Below, piece by piece: positions 1-64,000 of a stretch of DNA of 64,000 nt (positions are counted from its first letter, which is position 1; every line of letters starts with the position of its first letter). The position numbers were made by a program, and so were the translations under genes. Below the pieces are notes generated by a model. That model was not told the DNA's origin. It was given only the letters and a program-made list of their open reading frames with translations, and made no database searches. Source of the stretch: Pedobacter sp. N36a (lineage in GTDB: Bacteria > Bacteroidota > Bacteroidia > Sphingobacteriales > Sphingobacteriaceae); NCBI RefSeq assembly GCF_014472395.1, contig NZ_JACSZW010000008.1, forward strand, positions 1-64,000, in the 5' to 3' direction.

Positions 1-2
1 CT

Positions 3-95
3 TTCAATGCAAAAGTGAAAGCTTTCAGGGCTACTTCCAGGGGCGTAAGAGATGTCAAATTCTTTCTGTTCAGACTTTCTAAAATCTATGCTTAA
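3..95 (+). CDS. IS transposase, C-terminal fragment (cut by window edge)
   Basis: The reading frame is open from the left window edge and ends with TAA at 93-95, giving 30 residues. The tail ends in FFLFRLSKIYA, preceded by FNAKVKAFRATSRGVRDVK. This pattern of FNAK-IKAFR followed by RGVR and a final FFLFRLTKIYA-like end is what I know from the C-terminus of ISL3-like/ISAon1-type transposases of Bacteroidota. The catalytic domain lies outside the window, so it cannot be judged whether the element is active. The insertion sequence end should lie shortly after the stop; a C-run at 107-112 could be part of the terminal repeat, but without the other end this is a guess. Family assignment is from memory of the tail only. 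Confidence 0.6.
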   Translation, partial: FNAKVKAFRATSRGVRDVKFFLFRLSKIYA

Positions 96-380
96 ACTTC
101 CTTCCCCCCAAGAATTCCGCTTGATCCTGCATGACCTAGATTTAATGATTTACTCAAGTCCTGGCTATCTTTGTCTAGCCTTTGAGTCTTGAGGTATGCT
201 GATCCTGAAAGGGCAGGGTAAGGCTTGGGTATTAGATAAAAGCAAAAAATGCAGTTTAGATGAACTGAAACGTGTTTTTTTATAAAAAAAAATGGACCAT
301 AGATTTCCTTGGTTTATAAATAGTTAGGTTCATTTTTTTAATTCAGTCCCCATAATTGTTTAGCTATTTTCAAATAATAT
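96..380. other. Gene-free stretch between IS end and tRNA-Phe promoter
   Basis: No reading frame here looks coding on either strand, and no RNA gene is recognisable. It is AT-rich, with A and T runs at about 277-291, and probably contains the non-coding end of the insertion sequence plus the upstream flank of the tRNA promoter. Confidence 0.5.
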
Positions 381-410
381 TTTGTTTTTCAAAAAAAGAC
401 CCTACATTTG
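381..410 (+). promoter_or_regulatory. Promoter of tRNA-Phe
   Basis: TTTG at 381-384 and TACATTTG at 403-410 are separated by 18 nt. They match the Bacteroidota primary sigma consensus (TTTG, spacer, TAnnTTTG). Transcription would start near 417, about 27 nt before the mature tRNA. Confidence 0.75.
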
Positions 411-443
411 CAATCCCAAACAACGGGACAAGATCATAAAAAC

Positions 444-516
444 GGTGCGGTAGCTCAGTCGGTAGAGCAAAGGACTGAAAATCCTTGTGTCGCCGGTTCG
501 ATCCCGGCCCACACCA
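444..516 (+). tRNA. tRNA-Phe (anticodon GAA)
   Basis: A full cloverleaf can be drawn. The acceptor arms are 444-450 and 509-515 with discriminator A516. The anticodon stem is 470-474/482-486 with a seven-base loop holding GAA at 477-479. The T arm is GCCGG/CCGGC at 492-496/504-508 around TTCGATC. CCA is not encoded, since the discriminator is followed by CTT. One oddity is that position 5 of the acceptor stem is C448 opposite A513, a mismatch; the other six pairs are canonical. GAA and the loop context identify phenylalanine. The gene has its own promoter and terminator, so it is a single-gene unit. Confidence 0.95.
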
Positions 517-521
517 CTTCA

Positions 522-557
522 AAAGCTTCAGAGAAATCTGGAGCTTTCTTGTTTTAT
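522..557 (+). terminator. Terminator of tRNA-Phe
   Basis: Arms 522-532 and 537-547 form an 11-bp stem with one G-U pair and a GAAA loop. A T-rich tail (cttgtttta) follows. Confidence 0.75.
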
Positions 558-660
558 AGATTTTTTTCGTGTTATTTATTGGAACCTTTGATGTATCTTT
601 CTTTTCATCCCTCGAAATTCATTATGAAAAATAAAAATCAAGACTTTATAAAGAAGTAAA

Positions 661-1692
661 ATGGGCAAGAAGGTTTCTATTAAAGACATCGCAAAATTAA
701 CCAATACGTCGATTACTACGGTTTCCTTTGTTTTAAATGGCAAAGGACATATCAGTAAAGAGATCAGCAAGAAAATTCTGGATACCGCCAAAGAGATCGG
801 GTATGAACCCAATAGGATGGCGATCGGTCTCCGTACCGGTGTTTCTAAAGTAATTGGTCTGGTGGTAGAGAATATAGGTGGGCCGTTTTTCGGCGAGATG
901 AGCAAGGTGATCGAACTAGAGGCAGAGAAATCTGGTTACCGCATTATCTATTGCAGCACAGACAATAATGTTAAAAAGGGGACAGAGGCCATCCGTATGC
1001 TGACACAGCAATTGGTAGATGGCTATATCATTACACCTTTTAAAGGGCTGGAAGAAGAAGTTCTGAAACTTATTGATCAGGGGAAACCAGTGGTGCTGGT
1101 AGATGGGTATTTCCCTGGTCTTAACATTTCCCATGTGCTGGTCGACAATTATAACAGCGTGCTTAAAGCAGTCAACTGTTTTATTGAAGGAGGGTATAAA
1201 GAGATAGGTCTTGTAACTTCAGATCTGGATTTGATTCAATTGGACGAACGTTTGTCGGGTTATAAAAGCGCCTTAATTAGCAATGGGATCAAAGAAAATC
1301 CAGAGCTGATTTTTAAACTGCCCTATCTCCTGGATAAATCAGATGGGCTGAAACAAATTAAAACATTTATAAACGCACATCCCGAAATGGATGCCCTCCT
1401 GTTCACCACAAATTATCTCGGTGTAATGGGCATCATCTGCGTTAAAGAATTGGGACTGCGCATTCCTCAGGATCTGGCCTTTATCAGCTTTGACGATACA
1501 GAGATATTCAGCGTCTATCCTCCTGGAATCACCACTATTCAGCAGCCCGTTTACCAAATTGCAAAATATGGTATCGATCTTTTACTCTCTCAAATGAAAG
1601 GGGCTACGCCAGAAAATGCAGCTGCAACGAAATTGCAGATCGCATCAAGACTTATAGAAAGAGGCTCTACGGTTGCAAAAAGCGAATCTTGA
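661..1692 (+). CDS. LacI/GalR-family transcriptional regulator
   Basis: The 343-residue protein has the two-part LacI architecture. An N-terminal helix-turn-helix (residues about 5-27, with DIAKLTNTSITTVSFVLNG and a hinge region to about 60) is followed by a periplasmic-binding-protein-like effector domain (about 63-335). Length is normal for the family. Such proteins bind a palindromic operator as dimers or tetramers and respond to sugars or nucleosides. Here no sugar gene is adjacent: upstream is a tRNA and downstream a flavin-dependent oxidoreductase with its own promoter-like box. Target and ligand therefore cannot be deduced. The ATG at 661 follows immediately after the stop of a tiny upstream frame (624-659, 11 codons), which may be chance. 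Confidence 0.9.
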   Translation: MGKKVSIKDIAKLTNTSITTVSFVLNGKGHISKEISKKILDTAKEIGYEPNRMAIGLRTGVSKVIGLVVENIGGPFFGEMSKVIELEAEKSGYRIIYCSTDNNVKKGTEAIRMLTQQLVDGYIITPFKGLEEEVLKLIDQGKPVVLVDGYFPGLNISHVLVDNYNSVLKAVNCFIEGGYKEIGLVTSDLDLIQLDERLSGYKSALISNGIKENPELIFKLPYLLDKSDGLKQIKTFINAHPEMDALLFTTNYLGVMGIICVKELGLRIPQDLAFISFDDTEIFSVYPPGITTIQQPVYQIAKYGIDLLLSQMKGATPENAAATKLQIASRLIERGSTVAKSES

Positions 1693-1730
1693 TTTCGACT
1701 TGTGAATTGAAAGTCATAACACATAAGGGC

Positions 1731-1763
1731 TTGGATATGGGAAGTAATTTGGTCGTACTTTTG
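1731..1763 (+). promoter_or_regulatory. Promoter of the luciferase-like monooxygenase gene
   Basis: TTG at 1731-1733 and TACTTTTG at 1756-1763 (spacer 22 nt) fit the Bacteroidota promoter. The -7 box is perfect, and the ATG at 1780 would lie about 10 nt from the transcript start. Confidence 0.6.
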
Positions 1764-1779
1764 TGTTTATTTAATTCAC

Positions 1780-2787
1780 ATGAAGAAAGAACTGACTTCC
1801 ATCCCATATTCTGTATTGGATCTGGCTACTGTTATAGAGGGGAAAACTCCTGCTGATACTTTTAGAAATAGTTTAGACCTTGCGCAGCATGCGGAAAACT
1901 GGGGGTATCACCGATATTGGCTGGCCGAACATCACAACATGATCAGCGTAGCAAGCTCTGCAACCTCTGTAGTGATTGGACATATTGCTGGTGGAACAAA
2001 GACTATCAGGGTAGGATCCGGGGGTATTATGCTGCCAAATCACTCTCCATTAGTGATTGCTGAACAATTCGGTACGCTGGAGTCCTTGTATCCGGGAAGG
2101 ATTGACCTAGGCTTAGGAAGAGCTCCTGGTACAGATCAGGTGACGGCAATGGCGATTCGTGGTGAAAGAATGAATGCGGCCAATAGTTTTCCTCAGGATG
2201 TCTTGAAGCTTCAGGCCTATTTTTCTGCAGAGAATCGCCATAGCAGCGTGAGGGCAATCCCTGGTGAAGGCTTGGATATCCCAATCTGGATTCTGGGTTC
2301 GAGTACGGATAGTGCACGTTTGGCTGCAGCATTAGGTTTACCCTACGCGTTTGCAAGTCATTTCGCACCTGCACAATTCATGACGGCTATTCAGATTTAT
2401 AGACAAAACTTTAAACCATCGGAGCATTTAAAAGAGCCTTATGTATTGGCTTGCGTAAATGTGGTGGCAGCGGAGACTGATGCAGAAGCAAATAAAATTG
2501 CGACTTCATTGTATCAGCTGTTCAGAGGCATAGTAACTGGAAAGCGCATGCTTTTACAACCTCCGGTAGATCATATGGACGATGTTTGGACAGCCTATGA
2601 AGAGGAACAGGCTGGACAAATGTTGGCTTGTACTTTTACGGGTACTAAACAGACCATTGCTAATGATTTACAGCAATTTTTAGATCAAACTCAAGTAGAT
2701 GAGGTGATGGCAACCTCTCATATTTTCGATCATCAGGCAAGATTAACTTCTTATAAACTGCTTTCGGAAGTTTTTAAAGGGATTTAA
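1780..2787 (+). CDS. LLM-class flavin-dependent oxidoreductase (luciferase-like)
   Basis: The 335-residue protein resembles the bacterial luciferase-like monooxygenase superfamily, a TIM barrel using reduced FMN or F420. Visible family marks are [10 protein letters not shown] near residue 50, [18 protein letters not shown] near 85 and the [17 protein letters not shown] segment near 110, typical of the YhbW/MsnO8-like branch. The substrate cannot be inferred. FMN-dependent monooxygenases need a reductase to supply FMNH2, and an NADPH-dependent FMN reductase-like protein is encoded nearby at 3832-4413 on the other strand. A functional link is possible but unproven. The gene is preceded by its own promoter, with only about 10 nt of leader. 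Confidence 0.88.
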
Positions 2788-2807
2788 ACTGCTTTACACC
2801 CGCCTAA

Positions 2808-2866
2808 AAAGAGATAGGAACTATTAAAATCCTCCCAGGCTTTTTCCTAGCCTATCCTCTTTTATT
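2808..2866. terminator. Possible bidirectional terminator between convergent genes
   Basis: The segments 2808-2818 and 2851-2862 are complementary except for one bulged base, and T runs follow on the plus side (2859-2863) and on the minus side (A run 2806-2810). The loop is long (about 32 nt), so this is only a moderate candidate between the converging genes ending at 2787 and 2914. Confidence 0.4.
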
Positions 2867-2913
2867 CGGGTTTCCGTCGATCGGGCGCTGACCTAGAAAT
2901 ATGTTTTAGGTTT

Positions 2914-3828
2914 TTAATGTGTTTCCTTGAAAAAATAAAGCGTAGCAAATGATTTTCCTGGTAATTGGTAGAGGAGGAGGGGATTTCCGGTGAAATCAAT
3001 TTTTTTAATCTGGGCATATAGATTTTCATTGGGATAGCTAATTTTAAAGTCCACTGGTCCGTATTCTGTTTTTAGGTGGTAATAGAACAAAGGTTCTTTT
3101 TGAATCCATCCAGGTAAGGTTCTTTCTGAGGCTTTTAGTACCTGATCAGCTCCGTTATCAGCGGCACGATATTCTGAAACAGATTCAGCCGCATTGTATT
3201 TTCCTTCACAGTACGCACAATCTTTGAAAAAGAGCTGATATACCATTCCTGAATTTTTGAGAAAATAGAAACTGCCTTTATAGTCTTTTCGCTGAAAGCT
3301 GAGTAAAGTATCCTTAATGTTTAACATTCGCTCGAAGCTTTTCATATCCTTTTCAAGGAATTTTCTATCTTTTCGAGGTTGATCGGTGATACGTAATTGC
3401 TGGATCGGCCGGTAATGATAACTATTATGCTCAAAATAACCTTTACCTGCATAAATATTTTCTAGGTCGTCCTGACCAAATAATCCATCCAATTCAGGGG
3501 CTGTGATTTCTTTAATGAGGTTAAGTTGCTCATCGTAGAGCCTGAAATGATAATTATTGTCTGCAGATTTTTCTGATGGTTTTACCAGTAGGATTAATCT
3601 TTTTTTGTCCCTGGAGACATACACTCTACGCACATCCTCTCCAGCTGCACTCAGCTGTTGTAGTTGAATTTTAGGGTTAGCAGCATTAAACTCAGGGAAG
3701 TACTTTATTTCCGGGTGTTTATCCTGCTTGTTTTCATTATTGCAGGAATTCAGGAAAAGCAATAGACAGTAACTCAAGAAAAGAAATAAAATAGGGCTTG
3801 ATAGTTTAGGAAACATATTCGGTTTCAT
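2914..3828 (-). CDS. Hypothetical lipoprotein
   Basis: A 304-residue protein with a lipoprotein signal peptide: hydrophobic stretch at residues 13-26 and lipobox LNSC, so Cys29 would be acylated. The mature protein is charged, with NNENKQDKHPEIK directly after the Cys, and rich in aromatic residues. It contains a CAYC pair near residue 200 that could form a disulfide or bind metal. I do not recognise the family. It follows the FMN-reductase-like gene by three bases on the same strand, so the two are probably co-transcribed. Likely location is the periplasmic face of the inner or outer membrane. Confidence 0.75.
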   Translation of the reverse strand: MKPNMFPKLSSPILFLFLSYCLLLFLNSCNNENKQDKHPEIKYFPEFNAANPKIQLQQLSAAGEDVRRVYVSRDKKRLILLVKPSEKSADNNYHFRLYDEQLNLIKEITAPELDGLFGQDDLENIYAGKGYFEHNSYHYRPIQQLRITDQPRKDRKFLEKDMKSFERMLNIKDTLLSFQRKDYKGSFYFLKNSGMVYQLFFKDCAYCEGKYNAAESVSEYRAADNGADQVLKASERTLPGWIQKEPLFYYHLKTEYGPVDFKISYPNENLYAQIKKIDFTGNPLLLYQLPGKSFATLYFFKETH

Positions 3829-3831
3829 CGT

Positions 3832-4413
3832 TTAAAGTAGGGGTGCTGGTAGTAGCGTTTCTACAGGGACATTTCCTTTGACCATTTCTATAAGTGAATT
3901 TATCAGTTTATTGATCAGGCCTAGCGTTTCTTGATCTGTGATTTCTAAATCTGAATTAACTTTCGTTTGAATGGAGGAAATTAATACTTCGGTGTCCTTG
4001 GTGATTTTTGATTCAATAATTAGTAAAGTACCTAATAGAGATTGGTGACCTCTGGTACCTGCAGTAGAAGCCGTAATTAACGCGACAGGTTTTTGGGAAA
4101 AGTTCATCGTAGAAACGGTCCAGTCGATCGCGTTTTTTAAGGTTCCCGGCACACCAAGGGCATATTCTGGGGTACAAATCAAAATGGCATCCGCAGCGCT
4201 TATTTTTCTTCTAAATTCTGCTACTTGTGCGTTTTCCTCCACCTGTCCATAATCCAGGTCTGGGTTGAAATGAGGAAGCATATCGATTCCTTCAAAAATT
4301 TCAATCGTAAAGATAGCGGTAGTCAGCATCGCAATTGCCTTAATCAGGTTTCCGTTCGAGGAATTTTTTCGGGTACTTCCAGAGATGGCCAGGATGTTTA
4401 TTTTATGAGACAT
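3832..4413 (-). CDS. NADPH-dependent FMN reductase-like flavoprotein
   Basis: The 193-residue protein has a flavodoxin-like fold signature. It opens with INILAISGSTRKNSSNGNL, the phosphate-binding loop for FMN (GSxRxxS). Near residue 80 it has CTPEYALGVPGTLKNAIDW, the second flavin-contacting segment of the NADPH-dependent FMN reductase/ChrR/azoreductase family. Members reduce FMN, quinones, chromate or azo dyes in the cytoplasm. It is the first gene of a two-gene unit with the lipoprotein at 2914-3828 (three-base gap) and is divergent from the DsrE-like gene at 4530. The physiological acceptor is unknown. Confidence 0.88.
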   Translation of the reverse strand: MSHKINILAISGSTRKNSSNGNLIKAIAMLTTAIFTIEIFEGIDMLPHFNPDLDYGQVEENAQVAEFRRKISAADAILICTPEYALGVPGTLKNAIDWTVSTMNFSQKPVALITASTAGTRGHQSLLGTLLIIESKITKDTEVLISSIQTKVNSDLEITDQETLGLINKLINSLIEMVKGNVPVETLLPAPLL

Positions 4414-4529
4414 AGCCTAATAATTTCGTTTAGAACTGGCTAAAGATAGGAAATCTCCTTAGGACTGGATTTTGATCCGGCCCATTAAAAAACATATATT
4501 GCAATTCTAAGTACTTAACCAAATTTAAC

Positions 4530-4982
4530 ATGAGAAATTTCTTCCTGATCCTGTCCGTATTTGTATGCAGCACATTTTTTAGTCCGGTAATGGCACAAGA
4601 TACACCAGTTTTTACTGGTGCAAAAGCGACAAAAAAGCACTACAAAGCTTTGTATGTTTTGAATAACGGAGAAGAAAAAAGAATCAATGGATGCTTACGT
4701 AACATAAAAAATGCATTGGAAGATCCTCGTCTGAAAGGTAAATTAGAAGTGGAGCTGATTGTGTTTGGTGATGGCGTAGCAGTTTACAATAAAAACAGCA
4801 ATTATGAAGCGGCATTAAAGACTTTACAGGCTAAAGGAGTGGTTTTGGCACAATGCGAAAACACGCTGAGAGAGCGAAAAATTGATAAATCTGAGTTGTT
4901 TGATTTTATCAGTTTTGTGCCTTCTGGCAATGGAGAAATCATCATTCGTGAGGCTGAAGGCTGGGCAATTGTTCACCCTTAA
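4530..4982 (+). CDS. Secreted DsrE/DsrF-like family protein
   Basis: The 150-residue protein has a Sec signal peptide (hydrophobic residues 4-20, probable cleavage after VMAQ at 20-23). The rest resembles the DsrE-like fold: a first strand HYKALYVLNN, a long helix with INGCLRNIKNALED, a central strand LEVELIVFGDGVAVY, and later VLAQCENTLRERKI, where the Cys is in the position of the family's conserved thiol. Cytoplasmic DsrE proteins are sulfurtransferases. Exported single-domain homologues like this are common in Bacteroidota and have no defined function. Start ATG at 4530 fits the signal peptide. Confidence 0.75.
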   Translation: MRNFFLILSVFVCSTFFSPVMAQDTPVFTGAKATKKHYKALYVLNNGEEKRINGCLRNIKNALEDPRLKGKLEVELIVFGDGVAVYNKNSNYEAALKTLQAKGVVLAQCENTLRERKIDKSELFDFISFVPSGNGEIIIREAEGWAIVHP

Positions 4983-4985
4983 ATT

Positions 4986-5014
4986 TTTGTAAGCCTAAAA
5001 AATAGCTATGTTTG
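4986..5014 (+). promoter_or_regulatory. Promoter upstream of the small lipoprotein/efflux operon
   Basis: TTTG (4986-4989), a 17-nt spacer and TATGTTTG (5007-5014) match the Bacteroidota consensus. The first ATG is at 5021, so the transcript would be almost leaderless. The box overlaps a possible upstream TTG start at 5012, which argues against that start. Confidence 0.65.
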
Positions 5015-5020
5015 CAGCAC

Positions 5021-5458
5021 ATGCATAAATTAATAAAACCCAGAATCCATCAAAATGCCGGCAGAGCGAAGTCTTTGCTGCTATTTGTACTGATGGCCTG
5101 TTTTCTGCTTTCTGCGTGTGCTGTGAGAAAAGGTCTTCAATCTTTTTTTACGGAAGTTAGTCCTGTGCATCATACGACAATGAAGCTCAATAAAATCTTG
5201 TCGTCAAGAGATTTACTGAGTACGGATGTCGCCTTTTCTTGTGCGCCAGCCATAGCTTCCGAAGATAGAAACACCATTTTTAAATCCAGTATTACGCAGC
5301 AGTTGACATCGGCCCTGCTGTTATTCTTCCTGTTACCAACCTTTCTGCTCTCTGTATTGTCGCTTAAAAAGGACAAGCTTTCCAGCGTAACTTCAGGTTT
5401 GGTTCCTTCCGGCTCCCCGGTTCCCCTGTTTATCAAAAACAGGTTTTTACTAATATAG
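5021..5458 (+). CDS. Small hypothetical lipoprotein/membrane protein heading the efflux operon
   Basis: The 145-residue protein (from ATG 5021) has an N-terminal hydrophobic stretch ending in lipobox LLSAC (Cys about residue 33) and a second hydrophobic segment (SALLLFFLLPTFLLSVLSL) near residue 100. It may be an envelope protein anchored twice. I do not recognise a family. It lies 78 bases before the TolC-like gene on the same strand and carries the only good promoter in front of the efflux cluster, so it may be its leader gene. An upstream TTG at 5012 is in frame but falls in the -7 promoter element. Coding status is likely but not certain, as composition is low-complexity. Confidence 0.55.
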   Translation: MHKLIKPRIHQNAGRAKSLLLFVLMACFLLSACAVRKGLQSFFTEVSPVHHTTMKLNKILSSRDLLSTDVAFSCAPAIASEDRNTIFKSSITQQLTSALLLFFLLPTFLLSVLSLKKDKLSSVTSGLVPSGSPVPLFIKNRFLLI

Positions 5459-5536
5459 AATCCCGCTTTTCATCTTGCAGGTGTCACTCTTTCTGAGTTT
5501 CACCCTCATTACTTATTTCTAAAATTTTAATTATTG

Positions 5537-6928
5537 ATGATGAAGAAAACCCCTCTTTATTTGACGGGTATGTTGCTGATGCTATTGAGTGTCGGCGGAT
5601 ATTCGCAACAGCATAAAGAACTTTCTCTTTCCCGTTTATGGGAATTGACAGCGGATCATTATCCATCGCTTACTGAAAATCAGGCGAGGATTGAGGAGTC
5701 CGAATATCGGAAAAAGGAATTGCGCAATGCGGCATTTCCACAAGTTCAACTACAACTACAAAACTCATTGGGCACCTTTGAAGGCACAAATGGCGCCTTT
5801 TTCCCAGTTCCAGGTGTATTTAATGTGAGTGGAAACGGCGGCACTGGTCAGCCAGGATCTGGCAGCAATACGATGAACAGCTTTGGTTCTGTATTGATGG
5901 ACTGGAAAGTATCTCAGTTTGGCAAGCAGCAGAAAATGATCGAAACTGCAGGCTATGAAGTGCAGGAGGCGCAGCGTAATTTTGAAGCTTCAAAACTAGC
6001 GCTTCTTGCTAAAACCACAGGCCGTTATCTGGATTTATTGTACACCAGCTCGGGTAGGACCTGGGCTGATAAAAATGCAGTTCGTGTAAAAGAGATCCTC
6101 GACTTATCTGTGAGTCTGGCGGAAGCAGGGTTGAAACCAGGTGCAGACACTGCATTGGCAGCTGCTGCTTATCTGCAAGCCCAGGCACAGCAGGAAGATT
6201 GGAACGGAAAGTACCAAGCCGGACAAGTGAATGTCAAAGAATTGGCACCAACCCTTATTGGAGAACAATTTGTTCCATTGCAGCAATATATGGGGAAGCT
6301 ATTTACCATAGAAAATTTGGATTCTGTTGCGGCTAGCCATCCTTTCCTGCAAACATTAGACAAACAGCTGCTGATACAACAGGTAAAGAAGGAAGTGATT
6401 GGAAGGGAGCAATTGCCTTCAATTTCTCTGCTGGCAGGGCTTTCTGCCCGTGGTACCGGAATCAATTCCGATGGAACTGTGCAAAATAACTATGCTTCAG
6501 GATTCAATAATGGAGCACAGAATTATTTGGTTGGGATAGGACTGAGCTGGAATTTAACCGGCCTTTATACCGGCTCGGTGGTGAAAAAGCGCGCCCAGAA
6601 GCAAATTGATGCCGCAAGATCCAGATATCAGCTGCAAAAACTCCAAATGAATACCAGCTTACAGTACGTGTCTTCAAGGATAGCGGCACAGCTGAAACAG
6701 GTATTAAAAACCGAATCTGCAGTGCAAAAAACTACCGCAGCATATGAGCTTTACCTATCGAGGTATGAAGCCGGTTTAATTAACCTGACGGATCTCCTGC
6801 AGATTCAATCTTTATTGCAGCAGGTAGAGAAAAGCAATATTGAAGTTCATCAGGAGCTTTGGACCCAGTTAAATACCAAGGCCGAGCTGAGCGGCGACTA
6901 CAGTTTTCTGTTTAACCAACTTAAATAA
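5537..6928 (+). CDS. TolC-family outer membrane efflux protein
   Basis: A 463-residue protein with a signal peptide (hydrophobic residues 6-18, cleavage near GGYSQQ). Two outer-membrane-efflux repeats of alternating heptad-like helices follow, as in TolC: LSLSRLWELTADHYPSLTENQ at the start of repeat one and the C-terminal YELYLSRYEAGLINLTDLLQ, a hallmark of repeat two. It should form the outer-membrane trimeric channel of the pump encoded by the next genes. The stop at 6928 is five bases from the RND start. Starts at TTG 5534, ATG 5537 and ATG 5540 are all possible; ATG 5537 is chosen. Confidence 0.9.
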   Translation: MMKKTPLYLTGMLLMLLSVGGYSQQHKELSLSRLWELTADHYPSLTENQARIEESEYRKKELRNAAFPQVQLQLQNSLGTFEGTNGAFFPVPGVFNVSGNGGTGQPGSGSNTMNSFGSVLMDWKVSQFGKQQKMIETAGYEVQEAQRNFEASKLALLAKTTGRYLDLLYTSSGRTWADKNAVRVKEILDLSVSLAEAGLKPGADTALAAAAYLQAQAQQEDWNGKYQAGQVNVKELAPTLIGEQFVPLQQYMGKLFTIENLDSVAASHPFLQTLDKQLLIQQVKKEVIGREQLPSISLLAGLSARGTGINSDGTVQNNYASGFNNGAQNYLVGIGLSWNLTGLYTGSVVKKRAQKQIDAARSRYQLQKLQMNTSLQYVSSRIAAQLKQVLKTESAVQKTTAAYELYLSRYEAGLINLTDLLQIQSLLQQVEKSNIEVHQELWTQLNTKAELSGDYSFLFNQLK

Positions 6929-6933
6929 GAACT

Positions 6934-9900
6934 ATGAATATGATCAGGTTTGCGTTAAAAAAACCTTTAACAATAATGGTCGCCGTATTGGCGATCGCTT
7001 ATTTTTCTTTTACCGCCATCAGGAATATCAATGTCGATATTTTTCCTAAAGTGGAGCTGCCGGTGATATATATCGCCATGCCTTATGGTGGACTAACTCC
7101 TGCTTATATGGACGGCTTTATGGCCAATGAGTTTCAAAAGGTCCTCATTTTCGTATCAGGTATAAAAGGAATTGACTTCAAAAGTGTACAGGGATTCACG
7201 TTGATGAAGCTTACCTTTTACCCTGGTACGGATATGGCCCAGGCATCAGGAGAATTGGCCGCACAGGTAGCCAGGGCGATGGGTTTCCTGCCTCCCGGCG
7301 CGGTACCGCCGCAAGTAGTCCGGTTCGACGGCAGCTCCCTGCCCATCGGACAATTGGTGTTTGAAAGTTCTCAGCGCTCTATTACAGAATTGCAAACCCT
7401 TGCACTGACTAAAATCAGGCCGATGTTTGTGACCATTCCTGGGGTGACCGCACCAGCACCTTTCGGTGGAAATGCCCGTACAATGGTGGTCAAGGTGAAT
7501 CCGGAACTCATGCTTTCTTACGGTTTATCCGCAGAAGAAGTCACCATGGCCATTGCCAAAAATAACTTTCCAGCACCTGCAGGAAATATCAGAATTGGTG
7601 ACCAGAACCTGATGAGTCCCGCCAATACGATGGCTCAGGGACCAGAGGAGTTTTTGGATATTCCAATTAGAACTGGTTCGGGAACCAATGTTTTTGTAAA
7701 AGACATTGCCAGTGTAGAGGACGCAGCAGATGTGACTACTGGGTATGCCGTGATCAATGGCAAGCGCTCTGTTTACCTTCCGGTGATCAAAAAAGCCGAT
7801 GCTTCTACTCTTAAAGTCGTAGAAAACCTGAAGTCTTCTATTCCTAAATTGAAAGCAGCACTGCCGGAAGATGTAGATGTGAAATATGTATTTGATCAAT
7901 CTGGTTATATTGAACGATCTTTAGAAAATCTGATTCATGAAGGAGTATTAGGGGCAATTTTAACCGGGTTAATGGTGTTTCTTTTCCTTGGAGATTCCAG
8001 GGGTGCCTTAATTGTAGTATTGACCATTCCGATCGCTATCCTTTCGGCAGTCATTATGCTCTATATGTTTGGGCAAACGATCAATGTGATGACACTTAGC
8101 GGGCTCGCGCTTGCCATCGGCATCCTGGTGGATGAGGCCACAGTGACCATAGAGAATATACACCAGCATTTTGAGATGGAGAAACCCAAACAAAGGGCTA
8201 TTTTGGATGCTTTACTAGAAATTTCTGTTCCAAAGATCCTGATTCTTTTCTGTATTCTGGCGGTTTTGATCCCTTCTTTCATGATGACTGGGATTCCAAG
8301 AGATATGTTTATGCCATTGTCGCTGGCCGTTGCTTTTGCCATGATTGCTTCTTTCATCGCTTCCCAGACTTTCGTGCCTATTCTGGCCAACTGGTTAATG
8401 AAGCCCGCGCTTTTTCAGCACCATAAAATCAGCCTCCATAGAAAGAAATTGACAAGGTTTGAAAAGTTTAAGCGTCGTTATCTGATTTTAATTCGTGGAG
8501 GGCAGCAGCGAATGGTTTTAGTGATTGGCGTCTATACGCTATTGGTGATGGTGATGATTGGTTTTTCCGGTAAACAGATTGGTACGGACATTATGCCTGC
8601 AAGTAATAGCGGAGATCTTCAGATTCGAATGCTGGCGCCGGAGGGTAGTAGGCTAGAAATGACTGAAGATTACCTGGCCAGGATGACAAACATTATCAAA
8701 GCAGAGCTGCCGGAAGACGCGGTAAAAATAAGTTCTGCTTATGTGGGTTTACAACCTTCTGCAACCGCGATTAATCCAATTTTTCTTTTTACCAGTGCTT
8801 CCCATGAAGCGGTATTGCAGGTGTCGATCGATCAGAAGATCTATACCGGGGCCATTGCAGGATTGAAAGAACAGATTCGAAATGAGTTGAAAAAGCAATT
8901 GCCGGAACTGCGCATCAGTTTCGAACCAATGGAGCTGGTGGAGAAAATTATGAGCCAGGGAGCGATGAATCCTGTACAGATTAAAGTAGCCGCCGGACAA
9001 ATAAAAGGAGCGGAGAAATATGCACTGAAGATTGAAAAAGAACTGAAAAACATTCCTTTTCTAAGGGATGTCCGGATTGCTGAACCGCTCAATTATCCGA
9101 GCGTACAGATTCATGTAAACCGGGAATTGGCTGCGCAGTTTGGCCTGAGCATGGATGATGTGAGTAAAGCCTTAACGATGGCCACTTCTTCTACCAGGTT
9201 TACCAATAAAAATCTTTGGATAGATCCGAAGTCTGGATTGGTGTTCCAGGTACAGGTTCAAGTGCCGGAGCCAGATATGGAATCTTTAGATAAGCTACGT
9301 TCTTTACCACTTAAATCCGGACAATCGCGCCCGGTATTGGAAGATGTAGCGACATTGGAAATGGTAAAATTACCAGCACAAGTGAACCGTCAGGGGCCAA
9401 ACAGGTACGTGACCGTCCTGGCAAATATGCATGGTGCAGACTTAGGAGCCGCCTCAAAAGCAGTGGATGAAGTTTTAAAGAAGGTAGGAGAGGCGCCTAG
9501 AGGAGTAATCGTCAACTCGGAAGGTTTGATGCCATTATTAGAGGAAACCTTATCTGGATTACAAACCGGACTGGCGGTCGCCATTGTGGTGATTTTCCTG
9601 ATGTTAACCGCTTATTATCAGTCTTTCGCTTTGTCGGGATTGATCCTGGCGGTAGTTCCTGCGGTGATTGGGGGCAGTTTATTGATGCTACTCACTTGCG
9701 GAAGCACTTTGAATCTGCAATCTTATATGGGAATAATTATGTCGGTAGGAGTGTCTGTGTCTAATGCGGTGCTGATGATCAATCAGGCGGAAGTCAACCG
9801 GCTTAAGCCTGGCATGACCGTAAAACAAGCCGCATTATTGGCTGCTTCTTCTCGTTTACGGCCGATTATTATGACCACAATGGCTATGATTGCCGGTATG

Positions 9901-10110
9901 GTGCCGATGGCGATTGGAATGGGAGAAGGCGGAGAACAAATTGCCCCATTGGGACAAGCAGTAATTGGTGGTTTAATCTTGTCTACCATGACGGCATTGC
10001 TAGTATTACCACAACTATTTGTACTGGTGATGAAGAATAAAACCACCGATAGCCTGAGTCTGGATCCTGATGATCCACTGAATAAAAACGTATTAATTTC
10101 TTCTATATAA
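6934..10110 (+). CDS. Efflux RND transporter permease (AcrB/HAE1-like)
   Basis: This 1058-residue inner-membrane pump has the RND layout: TM1 at about 10-28, a large periplasmic loop to about 330, TM2-6, a second loop from about 555 to 870, and TM8-12. Length is typical. The TM4 motif reads GILVDEATVTIENIH, with Asp followed by Glu where AcrB has two Asp (D407/D408). The TM10 segment reads SVGVSVSNAVLM, with Ser where AcrB has Lys940. The proton-relay network is therefore different from AcrB, so the coupling mechanism or substrate class may differ. It lies between the TolC-like and adaptor genes. Substrate cannot be predicted. Confidence 0.93.
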   Translation: MNMIRFALKKPLTIMVAVLAIAYFSFTAIRNINVDIFPKVELPVIYIAMPYGGLTPAYMDGFMANEFQKVLIFVSGIKGIDFKSVQGFTLMKLTFYPGTDMAQASGELAAQVARAMGFLPPGAVPPQVVRFDGSSLPIGQLVFESSQRSITELQTLALTKIRPMFVTIPGVTAPAPFGGNARTMVVKVNPELMLSYGLSAEEVTMAIAKNNFPAPAGNIRIGDQNLMSPANTMAQGPEEFLDIPIRTGSGTNVFVKDIASVEDAADVTTGYAVINGKRSVYLPVIKKADASTLKVVENLKSSIPKLKAALPEDVDVKYVFDQSGYIERSLENLIHEGVLGAILTGLMVFLFLGDSRGALIVVLTIPIAILSAVIMLYMFGQTINVMTLSGLALAIGILVDEATVTIENIHQHFEMEKPKQRAILDALLEISVPKILILFCILAVLIPSFMMTGIPRDMFMPLSLAVAFAMIASFIASQTFVPILANWLMKPALFQHHKISLHRKKLTRFEKFKRRYLILIRGGQQRMVLVIGVYTLLVMVMIGFSGKQIGTDIMPASNSGDLQIRMLAPEGSRLEMTEDYLARMTNIIKAELPEDAVKISSAYVGLQPSATAINPIFLFTSASHEAVLQVSIDQKIYTGAIAGLKEQIRNELKKQLPELRISFEPMELVEKIMSQGAMNPVQIKVAAGQIKGAEKYALKIEKELKNIPFLRDVRIAEPLNYPSVQIHVNRELAAQFGLSMDDVSKALTMATSSTRFTNKNLWIDPKSGLVFQVQVQVPEPDMESLDKLRSLPLKSGQSRPVLEDVATLEMVKLPAQVNRQGPNRYVTVLANMHGADLGAASKAVDEVLKKVGEAPRGVIVNSEGLMPLLEETLSGLQTGLAVAIVVIFLMLTAYYQSFALSGLILAVVPAVIGGSLLMLLTCGSTLNLQSYMGIIMSVGVSVSNAVLMINQAEVNRLKPGMTVKQAALLAASSRLRPIIMTTMAMIAGMVPMAIGMGEGGEQIAPLGQAVIGGLILSTMTALLVLPQLFVLVMKNKTTDSLSLDPDDPLNKNVLISSI

Positions 10111-10125
10111 TTCTTAAATAGGAAA

Positions 10126-10188
10126 CGATCATCAGTATTTGGCTTACAAACAGCAAGGAATATCCTGATACAAGGGGGCTGATGATCG
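10126..10188. repeat. Inverted repeat between pump and adaptor genes
   Basis: CGATCATCAG at 10126-10135 and CTGATGATCG at 10179-10188 are perfect reverse complements separated by 43 nt. There is no T tract, so this is not a standard terminator. It could be an mRNA stem modulating adaptor expression or an operator. Confidence 0.6.
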
Positions 10189-10220
10189 CTTCATAACCAT
10201 TGACAAATAAATGTATTCCA

Positions 10221-11327
10221 ATGAAAAGTATTTTTCTAAAAAATTATAATTATACACTATTGCTGTTGATCTCCGTGGTTTTAGCAGCATGTTCTTCTGG
10301 ATCCTCGAAGGAGGAGCATGGAGTGAAGGCAGACAAAGCCGATGCTGTTAAAGGCTTGGAAGGACAGTTTGTAAATCCTGTTTTGGAACAGCCCGTATAC
10401 CAGCTTTCCTTACCTGGAGAGTTGAAACCTTACGAAGAGGTTTTGGTGTATCCAAAAGTGAAAGGCTTTGTGAAAAAGATCTTTGTAGATCGCGGTACTA
10501 AAGTGAAAAAGGGACAGTTGCTGGCAGTGTTGGAGGCTCCTGAAATCGCCCAGCGTTACCAATCTGCAAAGTCTGATGAACGTAAATCTTATGAAGATTA
10601 TTTGTACAGTCGCCAGAGTTTTGACCGCTTAAAGAAAGCAGCTAGTAAATCTGGAGCAGTCGCAGCGATAGAATTAGATAAGGCCTGGAGTAAATTGAGA
10701 AGTGATAGTGCAGCGTATGCAGCTATTAAATCTAATACGCGTATTTCTGATCAATTGCAGCAATATTTAAACCTCAGAGCTCCTTTTGATGGTACAGTAA
10801 TGGACAAAAATGTATCCGTTGGTGCATTGGTTGGTGAGAACAGTACAATTCCTTTGTTCTCTATTGTTCAGAATGACCGTTTGAGATTAACGGTAGCGAT
10901 TCCAGAGAAGCATAGTCGGGCGATTTCAAAAGATGCCAAAGCTGCTTTTACGGTAAGCGCTTTGCCGGGCAAGGTATTCCATGCTTCATTGTCTAGAAAT
11001 GCAGCCTTTCTACAGCAAAAGCTGCGGTCAGTAACCACTGAGTTTGATGTATCAAATAAAGACGGACAATTAGGCGGTGGGGAGTATGCACAGGTGATCA
11101 TGGACCTGCGCAGACCGCAGGCTACTTTTTGGCTGCCCGCTTCTGCGGTTGTACAGGCACAATCAGGGGTGTTTATTGTGAAGCTGGTGGATGAGCTGGT
11201 GAAAAGAGTTCCAGTCATGATAGGCACACGTCAAGGGGCATTGCTGGAAGTATTTGGCGACTTAGATGTGAGCGACAAAGTCTTCAAAAAGGGAACTGAA
11301 GAGTTGAAAGAAGGAGAAAAACCTTAA
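10221..11327 (+). CDS. RND efflux periplasmic adaptor (membrane fusion protein), lipoprotein
   Basis: The 368-residue protein starts at ATG 10221; an in-frame TTG at 10200 would put seven residues before the signal. The lipobox VLAAC places the lipid anchor near residue 26. Barrel-sandwich (lipoyl-like) halves are visible at VYPKVKGFVKKIFVDRG / KGQLLAVLEAPE and again at LRAPFDGTVMDKNVSVGALVG. A short helical hairpin lies between them, and a beta-barrel and membrane-proximal domain follow (IPEKHSRAISKDAKAAF onward). It links the RND pump to the TolC-like channel. Gene order TolC-RND-adaptor is unusual compared with the common adaptor-pump-channel order. Confidence 0.92.
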   Translation: MKSIFLKNYNYTLLLLISVVLAACSSGSSKEEHGVKADKADAVKGLEGQFVNPVLEQPVYQLSLPGELKPYEEVLVYPKVKGFVKKIFVDRGTKVKKGQLLAVLEAPEIAQRYQSAKSDERKSYEDYLYSRQSFDRLKKAASKSGAVAAIELDKAWSKLRSDSAAYAAIKSNTRISDQLQQYLNLRAPFDGTVMDKNVSVGALVGENSTIPLFSIVQNDRLRLTVAIPEKHSRAISKDAKAAFTVSALPGKVFHASLSRNAAFLQQKLRSVTTEFDVSNKDGQLGGGEYAQVIMDLRRPQATFWLPASAVVQAQSGVFIVKLVDELVKRVPVMIGTRQGALLEVFGDLDVSDKVFKKGTEELKEGEKP

Positions 11328-11397
11328 ATATTTAAAACGGTGAAAAACTTTGGTTTTCTGCTAAATATGAAGCGTAGAAAAGCACTAGCTGAATTAG

Positions 11398-11425
11398 ATC
11401 GCGGGGAAACCCGCGATTTATCTGA
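11398..11425 (+). terminator. Terminator after the efflux operon
   Basis: Arms 11398-11405 and 11410-11417 form a perfect 8-bp GC-rich stem with a GAAA tetraloop. Only a short T-rich tail follows (tttatct), so efficiency is uncertain. Confidence 0.6.
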
Positions 11426-11513
11426 TAACAGCCGAAATTAGTTACACAGGATCTGTAATATATTATACATATCACAAAATATTTATTTTTTGAATACACT
11501 TTTTGTTATTTTT

Positions 11514-12143
11514 ATGTTAGATTCGTTTTCAACTACTAACCAAATTTCTAACCAAACTGTGATTGCTAACCATTCAACTCCGGACGATGGACTTATGCTG
11601 CGCCTTAAACAGGGCGATGAGCTCGCTTTTACAGAAATTTACAATCTGTACTGGGATAAACTCTATTACATTGCCCATAAACTTTTGAAAGATCAGGAGG
11701 CGGCCGAAGGAATTGTTCAGGACGTTTTTCTGATGATCTGGAAAAAAAGAGAAGGGTTAAACATGGCATGTATTCCCTCTTACCTTGCGGCCATGACCCG
11801 TTATGCGGTATTCCGTTACCTATCTAAAGAGAAAAGATCGAAACAACAAGAAAATATTGTCGGTCTGTTAACGGCCAATGCGACCTCAGAGATTGACATC
11901 GACCACAAAATACTGTTAGAGATCATCACCGAGTTGTCGAATAAGTTACCTGAAAAATGCCGCCTGGTATTTCAATACAATAAATTGCAGGATCAATCGC
12001 TTGCCGATGTTGCCGCTCAACTGAATATCTCCCAAAAAACAGCAGAAGCTCATTTGACTAAAGCCTTACGGATCATCAGGTCAAATGTTGGTGATGTACT
12101 TCATTTCCTGATCGTACTCTATACGATTACCATGTTCTCTTGA
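11514..12143 (+). CDS. ECF RNA polymerase sigma factor
   Basis: From ATG 11514 the protein has 209 residues. Sigma region 2 is visible in FTEIYNLYWDKLYYIAHKLL and the following QDVFLMIWKKRE (core binding and -10 recognition). Region 4 is near the C-terminus, with LPEKCRLVFQYNKLQDQSLA and the helix-turn-helix NISQKTAEAHLTKALRIIR. This is the Bacteroidota-expanded ECF type that pairs with FecR-like anti-sigma factors. It is followed by such a gene (12323) and by SusC/SusD genes, so it most likely activates the 13438-18419 transporter pair when the substrate occupies SusC. An upstream TTG start at 11490 is in frame but less likely. Confidence 0.9.
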   Translation: MLDSFSTTNQISNQTVIANHSTPDDGLMLRLKQGDELAFTEIYNLYWDKLYYIAHKLLKDQEAAEGIVQDVFLMIWKKREGLNMACIPSYLAAMTRYAVFRYLSKEKRSKQQENIVGLLTANATSEIDIDHKILLEIITELSNKLPEKCRLVFQYNKLQDQSLADVAAQLNISQKTAEAHLTKALRIIRSNVGDVLHFLIVLYTITMFS

Positions 12144-12322
12144 TTATCTAAAGGGATTTTGATGCTTTTACCTTGATACGTCTCTTCTTTTTAAGCATCC
12201 CCATCTCATCATTTCCAGCAAACGCAGAAATTATCATCTATTCTTAAAATATATTTTTTTTAGACTAAGGGTATCTTCCTTCCATCAGACTCTATAAGAG
12301 AAATGAGGGTTATTAAATTCAG

Positions 12323-13333
12323 ATGAATAGGAACGAACTGAAACGATTGGCACAAAAATATCTCGCTGGAGAAGCTAGTACGGAAGAGAAAACGTTGCTG
12401 AATCAATGGTATGATGATGCTGCTGAACATGGCTGGCTGGAGAAAGTAGAGACCAAAACACCGGAAAGCGAAGAAGAAGTAAAACAAAGACTTTTTGAGA
12501 ACCTGAAAAGTAAAGGATTTCTGAACAAGGAGTCTTTGGAAGCTCCGGTTAAAAAACAGCTTACACGTCGTACGCTGATCTTTAGAATCACTTCAGCGGC
12601 TGCGGTACTGGCCCTGGTATTTTTTGGCTGGCAGTTGGGTACAGATCAGTTCATTCAGGCAGAGAAGAGAATGGTGAGTGTTCCGGAGAAGAAAATCATG
12701 GAGATCCTTTTGCCTGATGGTTCCAAAGTATGGTTAAGTTCCGGTTCTGTATTTAAGTATCCCAAAAAATTCAGTGCAGACAACCGTAGTGTAGAACTGG
12801 TGGATGGACGTGCTTTCTTTGAGGTCAAACATAAAAGCGGTCATCCCTTTGTTGTGAAAACCAACAGCTTGAATGTAGTGGTACTTGGTACTTCATTTGA
12901 TGTTCGTGCTTATAAAAAAGAAGGCAGTACCAAAGTAAGTGTGGTCACTGGTAAAGTAGGTGTCACGATGACTGGAGCGTTGAAAAAGCCAGCCATCATG
13001 TTACTGCCAAAGCAGCAGGTGGTATTGAGTGAGATTAAAAACAACCTGATTAAAGCCAAAGCACCGGAAATCGCGGTAAACGCCTGGTGTAGGAGTAAAC
13101 TGGTATTTGAACAAGAAACTTTAGGAAATGTCTTTTCTGTTCTGGAAAAGAAATACGACGTTAAAATCAATGCAGAAGATAAATCACTGTTAGAGGAGAA
13201 GATCTCGATCACCCTTGGAGATCAGCATTTATCCGTGATCATGGATATTTTAGGCTTTACTAAACATTTTAAATATAAAATCGCCGATGACAGTATAACA
13301 ATTAAGAGCGCCTCCTCCTTAGCAGCTAAGTAA
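12323..13333 (+). CDS. FecR-family anti-sigma factor
   Basis: The 336-residue protein has three parts. A cytoplasmic N-terminus (1-80, KYLAGEASTEEKTLLNQWY) sequesters the sigma factor. A single membrane span follows at about 85-104 (ITSAAAVLALVFFGW). The periplasmic FecR domain (about 118-225) has LPDGSKVWLSSGSVFKYPK and GRAFFEVKHKSGHPFVVKT, both hallmark segments, and ends in a DUF4974-like C-terminal domain (about 255-330). It transmits a signal from the STN domain of the SusC-like protein encoded next to the ECF sigma factor encoded before it. A GC hairpin (CCGGGG at 13338-13343 with CCCCGG at 13355-13360) directly follows the stop and lacks a T tract. Confidence 0.93.
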   Translation: MNRNELKRLAQKYLAGEASTEEKTLLNQWYDDAAEHGWLEKVETKTPESEEEVKQRLFENLKSKGFLNKESLEAPVKKQLTRRTLIFRITSAAAVLALVFFGWQLGTDQFIQAEKRMVSVPEKKIMEILLPDGSKVWLSSGSVFKYPKKFSADNRSVELVDGRAFFEVKHKSGHPFVVKTNSLNVVVLGTSFDVRAYKKEGSTKVSVVTGKVGVTMTGALKKPAIMLLPKQQVVLSEIKNNLIKAKAPEIAVNAWCRSKLVFEQETLGNVFSVLEKKYDVKINAEDKSLLEEKISITLGDQHLSVIMDILGFTKHFKYKIADDSITIKSASSLAAK

Positions 13334-13437
13334 GGAACCGGGGACAAAAGATGCCCCCGGAAATAGATTAGCCACTGTGTACATGCTTGAGACCCATAGA
13401 CAGTAGGCTTCAGTTTAAAAATTAAACCAAAACAAAT

Positions 13438-16400
13438 ATGATGAATTTTTACGGCAAATTCTTGCCTATATTCCGAAAATGCATGCGCATTTCTACAATT
13501 ATTATTGGCATACAGGTGTGTTTTAGCACCCTACTGATGGCGAATCCCACAAAAGCCCAGTCAATGAGCTTCAAAGTAGTGAAAGCCAGCGTTAAACAAG
13601 TCTTTAAGAAAATTGAGCAGCAAGCCAATGTAACCTTCGTTTATGATGAAGAAGTGATTGCTGCACTGTCTAATCTGAGCCTGGATTTTAAAAATGAACC
13701 ACTCCAGGATGTGCTCAATAAACTTCGGGAAAAGACAAGTCTGGAATTTAGGTTAATGGGAAATTATATTGGCGTTGCTGAAAATGTAGCCAGTATGCCA
13801 AACCTTAGTCTTTCTGGAGTTGCAAACAGCAACCGCCTGAAGATTAATGGGGTGGTGAGAGATGCGAGCGGTCAGCCCTTGGTTGGCGTAAGCATCCAGG
13901 TAAAAGGCACTCAGGTGGGTACCAGCTCTAACTCAAACGGTCAGTTTGTGATTGATGCAAATATTGGTGATGTGTTGGTGTTGAGCTATTTGGGCTATAT
14001 CACTAAACAAGTCACGATTACTACGCCTGGTTCATTGAATATCTTATTAGATGAAAATTCTAAGCTCCTGAGTGAAGTTGTAGTGACGGCCTTAGGGATC
14101 AAAAAAGAAAGAAAAGCTTTAGGATATTCAGTTACAGAAGTAAAAGGTGATGAGCTGACTCAGGCCAGAGAAAACAACGTGATGAACTCATTGGTAGGTA
14201 AAGTTGCCGGTTTGAATGTAAGTTCTATTGCTGGTGGAGTAGGAGCATCGACTAACGTGACGATTCGTGGGGTTTCCAGTATTTCACAAACCAACCAGCC
14301 GCTATATGTAGTGAACGGCATTCCAATGGAAAATAAACCAAACGGTGCAGCTGGACAGCAATACGACAATGCTCCGGACCTTGGAGATGCGATTGGTAAC
14401 CTTAACCCTGATGACATTGAAACTATCTCTGTATTGAAAGGAGCTGCGGCTTCTGCACTGTATGGTTCTCGTGGTAAAGCAGGCGTTATCCTGATCACTA
14501 CAAAAAGTGGAAAGGGAAATTCTATAGAATTCAATTCTAACTATGTGATTGAAAAAGTAGTAGACCCAACAAATTGGCAATATGTATATGGAAATGGCGC
14601 AAACGGAATAAAGCCGACTACGCAGGCAGGTGCTTTTCAAACAGGACAGTCGAGCTGGGGAGCAAGACTGGATGGGAGTGATGTCATGCAGTTTGATGGT
14701 GTTTTACGACCTTATGTAGCACAAAAGGATAATCTGGAGAATTTTTACCGTACCGGAGGAACCGCTACAAATACGATCGCATTTAACCGTGGTTTTGATG
14801 GAGGTTCTATTCGTTTTTCGGCAAGTGATTTATCAAACAGAGCGATTACTCCGGGATCTGGGTTAAATAGACAATCATTTAACTTAAGTGCAAATTATAA
14901 CATCAGCAAAAATCTAACAGTAGATGCCCGTGCGAACTATATTTTGGAACAGGCAAAAAACAGACCCTTCTTAAGTGATGGTGCGGGTAACTCCAATTAC
15001 AATGTGACCTTGTTGCCAACAAGTGTAGACGTAAGAACATTGAAAAAGACAGTAAATGATGATGGATCGGAATACGCTTATTCTGCAAATACATTTGCGA
15101 CAAATCCATGGTTTGCAGCTAATAATTTTATTAACAATACCAAAAGACAGCGATTGATTTCCTCGGTAAGTCTTCGGTATAATTTCGACAATGGCGCATT
15201 TCTTCAGGGACGTGTAGGTCGTGATGCTTATAATGACCGTTATACAGCAGTAGTGCCTACAGGAACTGCTTATCGTGCAAAAGGAACTATTTCTGAAACC
15301 AGCACTAATTTCTCGGATATCAATGCCGATGTGTTAACAGGAAAAGCATTCACAATAGACGATTTCACCATTACCCCTAATATTGGTGGAAGTTACAGAA
15401 GAACGAAATCGGAAACCTTTACCATGACGGGTAATGAATTTGCTGTTCCTTATGTTTATGTAATTACCAATGCTAAATTGCAGTCTACACCAGTATATAA
15501 ACCTTCGGAAAGTGAAGTAATGGCCATCTATGGTACTTTAGATGTGAGCTATAAAAACTACCTTTATTTGAACGGATCACTTCGTAATGATTGGTATTCT
15601 ACATTGGCTACCCCAGGTAAAACAAACGCTTTAAATGCCCTGTATCCTTCGGTAAACGGTTCATTTGTGTTTTCTGAACTGGTTAAAAACGATTGGCTGA
15701 GCTTCGGTAAAATCCGTGCAGGTTTTGCACAGGTAGGACAGGCGACGGATCCATATCAAACACAATTGGCCTATAACTTTAATACGGCTTCCCTAAATGG
15801 AAGACCACTGGGACTGATTTCCAATTTCTATATCCCGAATACAGATTTAGTGGCTTCGATTGCATCTGAGTTTGAAATTGGGGCAGAAGCACGTTTCTTT
15901 AATAACCGCTTAACAGTAGACCTGACCTGGTATAATAAAAAATCTAAAGATGAGATTGTAAGGGCACCGGCTTCCATCACTTCCGGTTATTCTGGGGCGA
16001 TATTGAATATCGGTGAATTACAGAATAAAGGAGTGGAATTATTGCTTTCTGGTATTCCTGTTCAAACAGAAGATTTCCGTTGGACTACCTCATTTAATGG
16101 TTCTGTGAATCATAACAAAGTGCTTTCTCTTGCAGATGGTCAAACCATCTTACCTGGATCAACATCACGTTCAGGAAATGGTTTTACACAGAATATTGTT
16201 GGACTTCCTTTCGGACAGATCGTGGCTTTTGATTATAAATATGATGCAAATGGTAATGTGGTGCTGAATAGTGCTGGTATTCCTGAAAGCAGCGAATTGA
16301 AGCCTTTTGGATCTGCTTATGCGAAATATGTAGCGGGTTGGAACAATGAGTTTTCTTATAAAGGCCTAAACCTGTCTTTCTTGATTGATAGCAAGTTTGG

Positions 16401-16785
16401 TGGTAAAATCTTCTCTGCAACAGATTATTATGGTTACGTACTTGGTTTACATAAAGCAACCTTGGAAAATCGAGAAGCACTTGGAGCGAATGCTGCAACC
16501 TATTATACAGGAGTAGCCAATAATATATCTAGTAAATTTGTACAGAATGCAGATTTCATTAAGCTTCGTCAGTTAATGTTAGGCTATACCTTCCCGGGTA
16601 AAGTGTTTAACAATGTGATTAAAGGAGCAACATTAAGCTTAGTAGGACGTAACCTGTTTTTCTTTAAAAAGCATACAGATAATATCGATCCTGAGTCTGA
16701 TTATAGCATTAATGCTAAAGGAATGGAGCTAGGTGGTGTGCCGCCAACCCGTACTTACGGACTAAATCTAAGTGTGAAATTTTAA
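13438..16785 (+). CDS. SusC/RagA-family TonB-linked outer membrane protein with STN signalling domain
   Basis: A 1115-residue TonB-dependent transporter. After an N-terminal signal region (hydrophobic 17-36, cleavage near TKAQ), residues about 50-115 form the secretin/TonB N-terminal (STN) domain (NVTFVYDEEVIAALSNLSL). A carboxypeptidase-D-like regulatory domain follows (about 138-215, INGVVRDASGQPLVGVSIQV). Next come the plug (VVVTALGIKKERKALGYSV, then SVLKGAAASALYGSRGKAG) and the 22-strand barrel ending in YGLNLSVKF. The STN domain marks it as a signal-transducing transporter that would contact the FecR protein encoded upstream. It forms the outer membrane half of a pair with the SusD-like gene that begins three bases downstream. 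Substrate unknown. Confidence 0.95.
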   Translation: MMNFYGKFLPIFRKCMRISTIIIGIQVCFSTLLMANPTKAQSMSFKVVKASVKQVFKKIEQQANVTFVYDEEVIAALSNLSLDFKNEPLQDVLNKLREKTSLEFRLMGNYIGVAENVASMPNLSLSGVANSNRLKINGVVRDASGQPLVGVSIQVKGTQVGTSSNSNGQFVIDANIGDVLVLSYLGYITKQVTITTPGSLNILLDENSKLLSEVVVTALGIKKERKALGYSVTEVKGDELTQARENNVMNSLVGKVAGLNVSSIAGGVGASTNVTIRGVSSISQTNQPLYVVNGIPMENKPNGAAGQQYDNAPDLGDAIGNLNPDDIETISVLKGAAASALYGSRGKAGVILITTKSGKGNSIEFNSNYVIEKVVDPTNWQYVYGNGANGIKPTTQAGAFQTGQSSWGARLDGSDVMQFDGVLRPYVAQKDNLENFYRTGGTATNTIAFNRGFDGGSIRFSASDLSNRAITPGSGLNRQSFNLSANYNISKNLTVDARANYILEQAKNRPFLSDGAGNSNYNVTLLPTSVDVRTLKKTVNDDGSEYAYSANTFATNPWFAANNFINNTKRQRLISSVSLRYNFDNGAFLQGRVGRDAYNDRYTAVVPTGTAYRAKGTISETSTNFSDINADVLTGKAFTIDDFTITPNIGGSYRRTKSETFTMTGNEFAVPYVYVITNAKLQSTPVYKPSESEVMAIYGTLDVSYKNYLYLNGSLRNDWYSTLATPGKTNALNALYPSVNGSFVFSELVKNDWLSFGKIRAGFAQVGQATDPYQTQLAYNFNTASLNGRPLGLISNFYIPNTDLVASIASEFEIGAEARFFNNRLTVDLTWYNKKSKDEIVRAPASITSGYSGAILNIGELQNKGVELLLSGIPVQTEDFRWTTSFNGSVNHNKVLSLADGQTILPGSTSRSGNGFTQNIVGLPFGQIVAFDYKYDANGNVVLNSAGIPESSELKPFGSAYAKYVAGWNNEFSYKGLNLSFLIDSKFGGKIFSATDYYGYVLGLHKATLENREALGANAATYYTGVANNISSKFVQNADFIKLRQLMLGYTFPGKVFNNVIKGATLSLVGRNLFFFKKHTDNIDPESDYSINAKGMELGGVPPTRTYGLNLSVKF

Positions 16786-16787
16786 TA

Positions 16788-18419
16788 ATGAAATCAAATA
16801 TATTTGATATGAAAAAGATATTTAAACTGACTATAATCGCTTCTGTTTGTTTACTTACATCAGTAGGTTGCAGAAAGAATTTCGATGTGATCAATACTGA
16901 TCCTTCTACCTATAATCCAGGAAACTTTGACCCTAACTTTGTATTGACCAGTGCCCAGCTTGGGTATTCAGGAAGTATAGATTTTAGTTACGATACCTGG
17001 CGTGCAAATTTGATCTATTGTTCCACTATGATGCAGGGAATGTCTTCTGTAATTGGTTACTGGGCTGGTGATAAGTACATTTTGAATGCAGGATATACAG
17101 CCGCTTATTGGGGCTTTAAAGGAGAGAATCCAACAGGTGGCGATGGCGCTTATGCAGAGCAGGTAAGGCCGATTGTAGATGTAGTTAAATCTACGCAAGA
17201 CAAACCTCAATATGCTAATTTGCACCAGATTGCAAGGATAATGAAGGCCTTGATATTTCAGCGAATTACTGATTTATATGGTGATGTTCCTTATTCTCAG
17301 GCAGGGATAGGTTTTTACGATAAAACGTATTTTCCGGTATATGACAAGCAACAGGCGATCTATGCAGACATGTTAAAAGAAGTAACTGAAGCAGTTGCTG
17401 CTTTAGATCCTGCTAAAGATAGACCAAGTGGTGATGTTTATTATAATGGTGATGTGAATAAATGGAAACGCTTTGGAAATACCTTGATACTAAGAATGGC
17501 GATGCGTTTGAGTAAAGTAGATCCGGCAACGGCACAAACTTACGTTCAAAAAGTGCTGGGTAATACTATGACCAGCAATGATGATAACGCTTTCCTTAAG
17601 GGAGATGATAAAGGAGATAGGGTAACCATTAACAGAAACAGTCAGATTCTATTGGGCCTGGGCGGACAGGAGAATTATTACACCAGATGGTCAAAGACCT
17701 TTATCGATTATTTGAAAAGTACAAATGACCCACGTCTAAGCAAAATCTCAGTGACGCAGTTGTACCTTAATGATAAAACTAAAGATCAAAATCCGTTACC
17801 AAATTATATGGCGGCATCGCAAAAAGGAATGCCAAATGGTAAAGATTTAAGTCAGGTAGCTACTTTGGGAATTTCTTTTGATCCAAGCTTTACAACTTTT
17901 CCCGACTATTCTTCCCCAAGTCCAGCGTTGCTTAAAAAAGATGGGTTAACCTTTGTGCTGACTTATGCAGAATCTGAATTGTTACTTGCTGATGCAGCAC
18001 AGCGTTTCGGAATTGCTGGAAGTGCAGCCGATCATTACCGCAAAGGGGTAGTGGCAGCAATGACCTATTTATCGCAGTATGATGCAGCAGCCGGTGTTCC
18101 TGAAGCTACTGCAAATGCTTATGTGGATGCCAACCCTTACAATGCAGTAAATGGTTTAAACATGATCAATACGCAGTACTGGGTATTAACCAATTCTAAA
18201 CTGGATTTCTATGAGTCATGGTCTAACTGGAGAAGAACAGGTTTTCCTGTATTGACACCAGTGGTTTATCCTGGAAACTCTACGAATGGTACCATCCCAA
18301 GGCGTTTCCCTTATCCAATTGATGAGGCAGGTTTTAACACGGCTAATTATAATGCTGCGGTAGCTTCGATTCCTGGAGGAGATGTACTGACTTCCAGAGT
18401 ATGGTGGGATAAGCAATAA
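16788..18419 (+). CDS. SusD/RagB-family nutrient-binding lipoprotein
   Basis: The 543-residue protein is the surface lipoprotein partner of the preceding SusC-like transporter. The lipobox LTSVGC gives an acylated Cys at about residue 27; if the alternative ATG 16809 is used, the signal peptide is more classical (MKKIFKLTII). Family marks are NTDPSTYNPGN after the signal, ARIMKALIFQRITDLYGDVPYSQA (tetratricopeptide-like helices) near 145, and the C-terminal FYESWSNWRRTGFPVLTP. This is the SusD_2-like branch. It caps the transporter and captures oligosaccharide or peptide ligands. It is followed by a strong terminator, closing the sigma-FecR-SusCD unit. Confidence 0.93.
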   Translation: MKSNIFDMKKIFKLTIIASVCLLTSVGCRKNFDVINTDPSTYNPGNFDPNFVLTSAQLGYSGSIDFSYDTWRANLIYCSTMMQGMSSVIGYWAGDKYILNAGYTAAYWGFKGENPTGGDGAYAEQVRPIVDVVKSTQDKPQYANLHQIARIMKALIFQRITDLYGDVPYSQAGIGFYDKTYFPVYDKQQAIYADMLKEVTEAVAALDPAKDRPSGDVYYNGDVNKWKRFGNTLILRMAMRLSKVDPATAQTYVQKVLGNTMTSNDDNAFLKGDDKGDRVTINRNSQILLGLGGQENYYTRWSKTFIDYLKSTNDPRLSKISVTQLYLNDKTKDQNPLPNYMAASQKGMPNGKDLSQVATLGISFDPSFTTFPDYSSPSPALLKKDGLTFVLTYAESELLLADAAQRFGIAGSAADHYRKGVVAAMTYLSQYDAAAGVPEATANAYVDANPYNAVNGLNMINTQYWVLTNSKLDFYESWSNWRRTGFPVLTPVVYPGNSTNGTIPRRFPYPIDEAGFNTANYNAAVASIPGGDVLTSRVWWDKQ

Positions 18420-18455
18420 GTAACTGATGACGCTCTCTTTTAATTAATAAATCAG

Positions 18456-18484
18456 ATCCCTGCTTCGGCGGGGATTTTTTATTT
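18456..18484 (+). terminator. Terminator after the first SusD gene
   Basis: Arms 18456-18463 and 18468-18475 form an 8-bp stem (one G-U) closed by a TTCG tetraloop and followed by a T-rich run (18475-18483). Confidence 0.85.
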
Positions 18485-18519
18485 ATAGCCCCTCGTAAAA
18501 AACGGGTAAAACTTTTTTA

Positions 18520-18600
18520 AAAAAAGGCTGTAAAAAGGAAAACGGGAGCAAGTCCTCCGACTTACCCCCGTTTAAATTAACGCTCTCAGGGACAAATGTA
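18520..18600 (-). ncRNA. Candidate small RNA (minus strand)
   Basis: On the minus strand a perfect -7 box TACATTTG occupies 18600-18593. A transcript starting near 18586 would run about 15 nt before a strong stem: outer arms 18540-18546/18567-18573 and inner arms 18550-18554/18559-18563 with a CTCC loop. On the minus strand this stem is followed by TTTTCCTTTTT, like a rho-independent terminator. The resulting RNA would be about 50-60 nt. No -33 box at the expected spacing is evident, so this is a prediction only. Nothing known resembles it. Confidence 0.35.
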
Positions 18601-18660
18601 GAAATAATTCTAACCTTAGAAAATAGGAATTCAAATTATTAAATTGAGATTACAATTTGA

Positions 18661-18682
18661 GGACAAGCTATATAGCTTGTCC
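18661..18682. repeat. Perfect 22-bp palindrome in gene-free region
   Basis: The arm GGACAAGCTA at 18661-18670 is repeated as its reverse complement at 18673-18682, with TA at the centre. No T tract flanks it. It may be a regulator-binding site or a transcript hairpin. Confidence 0.7.
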
Positions 18683-18786
18683 TGCAGCTCAGAAGGATAA
18701 AATCCCTCATTAAAGCTCAAAAATAGGGTTTTGGCAAAAAGACTGAACTGTATGACCATTGCATAATTTTTTTTTTAGTCGTTTCA

Positions 18787-18818
18787 TTTGGATTAAATCT
18801 AAATAATAACAACCTTTG
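18787..18818 (+). promoter_or_regulatory. Promoter of the 122-aa hypothetical gene
   Basis: TTTG at 18787-18790, spacer 20 nt, then AACCTTTG at 18811-18818, one mismatch from TAnnTTTG. It lies 21 nt before ATG 18840, and overlaps a spurious in-frame TTG at 18816. Confidence 0.5.
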
Positions 18819-18839
18819 CATATCAATAAGGTTCAATAC

Positions 18840-19205
18840 ATGCAAAAGACAGCTATAGCATCTCCAATCCATTTTGAAGAAGTATTTAGTACCACTAAAG
18901 GTTCCATCTATCAGTCAGACAGTGAAAACTGCTGGTATATAGACTTTGCCGGAAAACTTGCTCGTTTTGATTACCGTAACTTGTTGAAATTACAAAAAGC
19001 AGTTTATAAGATTGACATAGAAAACATTTTGCTAACGAGTGATAAATCTGCAGACGTAGAAATTATCTTCATCTGTGCTTGTGATCATTGTTATGTATTG
19101 TCCTTAATTCAGATCATTGCTTTAAAGGAATTATTGCAAGGAACTTTTGTGATGCTGGAACTGAACCACATCATTCAAGACCGTCTTTTTAGGCTACCTG
19201 CCTGA
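18840..19205 (+). CDS. Conserved-looking hypothetical protein
   Basis: From ATG 18840 the protein has 121 residues and no signal peptide. It contains IYQSDSENCWYIDFAGKLARF near residue 25 and an ICACDHCYVLSLIQIIALKEL stretch near residue 80. The three Cys and one His there (CACDHC) could bind metal. The pattern reminds me of short Bacteroidota proteins of unknown function. I cannot assign a named family with confidence. It is followed by the ferritin gene after 102 bases, which has its own promoter. An iron link is possible from position only. Confidence 0.7.
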   Translation: MQKTAIASPIHFEEVFSTTKGSIYQSDSENCWYIDFAGKLARFDYRNLLKLQKAVYKIDIENILLTSDKSADVEIIFICACDHCYVLSLIQIIALKELLQGTFVMLELNHIIQDRLFRLPA

Positions 19206-19243
19206 TTTAATTAGAATTAGAATCTTTCCATATTGCCTTTAAA

Positions 19244-19275
19244 TTGAGTATTGTTCATTTTTAGCCCTATTTTTG
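19244..19275 (+). promoter_or_regulatory. Promoter of the ferritin gene
   Basis: TATTTTTG at 19268-19275 is a perfect -7 box. TTG at 19244-19246 (spacer 21 nt) or 19251-19253 could serve as -33. The ATG at 19308 is 32 nt downstream. Confidence 0.6.
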
Positions 19276-19307
19276 TTTCAACAATTAGGAATTAAATCTA
19301 CAATACT

Positions 19308-19835
19308 ATGAAAGATATCATGCGCGTAAAAAGTCTAATCTCTACAGATATAGAGACGCTTTTAAACCAACAGATTAAAAAAGAAGCCCTTTCCTCTTCC
19401 ATTTATCTTTCGATGGCATCATGGTGTGGCCGCAATGGATATGACAATTCAGCGGATTATTTCTTTAAACAAGCTGAAGAAGAAAGAATGCACCAGTTAA
19501 AATTTTACAAATATGTTCTTGATATGGGCGGAATGGCAGTTTCACCTGAAGTAACCAATATCAAATTGGAATATAACTCTTTCCGTGAAGTGTTTGAAGA
19601 AGCATTAGAGCAGGAAATCAGTGTCACACAATCTATTAAAAACATCGCTGCACGTTGTCATAAAGAACAGGACTATGTGACTTTAGAGTTCTTAAACTGG
19701 TTCTTCAAAGAACAACGTGAAGAAGAATTCAAAGCGAGACGTGCTTTAGAATTGTTCGACGTAATTGGTGAAGAAGGAACTGGAAGATGGCAGATTGACA
19801 AAAACGTTGGTCAGATCGTTTACAACGAAGGATAA
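19308..19835 (+). CDS. ftnA: Non-haem ferritin
   Basis: The 175-residue protein matches bacterial ferritin (FtnA-like), which oxidises Fe2+ and stores it as a mineral core in a 24-subunit shell. Visible ferroxidase-related segments are helix A with KEALSSSIYLSMASWCGRNG, helix B with EEERMHQLKFYKYV (Glu and His ligands), and helix C/D with QEISVTQSIKNIA and FLNWFFKEQREEE. Length is usual. A second in-frame ATG at 19320 could be the true start. The gene has its own promoter and a strong terminator. The acidic/basic C-terminus lacks a haem-ligand Met in the bacterioferritin position, so ferritin rather than bacterioferritin. Confidence 0.93.
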   Translation: MKDIMRVKSLISTDIETLLNQQIKKEALSSSIYLSMASWCGRNGYDNSADYFFKQAEEERMHQLKFYKYVLDMGGMAVSPEVTNIKLEYNSFREVFEEALEQEISVTQSIKNIAARCHKEQDYVTLEFLNWFFKEQREEEFKARRALELFDVIGEEGTGRWQIDKNVGQIVYNEG

Positions 19836-19866
19836 TCCAAAAAGATTAGCTTCAAAATAAATTTAT

Positions 19867-19908
19867 AAAGCACATGCGGATGTTAAAACATCGCATGTGC
19901 TTTTTTTG
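19867..19908 (+). terminator. Terminator after ferritin
   Basis: A long stem (arms 19867-19884 and 19887-19903, one bulged G) is followed by seven T. It cleanly ends the ferritin transcript. Confidence 0.9.
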
Positions 19909-19929
19909 TTGTCAATTAAAACCAGGGGG

Positions 19930-20049
19930 ATGTCAAAGAAGGGAAAAGATAAGAAAAAGGATAAGCAGGATAAAAAAGACAAGAAGAAAAAGGTTTGCTG
20001 CGAGAAATACCTGAGGGGGAAACGCTGCAAGAATTGTCCTAACGGATAA
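19930..20049 (+). CDS. Small Lys-rich, Cys-motif protein (39 aa)
   Basis: A short reading frame runs from ATG 19930 to TAA 20047-20049. The first 21 residues are almost only Lys, Asp and Gly. The rest reads VCCEKYLRGKRCKNCPNG, with four Cys (CC-x8-C-x2-C) that look like a small metal-binding knuckle. A bare sequence of this kind with a compact Cys pattern is more likely a real gene than chance, and similar short lysine/cysteine proteins occur in Bacteroidota as far as I recall. It sits between the ferritin terminator and the end of the convergent hybrid kinase gene. Function unknown; nucleic-acid binding would be a plausible guess. Confidence 0.65.
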   Translation: MSKKGKDKKKDKQDKKDKKKKVCCEKYLRGKRCKNCPNG

Positions 20050-20073
20050 ATGGTCTGTTTTCGGAAGGATGCG

Positions 20074-23000
20074 CTATTCAATAGCAGCATCCTTATTCGC
20101 TTCAATATATTCAGATGGAGTTTTGGAAAATTGCTTCTTAAACTCCCTGCTGAAATACTTACGGTCTGCAAAACCGACCATATACCCCACTTCATATACG
20201 GTATATTTCTGCTGTAAAAGTAATTGAGCCGCCTTTTTCAGCCGGATAGACTTGGCAAAATCATTCACCGATAAATCCGTCAGCGCTTTCAGCTTTTTAT
20301 ATAGGACGGATTGGCTCATGCCAATTTTCTCGGCCATCAGGTCTACCCCAAAATCTTCATGCTCCATATGTGATTCAATAATTCCGATCAATCTGGATAA
20401 GAATCGCTCATCAATAGGATCTACTGCCGGCTCATTCGGCTCCAGCACCAGCGCCTTACTATATTTTTTACGCATGAGCTCCCTTGCCATTAAAAGGTTG
20501 CGCACTTGCAACTGTAAAATTTTAGGGCTAAAAGGTTTGCTCAGGTACAGGTCTGCTCCTTGGGTAAGTCCGCGGATTTGATCGGTTTGGCCGCTTTTAG
20601 CGGTCAATAAAACCACAGGGATATGATTAGTCCGTTCGTCAGTTTTTAACTGATGACAAAGCGTTAATCCGTCCATTTCAGGCATCATGACATCGCTGAC
20701 GATCAGGTCGGGGATTTCTTCAATTGCAGTTTCCCATCCCAACCTGCCATTTTCAGATAAGATCACGTTATAATCGGCTTCCAGTGATTCTTTAATTAGC
20801 TGACGCAGCTCTGGATTGTCCTCCACCACAAGGAGGGTTGCGCTCTTCTGCTGAGCCTGTTTAGGATCAGTCACAGAGAATGACCCTTCTGCAGGCTTAA
20901 TCGGAAGCCCAGTGTTGCTGCTTGCTGAAGGGCTGGGCTCCGGCACTGGAAGCTCCCATTGAGATTTTAACTGCTGTGTCTTGAAATGTCTGTGACCTAG
21001 TAATAGGGTGACATTAAAGCAGGTATTCCCAGCTTTCTTTTCTTCTCCAGGAACGCTGCTGACCTCAATATGGCCATAATGTAGTTCAATGATATGTTTT
21101 GATAAGGCCAGGCCAATTCCATATCCGGTATTCTGTATGCTATGGTCATCTACCTGGAAATAATTCTCAAAAAGCTGCTCCAGGTACTGGGCCGCTATTC
21201 CTCTGCCGGTATCTGTAATGCTGACATTTAGAGAATTTACATTCATCCTGATGTCGATGGCAATTCGACCGCTTTCGGGCGTGAATTTAAAGGCATTGGA
21301 AAGCAGGTTAAAAAAGACTTTTTCCAATTGTTCTTTATCAAAGTAAAGCAAGGGGATATCGTTGTCATAGCTGAGCCTAAAATCAATATTCTTTCTATTG
21401 GAGAATTCTTCAAAACTGTTAAAGATTTCTTTCATGAAAGCGATGAAGTCGTAGGAAGCCACTTTTAATTTTAGATTTTTAGTCTCTGCTTTTCTGAAAT
21501 CCATCAGTTCACTCACCAGTTTTAACAGGCGGTCTGCATTTTTCTTTACCTGGTTTAAACGTTGTTTCATTAATCCATCATGGTGCTGCCCTTCCTGGAG
21601 TTTCTCTATAGGCGCCATAATTAGGGTGAGGTGCGTACGGATTTCATGAGAAATATTTGTAAAGAAGTTGAGCTTGATCTGGTGCAGTTCTTCGTCTTTG
21701 AGTAATAAACCTCGCAGATAAAAGAATCGGGTAATAAAAAACAGCATGATGCCAAAGATGGTCAGGTAGCTGAGGTAAGCCCACCAGCTCTTCCAGAATG
21801 GTGGGAGAATTTTGATTCTCATGCTGACAGGGCTGCTCCAGATCCCATCATTATTAGCGCCTTTAACCCATAAAGTATACGTTCCAGAGGCTAGGTTGGT
21901 ATAAGTTGCTGTGGGATTATTACTTTCCACCCAACCTCCATTGACACCTTCCAGGCGATAGGCATACCTGTTTTTCTCGGATTTAATGTAATTCAACAAG
22001 GCAAACTCAATTGTAAATATATTTTTATAATAGGGGAAAATCAGTTGATCAGTAAAACTGATGTCGTGATGGAGGATTCCATCTGCCGAATTAATTTTTA
22101 CGGGCTCATTAAAAAGTTTTAAGGCAGTAAAGATCAAGGGTGCAGAATAATTGTTTCTTTCTATCTCTTTTGGAGAAAAATAACTCAGGCCATTAAAGCC
22201 ACCAAAATAAAGGTCCCCGTTTTTGGCCTTAAAAAAGGAATTGTAGTTGAATTCATCCCCTGCAAGACCATCACTTGTCGTATAAGTCAGGAAGATCTCT
22301 GATTTCGGATTAAACTTGGCTAAACCATTTGAAGTACTGATCCAAAGGAAATGAGCATCATCCTGCAGTATCCCTACCACATTGTTATTGGGCAGGCCAT
22401 GTTTTGTGGTATAGATTTTTACAAACTCTTTCTTTTTGTAATCGTACTTGCTGAGGCCCCCGTAATAAAGCCCTACCCAAATATTTCCCTGGTCATCTTC
22501 CTGAATGCAATTGATGTAGTTGGCATTATTGTTCACACTATTACTTCCATTTGGGAGGTTAAACGATTGTAGCTGCCGCTGATCTGCTGAGAGGAGGAAA
22601 AGACCTTTTGTAGTCGCTATCCAGATGTTTTGCTGCGTATCTTCGAATAATACCTTAATGTTGTTGTTCTTTATGCCTTGCAAGGCTGGGATTTCTGGAT
22701 AGGGTTTTAATAGAGCTCCTTTCTTTCTGAAAATACGGATGCCACTCTGACTGCCGGTCCAGAATACGCCATTGTGGTCTTCCAGGAGGGCCACCATTTC
22801 AGAGCGCGTGATTTTAGCATTATCTCCACTGATGAAGAAGCGTTGAAAGCTGCTGGTATGGTGGTCAAAACGATTTAAACCTCCACCATGTGTGCCTACC
22901 CAAATGTCACCAGTCTTATCTTTGTAAATCACTTTCACCAAATCTGAGCCCAGGCTTCTTGGATCTGAGGCTTTTAACTTATAAGTGCTGAACTGCTGTG

Positions 23001-24183
23001 TTCGCTGATCCAGATGGTTTAATCCGCCGCCTTCTGTTCCTATCCAGAGGTGATCATCTACATCCGCAATAATCGAGCTCACTACATTGTGACTGATGCC
23101 TTTCAATTTTTCATTGTACTGTATCGTCTTGAAATTAGTAGCATGTGCGTAGGCCACATTTACACCACCATAATAAGTACCAATCCATAGAGAACCGTTG
23201 ATATCTTCAAATATGCTGTAGATAGAATTTTGGTTTAAACTGCGGTCATGGGATTTGAGGTGCTGATAGGTTTTGAATTGTTTGCTCAGTGGATCCAATA
23301 TACTCAGTCCTTCCTGTGTCCCAATAGCTAGTTTTCCATCCTTGTTTTTTGTCATTCGACGAACGGAATTATGCACTAAACTATTTTTATTGCCCTCCTC
23401 ATGTACAAATCTGCTAAAGGTATTTGTGCTGGGGTGGAAAAGATTAATTCCAGCACTTTCCGTGGCTACCCATAAATTATGCTGGTTGTCTTCTGCAATG
23501 GCCGTAACGGAATTATCGCTCAGGCTATTTTCCTGACGATCCATATGACTGAAATTCGCCAGTTCTTTGATTTTACCATTAAAGATCAGCTTGCTGAGTC
23601 CGTAATTAGTACCTAACCATAAGTAGCCTTGCTGATCTTCATAAATACTAAGTACCTCTGCATTGGCAATACCATTTTTAAGGCCTAGTTGATGAGCAGG
23701 GGTAAAGGTGTTTTTTTTCCGGTCTGTCAATAAGTAAAGCCCTGTCCTGGCTGCAATCCAAAGGTTCCCTTTTCGGTCTTCATAAATTTCGTTGACTGGT
23801 GCATACCGCTTGTTATACTTGTTGCCATTTAAATAGATGCGTTCAAAAGTGTTTTTTTTCGGATTGAAGCGGTTTAAGCCATTTGCTGTGCCTACCCAAA
23901 GCACATTTTTTCTGTCGCTCCGCAAAGCGGTAATGTAATCGTCTGAAAGGGTAGTGCTGTCATTCGCGTTGCTTTTGTACAATTGAAACTGATGGCCATC
24001 ATATCGGTTGAGTCCAAACCTGGATCCAAACCACATGAAGCCGCGGCCATCCTGAGTAATGGCGAATATAGAGTTTTGCGACAGCCCGTTCTCTGTCTTC
24101 AAGTGATTGAAATTTAACTCCTGCCCATTGCTGTATAGCTGTATGAGCAGGAGGAGTGTGCTAATAATAGTCTGCTTTATCAT
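20074..24183 (-). CDS. Hybrid two-component system sensor/response regulator (HTCS)
   Basis: A single 1369-residue protein joins a whole signalling chain. After a signal peptide (residues 1-20), about 14 two-component-regulator propeller blades extend to about 660 (repeats of the type GDIWVGTHGGGLNRF). A Y_Y_Y domain follows at about 700-765 and a membrane span at about 787-806. Next are a HisKA domain with His846 in SHEIRTHLTLI, a HATPase (DTGRGIA, GYGIGLALSKHI), a receiver domain with Asp1164 in SDVMMPEMDG, and a C-terminal AraC-type helix-turn-helix (about 1265-1365). The periplasmic sensor would bind a released oligosaccharide and activate the divergent PUL at 24413-39305. The H-box has His where Pro is common (RTPL). 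Confidence 0.96.
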   Translation of the reverse strand: MIKQTIISTLLLLIQLYSNGQELNFNHLKTENGLSQNSIFAITQDGRGFMWFGSRFGLNRYDGHQFQLYKSNANDSTTLSDDYITALRSDRKNVLWVGTANGLNRFNPKKNTFERIYLNGNKYNKRYAPVNEIYEDRKGNLWIAARTGLYLLTDRKKNTFTPAHQLGLKNGIANAEVLSIYEDQQGYLWLGTNYGLSKLIFNGKIKELANFSHMDRQENSLSDNSVTAIAEDNQHNLWVATESAGINLFHPSTNTFSRFVHEEGNKNSLVHNSVRRMTKNKDGKLAIGTQEGLSILDPLSKQFKTYQHLKSHDRSLNQNSIYSIFEDINGSLWIGTYYGGVNVAYAHATNFKTIQYNEKLKGISHNVVSSIIADVDDHLWIGTEGGGLNHLDQRTQQFSTYKLKASDPRSLGSDLVKVIYKDKTGDIWVGTHGGGLNRFDHHTSSFQRFFISGDNAKITRSEMVALLEDHNGVFWTGSQSGIRIFRKKGALLKPYPEIPALQGIKNNNIKVLFEDTQQNIWIATTKGLFLLSADQRQLQSFNLPNGSNSVNNNANYINCIQEDDQGNIWVGLYYGGLSKYDYKKKEFVKIYTTKHGLPNNNVVGILQDDAHFLWISTSNGLAKFNPKSEIFLTYTTSDGLAGDEFNYNSFFKAKNGDLYFGGFNGLSYFSPKEIERNNYSAPLIFTALKLFNEPVKINSADGILHHDISFTDQLIFPYYKNIFTIEFALLNYIKSEKNRYAYRLEGVNGGWVESNNPTATYTNLASGTYTLWVKGANNDGIWSSPVSMRIKILPPFWKSWWAYLSYLTIFGIMLFFITRFFYLRGLLLKDEELHQIKLNFFTNISHEIRTHLTLIMAPIEKLQEGQHHDGLMKQRLNQVKKNADRLLKLVSELMDFRKAETKNLKLKVASYDFIAFMKEIFNSFEEFSNRKNIDFRLSYDNDIPLLYFDKEQLEKVFFNLLSNAFKFTPESGRIAIDIRMNVNSLNVSITDTGRGIAAQYLEQLFENYFQVDDHSIQNTGYGIGLALSKHIIELHYGHIEVSSVPGEEKKAGNTCFNVTLLLGHRHFKTQQLKSQWELPVPEPSPSASSNTGLPIKPAEGSFSVTDPKQAQQKSATLLVVEDNPELRQLIKESLEADYNVILSENGRLGWETAIEEIPDLIVSDVMMPEMDGLTLCHQLKTDERTNHIPVVLLTAKSGQTDQIRGLTQGADLYLSKPFSPKILQLQVRNLLMARELMRKKYSKALVLEPNEPAVDPIDERFLSRLIGIIESHMEHEDFGVDLMAEKIGMSQSVLYKKLKALTDLSVNDFAKSIRLKKAAQLLLQQKYTVYEVGYMVGFADRKYFSREFKKQFSKTPSEYIEANKDAAIE

Positions 24184-24412
24184 ACCCCCATAATAAATCT
24201 GTTTCAGTAAAATTTTATCCCTGTTAAAATTACAAATTCAACTGAGATTAAGGTGGTCCTTAGTGCTTTATTGCCCAACTCAGGTAAGTAAAATGAATTT
24301 TCACCCCATAAACAACCGTTTTTCACCCCTATGTTTTTTGAATTGGCTACAACTTTACGAGAAACCAAATAGCTGTTGTCTCCCAGGCAACAAACAAACC
24401 AAAAAACCAATT

Positions 24413-27400
24413 ATGATGAAACCTTACTTAAAAGTAAAGGGTATGAATGGATGTGGCAAGTCTCTTTTTAAGTGGCTGATGATACTCCTGTTTTTCCCAC
24501 TTTCTTTAGCTGCTCAAAAAAATAAGGGCATTAAAGGAACCAATAGCTCTGCTGAAACCCCTGGATTGCTGAAGGGTAAAATCACCAGCATTTATGGCGA
24601 GCCACTGTTCGGCGTATCCGTAAAGAATAAGACCGCTGGAACGGATGTGATTTCAAGTAAGAATGGTGATTATGCACTTCTGATTGATTCAGGAGAGGTG
24701 ATTGTCTTTTCTTTAAAAGGATATCTTGTTCATGAACAAGTGGTAACCGGGAATAAATTGAACATGGTATTGACGGAAGCCGAAAAACCACAAACGGTTG
24801 TTCAGCGACTATATGATACTCAGAAAAAGTCGACCAGCATCTTATCCACTGAAAGTGTGTATACTAAAGACCTGCTTAGTTCTCCTGTTACCGCACTAAA
24901 CAATGCATTATCAGGAAGACTTTCTGGCTTATCAACCCTTCAATCTACTGGAATTCCAGGATTGGATGCTGCGGGATATTCGTTACGGGGACAGGATCCA
25001 ACGATACTTGTAAATGGAATTCCCAGAGATCTGATTTCCATTGATTTTGAGCAAATAGAATCGGTAACTGTACTTAAAGATGCCTTAGCGACGGGTATGC
25101 TGGGACTGAGGGGTTCAGGCGGTGCCATTCTGATCACCACTAAACAAGGAGAGGTCGGTAAACAGAAAATCTCCTTTACTGCTCAAACGGGGTTACAAAG
25201 CCCGGTTAAGCTGCCTAAAACATTAGATGCCTATCACTATGCCAATTTATATAATGAAGCTTTGTTGAATGATGGCAAGGCTCCTGTATATTCATCAGCT
25301 GATTTGGAAGCCTATAGAACAGGATCTGATCCGATGGGACACCCTAATGTAGATTGGTATAAAGAAATATTAAGGAACAATGCTCCATTTACACGTTATA
25401 ACCTGAACACTTCTGGTGGTGGCAATAATGCCAGGTATTTCCTGGATGTTGATTACCTGGATCAGCAGGGTTTGCTAAAAACTTCCAATAAGAACAGTTA
25501 CAATACAAACGCTGATTTTAAAAGATACATCGTACGTACCAATATTGATGTGGACCTAACAAAGAACCTGACGGTTAATTTAAACCTGTTTGGGCGTATC
25601 GAAAATGGAAATTCACCGGGGGCGAGAAATGTAATCTCCTTCAATGGACGTGAAGTGAACCTGGGCGTAAATAGTATTTTCAATTCCCTTGCCAGTACCC
25701 CTAATGGTGCTTATCCGATGCTGAATCCAGATGGTTCTTTAGGAGGAAATAAGGACTTTCAGAATAATATTTATGGACAGAGCACACAATCCGGTTACAC
25801 GCTAAGCTATGGCAGGGAGATGTCGGCAGATGTTTCATTTAAGCGAACACTGGATGATGTGACTAAGGGACTATGGTTAAAAGGGCTGGTTTCTTTTAAT
25901 ACCAATCTTTCGGAAGTGACCTCCAGAGGTAAAACATTCGCAGTTTATCAAGGTCAAAATGCCCCATCTGGTGTAACTTACCAGCGTTTTGGTACGGATG
26001 GAACGATTGTAGCCGGTACCAGCTTGAATACTTACCAGTATAAAAACTTCTATTCAGCGCTTTCAGCAGGATACGATAGAACCATTGGGAACCATCATGT
26101 GAAAGCACTGGCAAATGCCAATATTCAGAACATATCTGTCTATAGCGACCTGCCTTTAACGTATCAAACGCTTGCTGGATCCGTTGCTTACGATTACAAG
26201 GAAAAATATCTTGCCGAGGTGGTTATGAGTTATAGCGGTTTAAATCGTTATCCCGACAATAAACGATTCGGTCTTTTTCCTACTGCTGGTCTAGGCTGGA
26301 ATATTGCTAAAGAAAGCTTTATCGCTGATCATGTAAAATGGTTAAATACCTTAAAACTTCGTGCTTCTTATGGCCGCACAGGTAATGCAAATGCAGGATA
26401 CTTTGTATACAACCAATATTTTGCAGATGGTGACGGTTATTATTTTGGCGGTGGTTCAGGAACGTTTGTATATTCCGTTAGGGAGCAAACCCTGGCCAAT
26501 CCAAAAATTACCTGGGAAAAAGCAAATAAGCTGAATCTGGGTTTAGACCTGAGCTTGTTTAATGATCAGCTGACGTTAACGACCGAATATTACCGCAATA
26601 AATACTTTGACTTGCTGCAGGTGAGAGGAAAAAACACGGCGATTATCGGAAATACTTATCCACTCGAGAATATTGGAACCACCAATTATACCGGGCTGGA
26701 TTTTACGGCGAGTTACCGCAATCACCTCAACAACTTCAATTATTTTGTTTCTGGAAATCTAACCGCAAACAACCAAATCATCAAATATCAGGACGAAGTA
26801 TTTCGTGAGTATGATTGGATGAAACGTACCGGACAGCGTACAGACCAGGTTTATGGTTATCAGGCAGATGGCTTTTACCAGAATGCAGCGGATATAGCAA
26901 ACAGTCCAAAGACAGAGGGCTATAATCCGGTTCCCGGCGATATTAAGTACAAAGACCTGAATGGCGATGGCGTGATCAACCAATTCGATATAGAAGGTCT
27001 AAAAAATAATAAGGCGATTATTTATTATGGATTCTCTCTGGGCTTTGACTTTAAGGGCTTTGACTTCAGTGCGCTTCTGCAGGGAGCCGCAAACCGGATG
27101 ATCTATCTATCGGGCCCTACACAATGGGAATTCCAGAATGATGGAAAAGGACAGGCATTTGAGCATCATCTGGATCGCTGGACTCCTGAGACGGCTGCCA
27201 CCGCTACTTATCCAAGACTTGCAGTAGGCCGTAATCCAAACAACCAGGCGATGTCTTCCTTCTGGCTGCGTTCAGGAAATTACATGAGGTTGAAAAATAT
27301 GGAAATCGGGTATACCCTTCCACAAAGATTTGCGGCCAGAATTAAACTGGCTTCCGTAAGATTTTTTGCCAATGGCATGAACCTGTTTACCATTTCGGAC

Positions 27401-27484
27401 AACAAGGATATCGATCCTGAGGTTTATGGTACGGCATATCCTGCCCTCAGAACGATCAATGCCGGTATTAACATTAAACTATAA
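24413..27484 (+). CDS. SusC/RagA-family TonB-linked outer membrane protein (PUL pair 1)
   Basis: From ATG 24413 the protein has 1023 residues. The signal peptide (LFKWLMILLFFPLSLAAQ) fits this start; upstream in-frame codons from 24263 give no signal sequence at the N-terminus. After a degenerate carboxypeptidase-D-like domain (about 50-115, LKGKITSIYGEPLFGVSVKN) comes the plug (VLKDALATGMLGLRGSGGAIL) and the barrel, closing with RTINAGINIKL. There is no STN domain, consistent with control by the divergent HTCS rather than by sigma/anti-sigma signalling. A calcium-like DLNGDGVINQFD loop lies near residue 830. Pairs with the SusD-like gene starting five bases downstream. Confidence 0.94.
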   Translation: MMKPYLKVKGMNGCGKSLFKWLMILLFFPLSLAAQKNKGIKGTNSSAETPGLLKGKITSIYGEPLFGVSVKNKTAGTDVISSKNGDYALLIDSGEVIVFSLKGYLVHEQVVTGNKLNMVLTEAEKPQTVVQRLYDTQKKSTSILSTESVYTKDLLSSPVTALNNALSGRLSGLSTLQSTGIPGLDAAGYSLRGQDPTILVNGIPRDLISIDFEQIESVTVLKDALATGMLGLRGSGGAILITTKQGEVGKQKISFTAQTGLQSPVKLPKTLDAYHYANLYNEALLNDGKAPVYSSADLEAYRTGSDPMGHPNVDWYKEILRNNAPFTRYNLNTSGGGNNARYFLDVDYLDQQGLLKTSNKNSYNTNADFKRYIVRTNIDVDLTKNLTVNLNLFGRIENGNSPGARNVISFNGREVNLGVNSIFNSLASTPNGAYPMLNPDGSLGGNKDFQNNIYGQSTQSGYTLSYGREMSADVSFKRTLDDVTKGLWLKGLVSFNTNLSEVTSRGKTFAVYQGQNAPSGVTYQRFGTDGTIVAGTSLNTYQYKNFYSALSAGYDRTIGNHHVKALANANIQNISVYSDLPLTYQTLAGSVAYDYKEKYLAEVVMSYSGLNRYPDNKRFGLFPTAGLGWNIAKESFIADHVKWLNTLKLRASYGRTGNANAGYFVYNQYFADGDGYYFGGGSGTFVYSVREQTLANPKITWEKANKLNLGLDLSLFNDQLTLTTEYYRNKYFDLLQVRGKNTAIIGNTYPLENIGTTNYTGLDFTASYRNHLNNFNYFVSGNLTANNQIIKYQDEVFREYDWMKRTGQRTDQVYGYQADGFYQNAADIANSPKTEGYNPVPGDIKYKDLNGDGVINQFDIEGLKNNKAIIYYGFSLGFDFKGFDFSALLQGAANRMIYLSGPTQWEFQNDGKGQAFEHHLDRWTPETAATATYPRLAVGRNPNNQAMSSFWLRSGNYMRLKNMEIGYTLPQRFAARIKLASVRFFANGMNLFTISDNKDIDPEVYGTAYPALRTINAGINIKL

Positions 27485-27488
27485 CCTA

Positions 27489-29150
27489 ATGAAACATTTT
27501 ATATACATCATATTCGGCGGAGTACTGTGTTTAACCGCCTGTAAGAAAAGCAATATTGAACAGACGCCATTGGAGAAATGGACTAAAGACGTCATTTTTG
27601 ATCCTACGGATTCATTAGGGAATTATGCCAAAAACTTCCTGAACGATACTTATGTACAGCTGCCTACCGGTTTCAACCGCATAGGAACCACATTTGGTTC
27701 TATCAGTGCGAATGATGTTTTAGATGCAGCCAGTGATGATGCCATTTCATCGAGAAATTCCAGCAATGTGGAGTCGTTTACCAATGGAAGAATCAGCAGT
27801 AATGCACCTGTAGATGATGCCTGGGCAAAAAATTACATTGGAATCAGAAGGGTAAATTATTTTTTGGCAAACATCGGCATCGTCCCTTTTAAGCAGTCTA
27901 TGGTAGTAGAAAAAAACTACTGGATTGCAGAAAGTCGCTTTTTAAGGGCGATGTTCTACTTTGAATTGTTTAAACGTTATGGTGGAGTGCCTTTATTGGG
28001 GGATAGAATCCTTAGTCTGGATGATGACCTTTCTTTAAAAAGAAACAGCCAGGATGAAGTGGCACAATATATCCTTTCAGAGATAGAAGCCGTTAAGGAT
28101 AAGCTTAGACCTAACCCGATTCAGGATGCTGATATTGGAAGGGCTTCAAAAGCGGCAGCATTAGCCTTAAAGTCACGCCTGTTATTGTACCTGGCAAGCC
28201 CATTGTACAATCCAGGGAATGACCCTGCGAAATGGCAGGCTGCGGCCATAGCGGCCAAAGACCTGATGAGCCTTACTTCCAGCCTCGGATTGGAAGCCAG
28301 CTTTCAGAGTATGTTTTTAAACCGTAAAAATAAAGAGGTGATCCTCGCTTTTCAACGGAATGTAGGAACAAGTGTAGAGGTGGATAATGCACCAATCGGT
28401 TATACGGATGCTGTAGCTAGTAATGGATTAACCAGTCCGACGCAAGAGCTAGTTGATGCCTTTGGCATGAAAAACGGAAAAGCAATTACTGATCCTACCT
28501 CAGGTTATAATCCTAACAATCCTTATCTAAATCGCGACCCAAGATTTTATAGCACCATCTTTCATAATGGGATGATGTGGGTAAAGCGTGCAGTACAAAC
28601 ATTTGAGGGTGGACTCGATAAACCAGGAGGTATTGTAACCCAAACCCGTACTGGTTATTATATGCGCAAATTTATGGCTGATTTTTCTAATGCCACAACC
28701 TATAGCAACCAGACGCATAACCCTGTGATCTTTAGATACGCAGAAATTCTTTTGAATTTCGCGGAAGCACAGAATGAATTCAGCGGACCAAACTCAGAAG
28801 TGATCAAAGCAGTGGAAGACATTAGGCAGCGTGCTGGTCTTGTTCCTTTTGCCTTGCCTACTGGTCTTTCAAAAGAACAAATGCGCATCGTCATCAGAAA
28901 TGAAAGAAGGGTAGAGATGGCTTTCGAAGAGCAGCGTTTTTGGGACATCAGAAGGTGGAAAATTGCCGAGCAGGTGTTAAATGGAAAATTGCATGGGATG
29001 AAGATCACGCAAATCACTCCGGGAGTATTTACTTACGCCCCTTTTGAAGCATCAACCGTGAGCTTCAATGCCGCAAAGATGTACAGCTATCCGATTCCAT
29101 ATTCGGAAATCACCAAAAACACAAATTTTACCCAAAACACAGGTTGGTAG
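27489..29150 (+). CDS. SusD/RagB-family lipoprotein (PUL pair 1)
   Basis: From ATG 27489 the protein has 553 residues, with the signal peptide MKHFIYIIFGGVLCLTAC and lipidated Cys18. Family features are SRFLRAMFYFELFKRYGGVP (helix with aromatic and Arg pattern) near residue 155, DADIGRASKAAALALKSRLL near 215, and the C-terminal VIRNERRVEMAFEEQRFWDI, a hallmark of SusD. The final residues read NFTQNTGW, typical of the family. The gene starts five bases after the SusC stop. It is the surface glycan-binding partner for the transporter encoded before it. Confidence 0.94.
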   Translation: MKHFIYIIFGGVLCLTACKKSNIEQTPLEKWTKDVIFDPTDSLGNYAKNFLNDTYVQLPTGFNRIGTTFGSISANDVLDAASDDAISSRNSSNVESFTNGRISSNAPVDDAWAKNYIGIRRVNYFLANIGIVPFKQSMVVEKNYWIAESRFLRAMFYFELFKRYGGVPLLGDRILSLDDDLSLKRNSQDEVAQYILSEIEAVKDKLRPNPIQDADIGRASKAAALALKSRLLLYLASPLYNPGNDPAKWQAAAIAAKDLMSLTSSLGLEASFQSMFLNRKNKEVILAFQRNVGTSVEVDNAPIGYTDAVASNGLTSPTQELVDAFGMKNGKAITDPTSGYNPNNPYLNRDPRFYSTIFHNGMMWVKRAVQTFEGGLDKPGGIVTQTRTGYYMRKFMADFSNATTYSNQTHNPVIFRYAEILLNFAEAQNEFSGPNSEVIKAVEDIRQRAGLVPFALPTGLSKEQMRIVIRNERRVEMAFEEQRFWDIRRWKIAEQVLNGKLHGMKITQITPGVFTYAPFEASTVSFNAAKMYSYPIPYSEITKNTNFTQNTGW

Positions 29151-29186
29151 GCCCTTCCGGTTCATACAAAATAAACAAAACAGGTT

Positions 29187-32100
29187 ATGCAAAGATTTAT
29201 ATATATCACACTTGCAATGGTTTTTTTCCTGCCAGGGCTCCTTTTGGCACAAACCAAAGTGATCAAAGGCTTGGTAAAGGAAAGCGGAGGGCCGCTTCCA
29301 GGAGCTACCGTTGTGGAGAAAGGGGTAGCTGGAAATGGCACCCAAACTGACAATGATGGCCGCTTTCAGCTGACTTTAAAAGGCAGTAGTCAGACCATTT
29401 TGATCAAGAGCATTGGTTTTATCAGCCAGGAAATAAACGTATCCAATAAGAAAGAAGTTACAGTAGCCCTTGCAGTAGATGCGAAAGGACTGGAAGAACT
29501 CATCGTTGTAGGTTACGGCAAACAAAAGAAGATCACCAATACCGGTGCAGTAAGTTCTATTAATGGGGCAGAAATCAGACAAAATCCTACCGCAAGTGTC
29601 CAGAATACGCTTGCCGGACGTTTACCTGGTTTCTTTTCTCAGCAAAGATCTGGACAGCCGGGAAAAGATGGAGCAGATTTCTTTATTCGCGGGATGAGCA
29701 GCTATGCAGGTACTCAGCGCCCATTGATTATTGTGGATGATATTGAATACAGCTATTCAGATGTTTCACAACTGGATCCTAATGAGATTGAAAGTATTTC
29801 TATTTTGAAAGATGCATCTACCACGGCTATTTACGGGGTAAAAGGAGCAAACGGGGTGATGGTGATTACCACTAGAAGAGGGATCTCTGGCGCACCAGTG
29901 ATCAATTTTAAAACGGAGCTGGGCTTACAGCAAAAAACCTTTACACCTAAGTTCTTGGGTTCTTATGATGCAGCAATATTGACCAATCAGGCCTTGCGCA
30001 ACAGTGATCAGTCTTTGCGTTTTACGGATAAAGATATTCAGCTTTTTAAAGATGGTACTGACCCTTATGGGCACCCGGATGTAGATTGGTATAGTACTTT
30101 GATGAATCCTACCGCGTTGATCTCCAGAAATAACCTGGACATCTCGGGTGGTACGGAAAGCGTAAAATATTTTGTCTCGATGGGCTACTTATGGCAGAAT
30201 GGTGCTTTAAAAGATTTCAGCTCTAAAAGTGAAGTAAACAATACCCATTACTACAAACGTTATAATTTCCGTTCCAACCTAGACGTACAAGCTACTAAAA
30301 CGCTGAGCTTTAAGCTGGATATGACAGGTCGTTTTGGAGAAACAAATGATCCTATTACCAATAGCCCTAATGGGAATGGTCTGATTGGCGAGATCTATAG
30401 TTATAACTTTTTACCGCCATTTGCTTATGCAGTATATAATCCAGATGGCAGTTACGCGACCGGTTCAAACCTGGGAGGCGTCAATATCGTGGGTCGTCTG
30501 GCCACACAAGGGTACAACAGAAGTTTCGATAACGATTTAAACATCACCTTTGGTGGGGTTCAGAAATTGGATATGCTGACTCAGGGATTGTCAGCGAAAG
30601 CTTTAATTTCTTACGCAAGTGCTCAGGTCAACAAAAGAGGTCTGGCAAGAAGCAATACCAATTTCCCAATGTATTACTACAATCAGGAAACGGGTGTGTA
30701 TACGCCAAAAGATGCTACGGTATATCGGATTCCACCATACAACCTGACACGTTCTGCTGGCGGAGCTTCCAGAACTACCAATGTTCAGGCTTCCTTAAAT
30801 TATGATCGCAATTTCGGGGACCATAGGATATATGCGCTCGGACTATATAATCAAAACAGTTACATTCAGAACGACAACGCCGTAACCGATTCCAGCATTC
30901 CAGCCAATTTTAGAGGAATGACGATGAGAACTGGTTATGATTACAAACAAAAGTATTTATTGGAGTTTAATGCCGCTTATAATGGAACGGATAAGTTTGT
31001 AGGAAAGAAACGCTATGGATGGTTCCCGGCTATTTCCGGAGGATGGAACATTGCGGAAGAGTCATTCTTTAAGAAGAAGGTTTCCTTTGTCAACTTGTTT
31101 AAAATCCGTGGTTCTTATGGTCTAGTGGGTTCAGATAATATTGGTGATGGTAAGTTTGTCTATGAGCAGGTGTATACCAACGACGGCTCTTATTCATTCG
31201 GGCAGCAGCACAACAATTACGCTGGCATCAAAGAAGGTACGTTAGGAAATGATAATGTGACCTGGGAAAAAGAAAATAAACTGGATATCGGTTTAGACGT
31301 TTCCATGTTCGAGGGAAAACTTTCCTTTACCGTGGATTATTTCAATAACAACAGGTATGATATTTTGACGCCTAGAGCAAGTGTGCCCTTGATTATGGGG
31401 GTTGGATTACCGCCGATGAACCTGGGTAAAGTGAATAACAAAGGATGGGATGGAGAGATCAATTACAGGAATAGCTTTAAAGGCGTGCAATACTTTGCCA
31501 GAGGAACTTTCTCTTATGCGAAAAATAAGATTATTTTCAAAGATGAAGCCAATCCTCGCTACCCTTGGTTAGCAAGAACAGGACAGCCAATCGGACAAGG
31601 GTTCGGTTATATCTTTGATGGCTATTACCAAAGTCTGGAAGACATTGCCAATAGCCCTAAGCCAACCACAAGCATCAAACCAGGGGATTTAAAATACAAA
31701 GACCTGAATGGGGATGGAATTATTGACGCATTGGATCAGCGTGCCGTGGGTAGTCCGAATTTACCAAGTACCACTTTAGGATTAACCTTAGGCTTTACTT
31801 ACAAAGGGATTAGCTTCAGTATGTTACTTCAAGGGGCTTATGATTATAGCATGTACTTTGCTTCAGAAGCGATTGAAGGACTAAGCACTAATTTTCAACC
31901 GATTCACCAGCAAGCATGGACACCAGAACTGGGTAATAATGCAAAGTTTCCACTGTTAGGTACCAATAGCACGATCAGCCGCCCTAACGTATCTCTTTCA
32001 GACTTTTGGTTAGTAGATGCGCGTTACCTGCGTTTAAAAACTATGGAAATTGGCTATCAGCTGCCAACATCATGGGTGAAACCAATTGGCTTTAAAGGAA

Positions 32101-32270
32101 TCAGGGTATACACCAATGGCTATAACCTGTTAACCTGGACTAACGTGGATAAATTCTATCAGGCAGATCCAGAATCGGTGAATGCTTCTGGTGGAATTAT
32201 CAATACCGGAGCGATTACCGCTTACCCAAATCAACGCATCTATAATTTCGGTGTTACTTTCTCATTATAA
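29187..32270 (+). CDS. SusC/RagA-family TonB-linked outer membrane protein (PUL pair 2)
   Basis: A 1027-residue TonB-dependent transporter with signal peptide (residues 1-21, FFLPGLLLAQ). The carboxypeptidase-D-like domain (about 25-100) contains GPLPGATVVEKG. The TonB-box-like/plug region reads LEELIVVGYGKQKKITNTGA, with SISILKDASTTAIYGVKGAN later; it ends in a barrel with RIYNFGVTFSL. No STN domain. It resembles the first PUL SusC in architecture (including a DLNGDGIIDALD loop) but differs in sequence, so the pairs are paralogous rather than a recent duplication. Start is 36 bases after the preceding SusD stop, so the genes are likely in one transcript. Confidence 0.95.
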   Translation: MQRFIYITLAMVFFLPGLLLAQTKVIKGLVKESGGPLPGATVVEKGVAGNGTQTDNDGRFQLTLKGSSQTILIKSIGFISQEINVSNKKEVTVALAVDAKGLEELIVVGYGKQKKITNTGAVSSINGAEIRQNPTASVQNTLAGRLPGFFSQQRSGQPGKDGADFFIRGMSSYAGTQRPLIIVDDIEYSYSDVSQLDPNEIESISILKDASTTAIYGVKGANGVMVITTRRGISGAPVINFKTELGLQQKTFTPKFLGSYDAAILTNQALRNSDQSLRFTDKDIQLFKDGTDPYGHPDVDWYSTLMNPTALISRNNLDISGGTESVKYFVSMGYLWQNGALKDFSSKSEVNNTHYYKRYNFRSNLDVQATKTLSFKLDMTGRFGETNDPITNSPNGNGLIGEIYSYNFLPPFAYAVYNPDGSYATGSNLGGVNIVGRLATQGYNRSFDNDLNITFGGVQKLDMLTQGLSAKALISYASAQVNKRGLARSNTNFPMYYYNQETGVYTPKDATVYRIPPYNLTRSAGGASRTTNVQASLNYDRNFGDHRIYALGLYNQNSYIQNDNAVTDSSIPANFRGMTMRTGYDYKQKYLLEFNAAYNGTDKFVGKKRYGWFPAISGGWNIAEESFFKKKVSFVNLFKIRGSYGLVGSDNIGDGKFVYEQVYTNDGSYSFGQQHNNYAGIKEGTLGNDNVTWEKENKLDIGLDVSMFEGKLSFTVDYFNNNRYDILTPRASVPLIMGVGLPPMNLGKVNNKGWDGEINYRNSFKGVQYFARGTFSYAKNKIIFKDEANPRYPWLARTGQPIGQGFGYIFDGYYQSLEDIANSPKPTTSIKPGDLKYKDLNGDGIIDALDQRAVGSPNLPSTTLGLTLGFTYKGISFSMLLQGAYDYSMYFASEAIEGLSTNFQPIHQQAWTPELGNNAKFPLLGTNSTISRPNVSLSDFWLVDARYLRLKTMEIGYQLPTSWVKPIGFKGIRVYTNGYNLLTWTNVDKFYQADPESVNASGGIINTGAITAYPNQRIYNFGVTFSL

Positions 32271-32288
32271 CGAAAAAATCTCAAGACC

Positions 32289-34031
32289 ATGAAGATAAAA
32301 TTTATACACCTGGTGATGGCAGTATTTCTGCTGATGGCAGGGGCTTGTAAAAAAGGAGGCTTCCTTGATGCAAAACTGGCCAGCGACCTAAATGAAACCA
32401 CAACTTTTACAGATAGTGTACGTACCATTGCTTTTTTAACCAGACTCTATACGAATGTCGGATTTAACTTTGATGCCAATAGGTGGGAAGGTGGCGGACA
32501 CCCGGTACTGGCAGATGAAGCGATCCCGGTTCGCTATACAGGACCACAAAATGATGCCATTCTAATGGCCAGTGGTGCACTTTCGGCCTCCAGTACCAAC
32601 GTTACAAAACAAGCTGAAGTACTCAATAACTGGAAATTGCCTTGGGAGAATATCCGTAGGGCAAATGTATTCCTTAGCAATATAGACCGCAGTCCCCTGA
32701 GTGCCGGTTTAAAGAAAAAACTGAAAGCCGAAACCCGTTTCCTACGCGCCTGGTATTATTTCCAGCTGGTAAAAGTATATGGAGGTGTGCCTTTGATCGG
32801 TGATGTGAATTATGGAATTGCAGATAATATTGATTTGCCGCGTTCCAGTTACAGCGACTGTGTAGATTATATCGTGAACGAATGTAATGCAGCTGCCGCA
32901 GATTTGCCAGACTTCGATACGCAGCTGCAGCAAGATTATGGTCGCGCTACAAAAGGTGCCTGTATGGGGCTTAAATCAAGAATGTTATTGTACGCAGCAA
33001 GTCCATTATTTAATGGGGAAGGAATTGCAGCAGATGCGGCACTGAAAAGTATCACCGGCTATGCAAATGCAGATTTGGAACGCTGGAATAAAGCAGCACA
33101 GGCCGCTAAAGACATCATCAATTCTGGTACATATTCCTTAAGAGAAGACAATGTTACCCGTCGGGGATATGGTTTTTACAGTGTGTTTTTGAACCGTTAC
33201 AATAGAGAATATTTGTTCGGAGGAATGAAAGCACCTAATAGAGAATATGAAAATAACTTGCTGCCAACTTCCAGAACAGGGAGTGGAAGATCAAGTGCAC
33301 CAACGCAACAACTGGTAGATGCTTTTGGAATGGAAAATGGCTTGCCAATTACGGACCCTGCTTCCGGATACAATCCTAACGATCCTTATCTGAAACGCGA
33401 CCCTCGCTTCGGAAATAGTATCATTTACAATGGCTCCACATTTTTCCTGACGAGTAGTAATGCCATGGTAGCGGTAAATACATTTGTAGGCGCTAGTCCC
33501 GATGGGCCGGCTGCAACAGGGCCAATCGCTATTCCAGGATATTACTGGAGAAAGATGATGGTAGAAGACGGTGGTGGTAATACCGACCGCTGTTATCCAT
33601 TGATCAGGTACGCAGAAATTTTGTTGAATTATGCGGAAGCATTGAATGAATACCAGGGACCAACCACTGAAGTTTACAGCACCTTAATCCAAATTAGAAA
33701 ACGTGCAGGGATCTTACCAGGTTTAGACGATAATTATGGCCTGAAATCAGGCATCAGTAAAGCAGATATGCGTTTGGTGATTCAAAATGAACGCAGAGTA
33801 GAGCTGGCCTTGGAAGAACACCGCCTTTGGGATGTGAGGAGATGGAAAATTGCAGAGGTGACCAATAATGTCATGTTAAAAGGAATGAAAATTACTAAAA
33901 CAGGAAATAAGCTGACTTATGAAGTGATCGATATTAAACCACATTTTTTCAGACCTGCATTTTATCTATTTCCGATTCCAGAATCAGAAATGGCCAAATC
34001 GCCAAAGTTTGTACAAAACCCAGGCTGGTAA
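32289..34031 (+). CDS. SusD/RagB-family lipoprotein (PUL pair 2)
   Basis: A 580-residue lipoprotein (lipobox LMAGAC, Cys20). Family features are TRFLRAWYYFQLVKVYGGVP near residue 150, DYGRATKGACMGLKSRMLLYA near 215, and VIQNERRVELALEEHRLWDV near 500, ending in KSPKFVQNPGW. It starts 18 bases after the SusC stop. A terminator ten bases downstream separates it from the following enzyme genes, giving more transporter than enzyme transcript. Confidence 0.94.
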   Translation: MKIKFIHLVMAVFLLMAGACKKGGFLDAKLASDLNETTTFTDSVRTIAFLTRLYTNVGFNFDANRWEGGGHPVLADEAIPVRYTGPQNDAILMASGALSASSTNVTKQAEVLNNWKLPWENIRRANVFLSNIDRSPLSAGLKKKLKAETRFLRAWYYFQLVKVYGGVPLIGDVNYGIADNIDLPRSSYSDCVDYIVNECNAAAADLPDFDTQLQQDYGRATKGACMGLKSRMLLYAASPLFNGEGIAADAALKSITGYANADLERWNKAAQAAKDIINSGTYSLREDNVTRRGYGFYSVFLNRYNREYLFGGMKAPNREYENNLLPTSRTGSGRSSAPTQQLVDAFGMENGLPITDPASGYNPNDPYLKRDPRFGNSIIYNGSTFFLTSSNAMVAVNTFVGASPDGPAATGPIAIPGYYWRKMMVEDGGGNTDRCYPLIRYAEILLNYAEALNEYQGPTTEVYSTLIQIRKRAGILPGLDDNYGLKSGISKADMRLVIQNERRVELALEEHRLWDVRRWKIAEVTNNVMLKGMKITKTGNKLTYEVIDIKPHFFRPAFYLFPIPESEMAKSPKFVQNPGW

Positions 34032-34040
34032 GCTTTCTTT

Positions 34041-34071
34041 AAAAGAGACGGAGGTTCTTCGTCTCTTTTTG
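34041..34071 (+). terminator. Terminator within the PUL, after the second SusD
   Basis: Arms AAAAGAGACG (34041-34050) and CGTCTCTTTT (34060-34069) form a 10-bp stem with a 9-nt loop and end in a T tract. It probably attenuates read-through into the enzyme genes. Confidence 0.8.
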
Positions 34072-34134
34072 GTACTTTAACGGCAATAAATTTAATTTTA
34101 AATCAACAGATCGACGGTCTGTAATACCAAGTAG

Positions 34135-35586
34135 ATGATGAGAGAAAAGTTCCTGTTTTGTTGTTTGATCGCTTTGAGTTTGTTGGCTGGATTTTCCTCC
34201 GGTACGAAAGCTCAGGAGCTGATCAATAGGAGTAAATATTATGTGGATAGCCAGAATGGCAATGATGACTATTCCGGAAAGTCACAAAAATTAGCCTGGA
34301 GATCATTGAGCAAGGTAAACGCGCAAACCTTTACTCCTGGTGATCAGGTTCTTTTCAAGCGTGGTGGCAAATGGAAAGGGCAATTGATGCCTCAGGGCTC
34401 CGGAACAAAGAAAAGTCCAATTATTTTTACCGCTTATGGAAAAGGTGAGCTTCCGGTTATCGCTGCGGAAGGTCAGTTTAAAGATGCGGTATTGCTAAAG
34501 AATATCAGCAATATCGCTTTGGAGAATTTGGACCTTTCTAATTTTGATGCTTTAGTCAAAACGCAGAAAACAGGCCCTACTGGGGTCCGTATTCTTGCAG
34601 AAAACATCGGGACGATCAGTAATATCCGCCTTTCTAATCTTTATGTACACGACATTAATGGCGACAATAAAAAAGGAAGTAACGAAGGAAACGGAATTTT
34701 CTGGGATTGTCAGGGGCCAAAACCAAGTAATATTGAAAACCTGCTGATCGAAAATTGTAGAGTGGTCAAAGTGGACAGGAATGGAATTCGGGGCAATGGA
34801 ACTTTTGCCTTCCGTAACCATTGGTTTCCCAATAAAAATTTAATCATCCGAGGTTGTACCCTGGAAGATATTGGCGGAGATGGGATTGTGGTCAAAGCAT
34901 TTGATGGTTCTTTAATAGAGCATAATAAGCTGTTTCACATCAGAACCCGTGCTAAAGACAATGCAGTAGGTATCTGGCCACATAGCAGCGACAATACCAT
35001 CATTCAATACAATGAGGTCGCTTTTACAAAAAATCTGGATTGGTCTAATGACGGACAATCATTTGATATCGATGGGAATTGCAACAACACCATCATTCAG
35101 AACAATTATAGCCATGACAATGATGGCGGGTTTATGCTGGTGATTTCGGATGCGATTAATGCAAAAAGTAAAATGACTACTAACAGCATCATCAGGAATA
35201 ACCTAAGTATAAATGATGGCAATAAACGCAAGCGCCTGTTCAATTTTGCTTTAGTCACAGACGATACCCAAATCAGTAATAATATTTTTTACAACAGTGG
35301 ATTGGATGCTGTGAAAATGGAATTGATAGACATCGAACATGGCGTACCTAAAAACGTAGTGCTGGATGGTAATATCTTCGAATATCGAGGATTAGCCACA
35401 GGCATTTTTACCAAATCTGCAAAACAATACGCCGCATTAACCTGGATGGGAAACGTGTTCAAGGGGAATATCGCCGGAAAAGATCAACTACTAAATGTTA
35501 AACAAGAGCCTGTAATAAAGAAAAAGAATTTGAAAGAATTTCCTTGGAGTTTCATTAAGGCATTGAAACTTGAGAAATTGCTCTAA
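34135..35586 (+). CDS. Right-handed parallel beta-helix protein (lyase-like), secreted
   Basis: A 483-residue protein with a signal peptide (hydrophobic 6-20, cleavage near GTKAQ). The body shows repeated beta-helix coils: IIRGCTLEDIGGDGIVVKAF, LIEHNKLFHI, TIIQYNEVAF and TIIQNNYSHDNDGGFMLV. Such folds are used by polysaccharide lyases and some glycosidases (pectate-lyase-like). The N-terminal YYVDSQNGNDDYSG motif is common to these secreted helices. Catalytic residues cannot be identified by eye, and I cannot name the CAZy family. The locus suggests action on the same glycan as the SusC/SusD pairs. Confidence 0.8.
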   Translation: MMREKFLFCCLIALSLLAGFSSGTKAQELINRSKYYVDSQNGNDDYSGKSQKLAWRSLSKVNAQTFTPGDQVLFKRGGKWKGQLMPQGSGTKKSPIIFTAYGKGELPVIAAEGQFKDAVLLKNISNIALENLDLSNFDALVKTQKTGPTGVRILAENIGTISNIRLSNLYVHDINGDNKKGSNEGNGIFWDCQGPKPSNIENLLIENCRVVKVDRNGIRGNGTFAFRNHWFPNKNLIIRGCTLEDIGGDGIVVKAFDGSLIEHNKLFHIRTRAKDNAVGIWPHSSDNTIIQYNEVAFTKNLDWSNDGQSFDIDGNCNNTIIQNNYSHDNDGGFMLVISDAINAKSKMTTNSIIRNNLSINDGNKRKRLFNFALVTDDTQISNNIFYNSGLDAVKMELIDIEHGVPKNVVLDGNIFEYRGLATGIFTKSAKQYAALTWMGNVFKGNIAGKDQLLNVKQEPVIKKKNLKEFPWSFIKALKLEKLL

Positions 35587-35650
35587 TTTATTATATTTAA
35601 ACTATATGTGAATATTTAAATAATCAAACAATCATCCCTAAACCAAATTT

Positions 35651-37234
35651 ATGAGAACCAAAACTTTAGCACTTTGCCTATTACTGGCAACTAGCCTCTT
35701 TGCGTGCAAAAAATCTCCAGTTGCAGCAGACGTAACTGCCTTAGAACTGAGCACCGACACGGTGTACACCAGTCCGCAGTCGCGCAATTTGAACCTGGTT
35801 TATTTTGTGCCCAACGACCTTGATACGCTTCCTGCGTACGAAAAGCGTTTAAGTGAGCTGATGTTATGGACACAAAATTACGTGAAACAGGAAATGCTGC
35901 GTAACGGATATCCAAACAAAACCTTTGGAATGTTTGCCGATCTGAGCATTAACAGGGTGAAAATCATCACCATCAGAGGTACAAAACCAAAGAGTGATTA
36001 TTCCTATTCCAGCGGTGCTGGAAATGTACAGGCAGAGATTAACGCCTATTTTACCGCACATCCCACAGAGAAAACCAGTGACCATACGCTGGTGATCTTA
36101 CCGAGATATAGTTTCCGCCCGGATGGAACACCTGATGGCGGGCCCTTTTTTGGTTTGGGAAGATGGTGCTTCGCATTAGATTATGAAGGATTAGACATCA
36201 AAAATCTTGGAAAAACTGATACTGAAGGCAATCGTTTCAGTGTTTGGTTCGGCGGATTGGTACATGAGCTGGGCCATGGATTAAACCTTCCACACAATTG
36301 TCAGAAAGTTTCCGAAAATGCGACGCTTGGTATGGCCTTAATGTGGGCAGGAAATGGAACGCTAGGTAAATCTAACACCTTCCTGACTGCTACAGATTGT
36401 GCCATTTTAAATGTCAACCAGATTTTTAACAACGACAGCAAGACTTATTACGGAGCCCTGAATGCCCGGGTAACCAGAATTCATGCAGATTACTCTGCCA
36501 CAAAATCAGCAATTGTACTTTCCGGTAGATTTACAAGTGATACGAAGGTCAATAGCATCGTTTATTACAATGACCCGAATGTAAACAATGAAGGGGTAGG
36601 TGCAAACAAAGATTATAATGCAGTAACCTGGGAATCTAAGGCGATTGGAACAGACAGCTTTTATGTGGAAATGCCTATCGCTGATTTTAAATATAAAGAT
36701 GCTAGTCCTTATGAGCTGCGTTTAAAGCTAGTCCACGACAATGGAACAGTAACACAGAATAGCTATGCTTATAAATTTGTGAATGCGCTGCCGGTTCTGG
36801 AATTCAGTACAAAAAATGAAATCAGCAAAGCAGGCTGGTCTATCGCTGCCTTCAGCTCCCAGCAAACTACTGCTGTTGCCGCAAATGTGATCGACAATAA
36901 TTTGTCAACCGGATGGCATAGCCAGTGGTCTGTTGCGCCGGCTGCAAGTTATCCGCATTTTATTACGATAGATCTTGGACAGCTTAAAACGCTGGATGGC
37001 TTTACTATTTTAAACGGCGACAGACGTGCGATTAAAGATGTGGATATTTTATACAGTACTGACGGTATCAACTTCAGCCTGGCCTCCACTTTACAAATCC
37101 CTAAACTAGGGTCCATTCAAAATTTTGCTTTTCAAGCACCATTGAGTTTCAGATATTTTAAAGTCCTGGCGAAATCAAGCTGGGATGGCGAACAATTCGC
37201 ACAATTTGCCGAGTTAGGCTTCTATAAAAATTAA
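35651..37234 (+). CDS. Lipoprotein metzincin-like metallopeptidase with F5/8-type C domain
   Basis: A 527-residue protein with a lipoprotein signal peptide (lipobox LFAC, Cys19 approximately). The catalytic motif HELGHGLNLPH starts at His205 and fits HExxHxxGxxH-like zinc peptidases (His205, Glu206, His209, His215), that is, the metzincin pattern. The C-terminal part (about 395-527) resembles a discoidin/F5-8C domain, with VIDNNLSTGWHSQW and the closing FAQFAELGFY. This would attach to sugars. The combination implies binding a glycan while cutting a protein, as in glycoprotein-degrading PULs. I cannot assign a MEROPS family. Confidence 0.82.
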   Translation: MRTKTLALCLLLATSLFACKKSPVAADVTALELSTDTVYTSPQSRNLNLVYFVPNDLDTLPAYEKRLSELMLWTQNYVKQEMLRNGYPNKTFGMFADLSINRVKIITIRGTKPKSDYSYSSGAGNVQAEINAYFTAHPTEKTSDHTLVILPRYSFRPDGTPDGGPFFGLGRWCFALDYEGLDIKNLGKTDTEGNRFSVWFGGLVHELGHGLNLPHNCQKVSENATLGMALMWAGNGTLGKSNTFLTATDCAILNVNQIFNNDSKTYYGALNARVTRIHADYSATKSAIVLSGRFTSDTKVNSIVYYNDPNVNNEGVGANKDYNAVTWESKAIGTDSFYVEMPIADFKYKDASPYELRLKLVHDNGTVTQNSYAYKFVNALPVLEFSTKNEISKAGWSIAAFSSQQTTAVAANVIDNNLSTGWHSQWSVAPAASYPHFITIDLGQLKTLDGFTILNGDRRAIKDVDILYSTDGINFSLASTLQIPKLGSIQNFAFQAPLSFRYFKVLAKSSWDGEQFAQFAELGFYKN

Positions 37235-37238
37235 CATA

Positions 37239-39305
37239 ATGTATCGACAAAAAATTATTGCCACGATCCTTTTCTTTCTATTTCAACTGGCTGTAACGAC
37301 AGCAAAACCTGTTACTAATGCATTAAATGGGAGGGAAACCATTCCATTTAATGCCAATTGGCAATTTTATTTTGCATATAACTTTGAACAAGGCATCAAA
37401 AAGGAAACGGTCAACCTGCCGCATACCTGGAATGCCAATGAGGTATTGGAGGGAGTAGCGGAATACAAACGCAGTGCAGCGATTTATGAGAATAGCCTGA
37501 ATGTTCTAAAAGAATGGGGCGCTAAAAGATTATTCCTTTATTTCGAAGGGGCCAATAGTGTGGCCACGGTATTTGTAAACAACAAAGCGGTTGCGGAGCA
37601 TAAGGGTGGTTATACTGGATTTGCAGTAGAAATCACCGACTATGTGAAGCCGGGGAATAACTCCATCGCCGTTCAGGTCAGCAATGCTTACCGTTTGGAC
37701 GTGATTCCGTTACATGGCGATTTCAATATTTATGGTGGCTTGCACCGTCCGGTTTCTTTGATTCTGACAGAAAAGAATTGTATCAGTCCCTTGGATTATG
37801 GCTCTTCAGGCGTGTACCTGACGCAAAAGGCCGTTTCTGAAAATTCCGCAGATCTGGAAATCCTGACAAAGTTATCTTTGTCCGATGCTAAAAACTTAAG
37901 CCTTAAAACAACCCTTTTTGACCAGACTGGAAAAGAAATACGTTCCATTACTCATCCTGTAAATACGGGAGCAGGTGCTGGAAGAACCACTCAAATTAAG
38001 ACACAAATGCGCATTCAAAGTCCACATTTGTGGAATGGTAAAGCCGATCCTTATTTGTATAGTGTAGCCGTAGATCTACTTGAGGATGGAAAAGTAACCG
38101 ATCATATCTCTCAGCCTCTGGGTTTCCGGTATTATAGCGTAGACCCAGATAAAGGCTTTTTTCTGAATGGGAAGTACCTGGATTTATATGGTGCAGGAAG
38201 ACATGAAGATTGGTCGGGGAAAGGTTCTGCCTTAACAGATGCAGATCATGATCAGGATATGGAGCTGATGAAGGAAATGGGGGCAACGGCTGCAAGGTTA
38301 ACCCATTATCCCCACAGCAAGCATTTCTATGATTTATGTGATCAGAATGGGATGGTATTATGGTCGGAGATTCCATTTGTGGGCCCAGGAGGGTACACTG
38401 GAACTGGCTATGTGAAAGATCCGCAGCTGGAAGAAAATACAAAGAAGATGCTGAAAGAATTGATCCGTCAGAATTACAATCATCCTTCGGTATGCTTTTG
38501 GGGCTTATTCAATGAGTTAAAACTTAATTACGACGATCCACAGCCCTTTATTAAAGAACTGAATGAATTGGCGAAAGCCGAAGATCCGGGGAGATTAACC
38601 ACATTGGCCTCTAACTTAGGTCCGGCTAATTTTACCGATCTGACTGACCTGATGGGCTGGAACCAGTATTTCGGCTGGTATGGGGGAAGCTTTGATCAGG
38701 TAGCCAAATGGGCAGATCAAACGCATCAAGCCTTGCCCGGTAAACCGATTTCTATCTCTGAATATGGTGCCGGGGCAAGTCCTTTTAAGCATATCGAAGA
38801 ATTGACCGCGCCAGAAGCAAAAGGGCGCTTCCATCCGGAAGAATGGCAAACGGCATTCCATGAAAAACATTGGGAAGAACTGAAGAAACGTCCTTATATC
38901 TGGGGTAAATTTATCTGGGTACTGGCAGATTTTGGTTCTGGAATCAGAACAGAAGGCGACAACAATGGCATCAATGATAAAGGGCTGGTGACTTACGATC
39001 GCAAGATTAAAAAGGATGCTTTCTATTTTTATAAAGCAAACTGGAACCCAGAGCCGATGGTTTACATTACCTCCAGAAGAAATACGATGCGTACCAAAGC
39101 TGTCACACCAGTGAAAATCTTTAGCAATTTACCAGATGCAGAACTTTGGATCAATGGAAAAAGCATGGGTAAGAAGAAGAAGAATGCGATGAATACGATG
39201 ATCTGGGAAAATGTGAAGCTGAATAAAGGGAAAAATGAGGTCCTGGTAAAAGGAAAATCTGCTGGAAGCACCTTAGCAGATACCTGTATTTGGGAACTTC
39301 AATAA
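37239..39305 (+). CDS. Glycoside hydrolase family 2 enzyme (beta-galactosidase-like)
   Basis: A 688-residue protein with signal peptide (residues 1-23, FFLFQLAVTTA). The GH2 domains are in order: an N-terminal sugar-binding jelly roll (about 35-185; WNANEVLEGVAEYKRSA), an immunoglobulin-like domain (about 200-310), and the TIM barrel (about 315-600). The catalytic acid/base would be Glu426 in WGLFNELKLN and the nucleophile Glu508 in SISEYGAG. A C-terminal DUF4982-like domain follows (about 620-688, LWINGKSMGKKKKN). The start lies four bases after the protease stop, so the genes are co-transcribed. Exact sugar specificity (galactose, mannose or glucuronate) cannot be read. Confidence 0.92.
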   Translation: MYRQKIIATILFFLFQLAVTTAKPVTNALNGRETIPFNANWQFYFAYNFEQGIKKETVNLPHTWNANEVLEGVAEYKRSAAIYENSLNVLKEWGAKRLFLYFEGANSVATVFVNNKAVAEHKGGYTGFAVEITDYVKPGNNSIAVQVSNAYRLDVIPLHGDFNIYGGLHRPVSLILTEKNCISPLDYGSSGVYLTQKAVSENSADLEILTKLSLSDAKNLSLKTTLFDQTGKEIRSITHPVNTGAGAGRTTQIKTQMRIQSPHLWNGKADPYLYSVAVDLLEDGKVTDHISQPLGFRYYSVDPDKGFFLNGKYLDLYGAGRHEDWSGKGSALTDADHDQDMELMKEMGATAARLTHYPHSKHFYDLCDQNGMVLWSEIPFVGPGGYTGTGYVKDPQLEENTKKMLKELIRQNYNHPSVCFWGLFNELKLNYDDPQPFIKELNELAKAEDPGRLTTLASNLGPANFTDLTDLMGWNQYFGWYGGSFDQVAKWADQTHQALPGKPISISEYGAGASPFKHIEELTAPEAKGRFHPEEWQTAFHEKHWEELKKRPYIWGKFIWVLADFGSGIRTEGDNNGINDKGLVTYDRKIKKDAFYFYKANWNPEPMVYITSRRNTMRTKAVTPVKIFSNLPDAELWINGKSMGKKKKNAMNTMIWENVKLNKGKNEVLVKGKSAGSTLADTCIWELQ

Positions 39306-39344
39306 TGACCTGGAAGGTTTGCTGAATTGAACCAATGCATCCTA

Positions 39345-39384
39345 AACAAAGCCCTTTGAAATTTTTCAAAGGGCTTTGTTGTTT
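39345..39384. terminator. Bidirectional terminator closing the PUL
   Basis: The 17-nt arms 39345-39361 and 39364-39380 are perfectly complementary with a two-base loop; T and A runs flank both sides. It separates the GH2 gene from the convergent FemAB-like gene. Confidence 0.92.
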
Positions 39385-39457
39385 AAGCTATTTTAGAGAT
39401 GATGCGTCATTGTTCTTTTTGATCATCATCAGGGATTTTTGCTCAGCTTCTTTTTTT

Positions 39458-40579
39458 CTAAAGATGATAACCCTGGCTTTGCATTTCTGCGGCAATAAAA
39501 CGATGGTATTGTTCTGTATCCAGCGGATAATCCCAACAACCCATTCTATGGTATAACTCTCCTCCAAATCCGGTTTTAAACTTATATAGACCATACAATG
39601 GATGCGCAGGATCTGGCTGCGGTGCTACGCCAAAAAAGTCATATTCCAGACATCCTTTGTTTTTAGCAATTTTCATGGCTTCCCATTGTAAGGCATATGT
39701 GGCCATGTAATTCCGGTTACTGGAAGAGGAAGCCCCATAAAGATAGGTGCCTCTTTGTCCGGCAATCACGAGAAACATAGCTGCCAATGGTTGCCCATCG
39801 CTATCGGCCAGCAACAATTCTACTTCTGCCGGCGACGCTGTGTCTTCTGCACGTGCAGAAAGTACCGTTCTGAAATATTCAATATCATTGATATGTATGC
39901 GGTTTCTGATCGCAGTTTCCTGATACAATGCGTACCAGACATGGAGATTTTCCATCCCTACTCGGGTCACATTCACTCCTTTTCTATGAGACAGGTTAAT
40001 GTTGTACCTGGTTTTAGGCTTCATCGAATTCAGCAAAGTGCTTTCGTCTTTTTGCAGATCCAGGAAAATGGTATTTGAAGGCAGGATATCTGAATTTGTC
40101 TTTTTCAGGTTCCAGTTGGTCGTGTTGATGTTAAATCGAAACTCCTGGTACTTCTTTTCCGGCGGACCGTTCCAGATACCAGACTCATCAAAACTATCAT
40201 TTTCTTTTGCCCAATGCGATTCCCAGGCCAGGTCATACCTGATCAGGATACATTTTTTTGGAAGATGTGCCCGGAGGTTCTCCGACAATTCTTCCAGGAA
40301 CTTCCCCTGATATTCTTCATTGGGTTCAATCTCCGGCCCATAAGGAACGTAAGCAACGCTATGTTCGCTATCCAGGGGCTGAAGTAATACCAGAAAATCA
40401 GCATGCGTATAAGTATTCGTTAAAGCATCATGATAAATGTCTTCATTGCTGACTTTAAAATTGAATGCTTTAGATTGGAGGCCTTGTTGGGTTTTTACTT
40501 CCGACCAGAATGCAGTTTGCTGAACTATTGAAGTCTCATAAACTTCTTTAATGTCTTTTTTGTCAATGGCTATATTCAT
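39458..40579 (-). CDS. FemAB-like peptidoglycan-bridge/GNAT acyltransferase
   Basis: From ATG 40579 the protein has 373 residues. The FemABX-type acetyltransferase fold appears in the second half: MKPKTRYNINLSHRKGVNVT is the substrate-binding segment, and GTYLYGASSSSNRNYMATYA followed by YDFFGVAPQP is a hallmark of FemA/FemX-like ligases. These add amino acids from aminoacyl-tRNA to peptidoglycan precursors, or act on other acceptors. Bacteroidota usually have direct cross-links, so the acceptor here is unknown. An upstream TTG start (40600) is in frame; ATG 40579 is preferred. Confidence 0.82.
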   Translation of the reverse strand: MNIAIDKKDIKEVYETSIVQQTAFWSEVKTQQGLQSKAFNFKVSNEDIYHDALTNTYTHADFLVLLQPLDSEHSVAYVPYGPEIEPNEEYQGKFLEELSENLRAHLPKKCILIRYDLAWESHWAKENDSFDESGIWNGPPEKKYQEFRFNINTTNWNLKKTNSDILPSNTIFLDLQKDESTLLNSMKPKTRYNINLSHRKGVNVTRVGMENLHVWYALYQETAIRNRIHINDIEYFRTVLSARAEDTASPAEVELLLADSDGQPLAAMFLVIAGQRGTYLYGASSSSNRNYMATYALQWEAMKIAKNKGCLEYDFFGVAPQPDPAHPLYGLYKFKTGFGGELYHRMGCWDYPLDTEQYHRFIAAEMQSQGYHL

Positions 40580-40640
40580 CTTTTTCCTTTCCAACCGCAA
40601 AGATCGGGAATTATATGATGATAAGCCAATTTAAGACAGA

Positions 40641-41216
40641 TTAGTCCTTGGCATGGAAGCAGGGGCGGCATCTTGGTTCGTAACTATCTTTCTCTCCCAA
40701 AAGGACTTTTGATTGATCGGCTACAGTGCGGTAAGAGTAGGCTGCGGGACTGCCGCAACGGACGCATATCGCATTTACTTTAGTGACCAGCTCTGCAATG
40801 GCCATCAAATTTGGCATTGGGCCGAATGGTTTTCCACTAAAATCCATGTCCAAACCAGCAACGATTACACGGATGCCGCGCTGCGCTAGAATATTGCAGA
40901 CTTCAGGAAGATTTTCATCAAAAAACTGGGCCTCATCAATCCCTACCACCTGCACATCGGTATCTAATAACAGGATGGCAGCAGAGTTCTCTACCGGAGT
41001 AGAAGGGATAGAATTCCTGTCGTGGGAAACAACATCACGATTATCATATCGGGTATCAGTGGCGGGTTTGAAGATTTCTACTTTTAACTTAGCAATCGTT
41101 GCACGCTTTAATCTTCTTAATAATTCTTCTGTTTTACCTGAAAACATAGAGCCGCAAATTACCTCTATACTCCCGCAAAATTCTCCTCTTCTGTAATTTT
41201 GTTCGCTGAATAACAT
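40641..41216 (-). CDS. tdk: Thymidine kinase
   Basis: The 191-residue protein is a type II thymidine kinase that phosphorylates thymidine in the nucleotide salvage pathway. The Walker A loop GSMFSGKT is at about 23-30, with DEAQFF (the Walker B/catalytic Glu region) near 94. The C-terminal zinc-binding module carries Cys-x2-Cys (CVRCGS) and later CRPC. Length and layout are standard for bacterial TK1-like enzymes. It is encoded divergently from the hypothetical gene at 41318 and lies upstream of the FemAB-like gene with a 62-base gap. Confidence 0.96.
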
Positions 41217-41261
41217 CTATGATTGTGATCTTTATAGCCCACTAATATCGAAATTTTGTAG

Positions 41262-41269
41262 TACTTTTG
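41262..41269 (+). promoter_or_regulatory. -7 promoter box upstream of the 422-aa gene
   Basis: TACTTTTG is a perfect Bacteroidota -7 box. A -33 box at the expected distance is not evident. The ATG is at 41318. Confidence 0.45.
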
Positions 41270-41317
41270 AGTAGCAAGTTACCAACATAAAACATCAAAT
41301 CTGTCGTTATTAAGCCT

Positions 41318-42586
41318 ATGATGAACCAAGAAGATATTTTTAGAAAGATAGGATTGATTTTAGAAGAACTTCAAGATCAATATGCCTATCTGGCGAGAAA
41401 CCAGCAGCAATTAAATGAGTTAGAGCTGGAATTGTTTATGGCAAATGCCAGCTTTTTGTCCGATCATGTTCAGATTGTCAGGAAATTAAACTCCGCGAAA
41501 ATTGTAAAGGAAATTCCAGCACAAGCCAGCCAGGATGCTGTTTCTGAAACTGCAAATGCGGAAAATCAGGTGACCTGGGATCAGCCATCAAAACTTCAAG
41601 CGCATTCGGAGAGCCCTGAGAAAAATGTAATCGTGGAAAACACGACTATAGCTTCAGCACAGGAATCCGCAACAGAAGTTCCAGTAACTGGCGTATATGA
41701 CCACAAAGAAGAAGAAATAACACCGATTCCAGCACCAGAACTTCCAACATTTGTTCCTCCTGTAATTGCGGAAACACCAACATATTCCAACGAATTCTTT
41801 ACGGAATCTGCGACTGAAAAAGAGTCCTTCCAGCTGGATAAAGAACCGTCAAGCTTTGAGTTCATCCTGAAAGACCTTGGGGCTACCGATAAATTCGACT
41901 TCGAAGAGAAATCTGTAGATGCGATTTTCGACCGTCCTCTGACTGAAGAAGAAGCACGCATCATTGCCGAAAAGAAAAAGTTAAAAGAGCAGGAAGCACC
42001 GCATCAGGCATCAGTAGCGGCTAACAACGAGGACGAGATGGGTCCTGAGCCATTTTTGGTAGCCAAAGAAGAAGATGTTGTTCCTCCTGCGCATACCCAA
42101 TTGCAGCCTGATCCAATCGCAGAAAAGATCTTTACAGAAAGGATTGTTTCAGAAACGATTTTCGTAGCGCCTATCGTTCCAACTGTAGAAAGACCAGCTC
42201 CTGTAGCGCAAAATACTCCATTAAGCCCAATTAAAACCGAAAGCCCTGAAGAAGCTCCAGCTAAACCAATGTCTTTAAATGAGCGATTGGCAAGTCAGTT
42301 GGGAACAAATTCTGCTACGAACAATACTGATTCAAATAAAAACACCTTAAGTGATTTGAAGCAGGGCATCAATCTAAACGATAAAATGCTGTACATTAAA
42401 GACCTGTTTAACGGTTACAACCTGGCTTATGCAGAAGTGATAGATTTATTGAATAAGATGGCTGACTTTAAAACTGCGGATACCTTTCTGCAAAATAACT
42501 ATGCAGAAAAGAACAACTGGGCGGCAAAATCAGCAACGGTAACTAAGTTTTATGAACTGTTAAAACAGCGCTTTCCTGTTAAATAA
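41318..42586 (+). CDS. Hypothetical Ala/Glu/Pro-rich protein
   Basis: The 422-residue protein has no signal peptide. An N-terminal helical segment (about 1-60, LELELFMANASFLSDHVQIV) is followed by a long low-complexity linker rich in Glu, Ala, Pro and Thr (about 70-310). A C-terminal helical domain follows (about 325-422), with LNDKMLYIKDLFNGYNLAYA near residue 345 and KFYELLKQRFPVK at the end. I recall such a terminal domain in other Bacteroidota proteins of unknown function. The 3' end overlaps the stop of the convergent rodA by eight bases. A structural or scaffolding role is a guess. Confidence 0.8.
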   Translation: MMNQEDIFRKIGLILEELQDQYAYLARNQQQLNELELELFMANASFLSDHVQIVRKLNSAKIVKEIPAQASQDAVSETANAENQVTWDQPSKLQAHSESPEKNVIVENTTIASAQESATEVPVTGVYDHKEEEITPIPAPELPTFVPPVIAETPTYSNEFFTESATEKESFQLDKEPSSFEFILKDLGATDKFDFEEKSVDAIFDRPLTEEEARIIAEKKKLKEQEAPHQASVAANNEDEMGPEPFLVAKEEDVVPPAHTQLQPDPIAEKIFTERIVSETIFVAPIVPTVERPAPVAQNTPLSPIKTESPEEAPAKPMSLNERLASQLGTNSATNNTDSNKNTLSDLKQGINLNDKMLYIKDLFNGYNLAYAEVIDLLNKMADFKTADTFLQNNYAEKNNWAAKSATVTKFYELLKQRFPVK

Positions 42587-43844
42587 AGCCCATCCGGTTA
42601 GAGTCCAGTTTTAAGAAGATAAACAGCAATACAGTGAAACTCCAAAGTGAGGACCCACCGTAGCTGATAAAAGGTAAAGGAATTCCAATTACGGGAATGA
42701 TCCCAATGGTCATTCCTATGTTAATGAAAACGTGGAAAAAGAGAATACTGGCCACGCAATAGCCGTACACCCTGGAAAAGGTAGAACGCTGTCGCTCGGC
42801 GAGATTGATGATCCGAAGGAGCATAAAGATGTACAATGCAACCACCGTAAAGCAGCCTACAAAACCCCATTCTTCACCAATGGTGGAGAAAATGAAGTCA
42901 GTACTTTGCTCAGGTACATAACCATATTTCGTTTGTGTACCTTCCAAAAACCCTCTTCCGGTTAACTGCCCGGAACCAATGGCAATCTTCGATTGAATGA
43001 CATTATATCCAGCTCCTTTAGGGTCTGTTTTAAGGCCCAGCAGGATTTCAATCCTTGTGCGCTGGTGAGGCTCTAACACCTTTTCATATGCGAATTTTAC
43101 CAGAAACAAGTAACCAACTGCCACCACTGTGACGATGATACAGGAGATCATGACCTTGTGTTTTCTTCTATTCTGATAGATAAACAGACCACCTATGGCG
43201 AGGATGAGCGGGATTAATATCTCCGAGGGAACTAGGAAATCTGCGATAAACAGCACGATCATTCCTAAAAAGATCAATAAGAAATAGCCTGATAGTCCTT
43301 CTCTGTACAATGGAAACATAAAGGATAAAAACACCAATGCTGACCCTGTATCCGGTTGAAGCATAATCAAAAACAGTGGAATCCCTACGATCACAGCAGC
43401 GAAAAATATAGATTTGATATCCCTGAATTTGGGATTAAAAGAGCTCACATACCTTGCCAGGAGCAAGGCGGTACCGAATTTTGCCAGTTCAGAGGGCTGG
43501 AGTCTAAAGCTTCCCAAAGGGATCCAGGCCTGGTTTCCGGCTACTTTTCTTCCTACAACGAGTACGGCAATGAGGAGGAGCATCGTGAGCCCATACACAA
43601 TGGGCGAGAAGACACTGAAGAATTTGGCATCCAGTAATAAGATGGAAAATCCAAGAATCAATCCGGTAATGATATAGATCAGTTGCTTCCCGTATTTGGC
43701 GGCAAAGCTAAAATCGTTAGACTCCACGCCATTAAAAATCGAAGCGTAAATATTTACAAACCCAATGGTACACAAGGCGACGTAAAGCAGGATGGTAATC
43801 CAGTCTACATTGAAAAAGAAACGGTTGCCTTGCTGTGTTGTCAT
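42579..43844 (-). CDS. rodA: Rod shape-determining protein RodA (SEDS glycosyltransferase)
   Basis: The 421-residue integral membrane protein is a SEDS-family peptidoglycan polymerase with about ten hydrophobic spans. Signature segments are LQPDTGSALVFLSF, IGSGQLTGRGFLEGTQ and the C-terminal IPLPFISYGGSSLWS. The context with mrdA and mreBCD makes it RodA rather than FtsW. It polymerises glycan strands with PBP2 during elongation. Its ATG follows immediately after the mrdA stop (TAA then ATG). It is the last gene of the minus-strand cell-shape operon and overlaps the convergent 41318 gene by eight bases. Confidence 0.96.
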   Translation of the reverse strand: MTTQQGNRFFFNVDWITILLYVALCTIGFVNIYASIFNGVESNDFSFAAKYGKQLIYIITGLILGFSILLLDAKFFSVFSPIVYGLTMLLLIAVLVVGRKVAGNQAWIPLGSFRLQPSELAKFGTALLLARYVSSFNPKFRDIKSIFFAAVIVGIPLFLIMLQPDTGSALVFLSFMFPLYREGLSGYFLLIFLGMIVLFIADFLVPSEILIPLILAIGGLFIYQNRRKHKVMISCIIVTVVAVGYLFLVKFAYEKVLEPHQRTRIEILLGLKTDPKGAGYNVIQSKIAIGSGQLTGRGFLEGTQTKYGYVPEQSTDFIFSTIGEEWGFVGCFTVVALYIFMLLRIINLAERQRSTFSRVYGYCVASILFFHVFINIGMTIGIIPVIGIPLPFISYGGSSLWSFTVLLFIFLKLDSNRMGFI

Positions 43845-45890
43845 TTATGGTGTTTGTGAAATGGGTTTACTATTTGTTGTTTTTGCAGGTATACCTACTG
43901 GTTTTACGGGTACGATTGCCGCTTTTGCGGGTGCTGTAGCTGTTGCTGCACCAGAGGCTGGAGCAGTTAGGACCTTTGCAGGGGCCAGAGACTTTTGAGT
44001 AGAGTCTTTTTTCAAAGAATCAGTCAGCAATGGCTTCGCTTTTAGTTTCGGTTTTTTCGGCACAGGTAAGATGACTTGTTTTTTCATCCATTCTGCACCA
44101 GCTTTTTTATTTACCGAAAGGCTATCTTTTAAGTATTTTTCTGCGATATAACTGGCAATAGGAGCAGCATACGTACTTCCGAAACCTGCATTTTCTACCA
44201 CTACCGCGATGGCAATCTTTGGATTGTCGCGGGGCGCAAAACCAATAAATACCGAGTGGTTTTTTCCACGTGGGTTTTGTACTGTTCCTGTTTTACCACA
44301 CATGATAATGTTTTCAATTGCGGATTGTCTGGCAGTACCCCATGGTGCATTTACCGCATCCTGCATCCCGTCAATAACGGGTTCAAAGTGTCGGGCATCC
44401 ACATCCACATAGTTTTTTCGGGCATATTCTTTTTTGATCACTTTATTCTCACCGATCGCTTTAATCAGGTGGGGTTTTACATAATAACCTCTGTTCGCAA
44501 TAATGGCCATGATGTTGGCCATCTGTAATGGCGTAGCATCCATTTCTCCTTGTCCAATTCCTAAGGAAATCACCGTGGTATATCTCCAGCGATTGCCGTA
44601 TTTCTTATTGTAATGCTCAGCAGTATATAAATTTCCTGGACGTTCTGATGGAAGATCTACTCCTAGTTTTTCGCCAAGCCCAAATTTCCTTACCCGCTTC
44701 TGCCATTCATCGTAGGCGATCTGCTGGTTTTTGAATTTCTTCTGCGTGATGAGTTTTTGAAACACATAGAGTGCGTAAGTATTACAAGATCTGGCCAAAC
44801 CTTTCCGCAGACTGATATTTCCGTCTACGTGCTCACATTTTACCTTATGGTTTCCAGCCATATAATAACCTGGACAGTTAAAGGTAGTATTTGGATCTAT
44901 GACACCTTCCTGTAAGCCCAATAAGGCATCCAGTGGCTTGAACGAAGACCCTGGGGAATAATAACCCTGAATCGGACGCACGGTCAACACGCGGTTTGGA
45001 TTTTTCTCCTGATTGATCAGGTCCATGTAATTATTACCCTGCTGACGGCCCACCATGAGATTGGGATCGTAACCTGGGCTACTTACAAAAGCAAGAATTT
45101 CTCCTGTTGCAGGTTCAATGGCTACAATACTGCCCACTTTATTTTTCATCAGCTCTTCGCCCAGCTTCTGAATGCGGAAGTCCAGGGAAGAAATTACTTT
45201 TTCTCCGGATCTGGCAAGTGTATCAAATTTCCCCTCGGCATAACTGCCTTTCGGTACATTTCGGGCATCATACAGCATGTTGATGATCCCTTTTTCACCA
45301 CGAAGCACATCGTTATATTGCTTTTCGACACCTGCTTTTCCAATATAATCACCAGGACGGTAATAGCCCTCGCTCATTTCTATATCTTTCTTGGACACTT
45401 CTTTTACATAGCCAAAGAAATGACCTGCGAGACTATCGGGATAATACCTCACCGTTCTGCTTTGCACAAAGAAGCCTGGAAAACGAGCAAGCTGCTCAGA
45501 TAAGGCAGCATAAACCTGTACGGAAAGTTGTTTTTCAAAAATACTAGGCTGGTATCTGGATTGGACAGTCGCTCTGTTGAAACTCTTCTTAAAGCGTTTC
45601 ATGTCGATGCCAATGATGTTGATCAGCGATAGTGTATCAAATTCTTTCACCTGATTTGGGATCACCATCAGGTCATATACCGGCTCATTTTGAACCAACA
45701 CTTTTTCATTTCTATCGAGAATTACCCCTCTGGCTGGGAAGGTATAGATCTTACGCAGTACGTTACTTTCGGCAGAAAGGAAGTACTTATCGCTGGCCAC
45801 CTGAATATAAAACAGCGTACCGACCAGGATTAAGGCAACCAGTATAAATAAGCCCTGAATAATATATTTACGGTTAAACAGATTATCCAT
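43845..45890 (-). CDS. mrdA: Penicillin-binding protein 2
   Basis: A 681-residue class B PBP with a membrane anchor (about 10-28), a dimerisation domain and a transpeptidase domain. The active-site serine is Ser315 in PGSSFKPL; the SCN motif is in LARSCNTYAL and the KTG motif in MCGKTGTVQNP. These are all intact. A C-terminal tail of about 60 residues, rich in Ala, Pro and Lys (about 620-681), goes beyond the usual domain. It cross-links peptidoglycan for elongation with RodA. The start overlaps the mreD stop by one base (TAATG). Confidence 0.96.
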   Translation of the reverse strand: MDNLFNRKYIIQGLFILVALILVGTLFYIQVASDKYFLSAESNVLRKIYTFPARGVILDRNEKVLVQNEPVYDLMVIPNQVKEFDTLSLINIIGIDMKRFKKSFNRATVQSRYQPSIFEKQLSVQVYAALSEQLARFPGFFVQSRTVRYYPDSLAGHFFGYVKEVSKKDIEMSEGYYRPGDYIGKAGVEKQYNDVLRGEKGIINMLYDARNVPKGSYAEGKFDTLARSGEKVISSLDFRIQKLGEELMKNKVGSIVAIEPATGEILAFVSSPGYDPNLMVGRQQGNNYMDLINQEKNPNRVLTVRPIQGYYSPGSSFKPLDALLGLQEGVIDPNTTFNCPGYYMAGNHKVKCEHVDGNISLRKGLARSCNTYALYVFQKLITQKKFKNQQIAYDEWQKRVRKFGLGEKLGVDLPSERPGNLYTAEHYNKKYGNRWRYTTVISLGIGQGEMDATPLQMANIMAIIANRGYYVKPHLIKAIGENKVIKKEYARKNYVDVDARHFEPVIDGMQDAVNAPWGTARQSAIENIIMCGKTGTVQNPRGKNHSVFIGFAPRDNPKIAIAVVVENAGFGSTYAAPIASYIAEKYLKDSLSVNKKAGAEWMKKQVILPVPKKPKLKAKPLLTDSLKKDSTQKSLAPAKVLTAPASGAATATAPAKAAIVPVKPVGIPAKTTNSKPISQTP

Positions 45891-46405
45891 TAGCGTGCCT
45901 TCCTGTTATAGAACATGAATTCTATGAGTATAATTAAAAATAATGTAAATATACCACTCAAAAGACACCTCAATAGGGTGTAAGAGAACTCTGTTAAGCG
46001 GAATGTTTCCAGGAAAAAGAGCACCAGGTGATGAGCAAAAGTACAAAGGGTGGCATAAATGCTGAACCATTTGAAACCCATATTTCCGAGCGTAGGCTCC
46101 GGTTCGTCAAAATTGTCTTTGTTTACGGTCAATGCAATAAAGGATATCCTGACAAATACCAGGGTCACACAGGCAGTGGTATGTACGCCCAAAGTATCAT
46201 AAAACGCATCCATGGTTAAACCGGTTGCAAAAGCAATCAGGTATAATAGCAGGTTTGGTGTTTTAAAGGGCAGTAAGAGTAAAAAAAGTATGTAAACAAA
46301 GGGAGTGGCCAGGCTGTAAAAGCTCAGGTTTCTAAGAAGTAAGATCTGAATAAAAAGTAGTAAGAACCATCTGAAGATGTTTACCAATATTATTTTACTG
46401 TTCAT
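45890..46405 (-). CDS. mreD: Rod shape-determining protein MreD
   Basis: The 171-residue protein has about five membrane spans, such as YSLATPFVYILFLLLLPF and LYLIAFATGLTMDAFYDTLG. The length and position between mreC and mrdA identify MreD, a poorly conserved membrane partner of MreC. Its start overlaps the mreC stop by 11 bases and its stop overlaps the mrdA start by one, indicating translational coupling. Confidence 0.9.
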   Translation of the reverse strand: MNSKIILVNIFRWFLLLFIQILLLRNLSFYSLATPFVYILFLLLLPFKTPNLLLYLIAFATGLTMDAFYDTLGVHTTACVTLVFVRISFIALTVNKDNFDEPEPTLGNMGFKWFSIYATLCTFAHHLVLFFLETFRLTEFSYTLLRCLLSGIFTLFLIILIEFMFYNRKAR

Positions 46406-47234
46406 TTGGCAATTTTAATTCTAAAGCTTTCTGTTCTTGTGCTAATTTGTCTTTAATGACATAAACATATTGTAAGGTACTAAAATCATTGAAAAGATCG
46501 ATTTCGATCGTCATGAAATTATCCCCTGTGGAGATGCCGGTATTGCTCACTCTACCAACTAGGATGCCTGGAGGGAAATGGGAGTAACTGGAGGTCACGA
46601 CCGTATCTTTTAAGGCAATCTTGAAGTGATTAGGCACATCTTTGATATAGGCCTTTCTATAGTCAAAATTCTTGGTTCCCCATACTAAGGTCCCCATTGC
46701 ATTGTTCTTCTTTAAGGTGACACTCACTTTGGTGTCTTTATGCAGTAGAGATTCAATGGTGGCCAGGTGTTCTGAAACATCTCTGATATAGCCCACTACA
46801 CCTTTTCCTGCAGAAATAACAGCCATACCACTTTGAATACCATCGGCAGAACCGCGGTTAATGGTGATGATGTTATTCCTTAGCGCAATCGAATTTTTGA
46901 TGACCCTTGCTGAGAGATATGTGTATTGACTTTTGTTGAGCGTGTCTTTAACGACCACATTTTTGGCACTGTCGATACTGTTGAGTGCAAGAAGTTCTGT
47001 TTTTAGCTTCGCATTTTCTGCTGCCAAGCTATCATTTACATCCCCTAGATTGATGTATTTTTTTAATACATTCAGGTTTTTATAAGCGGTACCGACTACT
47101 TCATTAGTGGAGTTAACGGTTACACTGCGCTGATAGGAGTTATTGCTTACTGTCAGGTAAATTCCGATAGTAAAGAAAATGATAAAAAAGAAAAATGCGT
47201 TGTATCTGTTTATAAAAATCCAAAGGTTACGCAT
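46395..47234 (-). CDS. mreC: Rod shape-determining protein MreC
   Basis: The 279-residue protein has one N-terminal membrane anchor (about 12-30, FFFFIIFFTIGIYLTV), a short coiled coil (about 58-85) and a two-lobed periplasmic beta domain with NIITINRGSADGIQSGMAVI, a family hallmark (GxxxGV-like), and VVTSSYSHFPPGILVGRVS. It links MreB inside to the elongation enzymes outside. A 106-base gap with a stem-loop separates it from mreB. Confidence 0.94.
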   Translation of the reverse strand: MRNLWIFINRYNAFFFFIIFFTIGIYLTVSNNSYQRSVTVNSTNEVVGTAYKNLNVLKKYINLGDVNDSLAAENAKLKTELLALNSIDSAKNVVVKDTLNKSQYTYLSARVIKNSIALRNNIITINRGSADGIQSGMAVISAGKGVVGYIRDVSEHLATIESLLHKDTKVSVTLKKNNAMGTLVWGTKNFDYRKAYIKDVPNHFKIALKDTVVTSSYSHFPPGILVGRVSNTGISTGDNFMTIEIDLFNDFSTLQYVYVIKDKLAQEQKALELKLPNEQ

Positions 47235-47266
47235 ACTTTTCGATTCGGGGTTTTAGTTTTTGTAAA

Positions 47267-47333
47267 CTGAGTTTAAGCTTTAAGTTTGCCAAAAGGCCTG
47301 ATCAGCCGGGAAATGCTTAAAACTTAAACTCAG
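47267..47333 (-). repeat. Stem-loop between mreB and mreC
   Basis: The 18-nt arms 47267-47284 and 47316-47333 are complementary at 17 positions, with a loop of 31 nt. In the minus-strand transcript it follows mreB and lacks a T tract. It may stabilise the mreB message or attenuate mreC. Confidence 0.65.
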
Positions 47334-47340
47334 GCTACTT

Positions 47341-48363
47341 TTATTGCATTAAGAATTTATAACCACCAATATTTTTCAGGGCGATACCTGTCCCACGTAC
47401 TACTGCACGAAGTGGATCTTCGGCAACGTGTACTGGAAGTTTGGTTTTTGCTGCTACACGTTTATCTAAACCGCGTAATAGGGCACCCCCACCAGTCAGG
47501 TAAATACCAGTCTGATAAATATCGGCAGAAAGCTCCGGAGGAGTGATCTCTAATGCTTTAAGAATTGCTTCTTCAATTTTCGAAATAGATTTGTCCAGGC
47601 AATGTGCGATTTCAGTGTAAGAAACGGTGATTTGTTTTGGTACACCTGTCATTAAATCTCTACCTTGAACAGCGAAGTCTGCAGGTGGATCAGTCAATTC
47701 CGGCAATGCCGCACCTACTTCAATTTTGATTTTTTCGGCAGTACGATCTCCGATCATAATGTTGTGCTGACGACGGATGTAATTCACGATGTCAGAATCA
47801 AAGTTATCTCCTGCAACACGGATCGACTGGTCACATACGATACCTGATAACGCGATTACCGCGATCTCAGTAGTACCACCACCTATATCGATGATCATAT
47901 TACCCATCGGCTCTTCTACGTCGATTCCGATCCCTACAGCAGCTGCCATAGGCTCATGAATCAGGTAAACTTCTTTTGCGCCTGCGATTTCCGCTGAATC
48001 TCTTACTGCACGTTTCTCTACCTCAGTGATACCGGAAGGGATACAAATCACCATTCTTAACGAAGGGAACATCCATCCTTTACCACCATTCAGCATGCGG
48101 ATCATTCCTTTGATCATCGCTTCTGCGGCATTGAAATCGGCAATTACACCATCTTTAAGCGGTCTTACTGTACGAATATTATCGTGCGTCTTTCCCTCCA
48201 TTTGCATGGCCTGACGGCCAATAGCGATGATTTTATTTGTTTGTCTGTCGAAAGCAACAATGGATGGCTCATCCACTACTACTTTGTCATTATGTATGAT
48301 TAGAGTGTTAGCCGTACCTAAATCGATAGCTACCTCTTGTGTAAACCAATTAAATAAACCCAT
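47341..48363 (-). CDS. mreB: Rod shape-determining protein MreB (bacterial actin)
   Basis: The 340-residue actin-like ATPase carries phosphate-1 loop VAIDLGTANTLI, a phosphate-2/adenosine-type region IDIGGGTTEIAVIALSG and the LTGGGALLRGL segment near residue 290. Length is standard. The N-terminal GLFNWFTQ could form the membrane-binding helix. It polymerises under the inner membrane and directs the Rod complex (MreC, MreD, PBP2, RodA), all encoded downstream. An 88-base gap separates it from purH upstream, and no strong promoter is seen there, so some transcripts may come from purH. Confidence 0.97.
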   Translation of the reverse strand: MGLFNWFTQEVAIDLGTANTLIIHNDKVVVDEPSIVAFDRQTNKIIAIGRQAMQMEGKTHDNIRTVRPLKDGVIADFNAAEAMIKGMIRMLNGGKGWMFPSLRMVICIPSGITEVEKRAVRDSAEIAGAKEVYLIHEPMAAAVGIGIDVEEPMGNMIIDIGGGTTEIAVIALSGIVCDQSIRVAGDNFDSDIVNYIRRQHNIMIGDRTAEKIKIEVGAALPELTDPPADFAVQGRDLMTGVPKQITVSYTEIAHCLDKSISKIEEAILKALEITPPELSADIYQTGIYLTGGGALLRGLDKRVAAKTKLPVHVAEDPLRAVVRGTGIALKNIGGYKFLMQ

Positions 48364-48451
48364 TTATTAGGTGATAATTTAAGTATTAAAAATTCTGTAT
48401 ACTATAGTAATGTAAAACTACGTCTTTTTATTGTATTCGCAGTTAAATAAA

Positions 48452-49978
48452 TTAGTGTTTAAAATGTCTAATACCCGTGGTAACCATTGCGATGCCTTTC
48501 TCATTTGCCATATTGATCGAGTCGGCATCTTTAATTGAACCACCTGGTTGTAAAACTGCAGTAATGCCTGCTTCAGCTGCGATTTCTACACAATCCGGGA
48601 AAGGGAAGAACGCATCAGATGCCATTACTGAACCTTCCAATGGGAAGTTGAATGCATTTGCTTTTACGATGGCTTGTTTCAAAGCGTCTACCCTTGAAGT
48701 TTGACCTACACCACTCGATAACAATTGGTTGTTTTTTACAAATACAATGGTATTAGATTTGGTGTGTTTTACGATTTTATTTGCAAAGAAAAGATCTTTA
48801 AGTTCTTCAGCAGTAGGTGCTTTCTCCGTTACTGTAGTCATCTGATCTGCATTTTCGATGATCAGATCTTTATCTTGTTCAATTACACCATTCAATAAAG
48901 TTTTGAATTGTTTTTTGCTCAATTCTACTTCATTTCTCTGTAAGATCACTCTGTTCTTTTTCGCGCGGAAAAGTGCTACAGCTTCCGGCTGGTAAGCAGG
49001 GGCGATCAGTACTTCGAAGAATAATTTGTTGATTTCTTCAGCAGTTGCCAGGTCGATTTCGCGGTTAGCGATCAATACACCACCGAAAGCACTGACCGGA
49101 TCACAAGCCAATGCGGTATCCCATGCTTCTTTGATGGTTGCTTTTGAAGCTACACCACAAGCATTGGTATGTTTTAAGATGGCAAATGTAGGCTCTTCGA
49201 ATTCATCGATTAAAGCAACAGCAGCATCTACGTCAACCAGGTTGTTATAAGAAAGCTCTTTACCATTCAATTTAGTGAACATAGCGTTTAAATCACCATA
49301 GAACACACCTTGCTGATGAGGGTTTTCACCGTATCTCAGTACCTGAGCAGTATTGATACTTTGTTTAAATACATTTAATGGCTCTTCTGTATTGAAGTAG
49401 TTGAAGATGGCCGTATCATAGTGAGAAGAAGTATGGAAAGCTTTTTTCGCATAAGCTTTACGCTGAGCGATCGTTGTTGTTCCTTCTTGTTCTTCTAATT
49501 GAAGTTGTAAAGTGGAGTAGTCGTCTTTTGAAGCAAGGATCACTACGTCATTGAAGTTTTTAGCAGCTGCTCTGATCAGAGAGATACCACCGATGTCAAT
49601 TTTCTCAATGATTTCTTCTTCAGAACCACCAGCTTTTAAAGTTTCTTCGAATGGGTATAAATCTACAATAACCAGGTCAATTTCAGGGATTTCATATTCA
49701 TTGATCTGCTCCTGATCTGAAGCCAGGCCTCTTCTGTTTAAGATACCGCCGAAAACTTTAGGGTGTAATGTCTTTACCCTGCCTCCTAAAATAGAAGGAT
49801 AACCTGTAAGGTCTTCCACTGCTGTAACCGGCAGATTTAGGTCTTTAATAAATTGTTCGGTGCCACCAGTTGAAAATAACTGGACACCCTGTTTAGCTAA
49901 CAGGCGAACTAAAGGTTCTAAACCATCCTTGTAATAAACTGAAATTAAAGCGTTTTTGATCTTTATCGATTGACTCAT
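48452..49978 (-). CDS. purH: Bifunctional purine biosynthesis protein PurH
   Basis: From ATG 49978 the protein has 508 residues. The N-terminal MGS-like domain (about 1-150; FSTGGTEQFIKDL, ILGGRVKTLHPKVFGG) is IMP cyclohydrolase. The C-terminal domain (about 165-508) is AICAR formyltransferase, with LRYGENPHQQGVFYGD and ILKHTNACGVAS. These enzymes complete the last two steps of IMP synthesis, and the length is typical. The gene has a clear promoter, so the ATG at 49978 is preferred over 50011, which would place the -7 box inside the coding region. Confidence 0.97.
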   Translation of the reverse strand: MSQSIKIKNALISVYYKDGLEPLVRLLAKQGVQLFSTGGTEQFIKDLNLPVTAVEDLTGYPSILGGRVKTLHPKVFGGILNRRGLASDQEQINEYEIPEIDLVIVDLYPFEETLKAGGSEEEIIEKIDIGGISLIRAAAKNFNDVVILASKDDYSTLQLQLEEQEGTTTIAQRKAYAKKAFHTSSHYDTAIFNYFNTEEPLNVFKQSINTAQVLRYGENPHQQGVFYGDLNAMFTKLNGKELSYNNLVDVDAAVALIDEFEEPTFAILKHTNACGVASKATIKEAWDTALACDPVSAFGGVLIANREIDLATAEEINKLFFEVLIAPAYQPEAVALFRAKKNRVILQRNEVELSKKQFKTLLNGVIEQDKDLIIENADQMTTVTEKAPTAEELKDLFFANKIVKHTKSNTIVFVKNNQLLSSGVGQTSRVDALKQAIVKANAFNFPLEGSVMASDAFFPFPDCVEIAAEAGITAVLQPGGSIKDADSINMANEKGIAMVTTGIRHFKH

Positions 49979-49998
49979 TAGAGAAAAATTTTGAGCCG

Positions 49999-50029
49999 CA
50001 AAAGTACCCATTTTTCTTTTAATGTCAAA
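49999..50029 (-). promoter_or_regulatory. Promoter of purH
   Basis: On the minus strand TTTG (50029-50026), spacer 19 nt, and TACTTTTG (50006-49999) match the Bacteroidota consensus exactly. ATG 49978 lies about 21 nt downstream. Confidence 0.8.
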
Positions 50030-50060
50030 TGCTTATTTGCAGTATATTAAAGGAAGATTA

Positions 50061-50104
50061 TCTTTCTAATCATCTGGCTCTTTTTCAGCTGTTGTTTAGA
50101 AAGA
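50061..50104 (-). terminator. Possible weak terminator after purN
   Basis: The 9-nt arms 50061-50069 and 50096-50104 are complementary with a 26-nt loop, just downstream of purN on the minus strand and upstream of the purH promoter. There is no good T tract. Confidence 0.3.
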
Positions 50105-50123
50105 AATCCTGCTGAATCTGCTG

Positions 50124-50702
50124 CTATTTTTTGATCTTTTTGAGGATCGATTCTACGATGCGCGGATAGTGGTTGTGTTCCAGCTGCTGTCCTTTAAATT
50201 TGATCATTTCCAGGTTGTCATCTTTTTCAATCTTGTATTTTGCCTGGTAAATGTATTCACCTTCATCGTAGTTTTCGTCTACATAATGAATGGTAATGCC
50301 GCCTTCTGGTTCTTTTGCTGCCATCACTGCATGGTGTACATGATCGCCATACATACCTTTTCCGCCAAATTTAGGCAGGATTGCAGGATGAATGTTGACA
50401 ATACGTCCTGGGTATTCATGAATCAGGTTTTTTGGAATCAGCCATAAGAATCCAGCCAATACAATTAAATCGATCTCCAGATTTTTCAGTAAGCCAATGA
50501 TTTTTTCAGTATGGTAAAATTCGTTCCTGTCAAAGATATGAGAAGGGATTTCAAAATTATCTGCACGCTGTAATACGTAAGCATCAGGATTGTTGGTCAG
50601 TACCAATGCGATTTCTGCTTCAGGATGGTGTTTAAAATGCTCCATTAATTTCTGGGCATTAGAACCCGAGCCTGAAGCGAATATAGCGATGCGTTTTTTC
50701 AT
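50124..50702 (-). CDS. purN: Phosphoribosylglycinamide formyltransferase
   Basis: From ATG 50702 the protein has 192 residues and starts with KKRIAIFASGSGSNAQKLM, the family's nucleotide-binding loop. Formyltransferase catalytic motif residues are visible in IVNIHPAILPKFGGKGMYG (with Asn, His) and later GITIHYVDENYDEGEYI (Asp). It transfers a formyl group from formyl-THF to GAR in purine synthesis. It lies upstream of purH on the same strand with its own -7 box. Upstream in-frame codons to 50729 appear not to be used. Confidence 0.95.
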   Translation of the reverse strand: MKKRIAIFASGSGSNAQKLMEHFKHHPEAEIALVLTNNPDAYVLQRADNFEIPSHIFDRNEFYHTEKIIGLLKNLEIDLIVLAGFLWLIPKNLIHEYPGRIVNIHPAILPKFGGKGMYGDHVHHAVMAAKEPEGGITIHYVDENYDEGEYIYQAKYKIEKDDNLEMIKFKGQQLEHNHYPRIVESILKKIKK

Positions 50703-50765
50703 AGGTGCATTTTTTTTAAGAGAAATCAAGCGGGCTCTGCCTGTTTAAAGGCGGATAATATTTTT

Positions 50766-50773
50766 CAAAAATA
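50766..50773 (-). promoter_or_regulatory. -7 promoter box of purN
   Basis: On the minus strand TATTTTTG (50773-50766) is a perfect -7 box about 64 nt before the ATG. No clear -33 box is found. Confidence 0.4.
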
Positions 50774-50878
50774 GTATTTTAAGGCTTTACTGGAAGCTTT
50801 TTGTTGCTTTTTGTCTTTTTGTAGCAGAGGAGCGGGGGGGATTTGTTTTTTTAATGGTAGGAATGATCTAAAAAAGCG

Positions 50879-50991
50879 GGGAAGTGTTCGGGAAGTGTTC
50901 GGGAAGTGGTCGGCCTTATAATAGGGAACGGAAGGGCTTTGGTTAGGGTTCGCGTAGGGTTGCCTTAGTCTGTGTTATCCAGACCCTAACC
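50879..50991. repeat. Intergenic repeat: 11-bp tandem repeats plus inverted repeat
   Basis: GGGAAGTGTTC occurs three times in a row (50879-50889, 50890-50900, 50901-50911; one mismatch in the last). About 30 bases later GGTTAGGGT (50941-50949) and ACCCTAACC (50983-50991) are perfect reverse complements. The GC-rich composition differs from the AT-rich flanks. No gene is evident. It looks like a dispersed intergenic repeat or a transposable miniature element, which cannot be proven from one copy. Confidence 0.6.
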
Positions 50992-51093
50992 GAACCTCTT
51001 CCTCCATCTTAAGTCGGGCAGGTCTCTTCCCGGTCACATCTACACTTCATTTCCGCCTTTTCTGATAATTTCTCTTTATGTCGTTTTTTCTGT
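50992..51093. other. Rest of gene-free stretch before the mini-ORF
   Basis: No coding frame or RNA is recognisable between the inverted repeat and the promoter box at 51094. It begins GC-rich and turns AT-rich. Confidence 0.4.
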
Positions 51094-51101
51094 TACCTTT
51101 G
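51094..51101 (+). promoter_or_regulatory. -7 promoter box before a 23-codon ORF
   Basis: TACCTTTG is a perfect -7 box; the next ATG, at 51109, would be nearly at the transcript start. The -33 region is not convincing. Confidence 0.4.
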
Positions 51102-51108
51102 TCGCAGT

Positions 51109-51180
51109 ATGCAAAATCACCTTATGGTATTCGGTATGCTCGCAGCGGATGCTTCATCAGGAATTGAAATTTTTAAATAA
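51109..51180 (+). CDS. Possible 23-residue leader peptide or microprotein
   Basis: A short frame of 24 codons from ATG 51109 to TAA 51178-51180 encodes a peptide starting MQNHLMVFGMLAADASSG. It lies directly downstream of a perfect -7 promoter box and 65 nt before the rpsT promoter. The first half is hydrophobic. I know no such protein. It may be the surviving start of a lost gene, a leader peptide, or chance. Confidence 0.3.
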   Translation: MQNHLMVFGMLAADASSGIEIFK

Positions 51181-51244
51181 GCTTATCTTTCTAAAGTATT
51201 ATAAATCAATAATTAAGATTTATTGAAAATATTTACGAGTTCAT

Positions 51245-51276
51245 TTTGCATATTAAAAACATTAATTCTATATTTG
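51245..51276 (+). promoter_or_regulatory. Promoter of rpsT
   Basis: TTTG at 51245-51248, spacer 20 nt, TATATTTG at 51269-51276: a good Bacteroidota promoter. The transcript leader of about 90 nt contains a small stem at 51316-51331 (TTGGG/CCCAA, 6-nt loop), a possible autoregulatory S20-binding site. Confidence 0.75.
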
Positions 51277-51371
51277 CAGTCCGAAAAAAAGGAAAAACAA
51301 AAGGCTGGTAGCGGTTGGGTTTGTGCCCAATATTCTTGAAAGCTTTAAAAGGAATATTATAATATTGAAAA

Positions 51372-51626
51372 ATGGCAAATCATAAATCTTCGTTAAAAAG
51401 AATTAGAGCAAACGCAACTAAACGTTTACGTAACAGATATCAGGCAAAAACTACTCGTACCTTTATCAAAAGGTTACGTGCTGCTGAAGATCAAAAAACA
51501 GGAAAAGAGTTATTACCGAAAGTAATCTCTATGTTAGATCGTTTGGCTAAGAAAAATGTTATTCACAAGAATAAAGCAGCTAACAACAAATCTAAATTGA
51601 CTAAATTTGTTAATGGCTTAAAATAA
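51372..51626 (+). CDS. rpsT: 30S ribosomal protein S20
   Basis: The 84-residue protein is very basic and starts MANHKSSLKRIRANATKRLRN, the typical S20 N-terminus. S20 binds 16S rRNA early in 30S assembly. Length and composition fit (usual 84-90 residues). It has its own promoter with a long leader and an immediately following strong terminator, so it is monocistronic. Confidence 0.96.
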   Translation: MANHKSSLKRIRANATKRLRNRYQAKTTRTFIKRLRAAEDQKTGKELLPKVISMLDRLAKKNVIHKNKAANNKSKLTKFVNGLK

Positions 51627-51648
51627 GCATAGCTTTACAATATTATAG

Positions 51649-51682
51649 ACGGGATGTGCTTATGGCATATCCCGTTTTTTTG
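51649..51682 (+). terminator. Terminator of rpsT
   Basis: Arms 51649-51659 and 51665-51675 form an 11-bp stem with one G-U pair, followed by seven T. It runs across an apparent GTG/ATG start of the next gene (51656, 51662), which helps reject those starts. Confidence 0.9.
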
Positions 51683-51685
51683 TTT

Positions 51686-52381
51686 ATGGCTATTTATGAA
51701 ACGAGATTAGGAATTAAGCAATGGGCAGAAGCAGATCGGCCCCGGGAGAAGCTCATCCTTCATGGGCGCAGGCACTTGACCGATGCCGAATTGGTTGCAA
51801 TATTTATCGTTTCAGGGAATGTGGAAGAATCTGCCGTAGATTTAAGCAAGCGTATTCTGGCTTCCTGCAATCATGACCTGGATGCTTTAGGCAGGATGAG
51901 CGTGCAGGATTTATGCAAGTTTCGTGGAATAGGCGAGGCGAGGGCGATCTCCATCATCAGCGCATTAGAACTTGGCCGCAGGCGAAAACCAAGTACGGTT
52001 ATCCTACCGAAAATTACCAGTTCTCATGATTGTTACCGGGAACTCTCCCCGGTATTGACAGATTTAACCCATGAGGAGTTTTGGATCTTATTACTCAACA
52101 GGGCCAATGAAGTGCTGGCAAAACTACAAATCAGTGTGGGTGGATTATCGGGAACGGTAGCCGATCCAAAAATAATTTACAAGATTGCGCTGGAACATGG
52201 GGCATCTTATATCGTATTGGCACACAACCATCCTTCGGGAAATCTAAAGCCCAGCCCTGAAGATCTTCAGCTCACCAATAAACTAGTGTCCGCAGGGAAG
52301 TTACTGGACCTGCCGGTGCTGGATCACTTAATTATTACAAACAAATCCTTCTTTAGTTTCAATGATGATGGCTTAATTTAG
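51686..52381 (+). CDS. RadC family protein (JAB/MPN domain)
   Basis: From ATG 51686 the protein has 231 residues. The C-terminal JAB1/MPN metalloprotease-like motif is intact: a conserved Glu upstream in LTHEEFWILLLN, then HNHPSGNLKPSPED. The N-terminal helix-hairpin-helix region (KFRGIGEARAISIISALELG) is also typical. Despite the RadC name, its role in DNA repair is unproven. Upstream in-frame starts at 51656 and 51662 lie inside the rpsT terminator stem, so ATG 51686 is most likely. Confidence 0.9.
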   Translation: MAIYETRLGIKQWAEADRPREKLILHGRRHLTDAELVAIFIVSGNVEESAVDLSKRILASCNHDLDALGRMSVQDLCKFRGIGEARAISIISALELGRRRKPSTVILPKITSSHDCYRELSPVLTDLTHEEFWILLLNRANEVLAKLQISVGGLSGTVADPKIIYKIALEHGASYIVLAHNHPSGNLKPSPEDLQLTNKLVSAGKLLDLPVLDHLIITNKSFFSFNDDGLI

Positions 52382-52387
52382 CCAGCC

Positions 52388-53224
52388 ATGAAGAAAATCA
52401 TCCAACTCAGTATAGCTTGTCTGCTGCTGATGGCAACAGCCTATGCGCAATCGGGAAAACCGTTCCATGTAATGTCCTATAACATCCGTTTAAATGTAGC
52501 CTCTGATGGCGTAAATGCCTGGCCAAACCGTAAAGATGAAGTGAAAGCTTTAGTGAGGTTTCACGATGCAGATATTTTATGCGTGCAGGAGGCCTTGCCT
52601 TTACAGGTAGCGCAGCTGCTGGAAAACACAAACTATGCGATGGAAGGAGTAGGGCGTGATGACGGAAAGCGTGAAGGGGAATTTTCTGCCATCTATTATG
52701 ATAAATCCAGGTTTACGAGGAAAGATGGCGGGACTTTCTGGTTGTCGGAAACGCCAGAGAAGCCTTCTAAAGGATGGGATGCGGTGCTAAACCGGGTTTG
52801 TTCCTGGGTAAGACTGTACGATCGCCTCAATAAAAAAGAATTTCTGGTGTTCAATACCCATTATGATCATATTGGTGTGCAGGCGAGGATTGAATCTGCT
52901 AAGCTCATCAAAAGAAAAATACAGGAAATTGCACCAAACTTACCGGTAGTGTTAACCGGAGATTTAAATGTAACTCCTGAAACAGAAGCGATTGCCACCA
53001 TTAAATCTTTTCTTATTGATGCGAAGATGGCTTCGGCGGAGCCTGCTTACGGACCGGAAGGAACTTTCAATAACTTTAAGTTCGACAGCCCTTTAAAGGA
53101 TAAGATTGATTACATCTTTGTGAACAAAGGTTTTAAGGTGCAAAAGTTTGGCGTGTTATCTGACAGTAAAAATTTAAGGTATCCATCAGACCACTTACCA
53201 ATTATTGCCCGTTTATCTTTCTAA
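52388..53224 (+). CDS. Secreted endonuclease/exonuclease/phosphatase-family hydrolase
   Basis: A 278-residue protein with a signal peptide (residues 1-20, LLMATAYAQ). The EEP fold marks are FHVMSYNIRLN at the first strand, DADILCVQEALP (metal-binding Glu), TGDLNVTPET (Asp/Asn) and YPSDHLPI (catalytic Asp-His). Secreted members cleave phosphodiesters or phosphomonoesters in the periplasm; the specific substrate is unknown. It begins six bases after the radC stop, so the two are probably co-transcribed. Confidence 0.88.
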   Translation: MKKIIQLSIACLLLMATAYAQSGKPFHVMSYNIRLNVASDGVNAWPNRKDEVKALVRFHDADILCVQEALPLQVAQLLENTNYAMEGVGRDDGKREGEFSAIYYDKSRFTRKDGGTFWLSETPEKPSKGWDAVLNRVCSWVRLYDRLNKKEFLVFNTHYDHIGVQARIESAKLIKRKIQEIAPNLPVVLTGDLNVTPETEAIATIKSFLIDAKMASAEPAYGPEGTFNNFKFDSPLKDKIDYIFVNKGFKVQKFGVLSDSKNLRYPSDHLPIIARLSF

Positions 53225-53251
53225 GAGGTTTACACCGACGGCATTATTTTA

Positions 53252-53259
53252 TATCTTTG
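53252..53259 (+). promoter_or_regulatory. -7 promoter box of pheT
   Basis: TATCTTTG matches TAnnTTTG, 23 nt before ATG 53282. The -33 region (GTTT at 53228-53231) is only a weak match. Confidence 0.45.
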
Positions 53260-53281
53260 CATTTTATACCGAACATATAAC

Positions 53282-55681
53282 ATGAAGATATCATACAAGT
53301 GGCTGACACAATTTCTGACAACTGATAAAACTCCTGAAGAACTTTCCTTAATCCTGACCAATATCGGGCTGGAAGTAGAAAGTCTGGAAACCGTACAACC
53401 GATTGCAGGTGGTTTAGAAGGATTGGTGATTGGGCAGGTCATCAGCTGTGTGCAACATCCTAATGCCGATCGTTTACGTGTGACTACGGTAGATGTAGGG
53501 ACAGGAACGAATATTCAAGTGGTATGCGGCGCGCCAAATGTAGGTGAGGGCCAGAAAGTGGTGGTGGCTACTGTAGGAACTACCGTTTATCCGAATGAAG
53601 GGGAGCCTTTCAAAATCAACAAATCTAAGATCAGAGGCGAAGTTTCTGAAGGAATGATCTGTGCAGAAGATGAAATCGGATTGGGGGTTTCTCATGATGG
53701 GATTATGGTGCTTCCAGAAGCTACCGAAGTTGGGATTACTGCGAAAGCCTATTTTAATCTGGAAGATGATTATTTGTATGAAATTGGATTGACGCCTAAT
53801 CGCGCTGATGCAGCTTCTCATTTAGGTGTAGCAAGAGATTTAGCAGCTTACTTACGTTTGCCGATCACCATGCCAGATGTTGCTGCTTTCAAAACAGCAA
53901 ATGAAAATCTAAGCATCCCGGTAACGGTGGAAGATAGTGAAGCTTGTCCAAGATACAGCAGTGTTTCTATCTCTGGAGTAACCGTAACAGTTTCTCCAGA
54001 CTGGTTACAGGATAAATTAAAAGTCATCGGCATTCGCCCGATCAACAATATCGTAGACATCACCAATTATGTATTGCATGAATTAGGACAGCCTTTACAT
54101 GCTTTTGATGCAGATCAACTGACTGGTGGCAAAGTTATCGTGAAGAAATGTACCGAGGGTACCGCTTTTGTAACGCTTGACGGCGTAGAACGCAAGCTTT
54201 CATCAGAGGATCTGATGATCTGTAATGCGGAAGCGCCAATGTGTATCGCTGGTGTATTTGGCGGTAAAAACTCTGGTGTAAGCGAAACGACTACAAATAT
54301 CTTCCTGGAGAGTGCTTATTTCGATGCTAAATCGGTACGTAAGACTTCAAAAAGACATGGTTTAAAGACTGATGCCTCTTTCAGATTTGAGCGTGGTACA
54401 GATCCTGAAATTACCGTTTACGCTTTAAAACGTGCGGCTTTATTGATCCAGGAATTAGCAGGCGGAGAGATTTCTTCTACTGTTTCTGATATTTATCCAG
54501 CACCAATTGCTGCTTTTGATGTAGAAGTAAACTACAACAACATCAATAAGCTGATCGGTGTAGAGATTCCTCATGAAGAGATCAAAGCCATCATTACTTC
54601 ATTGAACATGGAAGTCGCAGCAGAAACTGCGGAAGGATTGTCTCTAAAAGTACCAACTTATAAAGTAGATGTGACCCGTGAATGCGATGTAACGGAAGAG
54701 GTATTGAGAATCTTCGGTTACAATAATATTGAGATTCCAACTAAAGTGAATGCTTCTTTATCTTACGGTACTAAACCTAATAAAGAACAAACACAGCATG
54801 TAATTGCAGATATGTTAACTGCAAACGGCTATTTAGAGATCTGGTGTAACTCACTAACTAAAGGGGCTTATTCTAAAGTACCGGAAGAAGCGGTTCATAT
54901 TTTGAACCCATTGAGTTCAGATTTGAACGTGATGCGTCAGGGCTTATTAATGCCTGCATTGGAAAGTGTAGCCTATAACCTGAACAGGAAAACAACTGAT
55001 ATTAAGTTTTATGAATTCGGTAAAACTTATCATTTGATCAATGAGAAATATGTAGAACGTCCGCGTTTACTGATCGTATTGTCTGGATCTAATCAATCAG
55101 AGCAATGGAATCACAAGCCATCACCAGTAACTTTCTACAATTTAAAAGCAGCTGTAGATGCAGTAATCGGACGTCTGGGGATTACCAATTACCAATCGGA
55201 AGAGGTAAAAGATGAAAACTTCGCTTATGGGCTGAAGTATTTCAGAGGCGATAAAGCGATCGTTACTTTTGGTGCGGTGACTGCTGCTGATCAGAAAACG
55301 GCTGATGTGGAAAAAGACGTGTTTTACGCAGATTTTGACTGGGCATTGCTGTTAGAGATCATTAAAAAGAATAAGATTGTGAACAAGGAAGTATCGAAAT
55401 ATCCTGCAGTAAGGAGAGATTTATCGATGTTGGTAGACCTGGATGTGACCTTCGATCAATTGAAAACTATTGCTTTTAAGACAGAGAAGAAGCTGATTAA
55501 GAGCGTACAGGTGTTCGATGTATACGTTGGAGACCGCTTACCGGAAGGGAAGAAATCTTATGCCTTAAACTTCACTTTGCAAGATGAAGAGCAGACCTTA
55601 ACCGACAAGCAAATTGATGCGGTGATGCAAAAGATTATTTCTAACTTAGCGCAAACAGCAAAAGCGGAAATAAGAAAATAA
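53282..55681 (+). CDS. pheT: Phenylalanyl-tRNA synthetase beta subunit
   Basis: The 799-residue protein shows the full PheT layout. The tRNA-binding EMAPII-like domain (about 40-150) has GQVISCVQHPNADRLRV. Then come B3/B4 (editing, about 215-390), a B5 domain (about 410-475), the catalytic-like domain (about 480-690) and a C-terminal ferredoxin-fold anticodon-binding domain (about 705-799, VSKYPAVRRDLSMLVDLDV). It forms an alpha2-beta2 enzyme with PheS. pheS is not in the window. Length is standard. Confidence 0.97.
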   Translation: MKISYKWLTQFLTTDKTPEELSLILTNIGLEVESLETVQPIAGGLEGLVIGQVISCVQHPNADRLRVTTVDVGTGTNIQVVCGAPNVGEGQKVVVATVGTTVYPNEGEPFKINKSKIRGEVSEGMICAEDEIGLGVSHDGIMVLPEATEVGITAKAYFNLEDDYLYEIGLTPNRADAASHLGVARDLAAYLRLPITMPDVAAFKTANENLSIPVTVEDSEACPRYSSVSISGVTVTVSPDWLQDKLKVIGIRPINNIVDITNYVLHELGQPLHAFDADQLTGGKVIVKKCTEGTAFVTLDGVERKLSSEDLMICNAEAPMCIAGVFGGKNSGVSETTTNIFLESAYFDAKSVRKTSKRHGLKTDASFRFERGTDPEITVYALKRAALLIQELAGGEISSTVSDIYPAPIAAFDVEVNYNNINKLIGVEIPHEEIKAIITSLNMEVAAETAEGLSLKVPTYKVDVTRECDVTEEVLRIFGYNNIEIPTKVNASLSYGTKPNKEQTQHVIADMLTANGYLEIWCNSLTKGAYSKVPEEAVHILNPLSSDLNVMRQGLLMPALESVAYNLNRKTTDIKFYEFGKTYHLINEKYVERPRLLIVLSGSNQSEQWNHKPSPVTFYNLKAAVDAVIGRLGITNYQSEEVKDENFAYGLKYFRGDKAIVTFGAVTAADQKTADVEKDVFYADFDWALLLEIIKKNKIVNKEVSKYPAVRRDLSMLVDLDVTFDQLKTIAFKTEKKLIKSVQVFDVYVGDRLPEGKKSYALNFTLQDEEQTLTDKQIDAVMQKIISNLAQTAKAEIRK

Positions 55682-55729
55682 TTTATTGCTTTTAAATAAT
55701 TTTTAGATTAGTACAAAAACTTTAATAAC

Positions 55730-56020
55730 ATGTCTTCGGTTGCCGATCAATTAAACTCCGTATTGCAAAAAACAGCTCGCGTAATAGAGCTCTGTAATGC
55801 CTTACAGGAAGAAAACGATTTATTAAAGCAGGAAAATCAAGCGGTAAAAGGGGCACTGGATAATGCTAAAACTCAGCGCGCAGACCTGGAAGAAAAGCTC
55901 CGTGTATTGAAATTAGCGAAGAGTATTGAGGGTACAAGTGAAAAGACACTTGATATAAAGCAAAAAATTAACGATTTTGTGCGTGAAATAGATAAGTGCG
56001 TGGTCTTACTGAAGAAGTAA
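55730..56020 (+). CDS. Small coiled-coil protein upstream of zapA
   Basis: The 96-residue protein is almost entirely coiled coil, with heptads in LQEENDLLKQENQAVKGAL and LEEKLRVLKLAK. No signal or membrane segment. It lies 32 bases before zapA and pairs with that gene in many Bacteroidota as far as I recall. A ZapB-like accessory role in division is a reasonable guess but the family is not certain. Confidence 0.75.
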   Translation: MSSVADQLNSVLQKTARVIELCNALQEENDLLKQENQAVKGALDNAKTQRADLEEKLRVLKLAKSIEGTSEKTLDIKQKINDFVREIDKCVVLLKK

Positions 56021-56052
56021 GGAAAACAGAAAAAGTGAAACAAAGCTAAGAA

Positions 56053-56343
56053 ATGGGAGAAATCTCGATAAAAATAACTATTTCCGACCGTATCTATCCT
56101 TTAAAGGTAAATACTGAAGAGGAAGAAATTGTGAGGCGGGCAGCAAAGATTATCAATGAGCGCATAAAAGACTATCAGGAAAATTATGCGGTTAGGGATA
56201 AACAGGATTTGCTTTCTATGGCAGTGCTGCATTATGCAACGGCAGTACTGAGGGTAGAGAATAAAGTCCAGGATCAGGATACTGTAGTCGCTGAAAAGGT
56301 AGAGGAACTGGATAGTTTATTAAATGATTTTTTCTCCAAATAG
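56053..56343 (+). CDS. zapA: Cell division protein ZapA
   Basis: The 96-residue protein matches ZapA, which bundles FtsZ filaments. The N-terminal beta domain (ISIKITISDRIYPLKV, VNTEEEEIVRRAAKIINERI) is followed by a coiled-coil helix (about 60-96, HYATAVLRVENKVQ). Length is typical. It is followed by the 6S RNA-like region and rny. Confidence 0.92.
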   Translation: MGEISIKITISDRIYPLKVNTEEEEIVRRAAKIINERIKDYQENYAVRDKQDLLSMAVLHYATAVLRVENKVQDQDTVVAEKVEELDSLLNDFFSK

Positions 56344-56457
56344 GATCGTTCTTTATATGAGTTAAGATTAGCACAACGATATAGCCGCAGCTAGATCTTG
56401 AGTTTCACAATTTTAAAAACTTAACACTTCAATATTTATAGAATTAAGAGGGTGTAT

Positions 56458-56645
56458 TTCATCTGCATTTATGTACCTGAAAATGACCTAAATTCTAATT
56501 ATAACTCGTTGAGGTTTTTAATACGTGGGACTTTAAGATTTAGTTGCGGTTTTTTTTACAGAAAAAATTTACGTTGTCGCATGGGAAATGAACACCAAGA
56601 GCTGTTCTGCCCTCGGGACAAGGGAAATATATAAATACAGATGAA
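56458..56645 (+). ncRNA. ssrS: Probable 6S RNA (SsrS)
   Basis: Between zapA and rny the segments 56458-56475 and 56628-56645 are complementary over 18 bp, with one mismatch (C56466/A56637) and one G-U pair. They form a closing stem of an RNA of about 190 nt, the size of 6S RNA. Inside, a small hairpin (GAACA 56590-56594 with TGTTC 56603-56607) lies where the 3' central bubble would be. 6S RNA binds RNA polymerase holoenzyme. I recall this gene between zapA and rny in other Bacteroidota, but I cannot verify it. The 3' arm ends five bases before the rny start, so the rny leader is part of it or processed. Confidence 0.6.
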
Positions 56646-56650
56646 TTAAA

Positions 56651-58213
56651 ATGGAAATAGTAGGAATAATTGGATATGTACTGGCCGGCTTAGTTGTTGG
56701 CGTTTTAGTAGGCAGATACCTGCTGCGCAGCTTGCTGAAGAACCAGGAGATTGCCGCACAGACCAAGGTTAAAAAGATGCTTAAAGATGCAGAAAGTAAG
56801 GCTGAAATTCTAAGGAAAGACAAGCTACTGGAAGCAAAAGAGAAATTTTTACAGTTGAAGTCTGAGCATGAGCAGGAAGTCAATACAAAGAACAACCAGA
56901 TCAATCAGCGTGAAAACGCAATGAAACAGAAAGAACAATCTGTGAATCAGCGTTTGGAAAACATGAACCGCAAGGAACAGGAGCTGGACAATACGAAGAA
57001 GAACCTGGAGAAACAGACTGATGTAGCGATTAAAAAACAGGAAGAAGTAGACTTGCTGAAAAATCAGCATGTAAAACAGCTGGAAACCATTGCCGGTTTA
57101 AGTGCGGAAGAAGCGAAAAACCAATTGGTAGAAAACATGAAGCAGGAAGCCCGTACGCAGGCGATGATTCAGGTTAAGGACATTGTGGATGAAGCCAAAC
57201 TAACTGCAACGAAAGAAGCGAAAAAGGTGGTGATTCAAACCATTCAGCGTACTGCAGTAGAAGCAGCGATTGAAAACACAGTTTCGATCTTCCATATTGA
57301 AAGTGATGAGATTAAAGGTCGTGTAATTGGTAGAGAAGGACGTAACATTCGTGCTTTAGAAGCCGCTACAGGAATTGAAATCATCGTGGATGATACTCCG
57401 GAAGCGATCATTTTATCAGGTTTCGACCCGGTAAGAAGAGAGATTGCCCGTTTGGCTTTACACCGTTTAGTAACGGATGGCAGGATTCACCCTGCACGTA
57501 TTGAAGAGGTGGTAGCTAAAACAAAGAAACAAATTGAAGATGAGATCGTAGAAATTGGTGAACGTACCGTAATCGATTTACAGATTCATGGTTTACACCC
57601 GGAATTGATCAGAATGGTAGGACGTATGCGTTACCGTTCTTCTTACGGACAAAACTTATTACATCACTCTCGTGAGGTAGCGAATTTCTGTGCAACGATG
57701 GCTGCTGAATTAGGCTTAAATGCTAAAATGGCGAAACGTGCCGGATTGTTACACGATATAGGTAAAGTACCTGATGACAACCCGGAATTGCCTCACGCAA
57801 TCTTAGGAATGCAGTTGGCAGAAAAATATAAGGAACATCCTGAAATTTGTAATGCCATTGGTGCTCACCATGACGAGATCGAGATGACTTCTATGATTTC
57901 TCCAATCGTTCAGGCTTGCGATGCCATCTCTGGTGCGCGTCCAGGTGCTCGTCGTGAGGTTGTAGAAAGTTACATCAAGCGTTTGAAAGAACTGGAAGAA
58001 CTGGCGCTTTCTTACCCTGGTGTAGAGAAAACTTTCGCCATCCAGGCAGGTAGAGAACTAAGGGTAGTCGTAGAAAGTGAAAGAGTAACGGATCAGCAGG
58101 CAGAACTGCTAGCAGCCGATATCTCTAACCGCATTCAAACAGAAATGACTTACCCAGGTCAGATTAAAGTCACAGTAATCAGGGAAACCAGATCTGTTTC
58201 TTTTGCGAAATAG
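56651..58213 (+). CDS. rny: Ribonuclease Y
   Basis: The 520-residue protein has an N-terminal membrane span (about 4-24, [16 protein letters not shown]), a long coiled coil (about 30-200), a KH domain (about 210-270, [19 protein letters not shown]) and an HD domain (about 335-430) with [12 protein letters not shown] and LLHDIGK. Both motifs are intact. RNase Y is a membrane-bound endoribonuclease initiating mRNA decay. Length is typical. It is followed by a strong terminator. Confidence 0.96.
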
Positions 58214-58258
58214 TTGAGCGTTAAGGCTTAAGTAATTAAGCTGACTCATATTTAAAGC

Positions 58259-58295
58259 GAAAGCGGTGGAATTATCCATCGCTTTCTTTATTTTT
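58259..58295 (+). terminator. Terminator of rny
   Basis: Arms 58259-58270 and 58275-58286 form a 12-bp stem (one G-U) with an ATTA loop and T-rich tail. It overlaps the apparent GTG start of the next reading frame (58266), so that start is rejected. Confidence 0.88.
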
Positions 58296-58325
58296 AAAAA
58301 ATCTAATATCGGATCGCTACAAAAA

Positions 58326-58844
58326 ATGAAGAAACACATGAAGACGAAAGCAGTAGAGAAAAGCAAAGTGGATGTTCTTTTTGATAAATATGCAGAAAGT
58401 CATCAAAATCATACCAATGAAATGATCCATTGGATATGTGTACCATTGATTGTTTTTAGTCTGCTGGGTCTGGTATGGGCGATTCCTTTTCCATATCTGG
58501 CCTTCCTTGGCAAGTACAATGGTTTTGTAAACTGGGCCTCCTTCCTGATCGCTTTCTCGGTGTATTATTACTATAAGCTTTCCCCGATCATGTCTTACCT
58601 GATGCTGCTGCTAATCTGTCTGATGTCTTTCTTTATTGTGATGTTAGAGAAATGGGAATTGGCCGGCGGACCGGCAGTTTGGTTAGTCTGCGCAGTGATC
58701 TTTGTAGGCTCCTGGATCGGCCAGTTTATCGGCCATAAGATCGAAGGAAAAAAACCTTCGTTTTTAGAAGATGTTAAGTTTTTGTTAATTGGCCCAATTT
58801 GGTTATTGCACTTTATATGCAAAAAAATCGGGTTAAAATATTGA
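58326..58844 (+). CDS. Mpo1/DUF962-family membrane protein
   Basis: From ATG 58326 the protein has 172 residues. The motif VDVLFDKYAESHQNHTNEMIHW is close to the N-terminal Mpo1-like pattern (YxxxHxNxxNxxIHxxxxP); His-rich residues bind iron in the yeast dioxygenase Mpo1. Four hydrophobic spans follow. The later SWIGQFIGHKIEGKKPSF carries the second conserved His region (IGHxxxEGKxP). Yeast Mpo1 degrades 2-hydroxy fatty acids, and bacterial members are thought to be similar. GTG 58266 is ruled out because it lies in the rny terminator. Confidence 0.85.
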   Translation: MKKHMKTKAVEKSKVDVLFDKYAESHQNHTNEMIHWICVPLIVFSLLGLVWAIPFPYLAFLGKYNGFVNWASFLIAFSVYYYYKLSPIMSYLMLLLICLMSFFIVMLEKWELAGGPAVWLVCAVIFVGSWIGQFIGHKIEGKKPSFLEDVKFLLIGPIWLLHFICKKIGLKY

Positions 58845-58926
58845 GCCAAACCTCATTTAACATGAAGTTAACACTGTGATAAACGAATGGTAATTGTGAG
58901 CTAATATAGACCTAACATTGTGGTAA

Positions 58927-58934
58927 TAGTTTTG
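58927..58934 (+). promoter_or_regulatory. -7 promoter box of the TonB-dependent receptor gene
   Basis: TAGTTTTG matches TAnnTTTG. The start codon at 58958 lies 23 nt downstream. No good -33 box is seen. Confidence 0.4.
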
Positions 58935-58957
58935 CCTGAAACAAATAACAGGGAAAA

Positions 58958-61741
58958 TTGAAATCACAACTACAGTTCAAAAAGGCATTAATTACCGTTT
59001 TATTCGTAATTATTGGCAGCACAGTGTTTGCCCAAACCGGCAAAATTTCTGGTAAAGTATCTGATAAAAAAACAGGGGAAACACTGATTGGTGTGACTGT
59101 TAAAATTGCAGGTACCACAAAAGGATCATCAACGGATGTGGAAGGAAGATATATCATTAGCGGTCTTGCTGCTGGTAAGTATATTGTAGAGGCTTCTTAC
59201 ATCGGATATACTACAAAAAGAATTACTGATATTGAAGTGAAAGCAACTGGTTCTACCAGTATAGATTTTGTATTAGACGAATCTTCTTCTAACAACTTAA
59301 ACGAGGTTGTGATTTCTGCAAGCGCAAGTAAGGAGTCTGTGAATACGCTTTTTGCCAATCAAAAAGCCAGCATCAGTATTTCCAGCGGTATTTCTGCAGA
59401 GCTGATCAGAAAAAGTCCGGATAAGAATACTTCAGAAGTGTTGAAACGTGTGAGTGGTGCCAGTATCCAGGACAACAAATTTGTGATTGTTCGTGGTTTA
59501 TCTGATCGCTATAACTCAGCCATGCTGAACAACTCTATGCTTCCAAATACGGAAGTGGATAAGAGAGCCTTTTCATTTGACATCCTGCCTTCGAATTTAA
59601 TCGATGCCATAGTGATCAACAAAACTGCTTCCGCAGATATTCCAGCAGACTTTTCTGGTGGCGTAGTACAGATCACCACTAAAGACTTTCCTGATAACCC
59701 TTTCCTGAATTTATCTTTAGGAACATCGATCAATATGCAGTCTGCGTTTAAAGACTTTTATGTAGCACCAAGAGGTGGTCTGGAAGCTTTAGGGATTTAT
59801 GATAAAGGAAGAGATATTCCAAAAGGCTTCCCATCAACAGATGTGTTCAGAGCCCTGGAACCGAATTCGGCAGAAAGATTTGATTTATCCAGACAGTTCA
59901 AAAACAATTGGGGTTATAACAAAGTAACGGCTAAACTGGGTCCGATCTTTCAATTGAATTACGGTACAAGTAAAGTGTATAAAGACGATTCTAAATTCGG
60001 AACGGTATTGTCATTAACATACAGGTATGATGAGAGATTGAAAACTTCAGACCAGAAGGCTTATACCGGACAGGCATTGGGTGATCAGTTTCATGACAAT
60101 CAATATAACTTCAACACCAATATAGGTGCTTTAGCCAACTTCGCTTACTCTTGGGGTACTAATAAAATCACCCTAAAAAACATCTATAACAGGGTGCTTG
60201 AAAACCAGTTTACCATTCGTGAAGGTAAAGATGATGCGGGTGGCGAATTTCTTAGAACCGGTGATTACCTATTGCAGCGTTCTTTATTGAGCAACCAGTT
60301 AACCGGTGAACATTTATTAACTTCAGATAGTAAAATCAAAATGGATTGGAATCTGAACTATGCGAATACGGATAGAAAAGAGCCAGGTTACAAGCGTATG
60401 GAATATTCTAAAGATGGTGTCGCTGCAATTCAACCGGCTTCAGCTGACGCCAGACTTGCTGGTAACTTCAACTCTAAGCTGAATGAGAATGCTTATGGTG
60501 GTGCCTTAAACTTTACCATTCCGGTTTCCTGGTTCCAGGATAAGAACAAAATTAAGTTTGGTTATTTTGGTCAGTACAGAAAGCGAGATTTCGATGCAAG
60601 GATTCTAGGTCTGATCAGAAACGGTGATTTTGACAACGCTTTATTGACTTTACCACAGGATCAGATTTTTGCTCCTGAGAATATCCGCCCAAATGGATTT
60701 GTATATGATGAGATTACCAATGGTGGCGATCATTATGATGCTAGTGCGCTCCTGAATGCTGGTTATGCGATGTTTGATGGGTACCTGACTAAGAAAATAA
60801 GATTTAGTGTTGGTGCAAGATTAGAGTCTTACCAATTGAAATTGAATAGTGTAGACAATGGTAAACCGGTGAAAATTGATTCTACAACAACAAACTTGTT
60901 GCCATCTGCCAATTTGATTTACAATTTAACAGATAAAGCGGATATCCGGGTTTCTGCTTCTCAAACAGTTGGGCGTGCAGAATTCAGAGAGCTTGCTCCT
61001 TTCCCTTTTTATGATTTCAATAAAAACATGAATATCAGGGGTAATGCTAATTTGAAACAATCGAAAACTACCAATTTGGATTTAGGTTACGCCTATTACC
61101 CTGCTTCAGGAGAAACCTTCTCAGTATCTACTTTCTATAAGTACTTCGAATTGCCGATAGAGCAGACTTTGCAATTGGGAAATTCGGGCAGGTCATTGAG
61201 CTATGCCAACTCTGAATCTGCTACAGTATATGGAATCGAACTGGAATTCAGAAAATCATTGAAATTCATTGGGGAGCAATTCAACAACTTTACTTTCAAT
61301 ACCAATGCTTCTTATATCAAGTCGGAAGTGGTGGTTTCTAAACTGGTGAATGTAAAAGGTGTAAGACCAATGCAGGGACAGTCTCCCTATCTGATCAATG
61401 CAGGCCTTACTTATAACAGCACTGCTGCAAATACTTTGGGTGTGACTTTATTGTACAATAGGGTAGGTCCACGCATCTGGGCAATCGGTAACGTAGAAGA
61501 TCCTGATATCTATGAGTATTCAAGAAATGTACTGGATCTTCAGGTTTCTAAGAAGTTTGCCAAGTCCAGAGCAGAAGTAAAACTGAACTACAGTGATATT
61601 TTGAATAACAAAGCTTATTACTACCAGAAAGTAAAAGGTTCTGATCCAAATGCATCATTCGACAAGAAAACTGATAATGTGAACATTGCAGACCGTTTTG
61701 GGTCTTCAGTATCTATTGGCTTCTCTTACAAAATCAAATAG
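58958..61741 (+). CDS. TonB-dependent receptor with carboxypeptidase-regulatory-like domain
   Basis: A 927-residue outer-membrane receptor. The only reasonable start is TTG 58958 (signal peptide KKALITVLFVIIGSTVFAQ follows). A CarboxypepD-reg-like domain (about 27-110; ISGKVSDKKTGETLIGVTVK), a plug (about 120-260, VLKRVSGASIQDNKFVIVRG and then LPSNLIDAIVINKTASADIP) and a barrel with an ending FGSSVSIGFSYKIK are visible. The plug resembles the group with IVRGLSDRYN (Bacteroidota TBDRs not of the SusC type). Length is shorter than SusC and no SusD follows. The next gene encodes a lipoprotein that is probably its partner. Confidence 0.92.
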   Translation: MKSQLQFKKALITVLFVIIGSTVFAQTGKISGKVSDKKTGETLIGVTVKIAGTTKGSSTDVEGRYIISGLAAGKYIVEASYIGYTTKRITDIEVKATGSTSIDFVLDESSSNNLNEVVISASASKESVNTLFANQKASISISSGISAELIRKSPDKNTSEVLKRVSGASIQDNKFVIVRGLSDRYNSAMLNNSMLPNTEVDKRAFSFDILPSNLIDAIVINKTASADIPADFSGGVVQITTKDFPDNPFLNLSLGTSINMQSAFKDFYVAPRGGLEALGIYDKGRDIPKGFPSTDVFRALEPNSAERFDLSRQFKNNWGYNKVTAKLGPIFQLNYGTSKVYKDDSKFGTVLSLTYRYDERLKTSDQKAYTGQALGDQFHDNQYNFNTNIGALANFAYSWGTNKITLKNIYNRVLENQFTIREGKDDAGGEFLRTGDYLLQRSLLSNQLTGEHLLTSDSKIKMDWNLNYANTDRKEPGYKRMEYSKDGVAAIQPASADARLAGNFNSKLNENAYGGALNFTIPVSWFQDKNKIKFGYFGQYRKRDFDARILGLIRNGDFDNALLTLPQDQIFAPENIRPNGFVYDEITNGGDHYDASALLNAGYAMFDGYLTKKIRFSVGARLESYQLKLNSVDNGKPVKIDSTTTNLLPSANLIYNLTDKADIRVSASQTVGRAEFRELAPFPFYDFNKNMNIRGNANLKQSKTTNLDLGYAYYPASGETFSVSTFYKYFELPIEQTLQLGNSGRSLSYANSESATVYGIELEFRKSLKFIGEQFNNFTFNTNASYIKSEVVVSKLVNVKGVRPMQGQSPYLINAGLTYNSTAANTLGVTLLYNRVGPRIWAIGNVEDPDIYEYSRNVLDLQVSKKFAKSRAEVKLNYSDILNNKAYYYQKVKGSDPNASFDKKTDNVNIADRFGSSVSIGFSYKIK

Positions 61742-61765
61742 TCTTAACCATAACTTAACACGTAT

Positions 61766-61812
61766 AGCGGCTATACTTAATCCTGAATTAATGCCAGATT
61801 AATGTAGCCGCT
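61766..61812. repeat. Stem-loop between receptor and lipoprotein genes
   Basis: AGCGGCTA (61766-61773) pairs with TAGCCGCT (61805-61812) and TTAATC (61777-61782) with GATTAA (61797-61802): 14 bp in total with a small internal loop and a 14-nt loop. No T tract. It may control relative expression of the two genes. Confidence 0.6.
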
Positions 61813-61839
61813 GTAGATTTGAACAAACAATAAACAGAC

Positions 61840-63234
61840 ATGAAAAATAGATTAAACTTAAGCCTGTTAGCATTACTAGTTACAGGAGCGACAGCAATAA
61901 CCAGTTGTAAGAAAGGCGGTGGCGATGCAATTATTGATCCTATTGTTGACCCATCTGTTCCTGCTACATTAGCAGATGCATTTTTTGATAAAGTAAGTTA
62001 CAGAGGTGCATTTGGTACCACAGATTGGACTGCTAACTGGACCAACTTCACACCAAAGGCTGCTGCTTATGGTACACCTACAGTGACCTTATCAGGTGAT
62101 ATTTCTGCAAACATGACTTTAGATGCTTCAGTAGTTTATTTGTTGAAAGGATTTGTATATGTTAAAAATGGGGTTACCCTAACGATTCCTGCGGGAACGG
62201 TAATCCGTGGTGATAAAGTTTCTAAGGCTACTTTAGTAGTGACACGTGGTGGTAAAATCAATGCAGAAGGAACTGCTGCAAAACCAATCGTGTTTACTTC
62301 AAATGAGGCTGTAGGAAACAGAGCTCCTGGTGACTGGGGTGGAATTATCATTCTTGGTAAATCAACCAATAACATCCCTGGTGGTGAGGGGTTAATTGAA
62401 GGTGGTTTAACACTTCCTGAAGGAAACCATGGTGGTAATATTCCTGATGATAACTCTGGTGTGCTTAAATATGTACGTGTAGAATTCCCTGGTATTGCTT
62501 ATGCAACTAATAATGAAATTAATGGGATTACTTTTGGTTCTGTAGGTTCTAAAACTGTAGTTGATTATGTTCAGGTTTCTTATTCTGGTGATGATTCATT
62601 TGAATGGTTTGGTGGTACGGTAAATGCAAAACACTTGGTTTCTATTGCAAATGTTGATGATATCTTTGACTTTGATAATGGTTTCTCAGGTAGACTACAA
62701 TTTTTAGTAGCACAAAGAAATCCAGAATTAGCGGATCAGGCTGGCCAGTCTAACGGTATTGAGTCTGATAACTCTGAGAAAGTTTGGGATTCTAATCCAA
62801 GAACACGTCCAGTGATTTCTAACATGACTTTGATTGGTCCTGGTGTGACTGCTGATGCAAAACATGAATATGCTAACCTATGGAGAAGGGGTTCAAAAAT
62901 GATTTTGGCAAACTCTATTTTCATCGGATTTAAATATGGTATCGATATCCGTGATAAAGAAACTGGTGATGCTTTAGTTGCAACTACTGAAGGAAACTCA
63001 TTGATCAAAAATAATATTTACCAATCGTTTATTGCAGGTAAAGATATAGTAGCTGACGGAACAACACCATCTTTCGCAAATGTTGATTTGCTTAAAACCT
63101 ACCTGACTTCAAAAGGAAATACCTTTATTGATGCAACTGCTGCAGCTGCATTATTGGAAAGTCCATTTAGTCTAACTGCTCCTAACTTCTTATTGAAAGC
63201 AGGATCATCTGCCGCTGCTGGTGCAACATTCTAA
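61840..63234 (+). CDS. Lipoprotein, beta-helix-like, partner of the TonB-dependent receptor
   Basis: A 464-residue lipoprotein (lipobox AITSC, Cys23; followed by KKGGGD). The body is rich in beta-strand and Gly/Asn turns: LTIPAGTVIRGDKVSKATL, PIVFTSNEAVGNRAPGDWGG and GIESDNSEKVWDSNPRTRP. This type of protein is widespread in Bacteroidota next to TonB-dependent receptors. I recall it mainly as uncharacterised. It is probably surface-exposed and binds the ligand for the receptor encoded 98 bases upstream. Terminator follows. Confidence 0.85.
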   Translation: MKNRLNLSLLALLVTGATAITSCKKGGGDAIIDPIVDPSVPATLADAFFDKVSYRGAFGTTDWTANWTNFTPKAAAYGTPTVTLSGDISANMTLDASVVYLLKGFVYVKNGVTLTIPAGTVIRGDKVSKATLVVTRGGKINAEGTAAKPIVFTSNEAVGNRAPGDWGGIIILGKSTNNIPGGEGLIEGGLTLPEGNHGGNIPDDNSGVLKYVRVEFPGIAYATNNEINGITFGSVGSKTVVDYVQVSYSGDDSFEWFGGTVNAKHLVSIANVDDIFDFDNGFSGRLQFLVAQRNPELADQAGQSNGIESDNSEKVWDSNPRTRPVISNMTLIGPGVTADAKHEYANLWRRGSKMILANSIFIGFKYGIDIRDKETGDALVATTEGNSLIKNNIYQSFIAGKDIVADGTTPSFANVDLLKTYLTSKGNTFIDATAAAALLESPFSLTAPNFLLKAGSSAAAGATF

Positions 63235-63287
63235 AAACAAGGATGACAATGGATATGTTCATTGAGCTATAACCATTCCTCTTCTCC

Positions 63288-63336
63288 ATAACCAAAATAC
63301 CCTATGAGTAAATTACTCATAGGGTATTTTGGTTAT
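63288..63336 (+). terminator. Terminator after the receptor-lipoprotein pair
   Basis: The 23-nt arms 63288-63310 and 63314-63336 are perfectly complementary with a three-base loop. The stem is unusually long and ends with a T-rich stretch. Confidence 0.9.
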
Positions 63337-63358
63337 TATCTTTTGATATTGACCTGAA

Positions 63359-63583
63359 TTGGTTATTGTTTCCTCATGTGAGAAGGAAGATGTTGTGTTG
63401 GTTAAAGAGCCGATAATAACAATCCCCGGTATAATGAATAGAGTAGCTGATGAACACTTGCTTAAGTTCCTGTCCATATCTCTTGGTGTTCAGCTATCGG
63501 AAATTTCCTATTTGAAAGATTCGAATGAATTTCTGATAAGAAATATCAAATTCAATAGAACGGAGATAGAGGATCATTATTAG
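63359..63583 (+). pseudogene. Degenerate lipoprotein fragment (possibly M57-like protease N-terminus)
   Basis: A 74-codon frame begins at TTG 63359. It starts VIVSSCEKEDVVLVKEPI, which looks like the tail of a lipoprotein signal peptide with lipobox VSSC, but the upstream hydrophobic part is missing because a stop (TGA) lies just before. The rest (SEISYLKDSNEFLIRNI) resembles the N-terminal propeptide of Bacteroidota M57-like metalloproteases from memory. The following bases contain short frames that end quickly (a frame from 63584 to 63619 reads MANIYRAEHGE). Together this looks like a decayed gene. It could also be a small lipoprotein with a mis-set start. Confidence 0.4.
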
Positions 63584-63659
63584 ATGGCGAATATTTATCG
63601 TGCTGAACACGGAGAGTAGCTGTGAAGTATTTAAAAACTGGAAAACAGATATCCATGTA

Positions 63660-63704
63660 AAAAACAAAGAACCCCGATAGCAACTATCGGGGTTCTTTGT
63701 TTTT
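63660..63704. terminator. Bidirectional terminator at the right end
   Basis: The arms 63660-63680 and 63684-63704 are complementary over 21 bp with a CAA loop; T runs appear on both sides. It ends the minus-strand gene that stops at 63703 and any plus-strand transcript. Confidence 0.92.
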
Positions 63705-64000
63705 AAAAGTTCTTGCCAACCTTCTCCAGCATTTCTGCAGGAATGTTCTGCATATCTACCAGGAGGAATCCGTCCAGACAATCGGAGAATTTAGGGTCAA
63801 TATTGAAACAGATGATTTTTGCATTCAGGTTCATGTATTGTCTTAACAATACCGGAATCTTAATGTGTGTATTCTCAATATCTGAGATCAAACTATCCAG
63901 GTCTTTCAAGGATTCACTACTTTCTACCAGCAGGTTCTTGTCAATGGCAGATAAGTCTGCTTTAAATTTGTTCTTAGGTTTCACGAAAGCCGCCAGTTCG
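63703..64000 (-). CDS. C-terminal part of a probable acyltransferase (GNAT/hemolysin-like), cut by window edge
   Basis: On the minus strand the frame is open to the window end, giving 98 residues that end in MLEKVGKNF. The segment THIKIPVLLRQYMNLNAKII followed by CFNIDPKFSDCLDGFLLVD resembles the C-terminus of Bacteroidota hemolysin-like N-acyltransferases (OlsB/PlsC-fused type), which acylate ornithine or lysophospholipids. The catalytic domain lies outside the window, so the assignment rests on a family pattern. The GTG at 63984 is an internal Val, not a start. Confidence 0.55.
   Translation of the reverse strand, partial: ELAAFVKPKNKFKADLSAIDKNLLVESSESLKDLDSLISDIENTHIKIPVLLRQYMNLNAKIICFNIDPKFSDCLDGFLLVDMQNIPAEMLEKVGKNF

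Follow-up and report, generated by a model that had tools for sequence, protein, structure and literature searches.

The locus at 20074–39305 of the window (the whole stretch of 64,000 nucleotides that was analysed) is a Pedobacter PUL of the SusC/D type, with adjacent SusC/SusD pairs, glycan-active enzymes and a regulator. We propose, with a probability of roughly 40%, that this HTCS-controlled PUL strips short uronic-acid-capped glycans from animal-type O-glycosylated proteins. The most likely target is a GlcA-capped O-glycoprotein, which for an environmental bacterium would most plausibly come from invertebrates (nematodes, insects). The eight genes lie at the positions given in the initial annotation and are as follows.

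20074..24183, minus strand: HTCS hybrid two-component regulator, divergent from the operon, core gene (Pfam)
24413..27484, plus strand: SusC1 TonB-dependent transporter (TIGR04056, 749 bits)
27489..29150, plus strand: SusD1 lipoprotein (SusD_RagB, E 4e-58)
29187..32270, plus strand: SusC2 TonB-dependent transporter (TIGR04056, 895 bits)
32289..34031, plus strand: SusD2 lipoprotein (SusD_RagB, E 7e-54)
34135..35586, plus strand: GH136-like right-handed beta-helix protein, predicted glycosidase, core gene (phmmer, profile, Asp pair)
35651..37234, plus strand: predicted OgpA-type metzincin O-glycopeptidase, a lipoprotein with a C-terminal F5/8-type (CBM32-like) domain, accessory gene (phmmer, Foldseek)
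37239..39305, plus strand: GH2, predicted mini-loop-1 beta-glucuronidase, core gene (structure matches, motif residues)

The divergent HTCS, the two different SusC/SusD pairs, the beta-helix protein, the lipoprotein metzincin with its discoidin-like domain and the GH2 enzyme, all named in the initial annotation, were found again. According to Pfam, the HTCS consists of ten Reg_prop stretches, Y_Y_Y, HisKA, HATPase_c, Response_reg and HTH_18. Both SusC proteins score above the TIGR04056 cut-off of 368, and the two pairs differ from each other (35% identity between SusC1 and SusC2, 39% between SusD1 and SusD2). The listed ORF starts of SusC1 (GTG 24263) and SusD1 (27426) look over-long, and the signal-peptide-like starts are at 24413 and 27489. 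The second-best solved-structure match of SusD2 is 7bll (E 2e-42), which is BT3013, a protein whose PUL also encodes an M60-like peptidase (PMC11992087). A Bacteroidota promoter pattern matched four times in the window against 2.8 expected, and none of the matches is inside the PUL.

The peptidase groups with the O-glycopeptidases OgpA and Amuc_1438. It matches the OgpA structure 6z2o over residues 28–374 (phmmer E 2e-67), and the Foldseek match to 6z2d has an E-value of 3e-31 and a TM-score (target) of 0.86, with 33–34% identity over 348–366 columns. The HExxH-type motif previously noticed at residue 205 is HELGHGLNLPH, which follows the pattern HExxHxxNxxH and occurs as an identical string in OgpA; HELGHGLNLPHN is identical in the Akkermansia muciniphila enzyme. 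All 66 aligned rows, which include copies of one gene, retain the zinc ligands H205, H209 and H215, the catalytic E206 and the Met-turn M231. A lost active site, which would have spoken against a joint role of the protease and the glycan enzymes, is thus not the case here. The Gal-GalNAc pocket of OgpA is formed by Y116, F166, K198, W199, N235 and Y236 (PMC7518263). Four of the six residues are identical in the window peptidase: the Gal-platform Tyr116 (here Y119), F166, W199 and N235. Gly stands in place of Tyr236, the residue that forms a wall of the GalNAc site in OgpA, and Val in place of Lys198; the K198 contact in OgpA is a main-chain one. The five active-site residues and the four kept pocket residues are present in all 11 PUL copies of the peptidase. 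OgpA recognises GalNAc-linked O-glycans, with Gal-GalNAc as the best (PMC7518263). The kinship with OgpA and Amuc_1438 supports the initial suggestion of a glycoprotein target. The window protein differs from OgpA in being a lipoprotein (lipobox Cys19), in its added CBM32-like domain (F5_F8_type_C, E 1e-16, residues 398–522) and in its place in a PUL. An M60-type assignment was rejected, as the motif is of the metzincin type HExxHxxxxxH and both sequence and structure lead to OgpA. The Pfam family Metallopep (PF12044) was set aside at 20.8 bits, with a cut-off of 27.

The GH2 enzyme has a TIM-barrel domain (E 6e-38), and the catalytic Glu residues seen before are Glu426 and Glu508. It matches 3cmg, 5z1a and 8dhe at E < 1e-210, and 316 of 633 aligned residues (50%) are identical to 3cmg. 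Glu426, Glu508, Asn579, Lys581 and Gly582 are conserved in 20 of 20 sequences. The enzyme carries the NxK (hexuronidase) motif of beta-glucuronidases and shares it, together with the FVGPGGY mini-loop, with the mini-loop-1 beta-glucuronidases TfGUS mL1 (8dhe) and BfGUS (3cmg). It differs from these in its score against NF050095 (beta-glucuronidase LacZ4; 901 bits, below the curated cut-off of 950) and in its position in a PUL with a putative O-glycopeptidase. The name LacZ4 was not found together with glucuronidase in the literature. Residue 571 is Thr or Ile, and the loop-8 Arg opens the RTEGD motif. The comparison with BfGUS was made by motifs; the residue numbers in PMC10162664 do not fit the aligned 3cmg chain. 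The PDB name of 5z1a and 3cmg, 'putative beta-galactosidase', was set aside because the NxK motif is present and PMC10162664 treats 3cmg as BfGUS. TfGUS mL1, a near relative, removes GlcA from GlcA-GalNAc and from chondroitin sulfate oligosaccharides (PMC10162664).

In the case of the beta-helix protein, the Pfam search gave no match, and the match to the NCBIfam model of lacto-N-biosidase LnbX is below the threshold (E 2e-20, 72 bits, cut-off 2500). Only GH136 structures match strongly: the best phmmer match is 6kqs (E 1e-32), and a profile search also gave GH136 (E 6e-43). Foldseek ranked GH136 best as well, in agreement with the sequence result, but the AlphaFold model (8 sequences) is poor (mean pLDDT 50) and carries little weight alone. 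In sequence, the GH136 lacto-N-biosidases ErLnb136, LnbX, TnX and BsaX match far better than anything else. Asp306 and Asp313 align with the catalytic pair D568/D575 of ErLnb136, and the GIWP segment is aligned too; all 23 genus orthologues keep the Asp pair. The window protein has a type I signal peptide as judged by eye. In contrast to these enzymes, it is shorter (483 aa), and the position of the Gal-stacking Trp548 is occupied by a His (His283) in all 23 orthologues. No GH136I partner domain or subunit was found in the protein or among the other PUL genes; in characterised GH136 members this partner is required for activity (PMC7335108). Characterised GH136 enzymes cut beta-linked disaccharides, and the beta-helix protein should therefore not cut the alpha-GalNAc-Ser bond. 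The beta-helix step is thus the weakest of the proposed pathway. No alpha-GalNAcase or beta-galactosidase is present in the PUL.

The comparison shows the gene content, the orthology, the conservation of catalytic residues and the conserved core; from these we infer activities, substrate, order of steps and surface location as follows. SusD1, SusD2 and the lipoprotein peptidase would engage the glycoprotein at the cell surface, with the CBM32-like domain as a possible binder of Gal or GalNAc. The OgpA-type peptidase would cut N-terminally to glycosylated Ser/Thr, and the glycopeptides would be imported by the SusC/D pairs. Then the predicted GH2 beta-glucuronidase would take off the terminal GlcA, and the GH136-like enzyme would free a disaccharide from the trimmed chain. 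The HTCS would sense a product and drive the operon. The peptidase would be an add-on that gives access to this same glycan on intact protein. In Caenorhabditis elegans, GlcA is present on O-glycans of the core 1 and 'invertebrate core' types; in Drosophila, GlcA is found on core 1, and sialylation in insects is restricted (PMC6272458). Uronate isomerase UxaC was found in 12 of 12 genomes searched and GH109 likewise; being present with and without the peptidase, they discriminate nothing. GH112 (Gal-GalNAc phosphorylase) was found in none of 13 genomes, but also in none of 14 control genomes, and the result is hence uninformative.

The beta-helix gene is present in 23 of 145 Pedobacter genomes, and in 20 of these, the window's included, HTCS (55–94% identity), beta-helix and GH2 genes are in one locus. 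The genome G002 was part of the first comparison; it has no beta-helix match and is hence outside the 23. The peptidase gene is present in 11 of the 20 core loci, always between the beta-helix and GH2 genes. Conserved synteny had been expected to support one system: it holds for the three core genes, and not for the peptidase. Nine core loci lack it, so the core must function without it and its substrate need not be a glycoprotein. The earlier picture, a single obligate system with the protease clearing the way for the transporter, is not borne out. Several relatives have SusC/SusD and GH2 without the peptidase, which had been named as the finding that would undo a joint role: the same two Sus pairs recur in G597 and G576, two more distant pairs (46–52% identity) lie between beta-helix and GH2 in G596, and G668, G600 and G014 carry one other pair, all of these genomes having beta-helix and GH2. 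The SusC of G600 is split over two frames. In one close relative with both Sus pairs, beta-helix and GH2, the peptidase is a 55-codon stump only. Over the 20 core loci, two Sus pairs are found in 12, one different pair in five, and none downstream of the HTCS in three. The peptidase and the transporters were also considered as one inseparable module. This was rejected, because in P. caeni (G581/L026) and G662 the peptidase comes with a different single pair, and because two pairs occur without it in G597, G576 and G596. Regulator, beta-helix and GH2 are the core, and peptidase and transporters are exchangeable modules.

It is possible, if somewhat unlikely, that the core targets a GlcA-bearing plant, fungal or bacterial poly- or oligosaccharide and that the peptidase, set in between the beta-helix and GH2 genes, is an independent passenger acting on something else. 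The absence of the peptidase from nine core loci and the varying transporter sets are consistent with this. So are the surroundings of its relatives elsewhere, most of which do not belong to this PUL: beta-helix and GH2 lie beside the peptidase in seven of 37 named loci, whereas in the other 30 neither was found in the sequence covered, which in L055 ends after the peptidase. The census and the named loci were not added together, because seven genomes (G614, G651, G633, G667, G029, G581 and G582) were taken as L021, L022, L023, L024, L025, L026 and L027; G029 and G216 have the same coordinates. Two further points weigh against the preferred reading: most Pedobacter relatives of the peptidase sit outside any recognisable PUL, and in the core-gene tree, covering 11 of the 20 core-locus genomes, the peptidase clusters no more than shuffled labels. 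A passenger is opposed by the single clade that the PUL peptidases form (SH-aLRT 97; eight of the 11 were in the tree, L031, L055 and L057 having been left out beforehand) and by the constant slot and intact active site in all 11.

The other alternatives concern the glycoprotein itself. On a chondroitin-bearing proteoglycan, the GH2 enzyme would trim chain-terminal GlcA and the O-glycopeptidase would open a mucin-like part of the core protein. TfGUS mL1 acted on all chondroitin compounds assayed (PMC10162664), and the authors of PMC12269599 suggest proteoglycans for B. caccae PUL25, where a chondroitin pathway stands beside putative M60-like O-glycopeptidases. We regard this target as improbable, as no polysaccharide lyase, GH88, sulfatase or hexosaminidase is among the eight PUL genes. 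A plant arabinogalactan protein, an example target in the initial annotation, is the least supported substrate and highly improbable. GlcA caps do occur on arabinogalactan protein glycans, and Pedobacter includes soil and plant-associated species; mucin-type GalNAc is not known from plant proteins. The relationship to OgpA, which reads GalNAc-linked O-glycans (PMC7518263), disfavours this target, and no arabinofuranosidase or other arabinogalactan enzyme was found among the eight genes. A narrower form of the preferred GlcA-capped O-glycoprotein reading is that the PUL is dedicated to glucuronylated mucin-type invertebrate O-glycans, with the glucuronidase in the uncapping role that a sialidase has on vertebrate mucin, a GH136-derived beta-helix enzyme with a new specificity acting next, and a modular O-glycopeptidase. 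This form is rather unlikely; if true, the O-glycopeptidase would be kept or lost according to the availability of intact glycoprotein or loose glycan.

Judged from its genes, the locus is probably a variant of a known O-glycoprotein PUL type. Like B. thetaiotaomicron BT4240-50, it has a predicted surface O-glycopeptidase lipoprotein with a CBM32 or CBM32-like domain, a GH2 and SusC/D, and in both the modules are combined differently between species (PMC11992087). The BT peptidase is, however, M60-like and not a metzincin, the BT GH2 is a beta-1,3-galactosidase, and the BT locus has GH109, GalNAc kinase and one Sus pair; no glucuronidase is named in the text of PMC11992087. B. caccae PUL25 likewise has uronic-acid glycan enzymes beside putative O-glycopeptidases, and contains PL35, GH88, GH109, glucuronate dehydratase and M60-like peptidases (PMC12269599). 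No M60-like peptidase, GH109 or GalNAc kinase is among the eight genes here. The earlier statement that proteases are seldom encoded in PULs goes too far where glycoprotein PULs are concerned, since BT4240-50 and PUL25 both have them (PMC11992087, PMC12269599).

With this locus and its relatives, putative OgpA-type O-glycopeptidases are seen in PULs of Bacteroidota, Pedobacter among them, beyond the gut genera that are usually studied. Degradation of mucin-type O-glycoproteins has mostly been studied in gut bacteria. The pairing with a predicted beta-glucuronidase, and not a sialidase, would fit invertebrate O-glycans. The core loci with and without the peptidase, together with the deletion stump, form a natural series for asking what a glycan pathway gains from an O-glycopeptidase, and new O-glycoproteases and glucuronidases of this type would serve glycoproteomics. 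The O-glycoprotein reading is also supported by the surroundings of other OgpA-like peptidases. In loci picked for their annotation, these lie beside GH89 together with GH35 (L048), two GH20 together with two sulfatases (L049), or GH109 and a sulfatase (L051). The second OgpA-like copy of the same genome (L150, also picked) is beside GH29, a sulfatase and a GH97 alpha-galactosidase, and in the picked locus L047 the peptidase and a sialidase are fused in one 1999-aa ORF.

The initial annotation had assigned eight genes to the polysaccharide utilization locus (PUL), and all of them are present in the order it gave: HTCS (minus strand), SusC1, SusD1, SusC2, SusD2, beta-helix, peptidase and GH2.

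Genes for a FemAB-like protein, thymidine kinase, FtsW/RodA and a penicillin-binding transpeptidase lie to the right of GH2, which ends at 39305. The other flank, left of HTCS, carries a different type of SusC/SusD pair and a ferritin gene. This further pair (window 13438–18419; SusD-like_2 type, SusC with an STN domain) is followed by the ferritin gene at 19308, and both are taken as outside this PUL.

The beta-helix gene was detected at E 1e-120 or better in 23 of 145 Pedobacter genomes, with 60–91% identity excluding the window's own. HTCS and GH2 are located in the same locus in 20 of the 23. Neither was found beside the beta-helix gene in the other three genomes (G626, G631 and G129), and the G631 contig stops about 0.3 kb past that gene. 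The conserved unit is the sensor, the beta-helix enzyme and the predicted glucuronidase. The peptidase is present in 11 of these 20 core loci (the window, G627, G614, G651, G633, G667, G581, G662, G029, G588, G582), and absent from nine (G597, G668, G596, G600, G022, G576, G014, G640, G017). In G597 (locus L191), 55 peptidase codons are left between beta-helix and GH2 with 69% identity. The other seven PUL proteins of G597 are 77–88% identical to those of the window, and the locus is otherwise complete. This remnant is a deletion stump.

Two Sus pairs are present in 12 of the 20 core loci; those of G596 are more distantly related and follow the beta-helix gene. Five loci have one Sus pair of another kind (G581, G662, G668, G600 and G014, the SusC of G600 being in two frames), and three have no transporters downstream of HTCS (G022, G640, G017). 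G022 carries a distantly related Sus pair on the opposite side of HTCS. In G017 (locus L145, G017:C18), a SusC start is fused to a SusD end between GH2 and beta-helix (about 9803–10267). G596 has four transporter genes, and the two ends of the fusion correspond to the outer ones, its first SusC and its last SusD. The fusion is a deletion scar. In the genome G002 (L146; C7:38000–57500), HTCS and SusC are each in two frames, GH2 is intact, and a GH16 gene is located at the place expected for beta-helix. The G002 locus is a decayed version of the PUL.

A peptidase tree of 36 rows takes in 8 of the 11 PUL peptidases and groups them in a single clade (SH-aLRT 97). Presence and absence of the peptidase require three changes on a core-gene tree of 11 genomes, no fewer than with shuffled labels. 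The simplest reading is one acquisition followed by repeated loss, and transfer between species is possible.

The GH2 enzyme shows 50% identity to BfGUS (3cmg), and is close to the T. forsythia mini-loop-1 beta-glucuronidase (TfGUS mL1; 8dhe), which is reported to take GlcA off GlcA-GalNAc and sulfated chondroitin compounds (PMC10162664). N579-D-K581 forms the loop-8 NxK motif, described as a mark of GH2 beta-hexuronidases (PMC12243196). All 20 orthologues retain NxK-G and the catalytic Glu pair.

The sole strong matches of the beta-helix protein are GH136 lacto-N-biosidases (6kqs, E 1e-32 by phmmer and 6e-43 by profile); the next family is alginate lyase (4.5e-5). The catalytic Asp pair reported for the GH136 lacto-N-biosidase ErLnb136, D568 and D575 (PMC7335108), aligns to Asp306 and Asp313, where the chain index was counted two ahead of the published numbers, an offset that puts both on Asp. 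Both residues are kept in all 39 aligned rows, which include a few copies, and in all 23 orthologues of the genus. All 23 carry His283 in place of the galactose-stacking Trp548 of ErLnb136, and the protein lacks the GH136I domain, on which the activity of characterised GH136 members depends. Thus, the protein plausibly works like a GH136 glycosidase, although it fails two tests of GH136 membership, the galactose-stacking Trp and the GH136I domain.

The closest named match of the peptidase is from P. polysacchareus (98%). Pfam detects an F5/8-type domain, but its peptidase match stays below threshold. By phmmer against the PDB, residues 28–374 match OgpA, the Akkermansia muciniphila O-glycopeptidase (E 2e-67), and Amuc_1438 (8dek) also matches (E 1e-12). 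Both are O-glycopeptidases, reported to cleave N-terminal to glycosylated Ser/Thr (PMC7518263; PMC9513282). OgpA is also the top Foldseek match (E 3e-31) of the predicted AlphaFold model (23 sequences, pLDDT 79). The peptidase is identical to OgpA at the zinc ligands H205, H209 and H215, and at Glu206 and Met231 (OgpA numbering). Of six residues reported to hold Gal-GalNAc (PMC7518263), Tyr116 (here Tyr119), Phe166, Trp199 and Asn235 are retained, whereas Val replaces Lys198, which makes a main-chain contact in OgpA, and Gly replaces Tyr236. Loss of Tyr236 would open the GalNAc side of the pocket, and thus the glycan may differ from plain core 1. All 23 aligned relatives share the lipobox Cys19. 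It is followed by CKKS as in SusD1, which hints at surface export.

Beta-helix, peptidase and GH2 are in a row in 7 of 37 named loci with a peptidase relative (L021–L027). Neither partner was found in the sequence examined of the other 30; L055 stops right after the peptidase. Neighbours were annotated for a few of the 30, a sample selected for PUL-like appearance: GH89 and GH35 (L048), two sulfatases and two GH20 (L049), and GH109 and a sulfatase (L051). One neighbour each of L050, L053 and L054 contained no glycosidase. In Flavihumibacter sp. ZG627 (L047:6806–12805), one 1999-aa ORF contains LamG domains, BNR-type sialidase matches (about residues 497–958), an OgpA-type peptidase with an F5/8-type domain (residues 1086–1593) and a Por secretion tail, a predicted sialidase–O-glycopeptidase fusion. 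A second, distant OgpA-like peptidase of the window's own genome (L150; C3:35000–54500, at 9466; 37% identity over full length) is located between SusC/SusD pairs with GH29, a sulfatase and a GH97 retaining alpha-galactosidase. Such neighbourhoods, in this selected sample, are what would be expected for enzymes acting on mucin-type glycoproteins. Most Pedobacter copies at 58–66% are outside any recognisable PUL. The peptidase is uncommon beyond Pedobacter, being detected in 18 of 161 family genomes (E 1e-10) and 3 of 395 class genomes (E 1e-20), own genome included in both. OgpA homologues were already noted in the Bacteroidetes Marinifilum, Odoribacter, Chitinophaga, Elizabethkingia, Chryseobacterium, Zhouia and Imtechella (PMC7518263).

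The substrate is predicted from gene content and comparison. As the conserved unit comprises sensor, beta-helix enzyme and glucuronidase, the pathway would serve a GlcA-ended glycan. The intact active site and fixed position of the peptidase suggest that, in roughly half of the loci, this glycan is attached to an O-glycosylated protein. C. elegans is reported to carry GlcA on both core 1 and 'invertebrate core' O-glycans and Drosophila on core 1, and sialylation in insects is limited to few tissues and stages (PMC6272458). These features would explain a glucuronidase in place of the sialidase expected for vertebrate mucin. A chondroitin proteoglycan is a live rival, in line with the activity of TfGUS mL1 and the precedent of B. 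caccae PUL25 (PMC12269599), but the PUL has no lyase, GH88 or sulfatase; the plant arabinogalactan protein named in the initial annotation is the least likely target.

No description of an OgpA-type metzincin with a GH136-like protein, a glucuronidase and two Sus pairs, nor of a Pedobacter O-glycan glycopeptidase, was found in the open-access literature searched. Nor was a description of this gene combination found in PMC12269599, on B. caccae PUL25. Among known systems, B. theta BT4240-50 comes closest in logic; there too, peptidase and glycosidase operons are reported to be joined differently between species (PMC11992087). UxaC (uronate isomerase, 287824–289212) and GH109 (309398–309943) genes are located about 20 kb apart on the contig G000:C22, and likewise on one contig in the genomes G212, G213, G214, G215 and G217.
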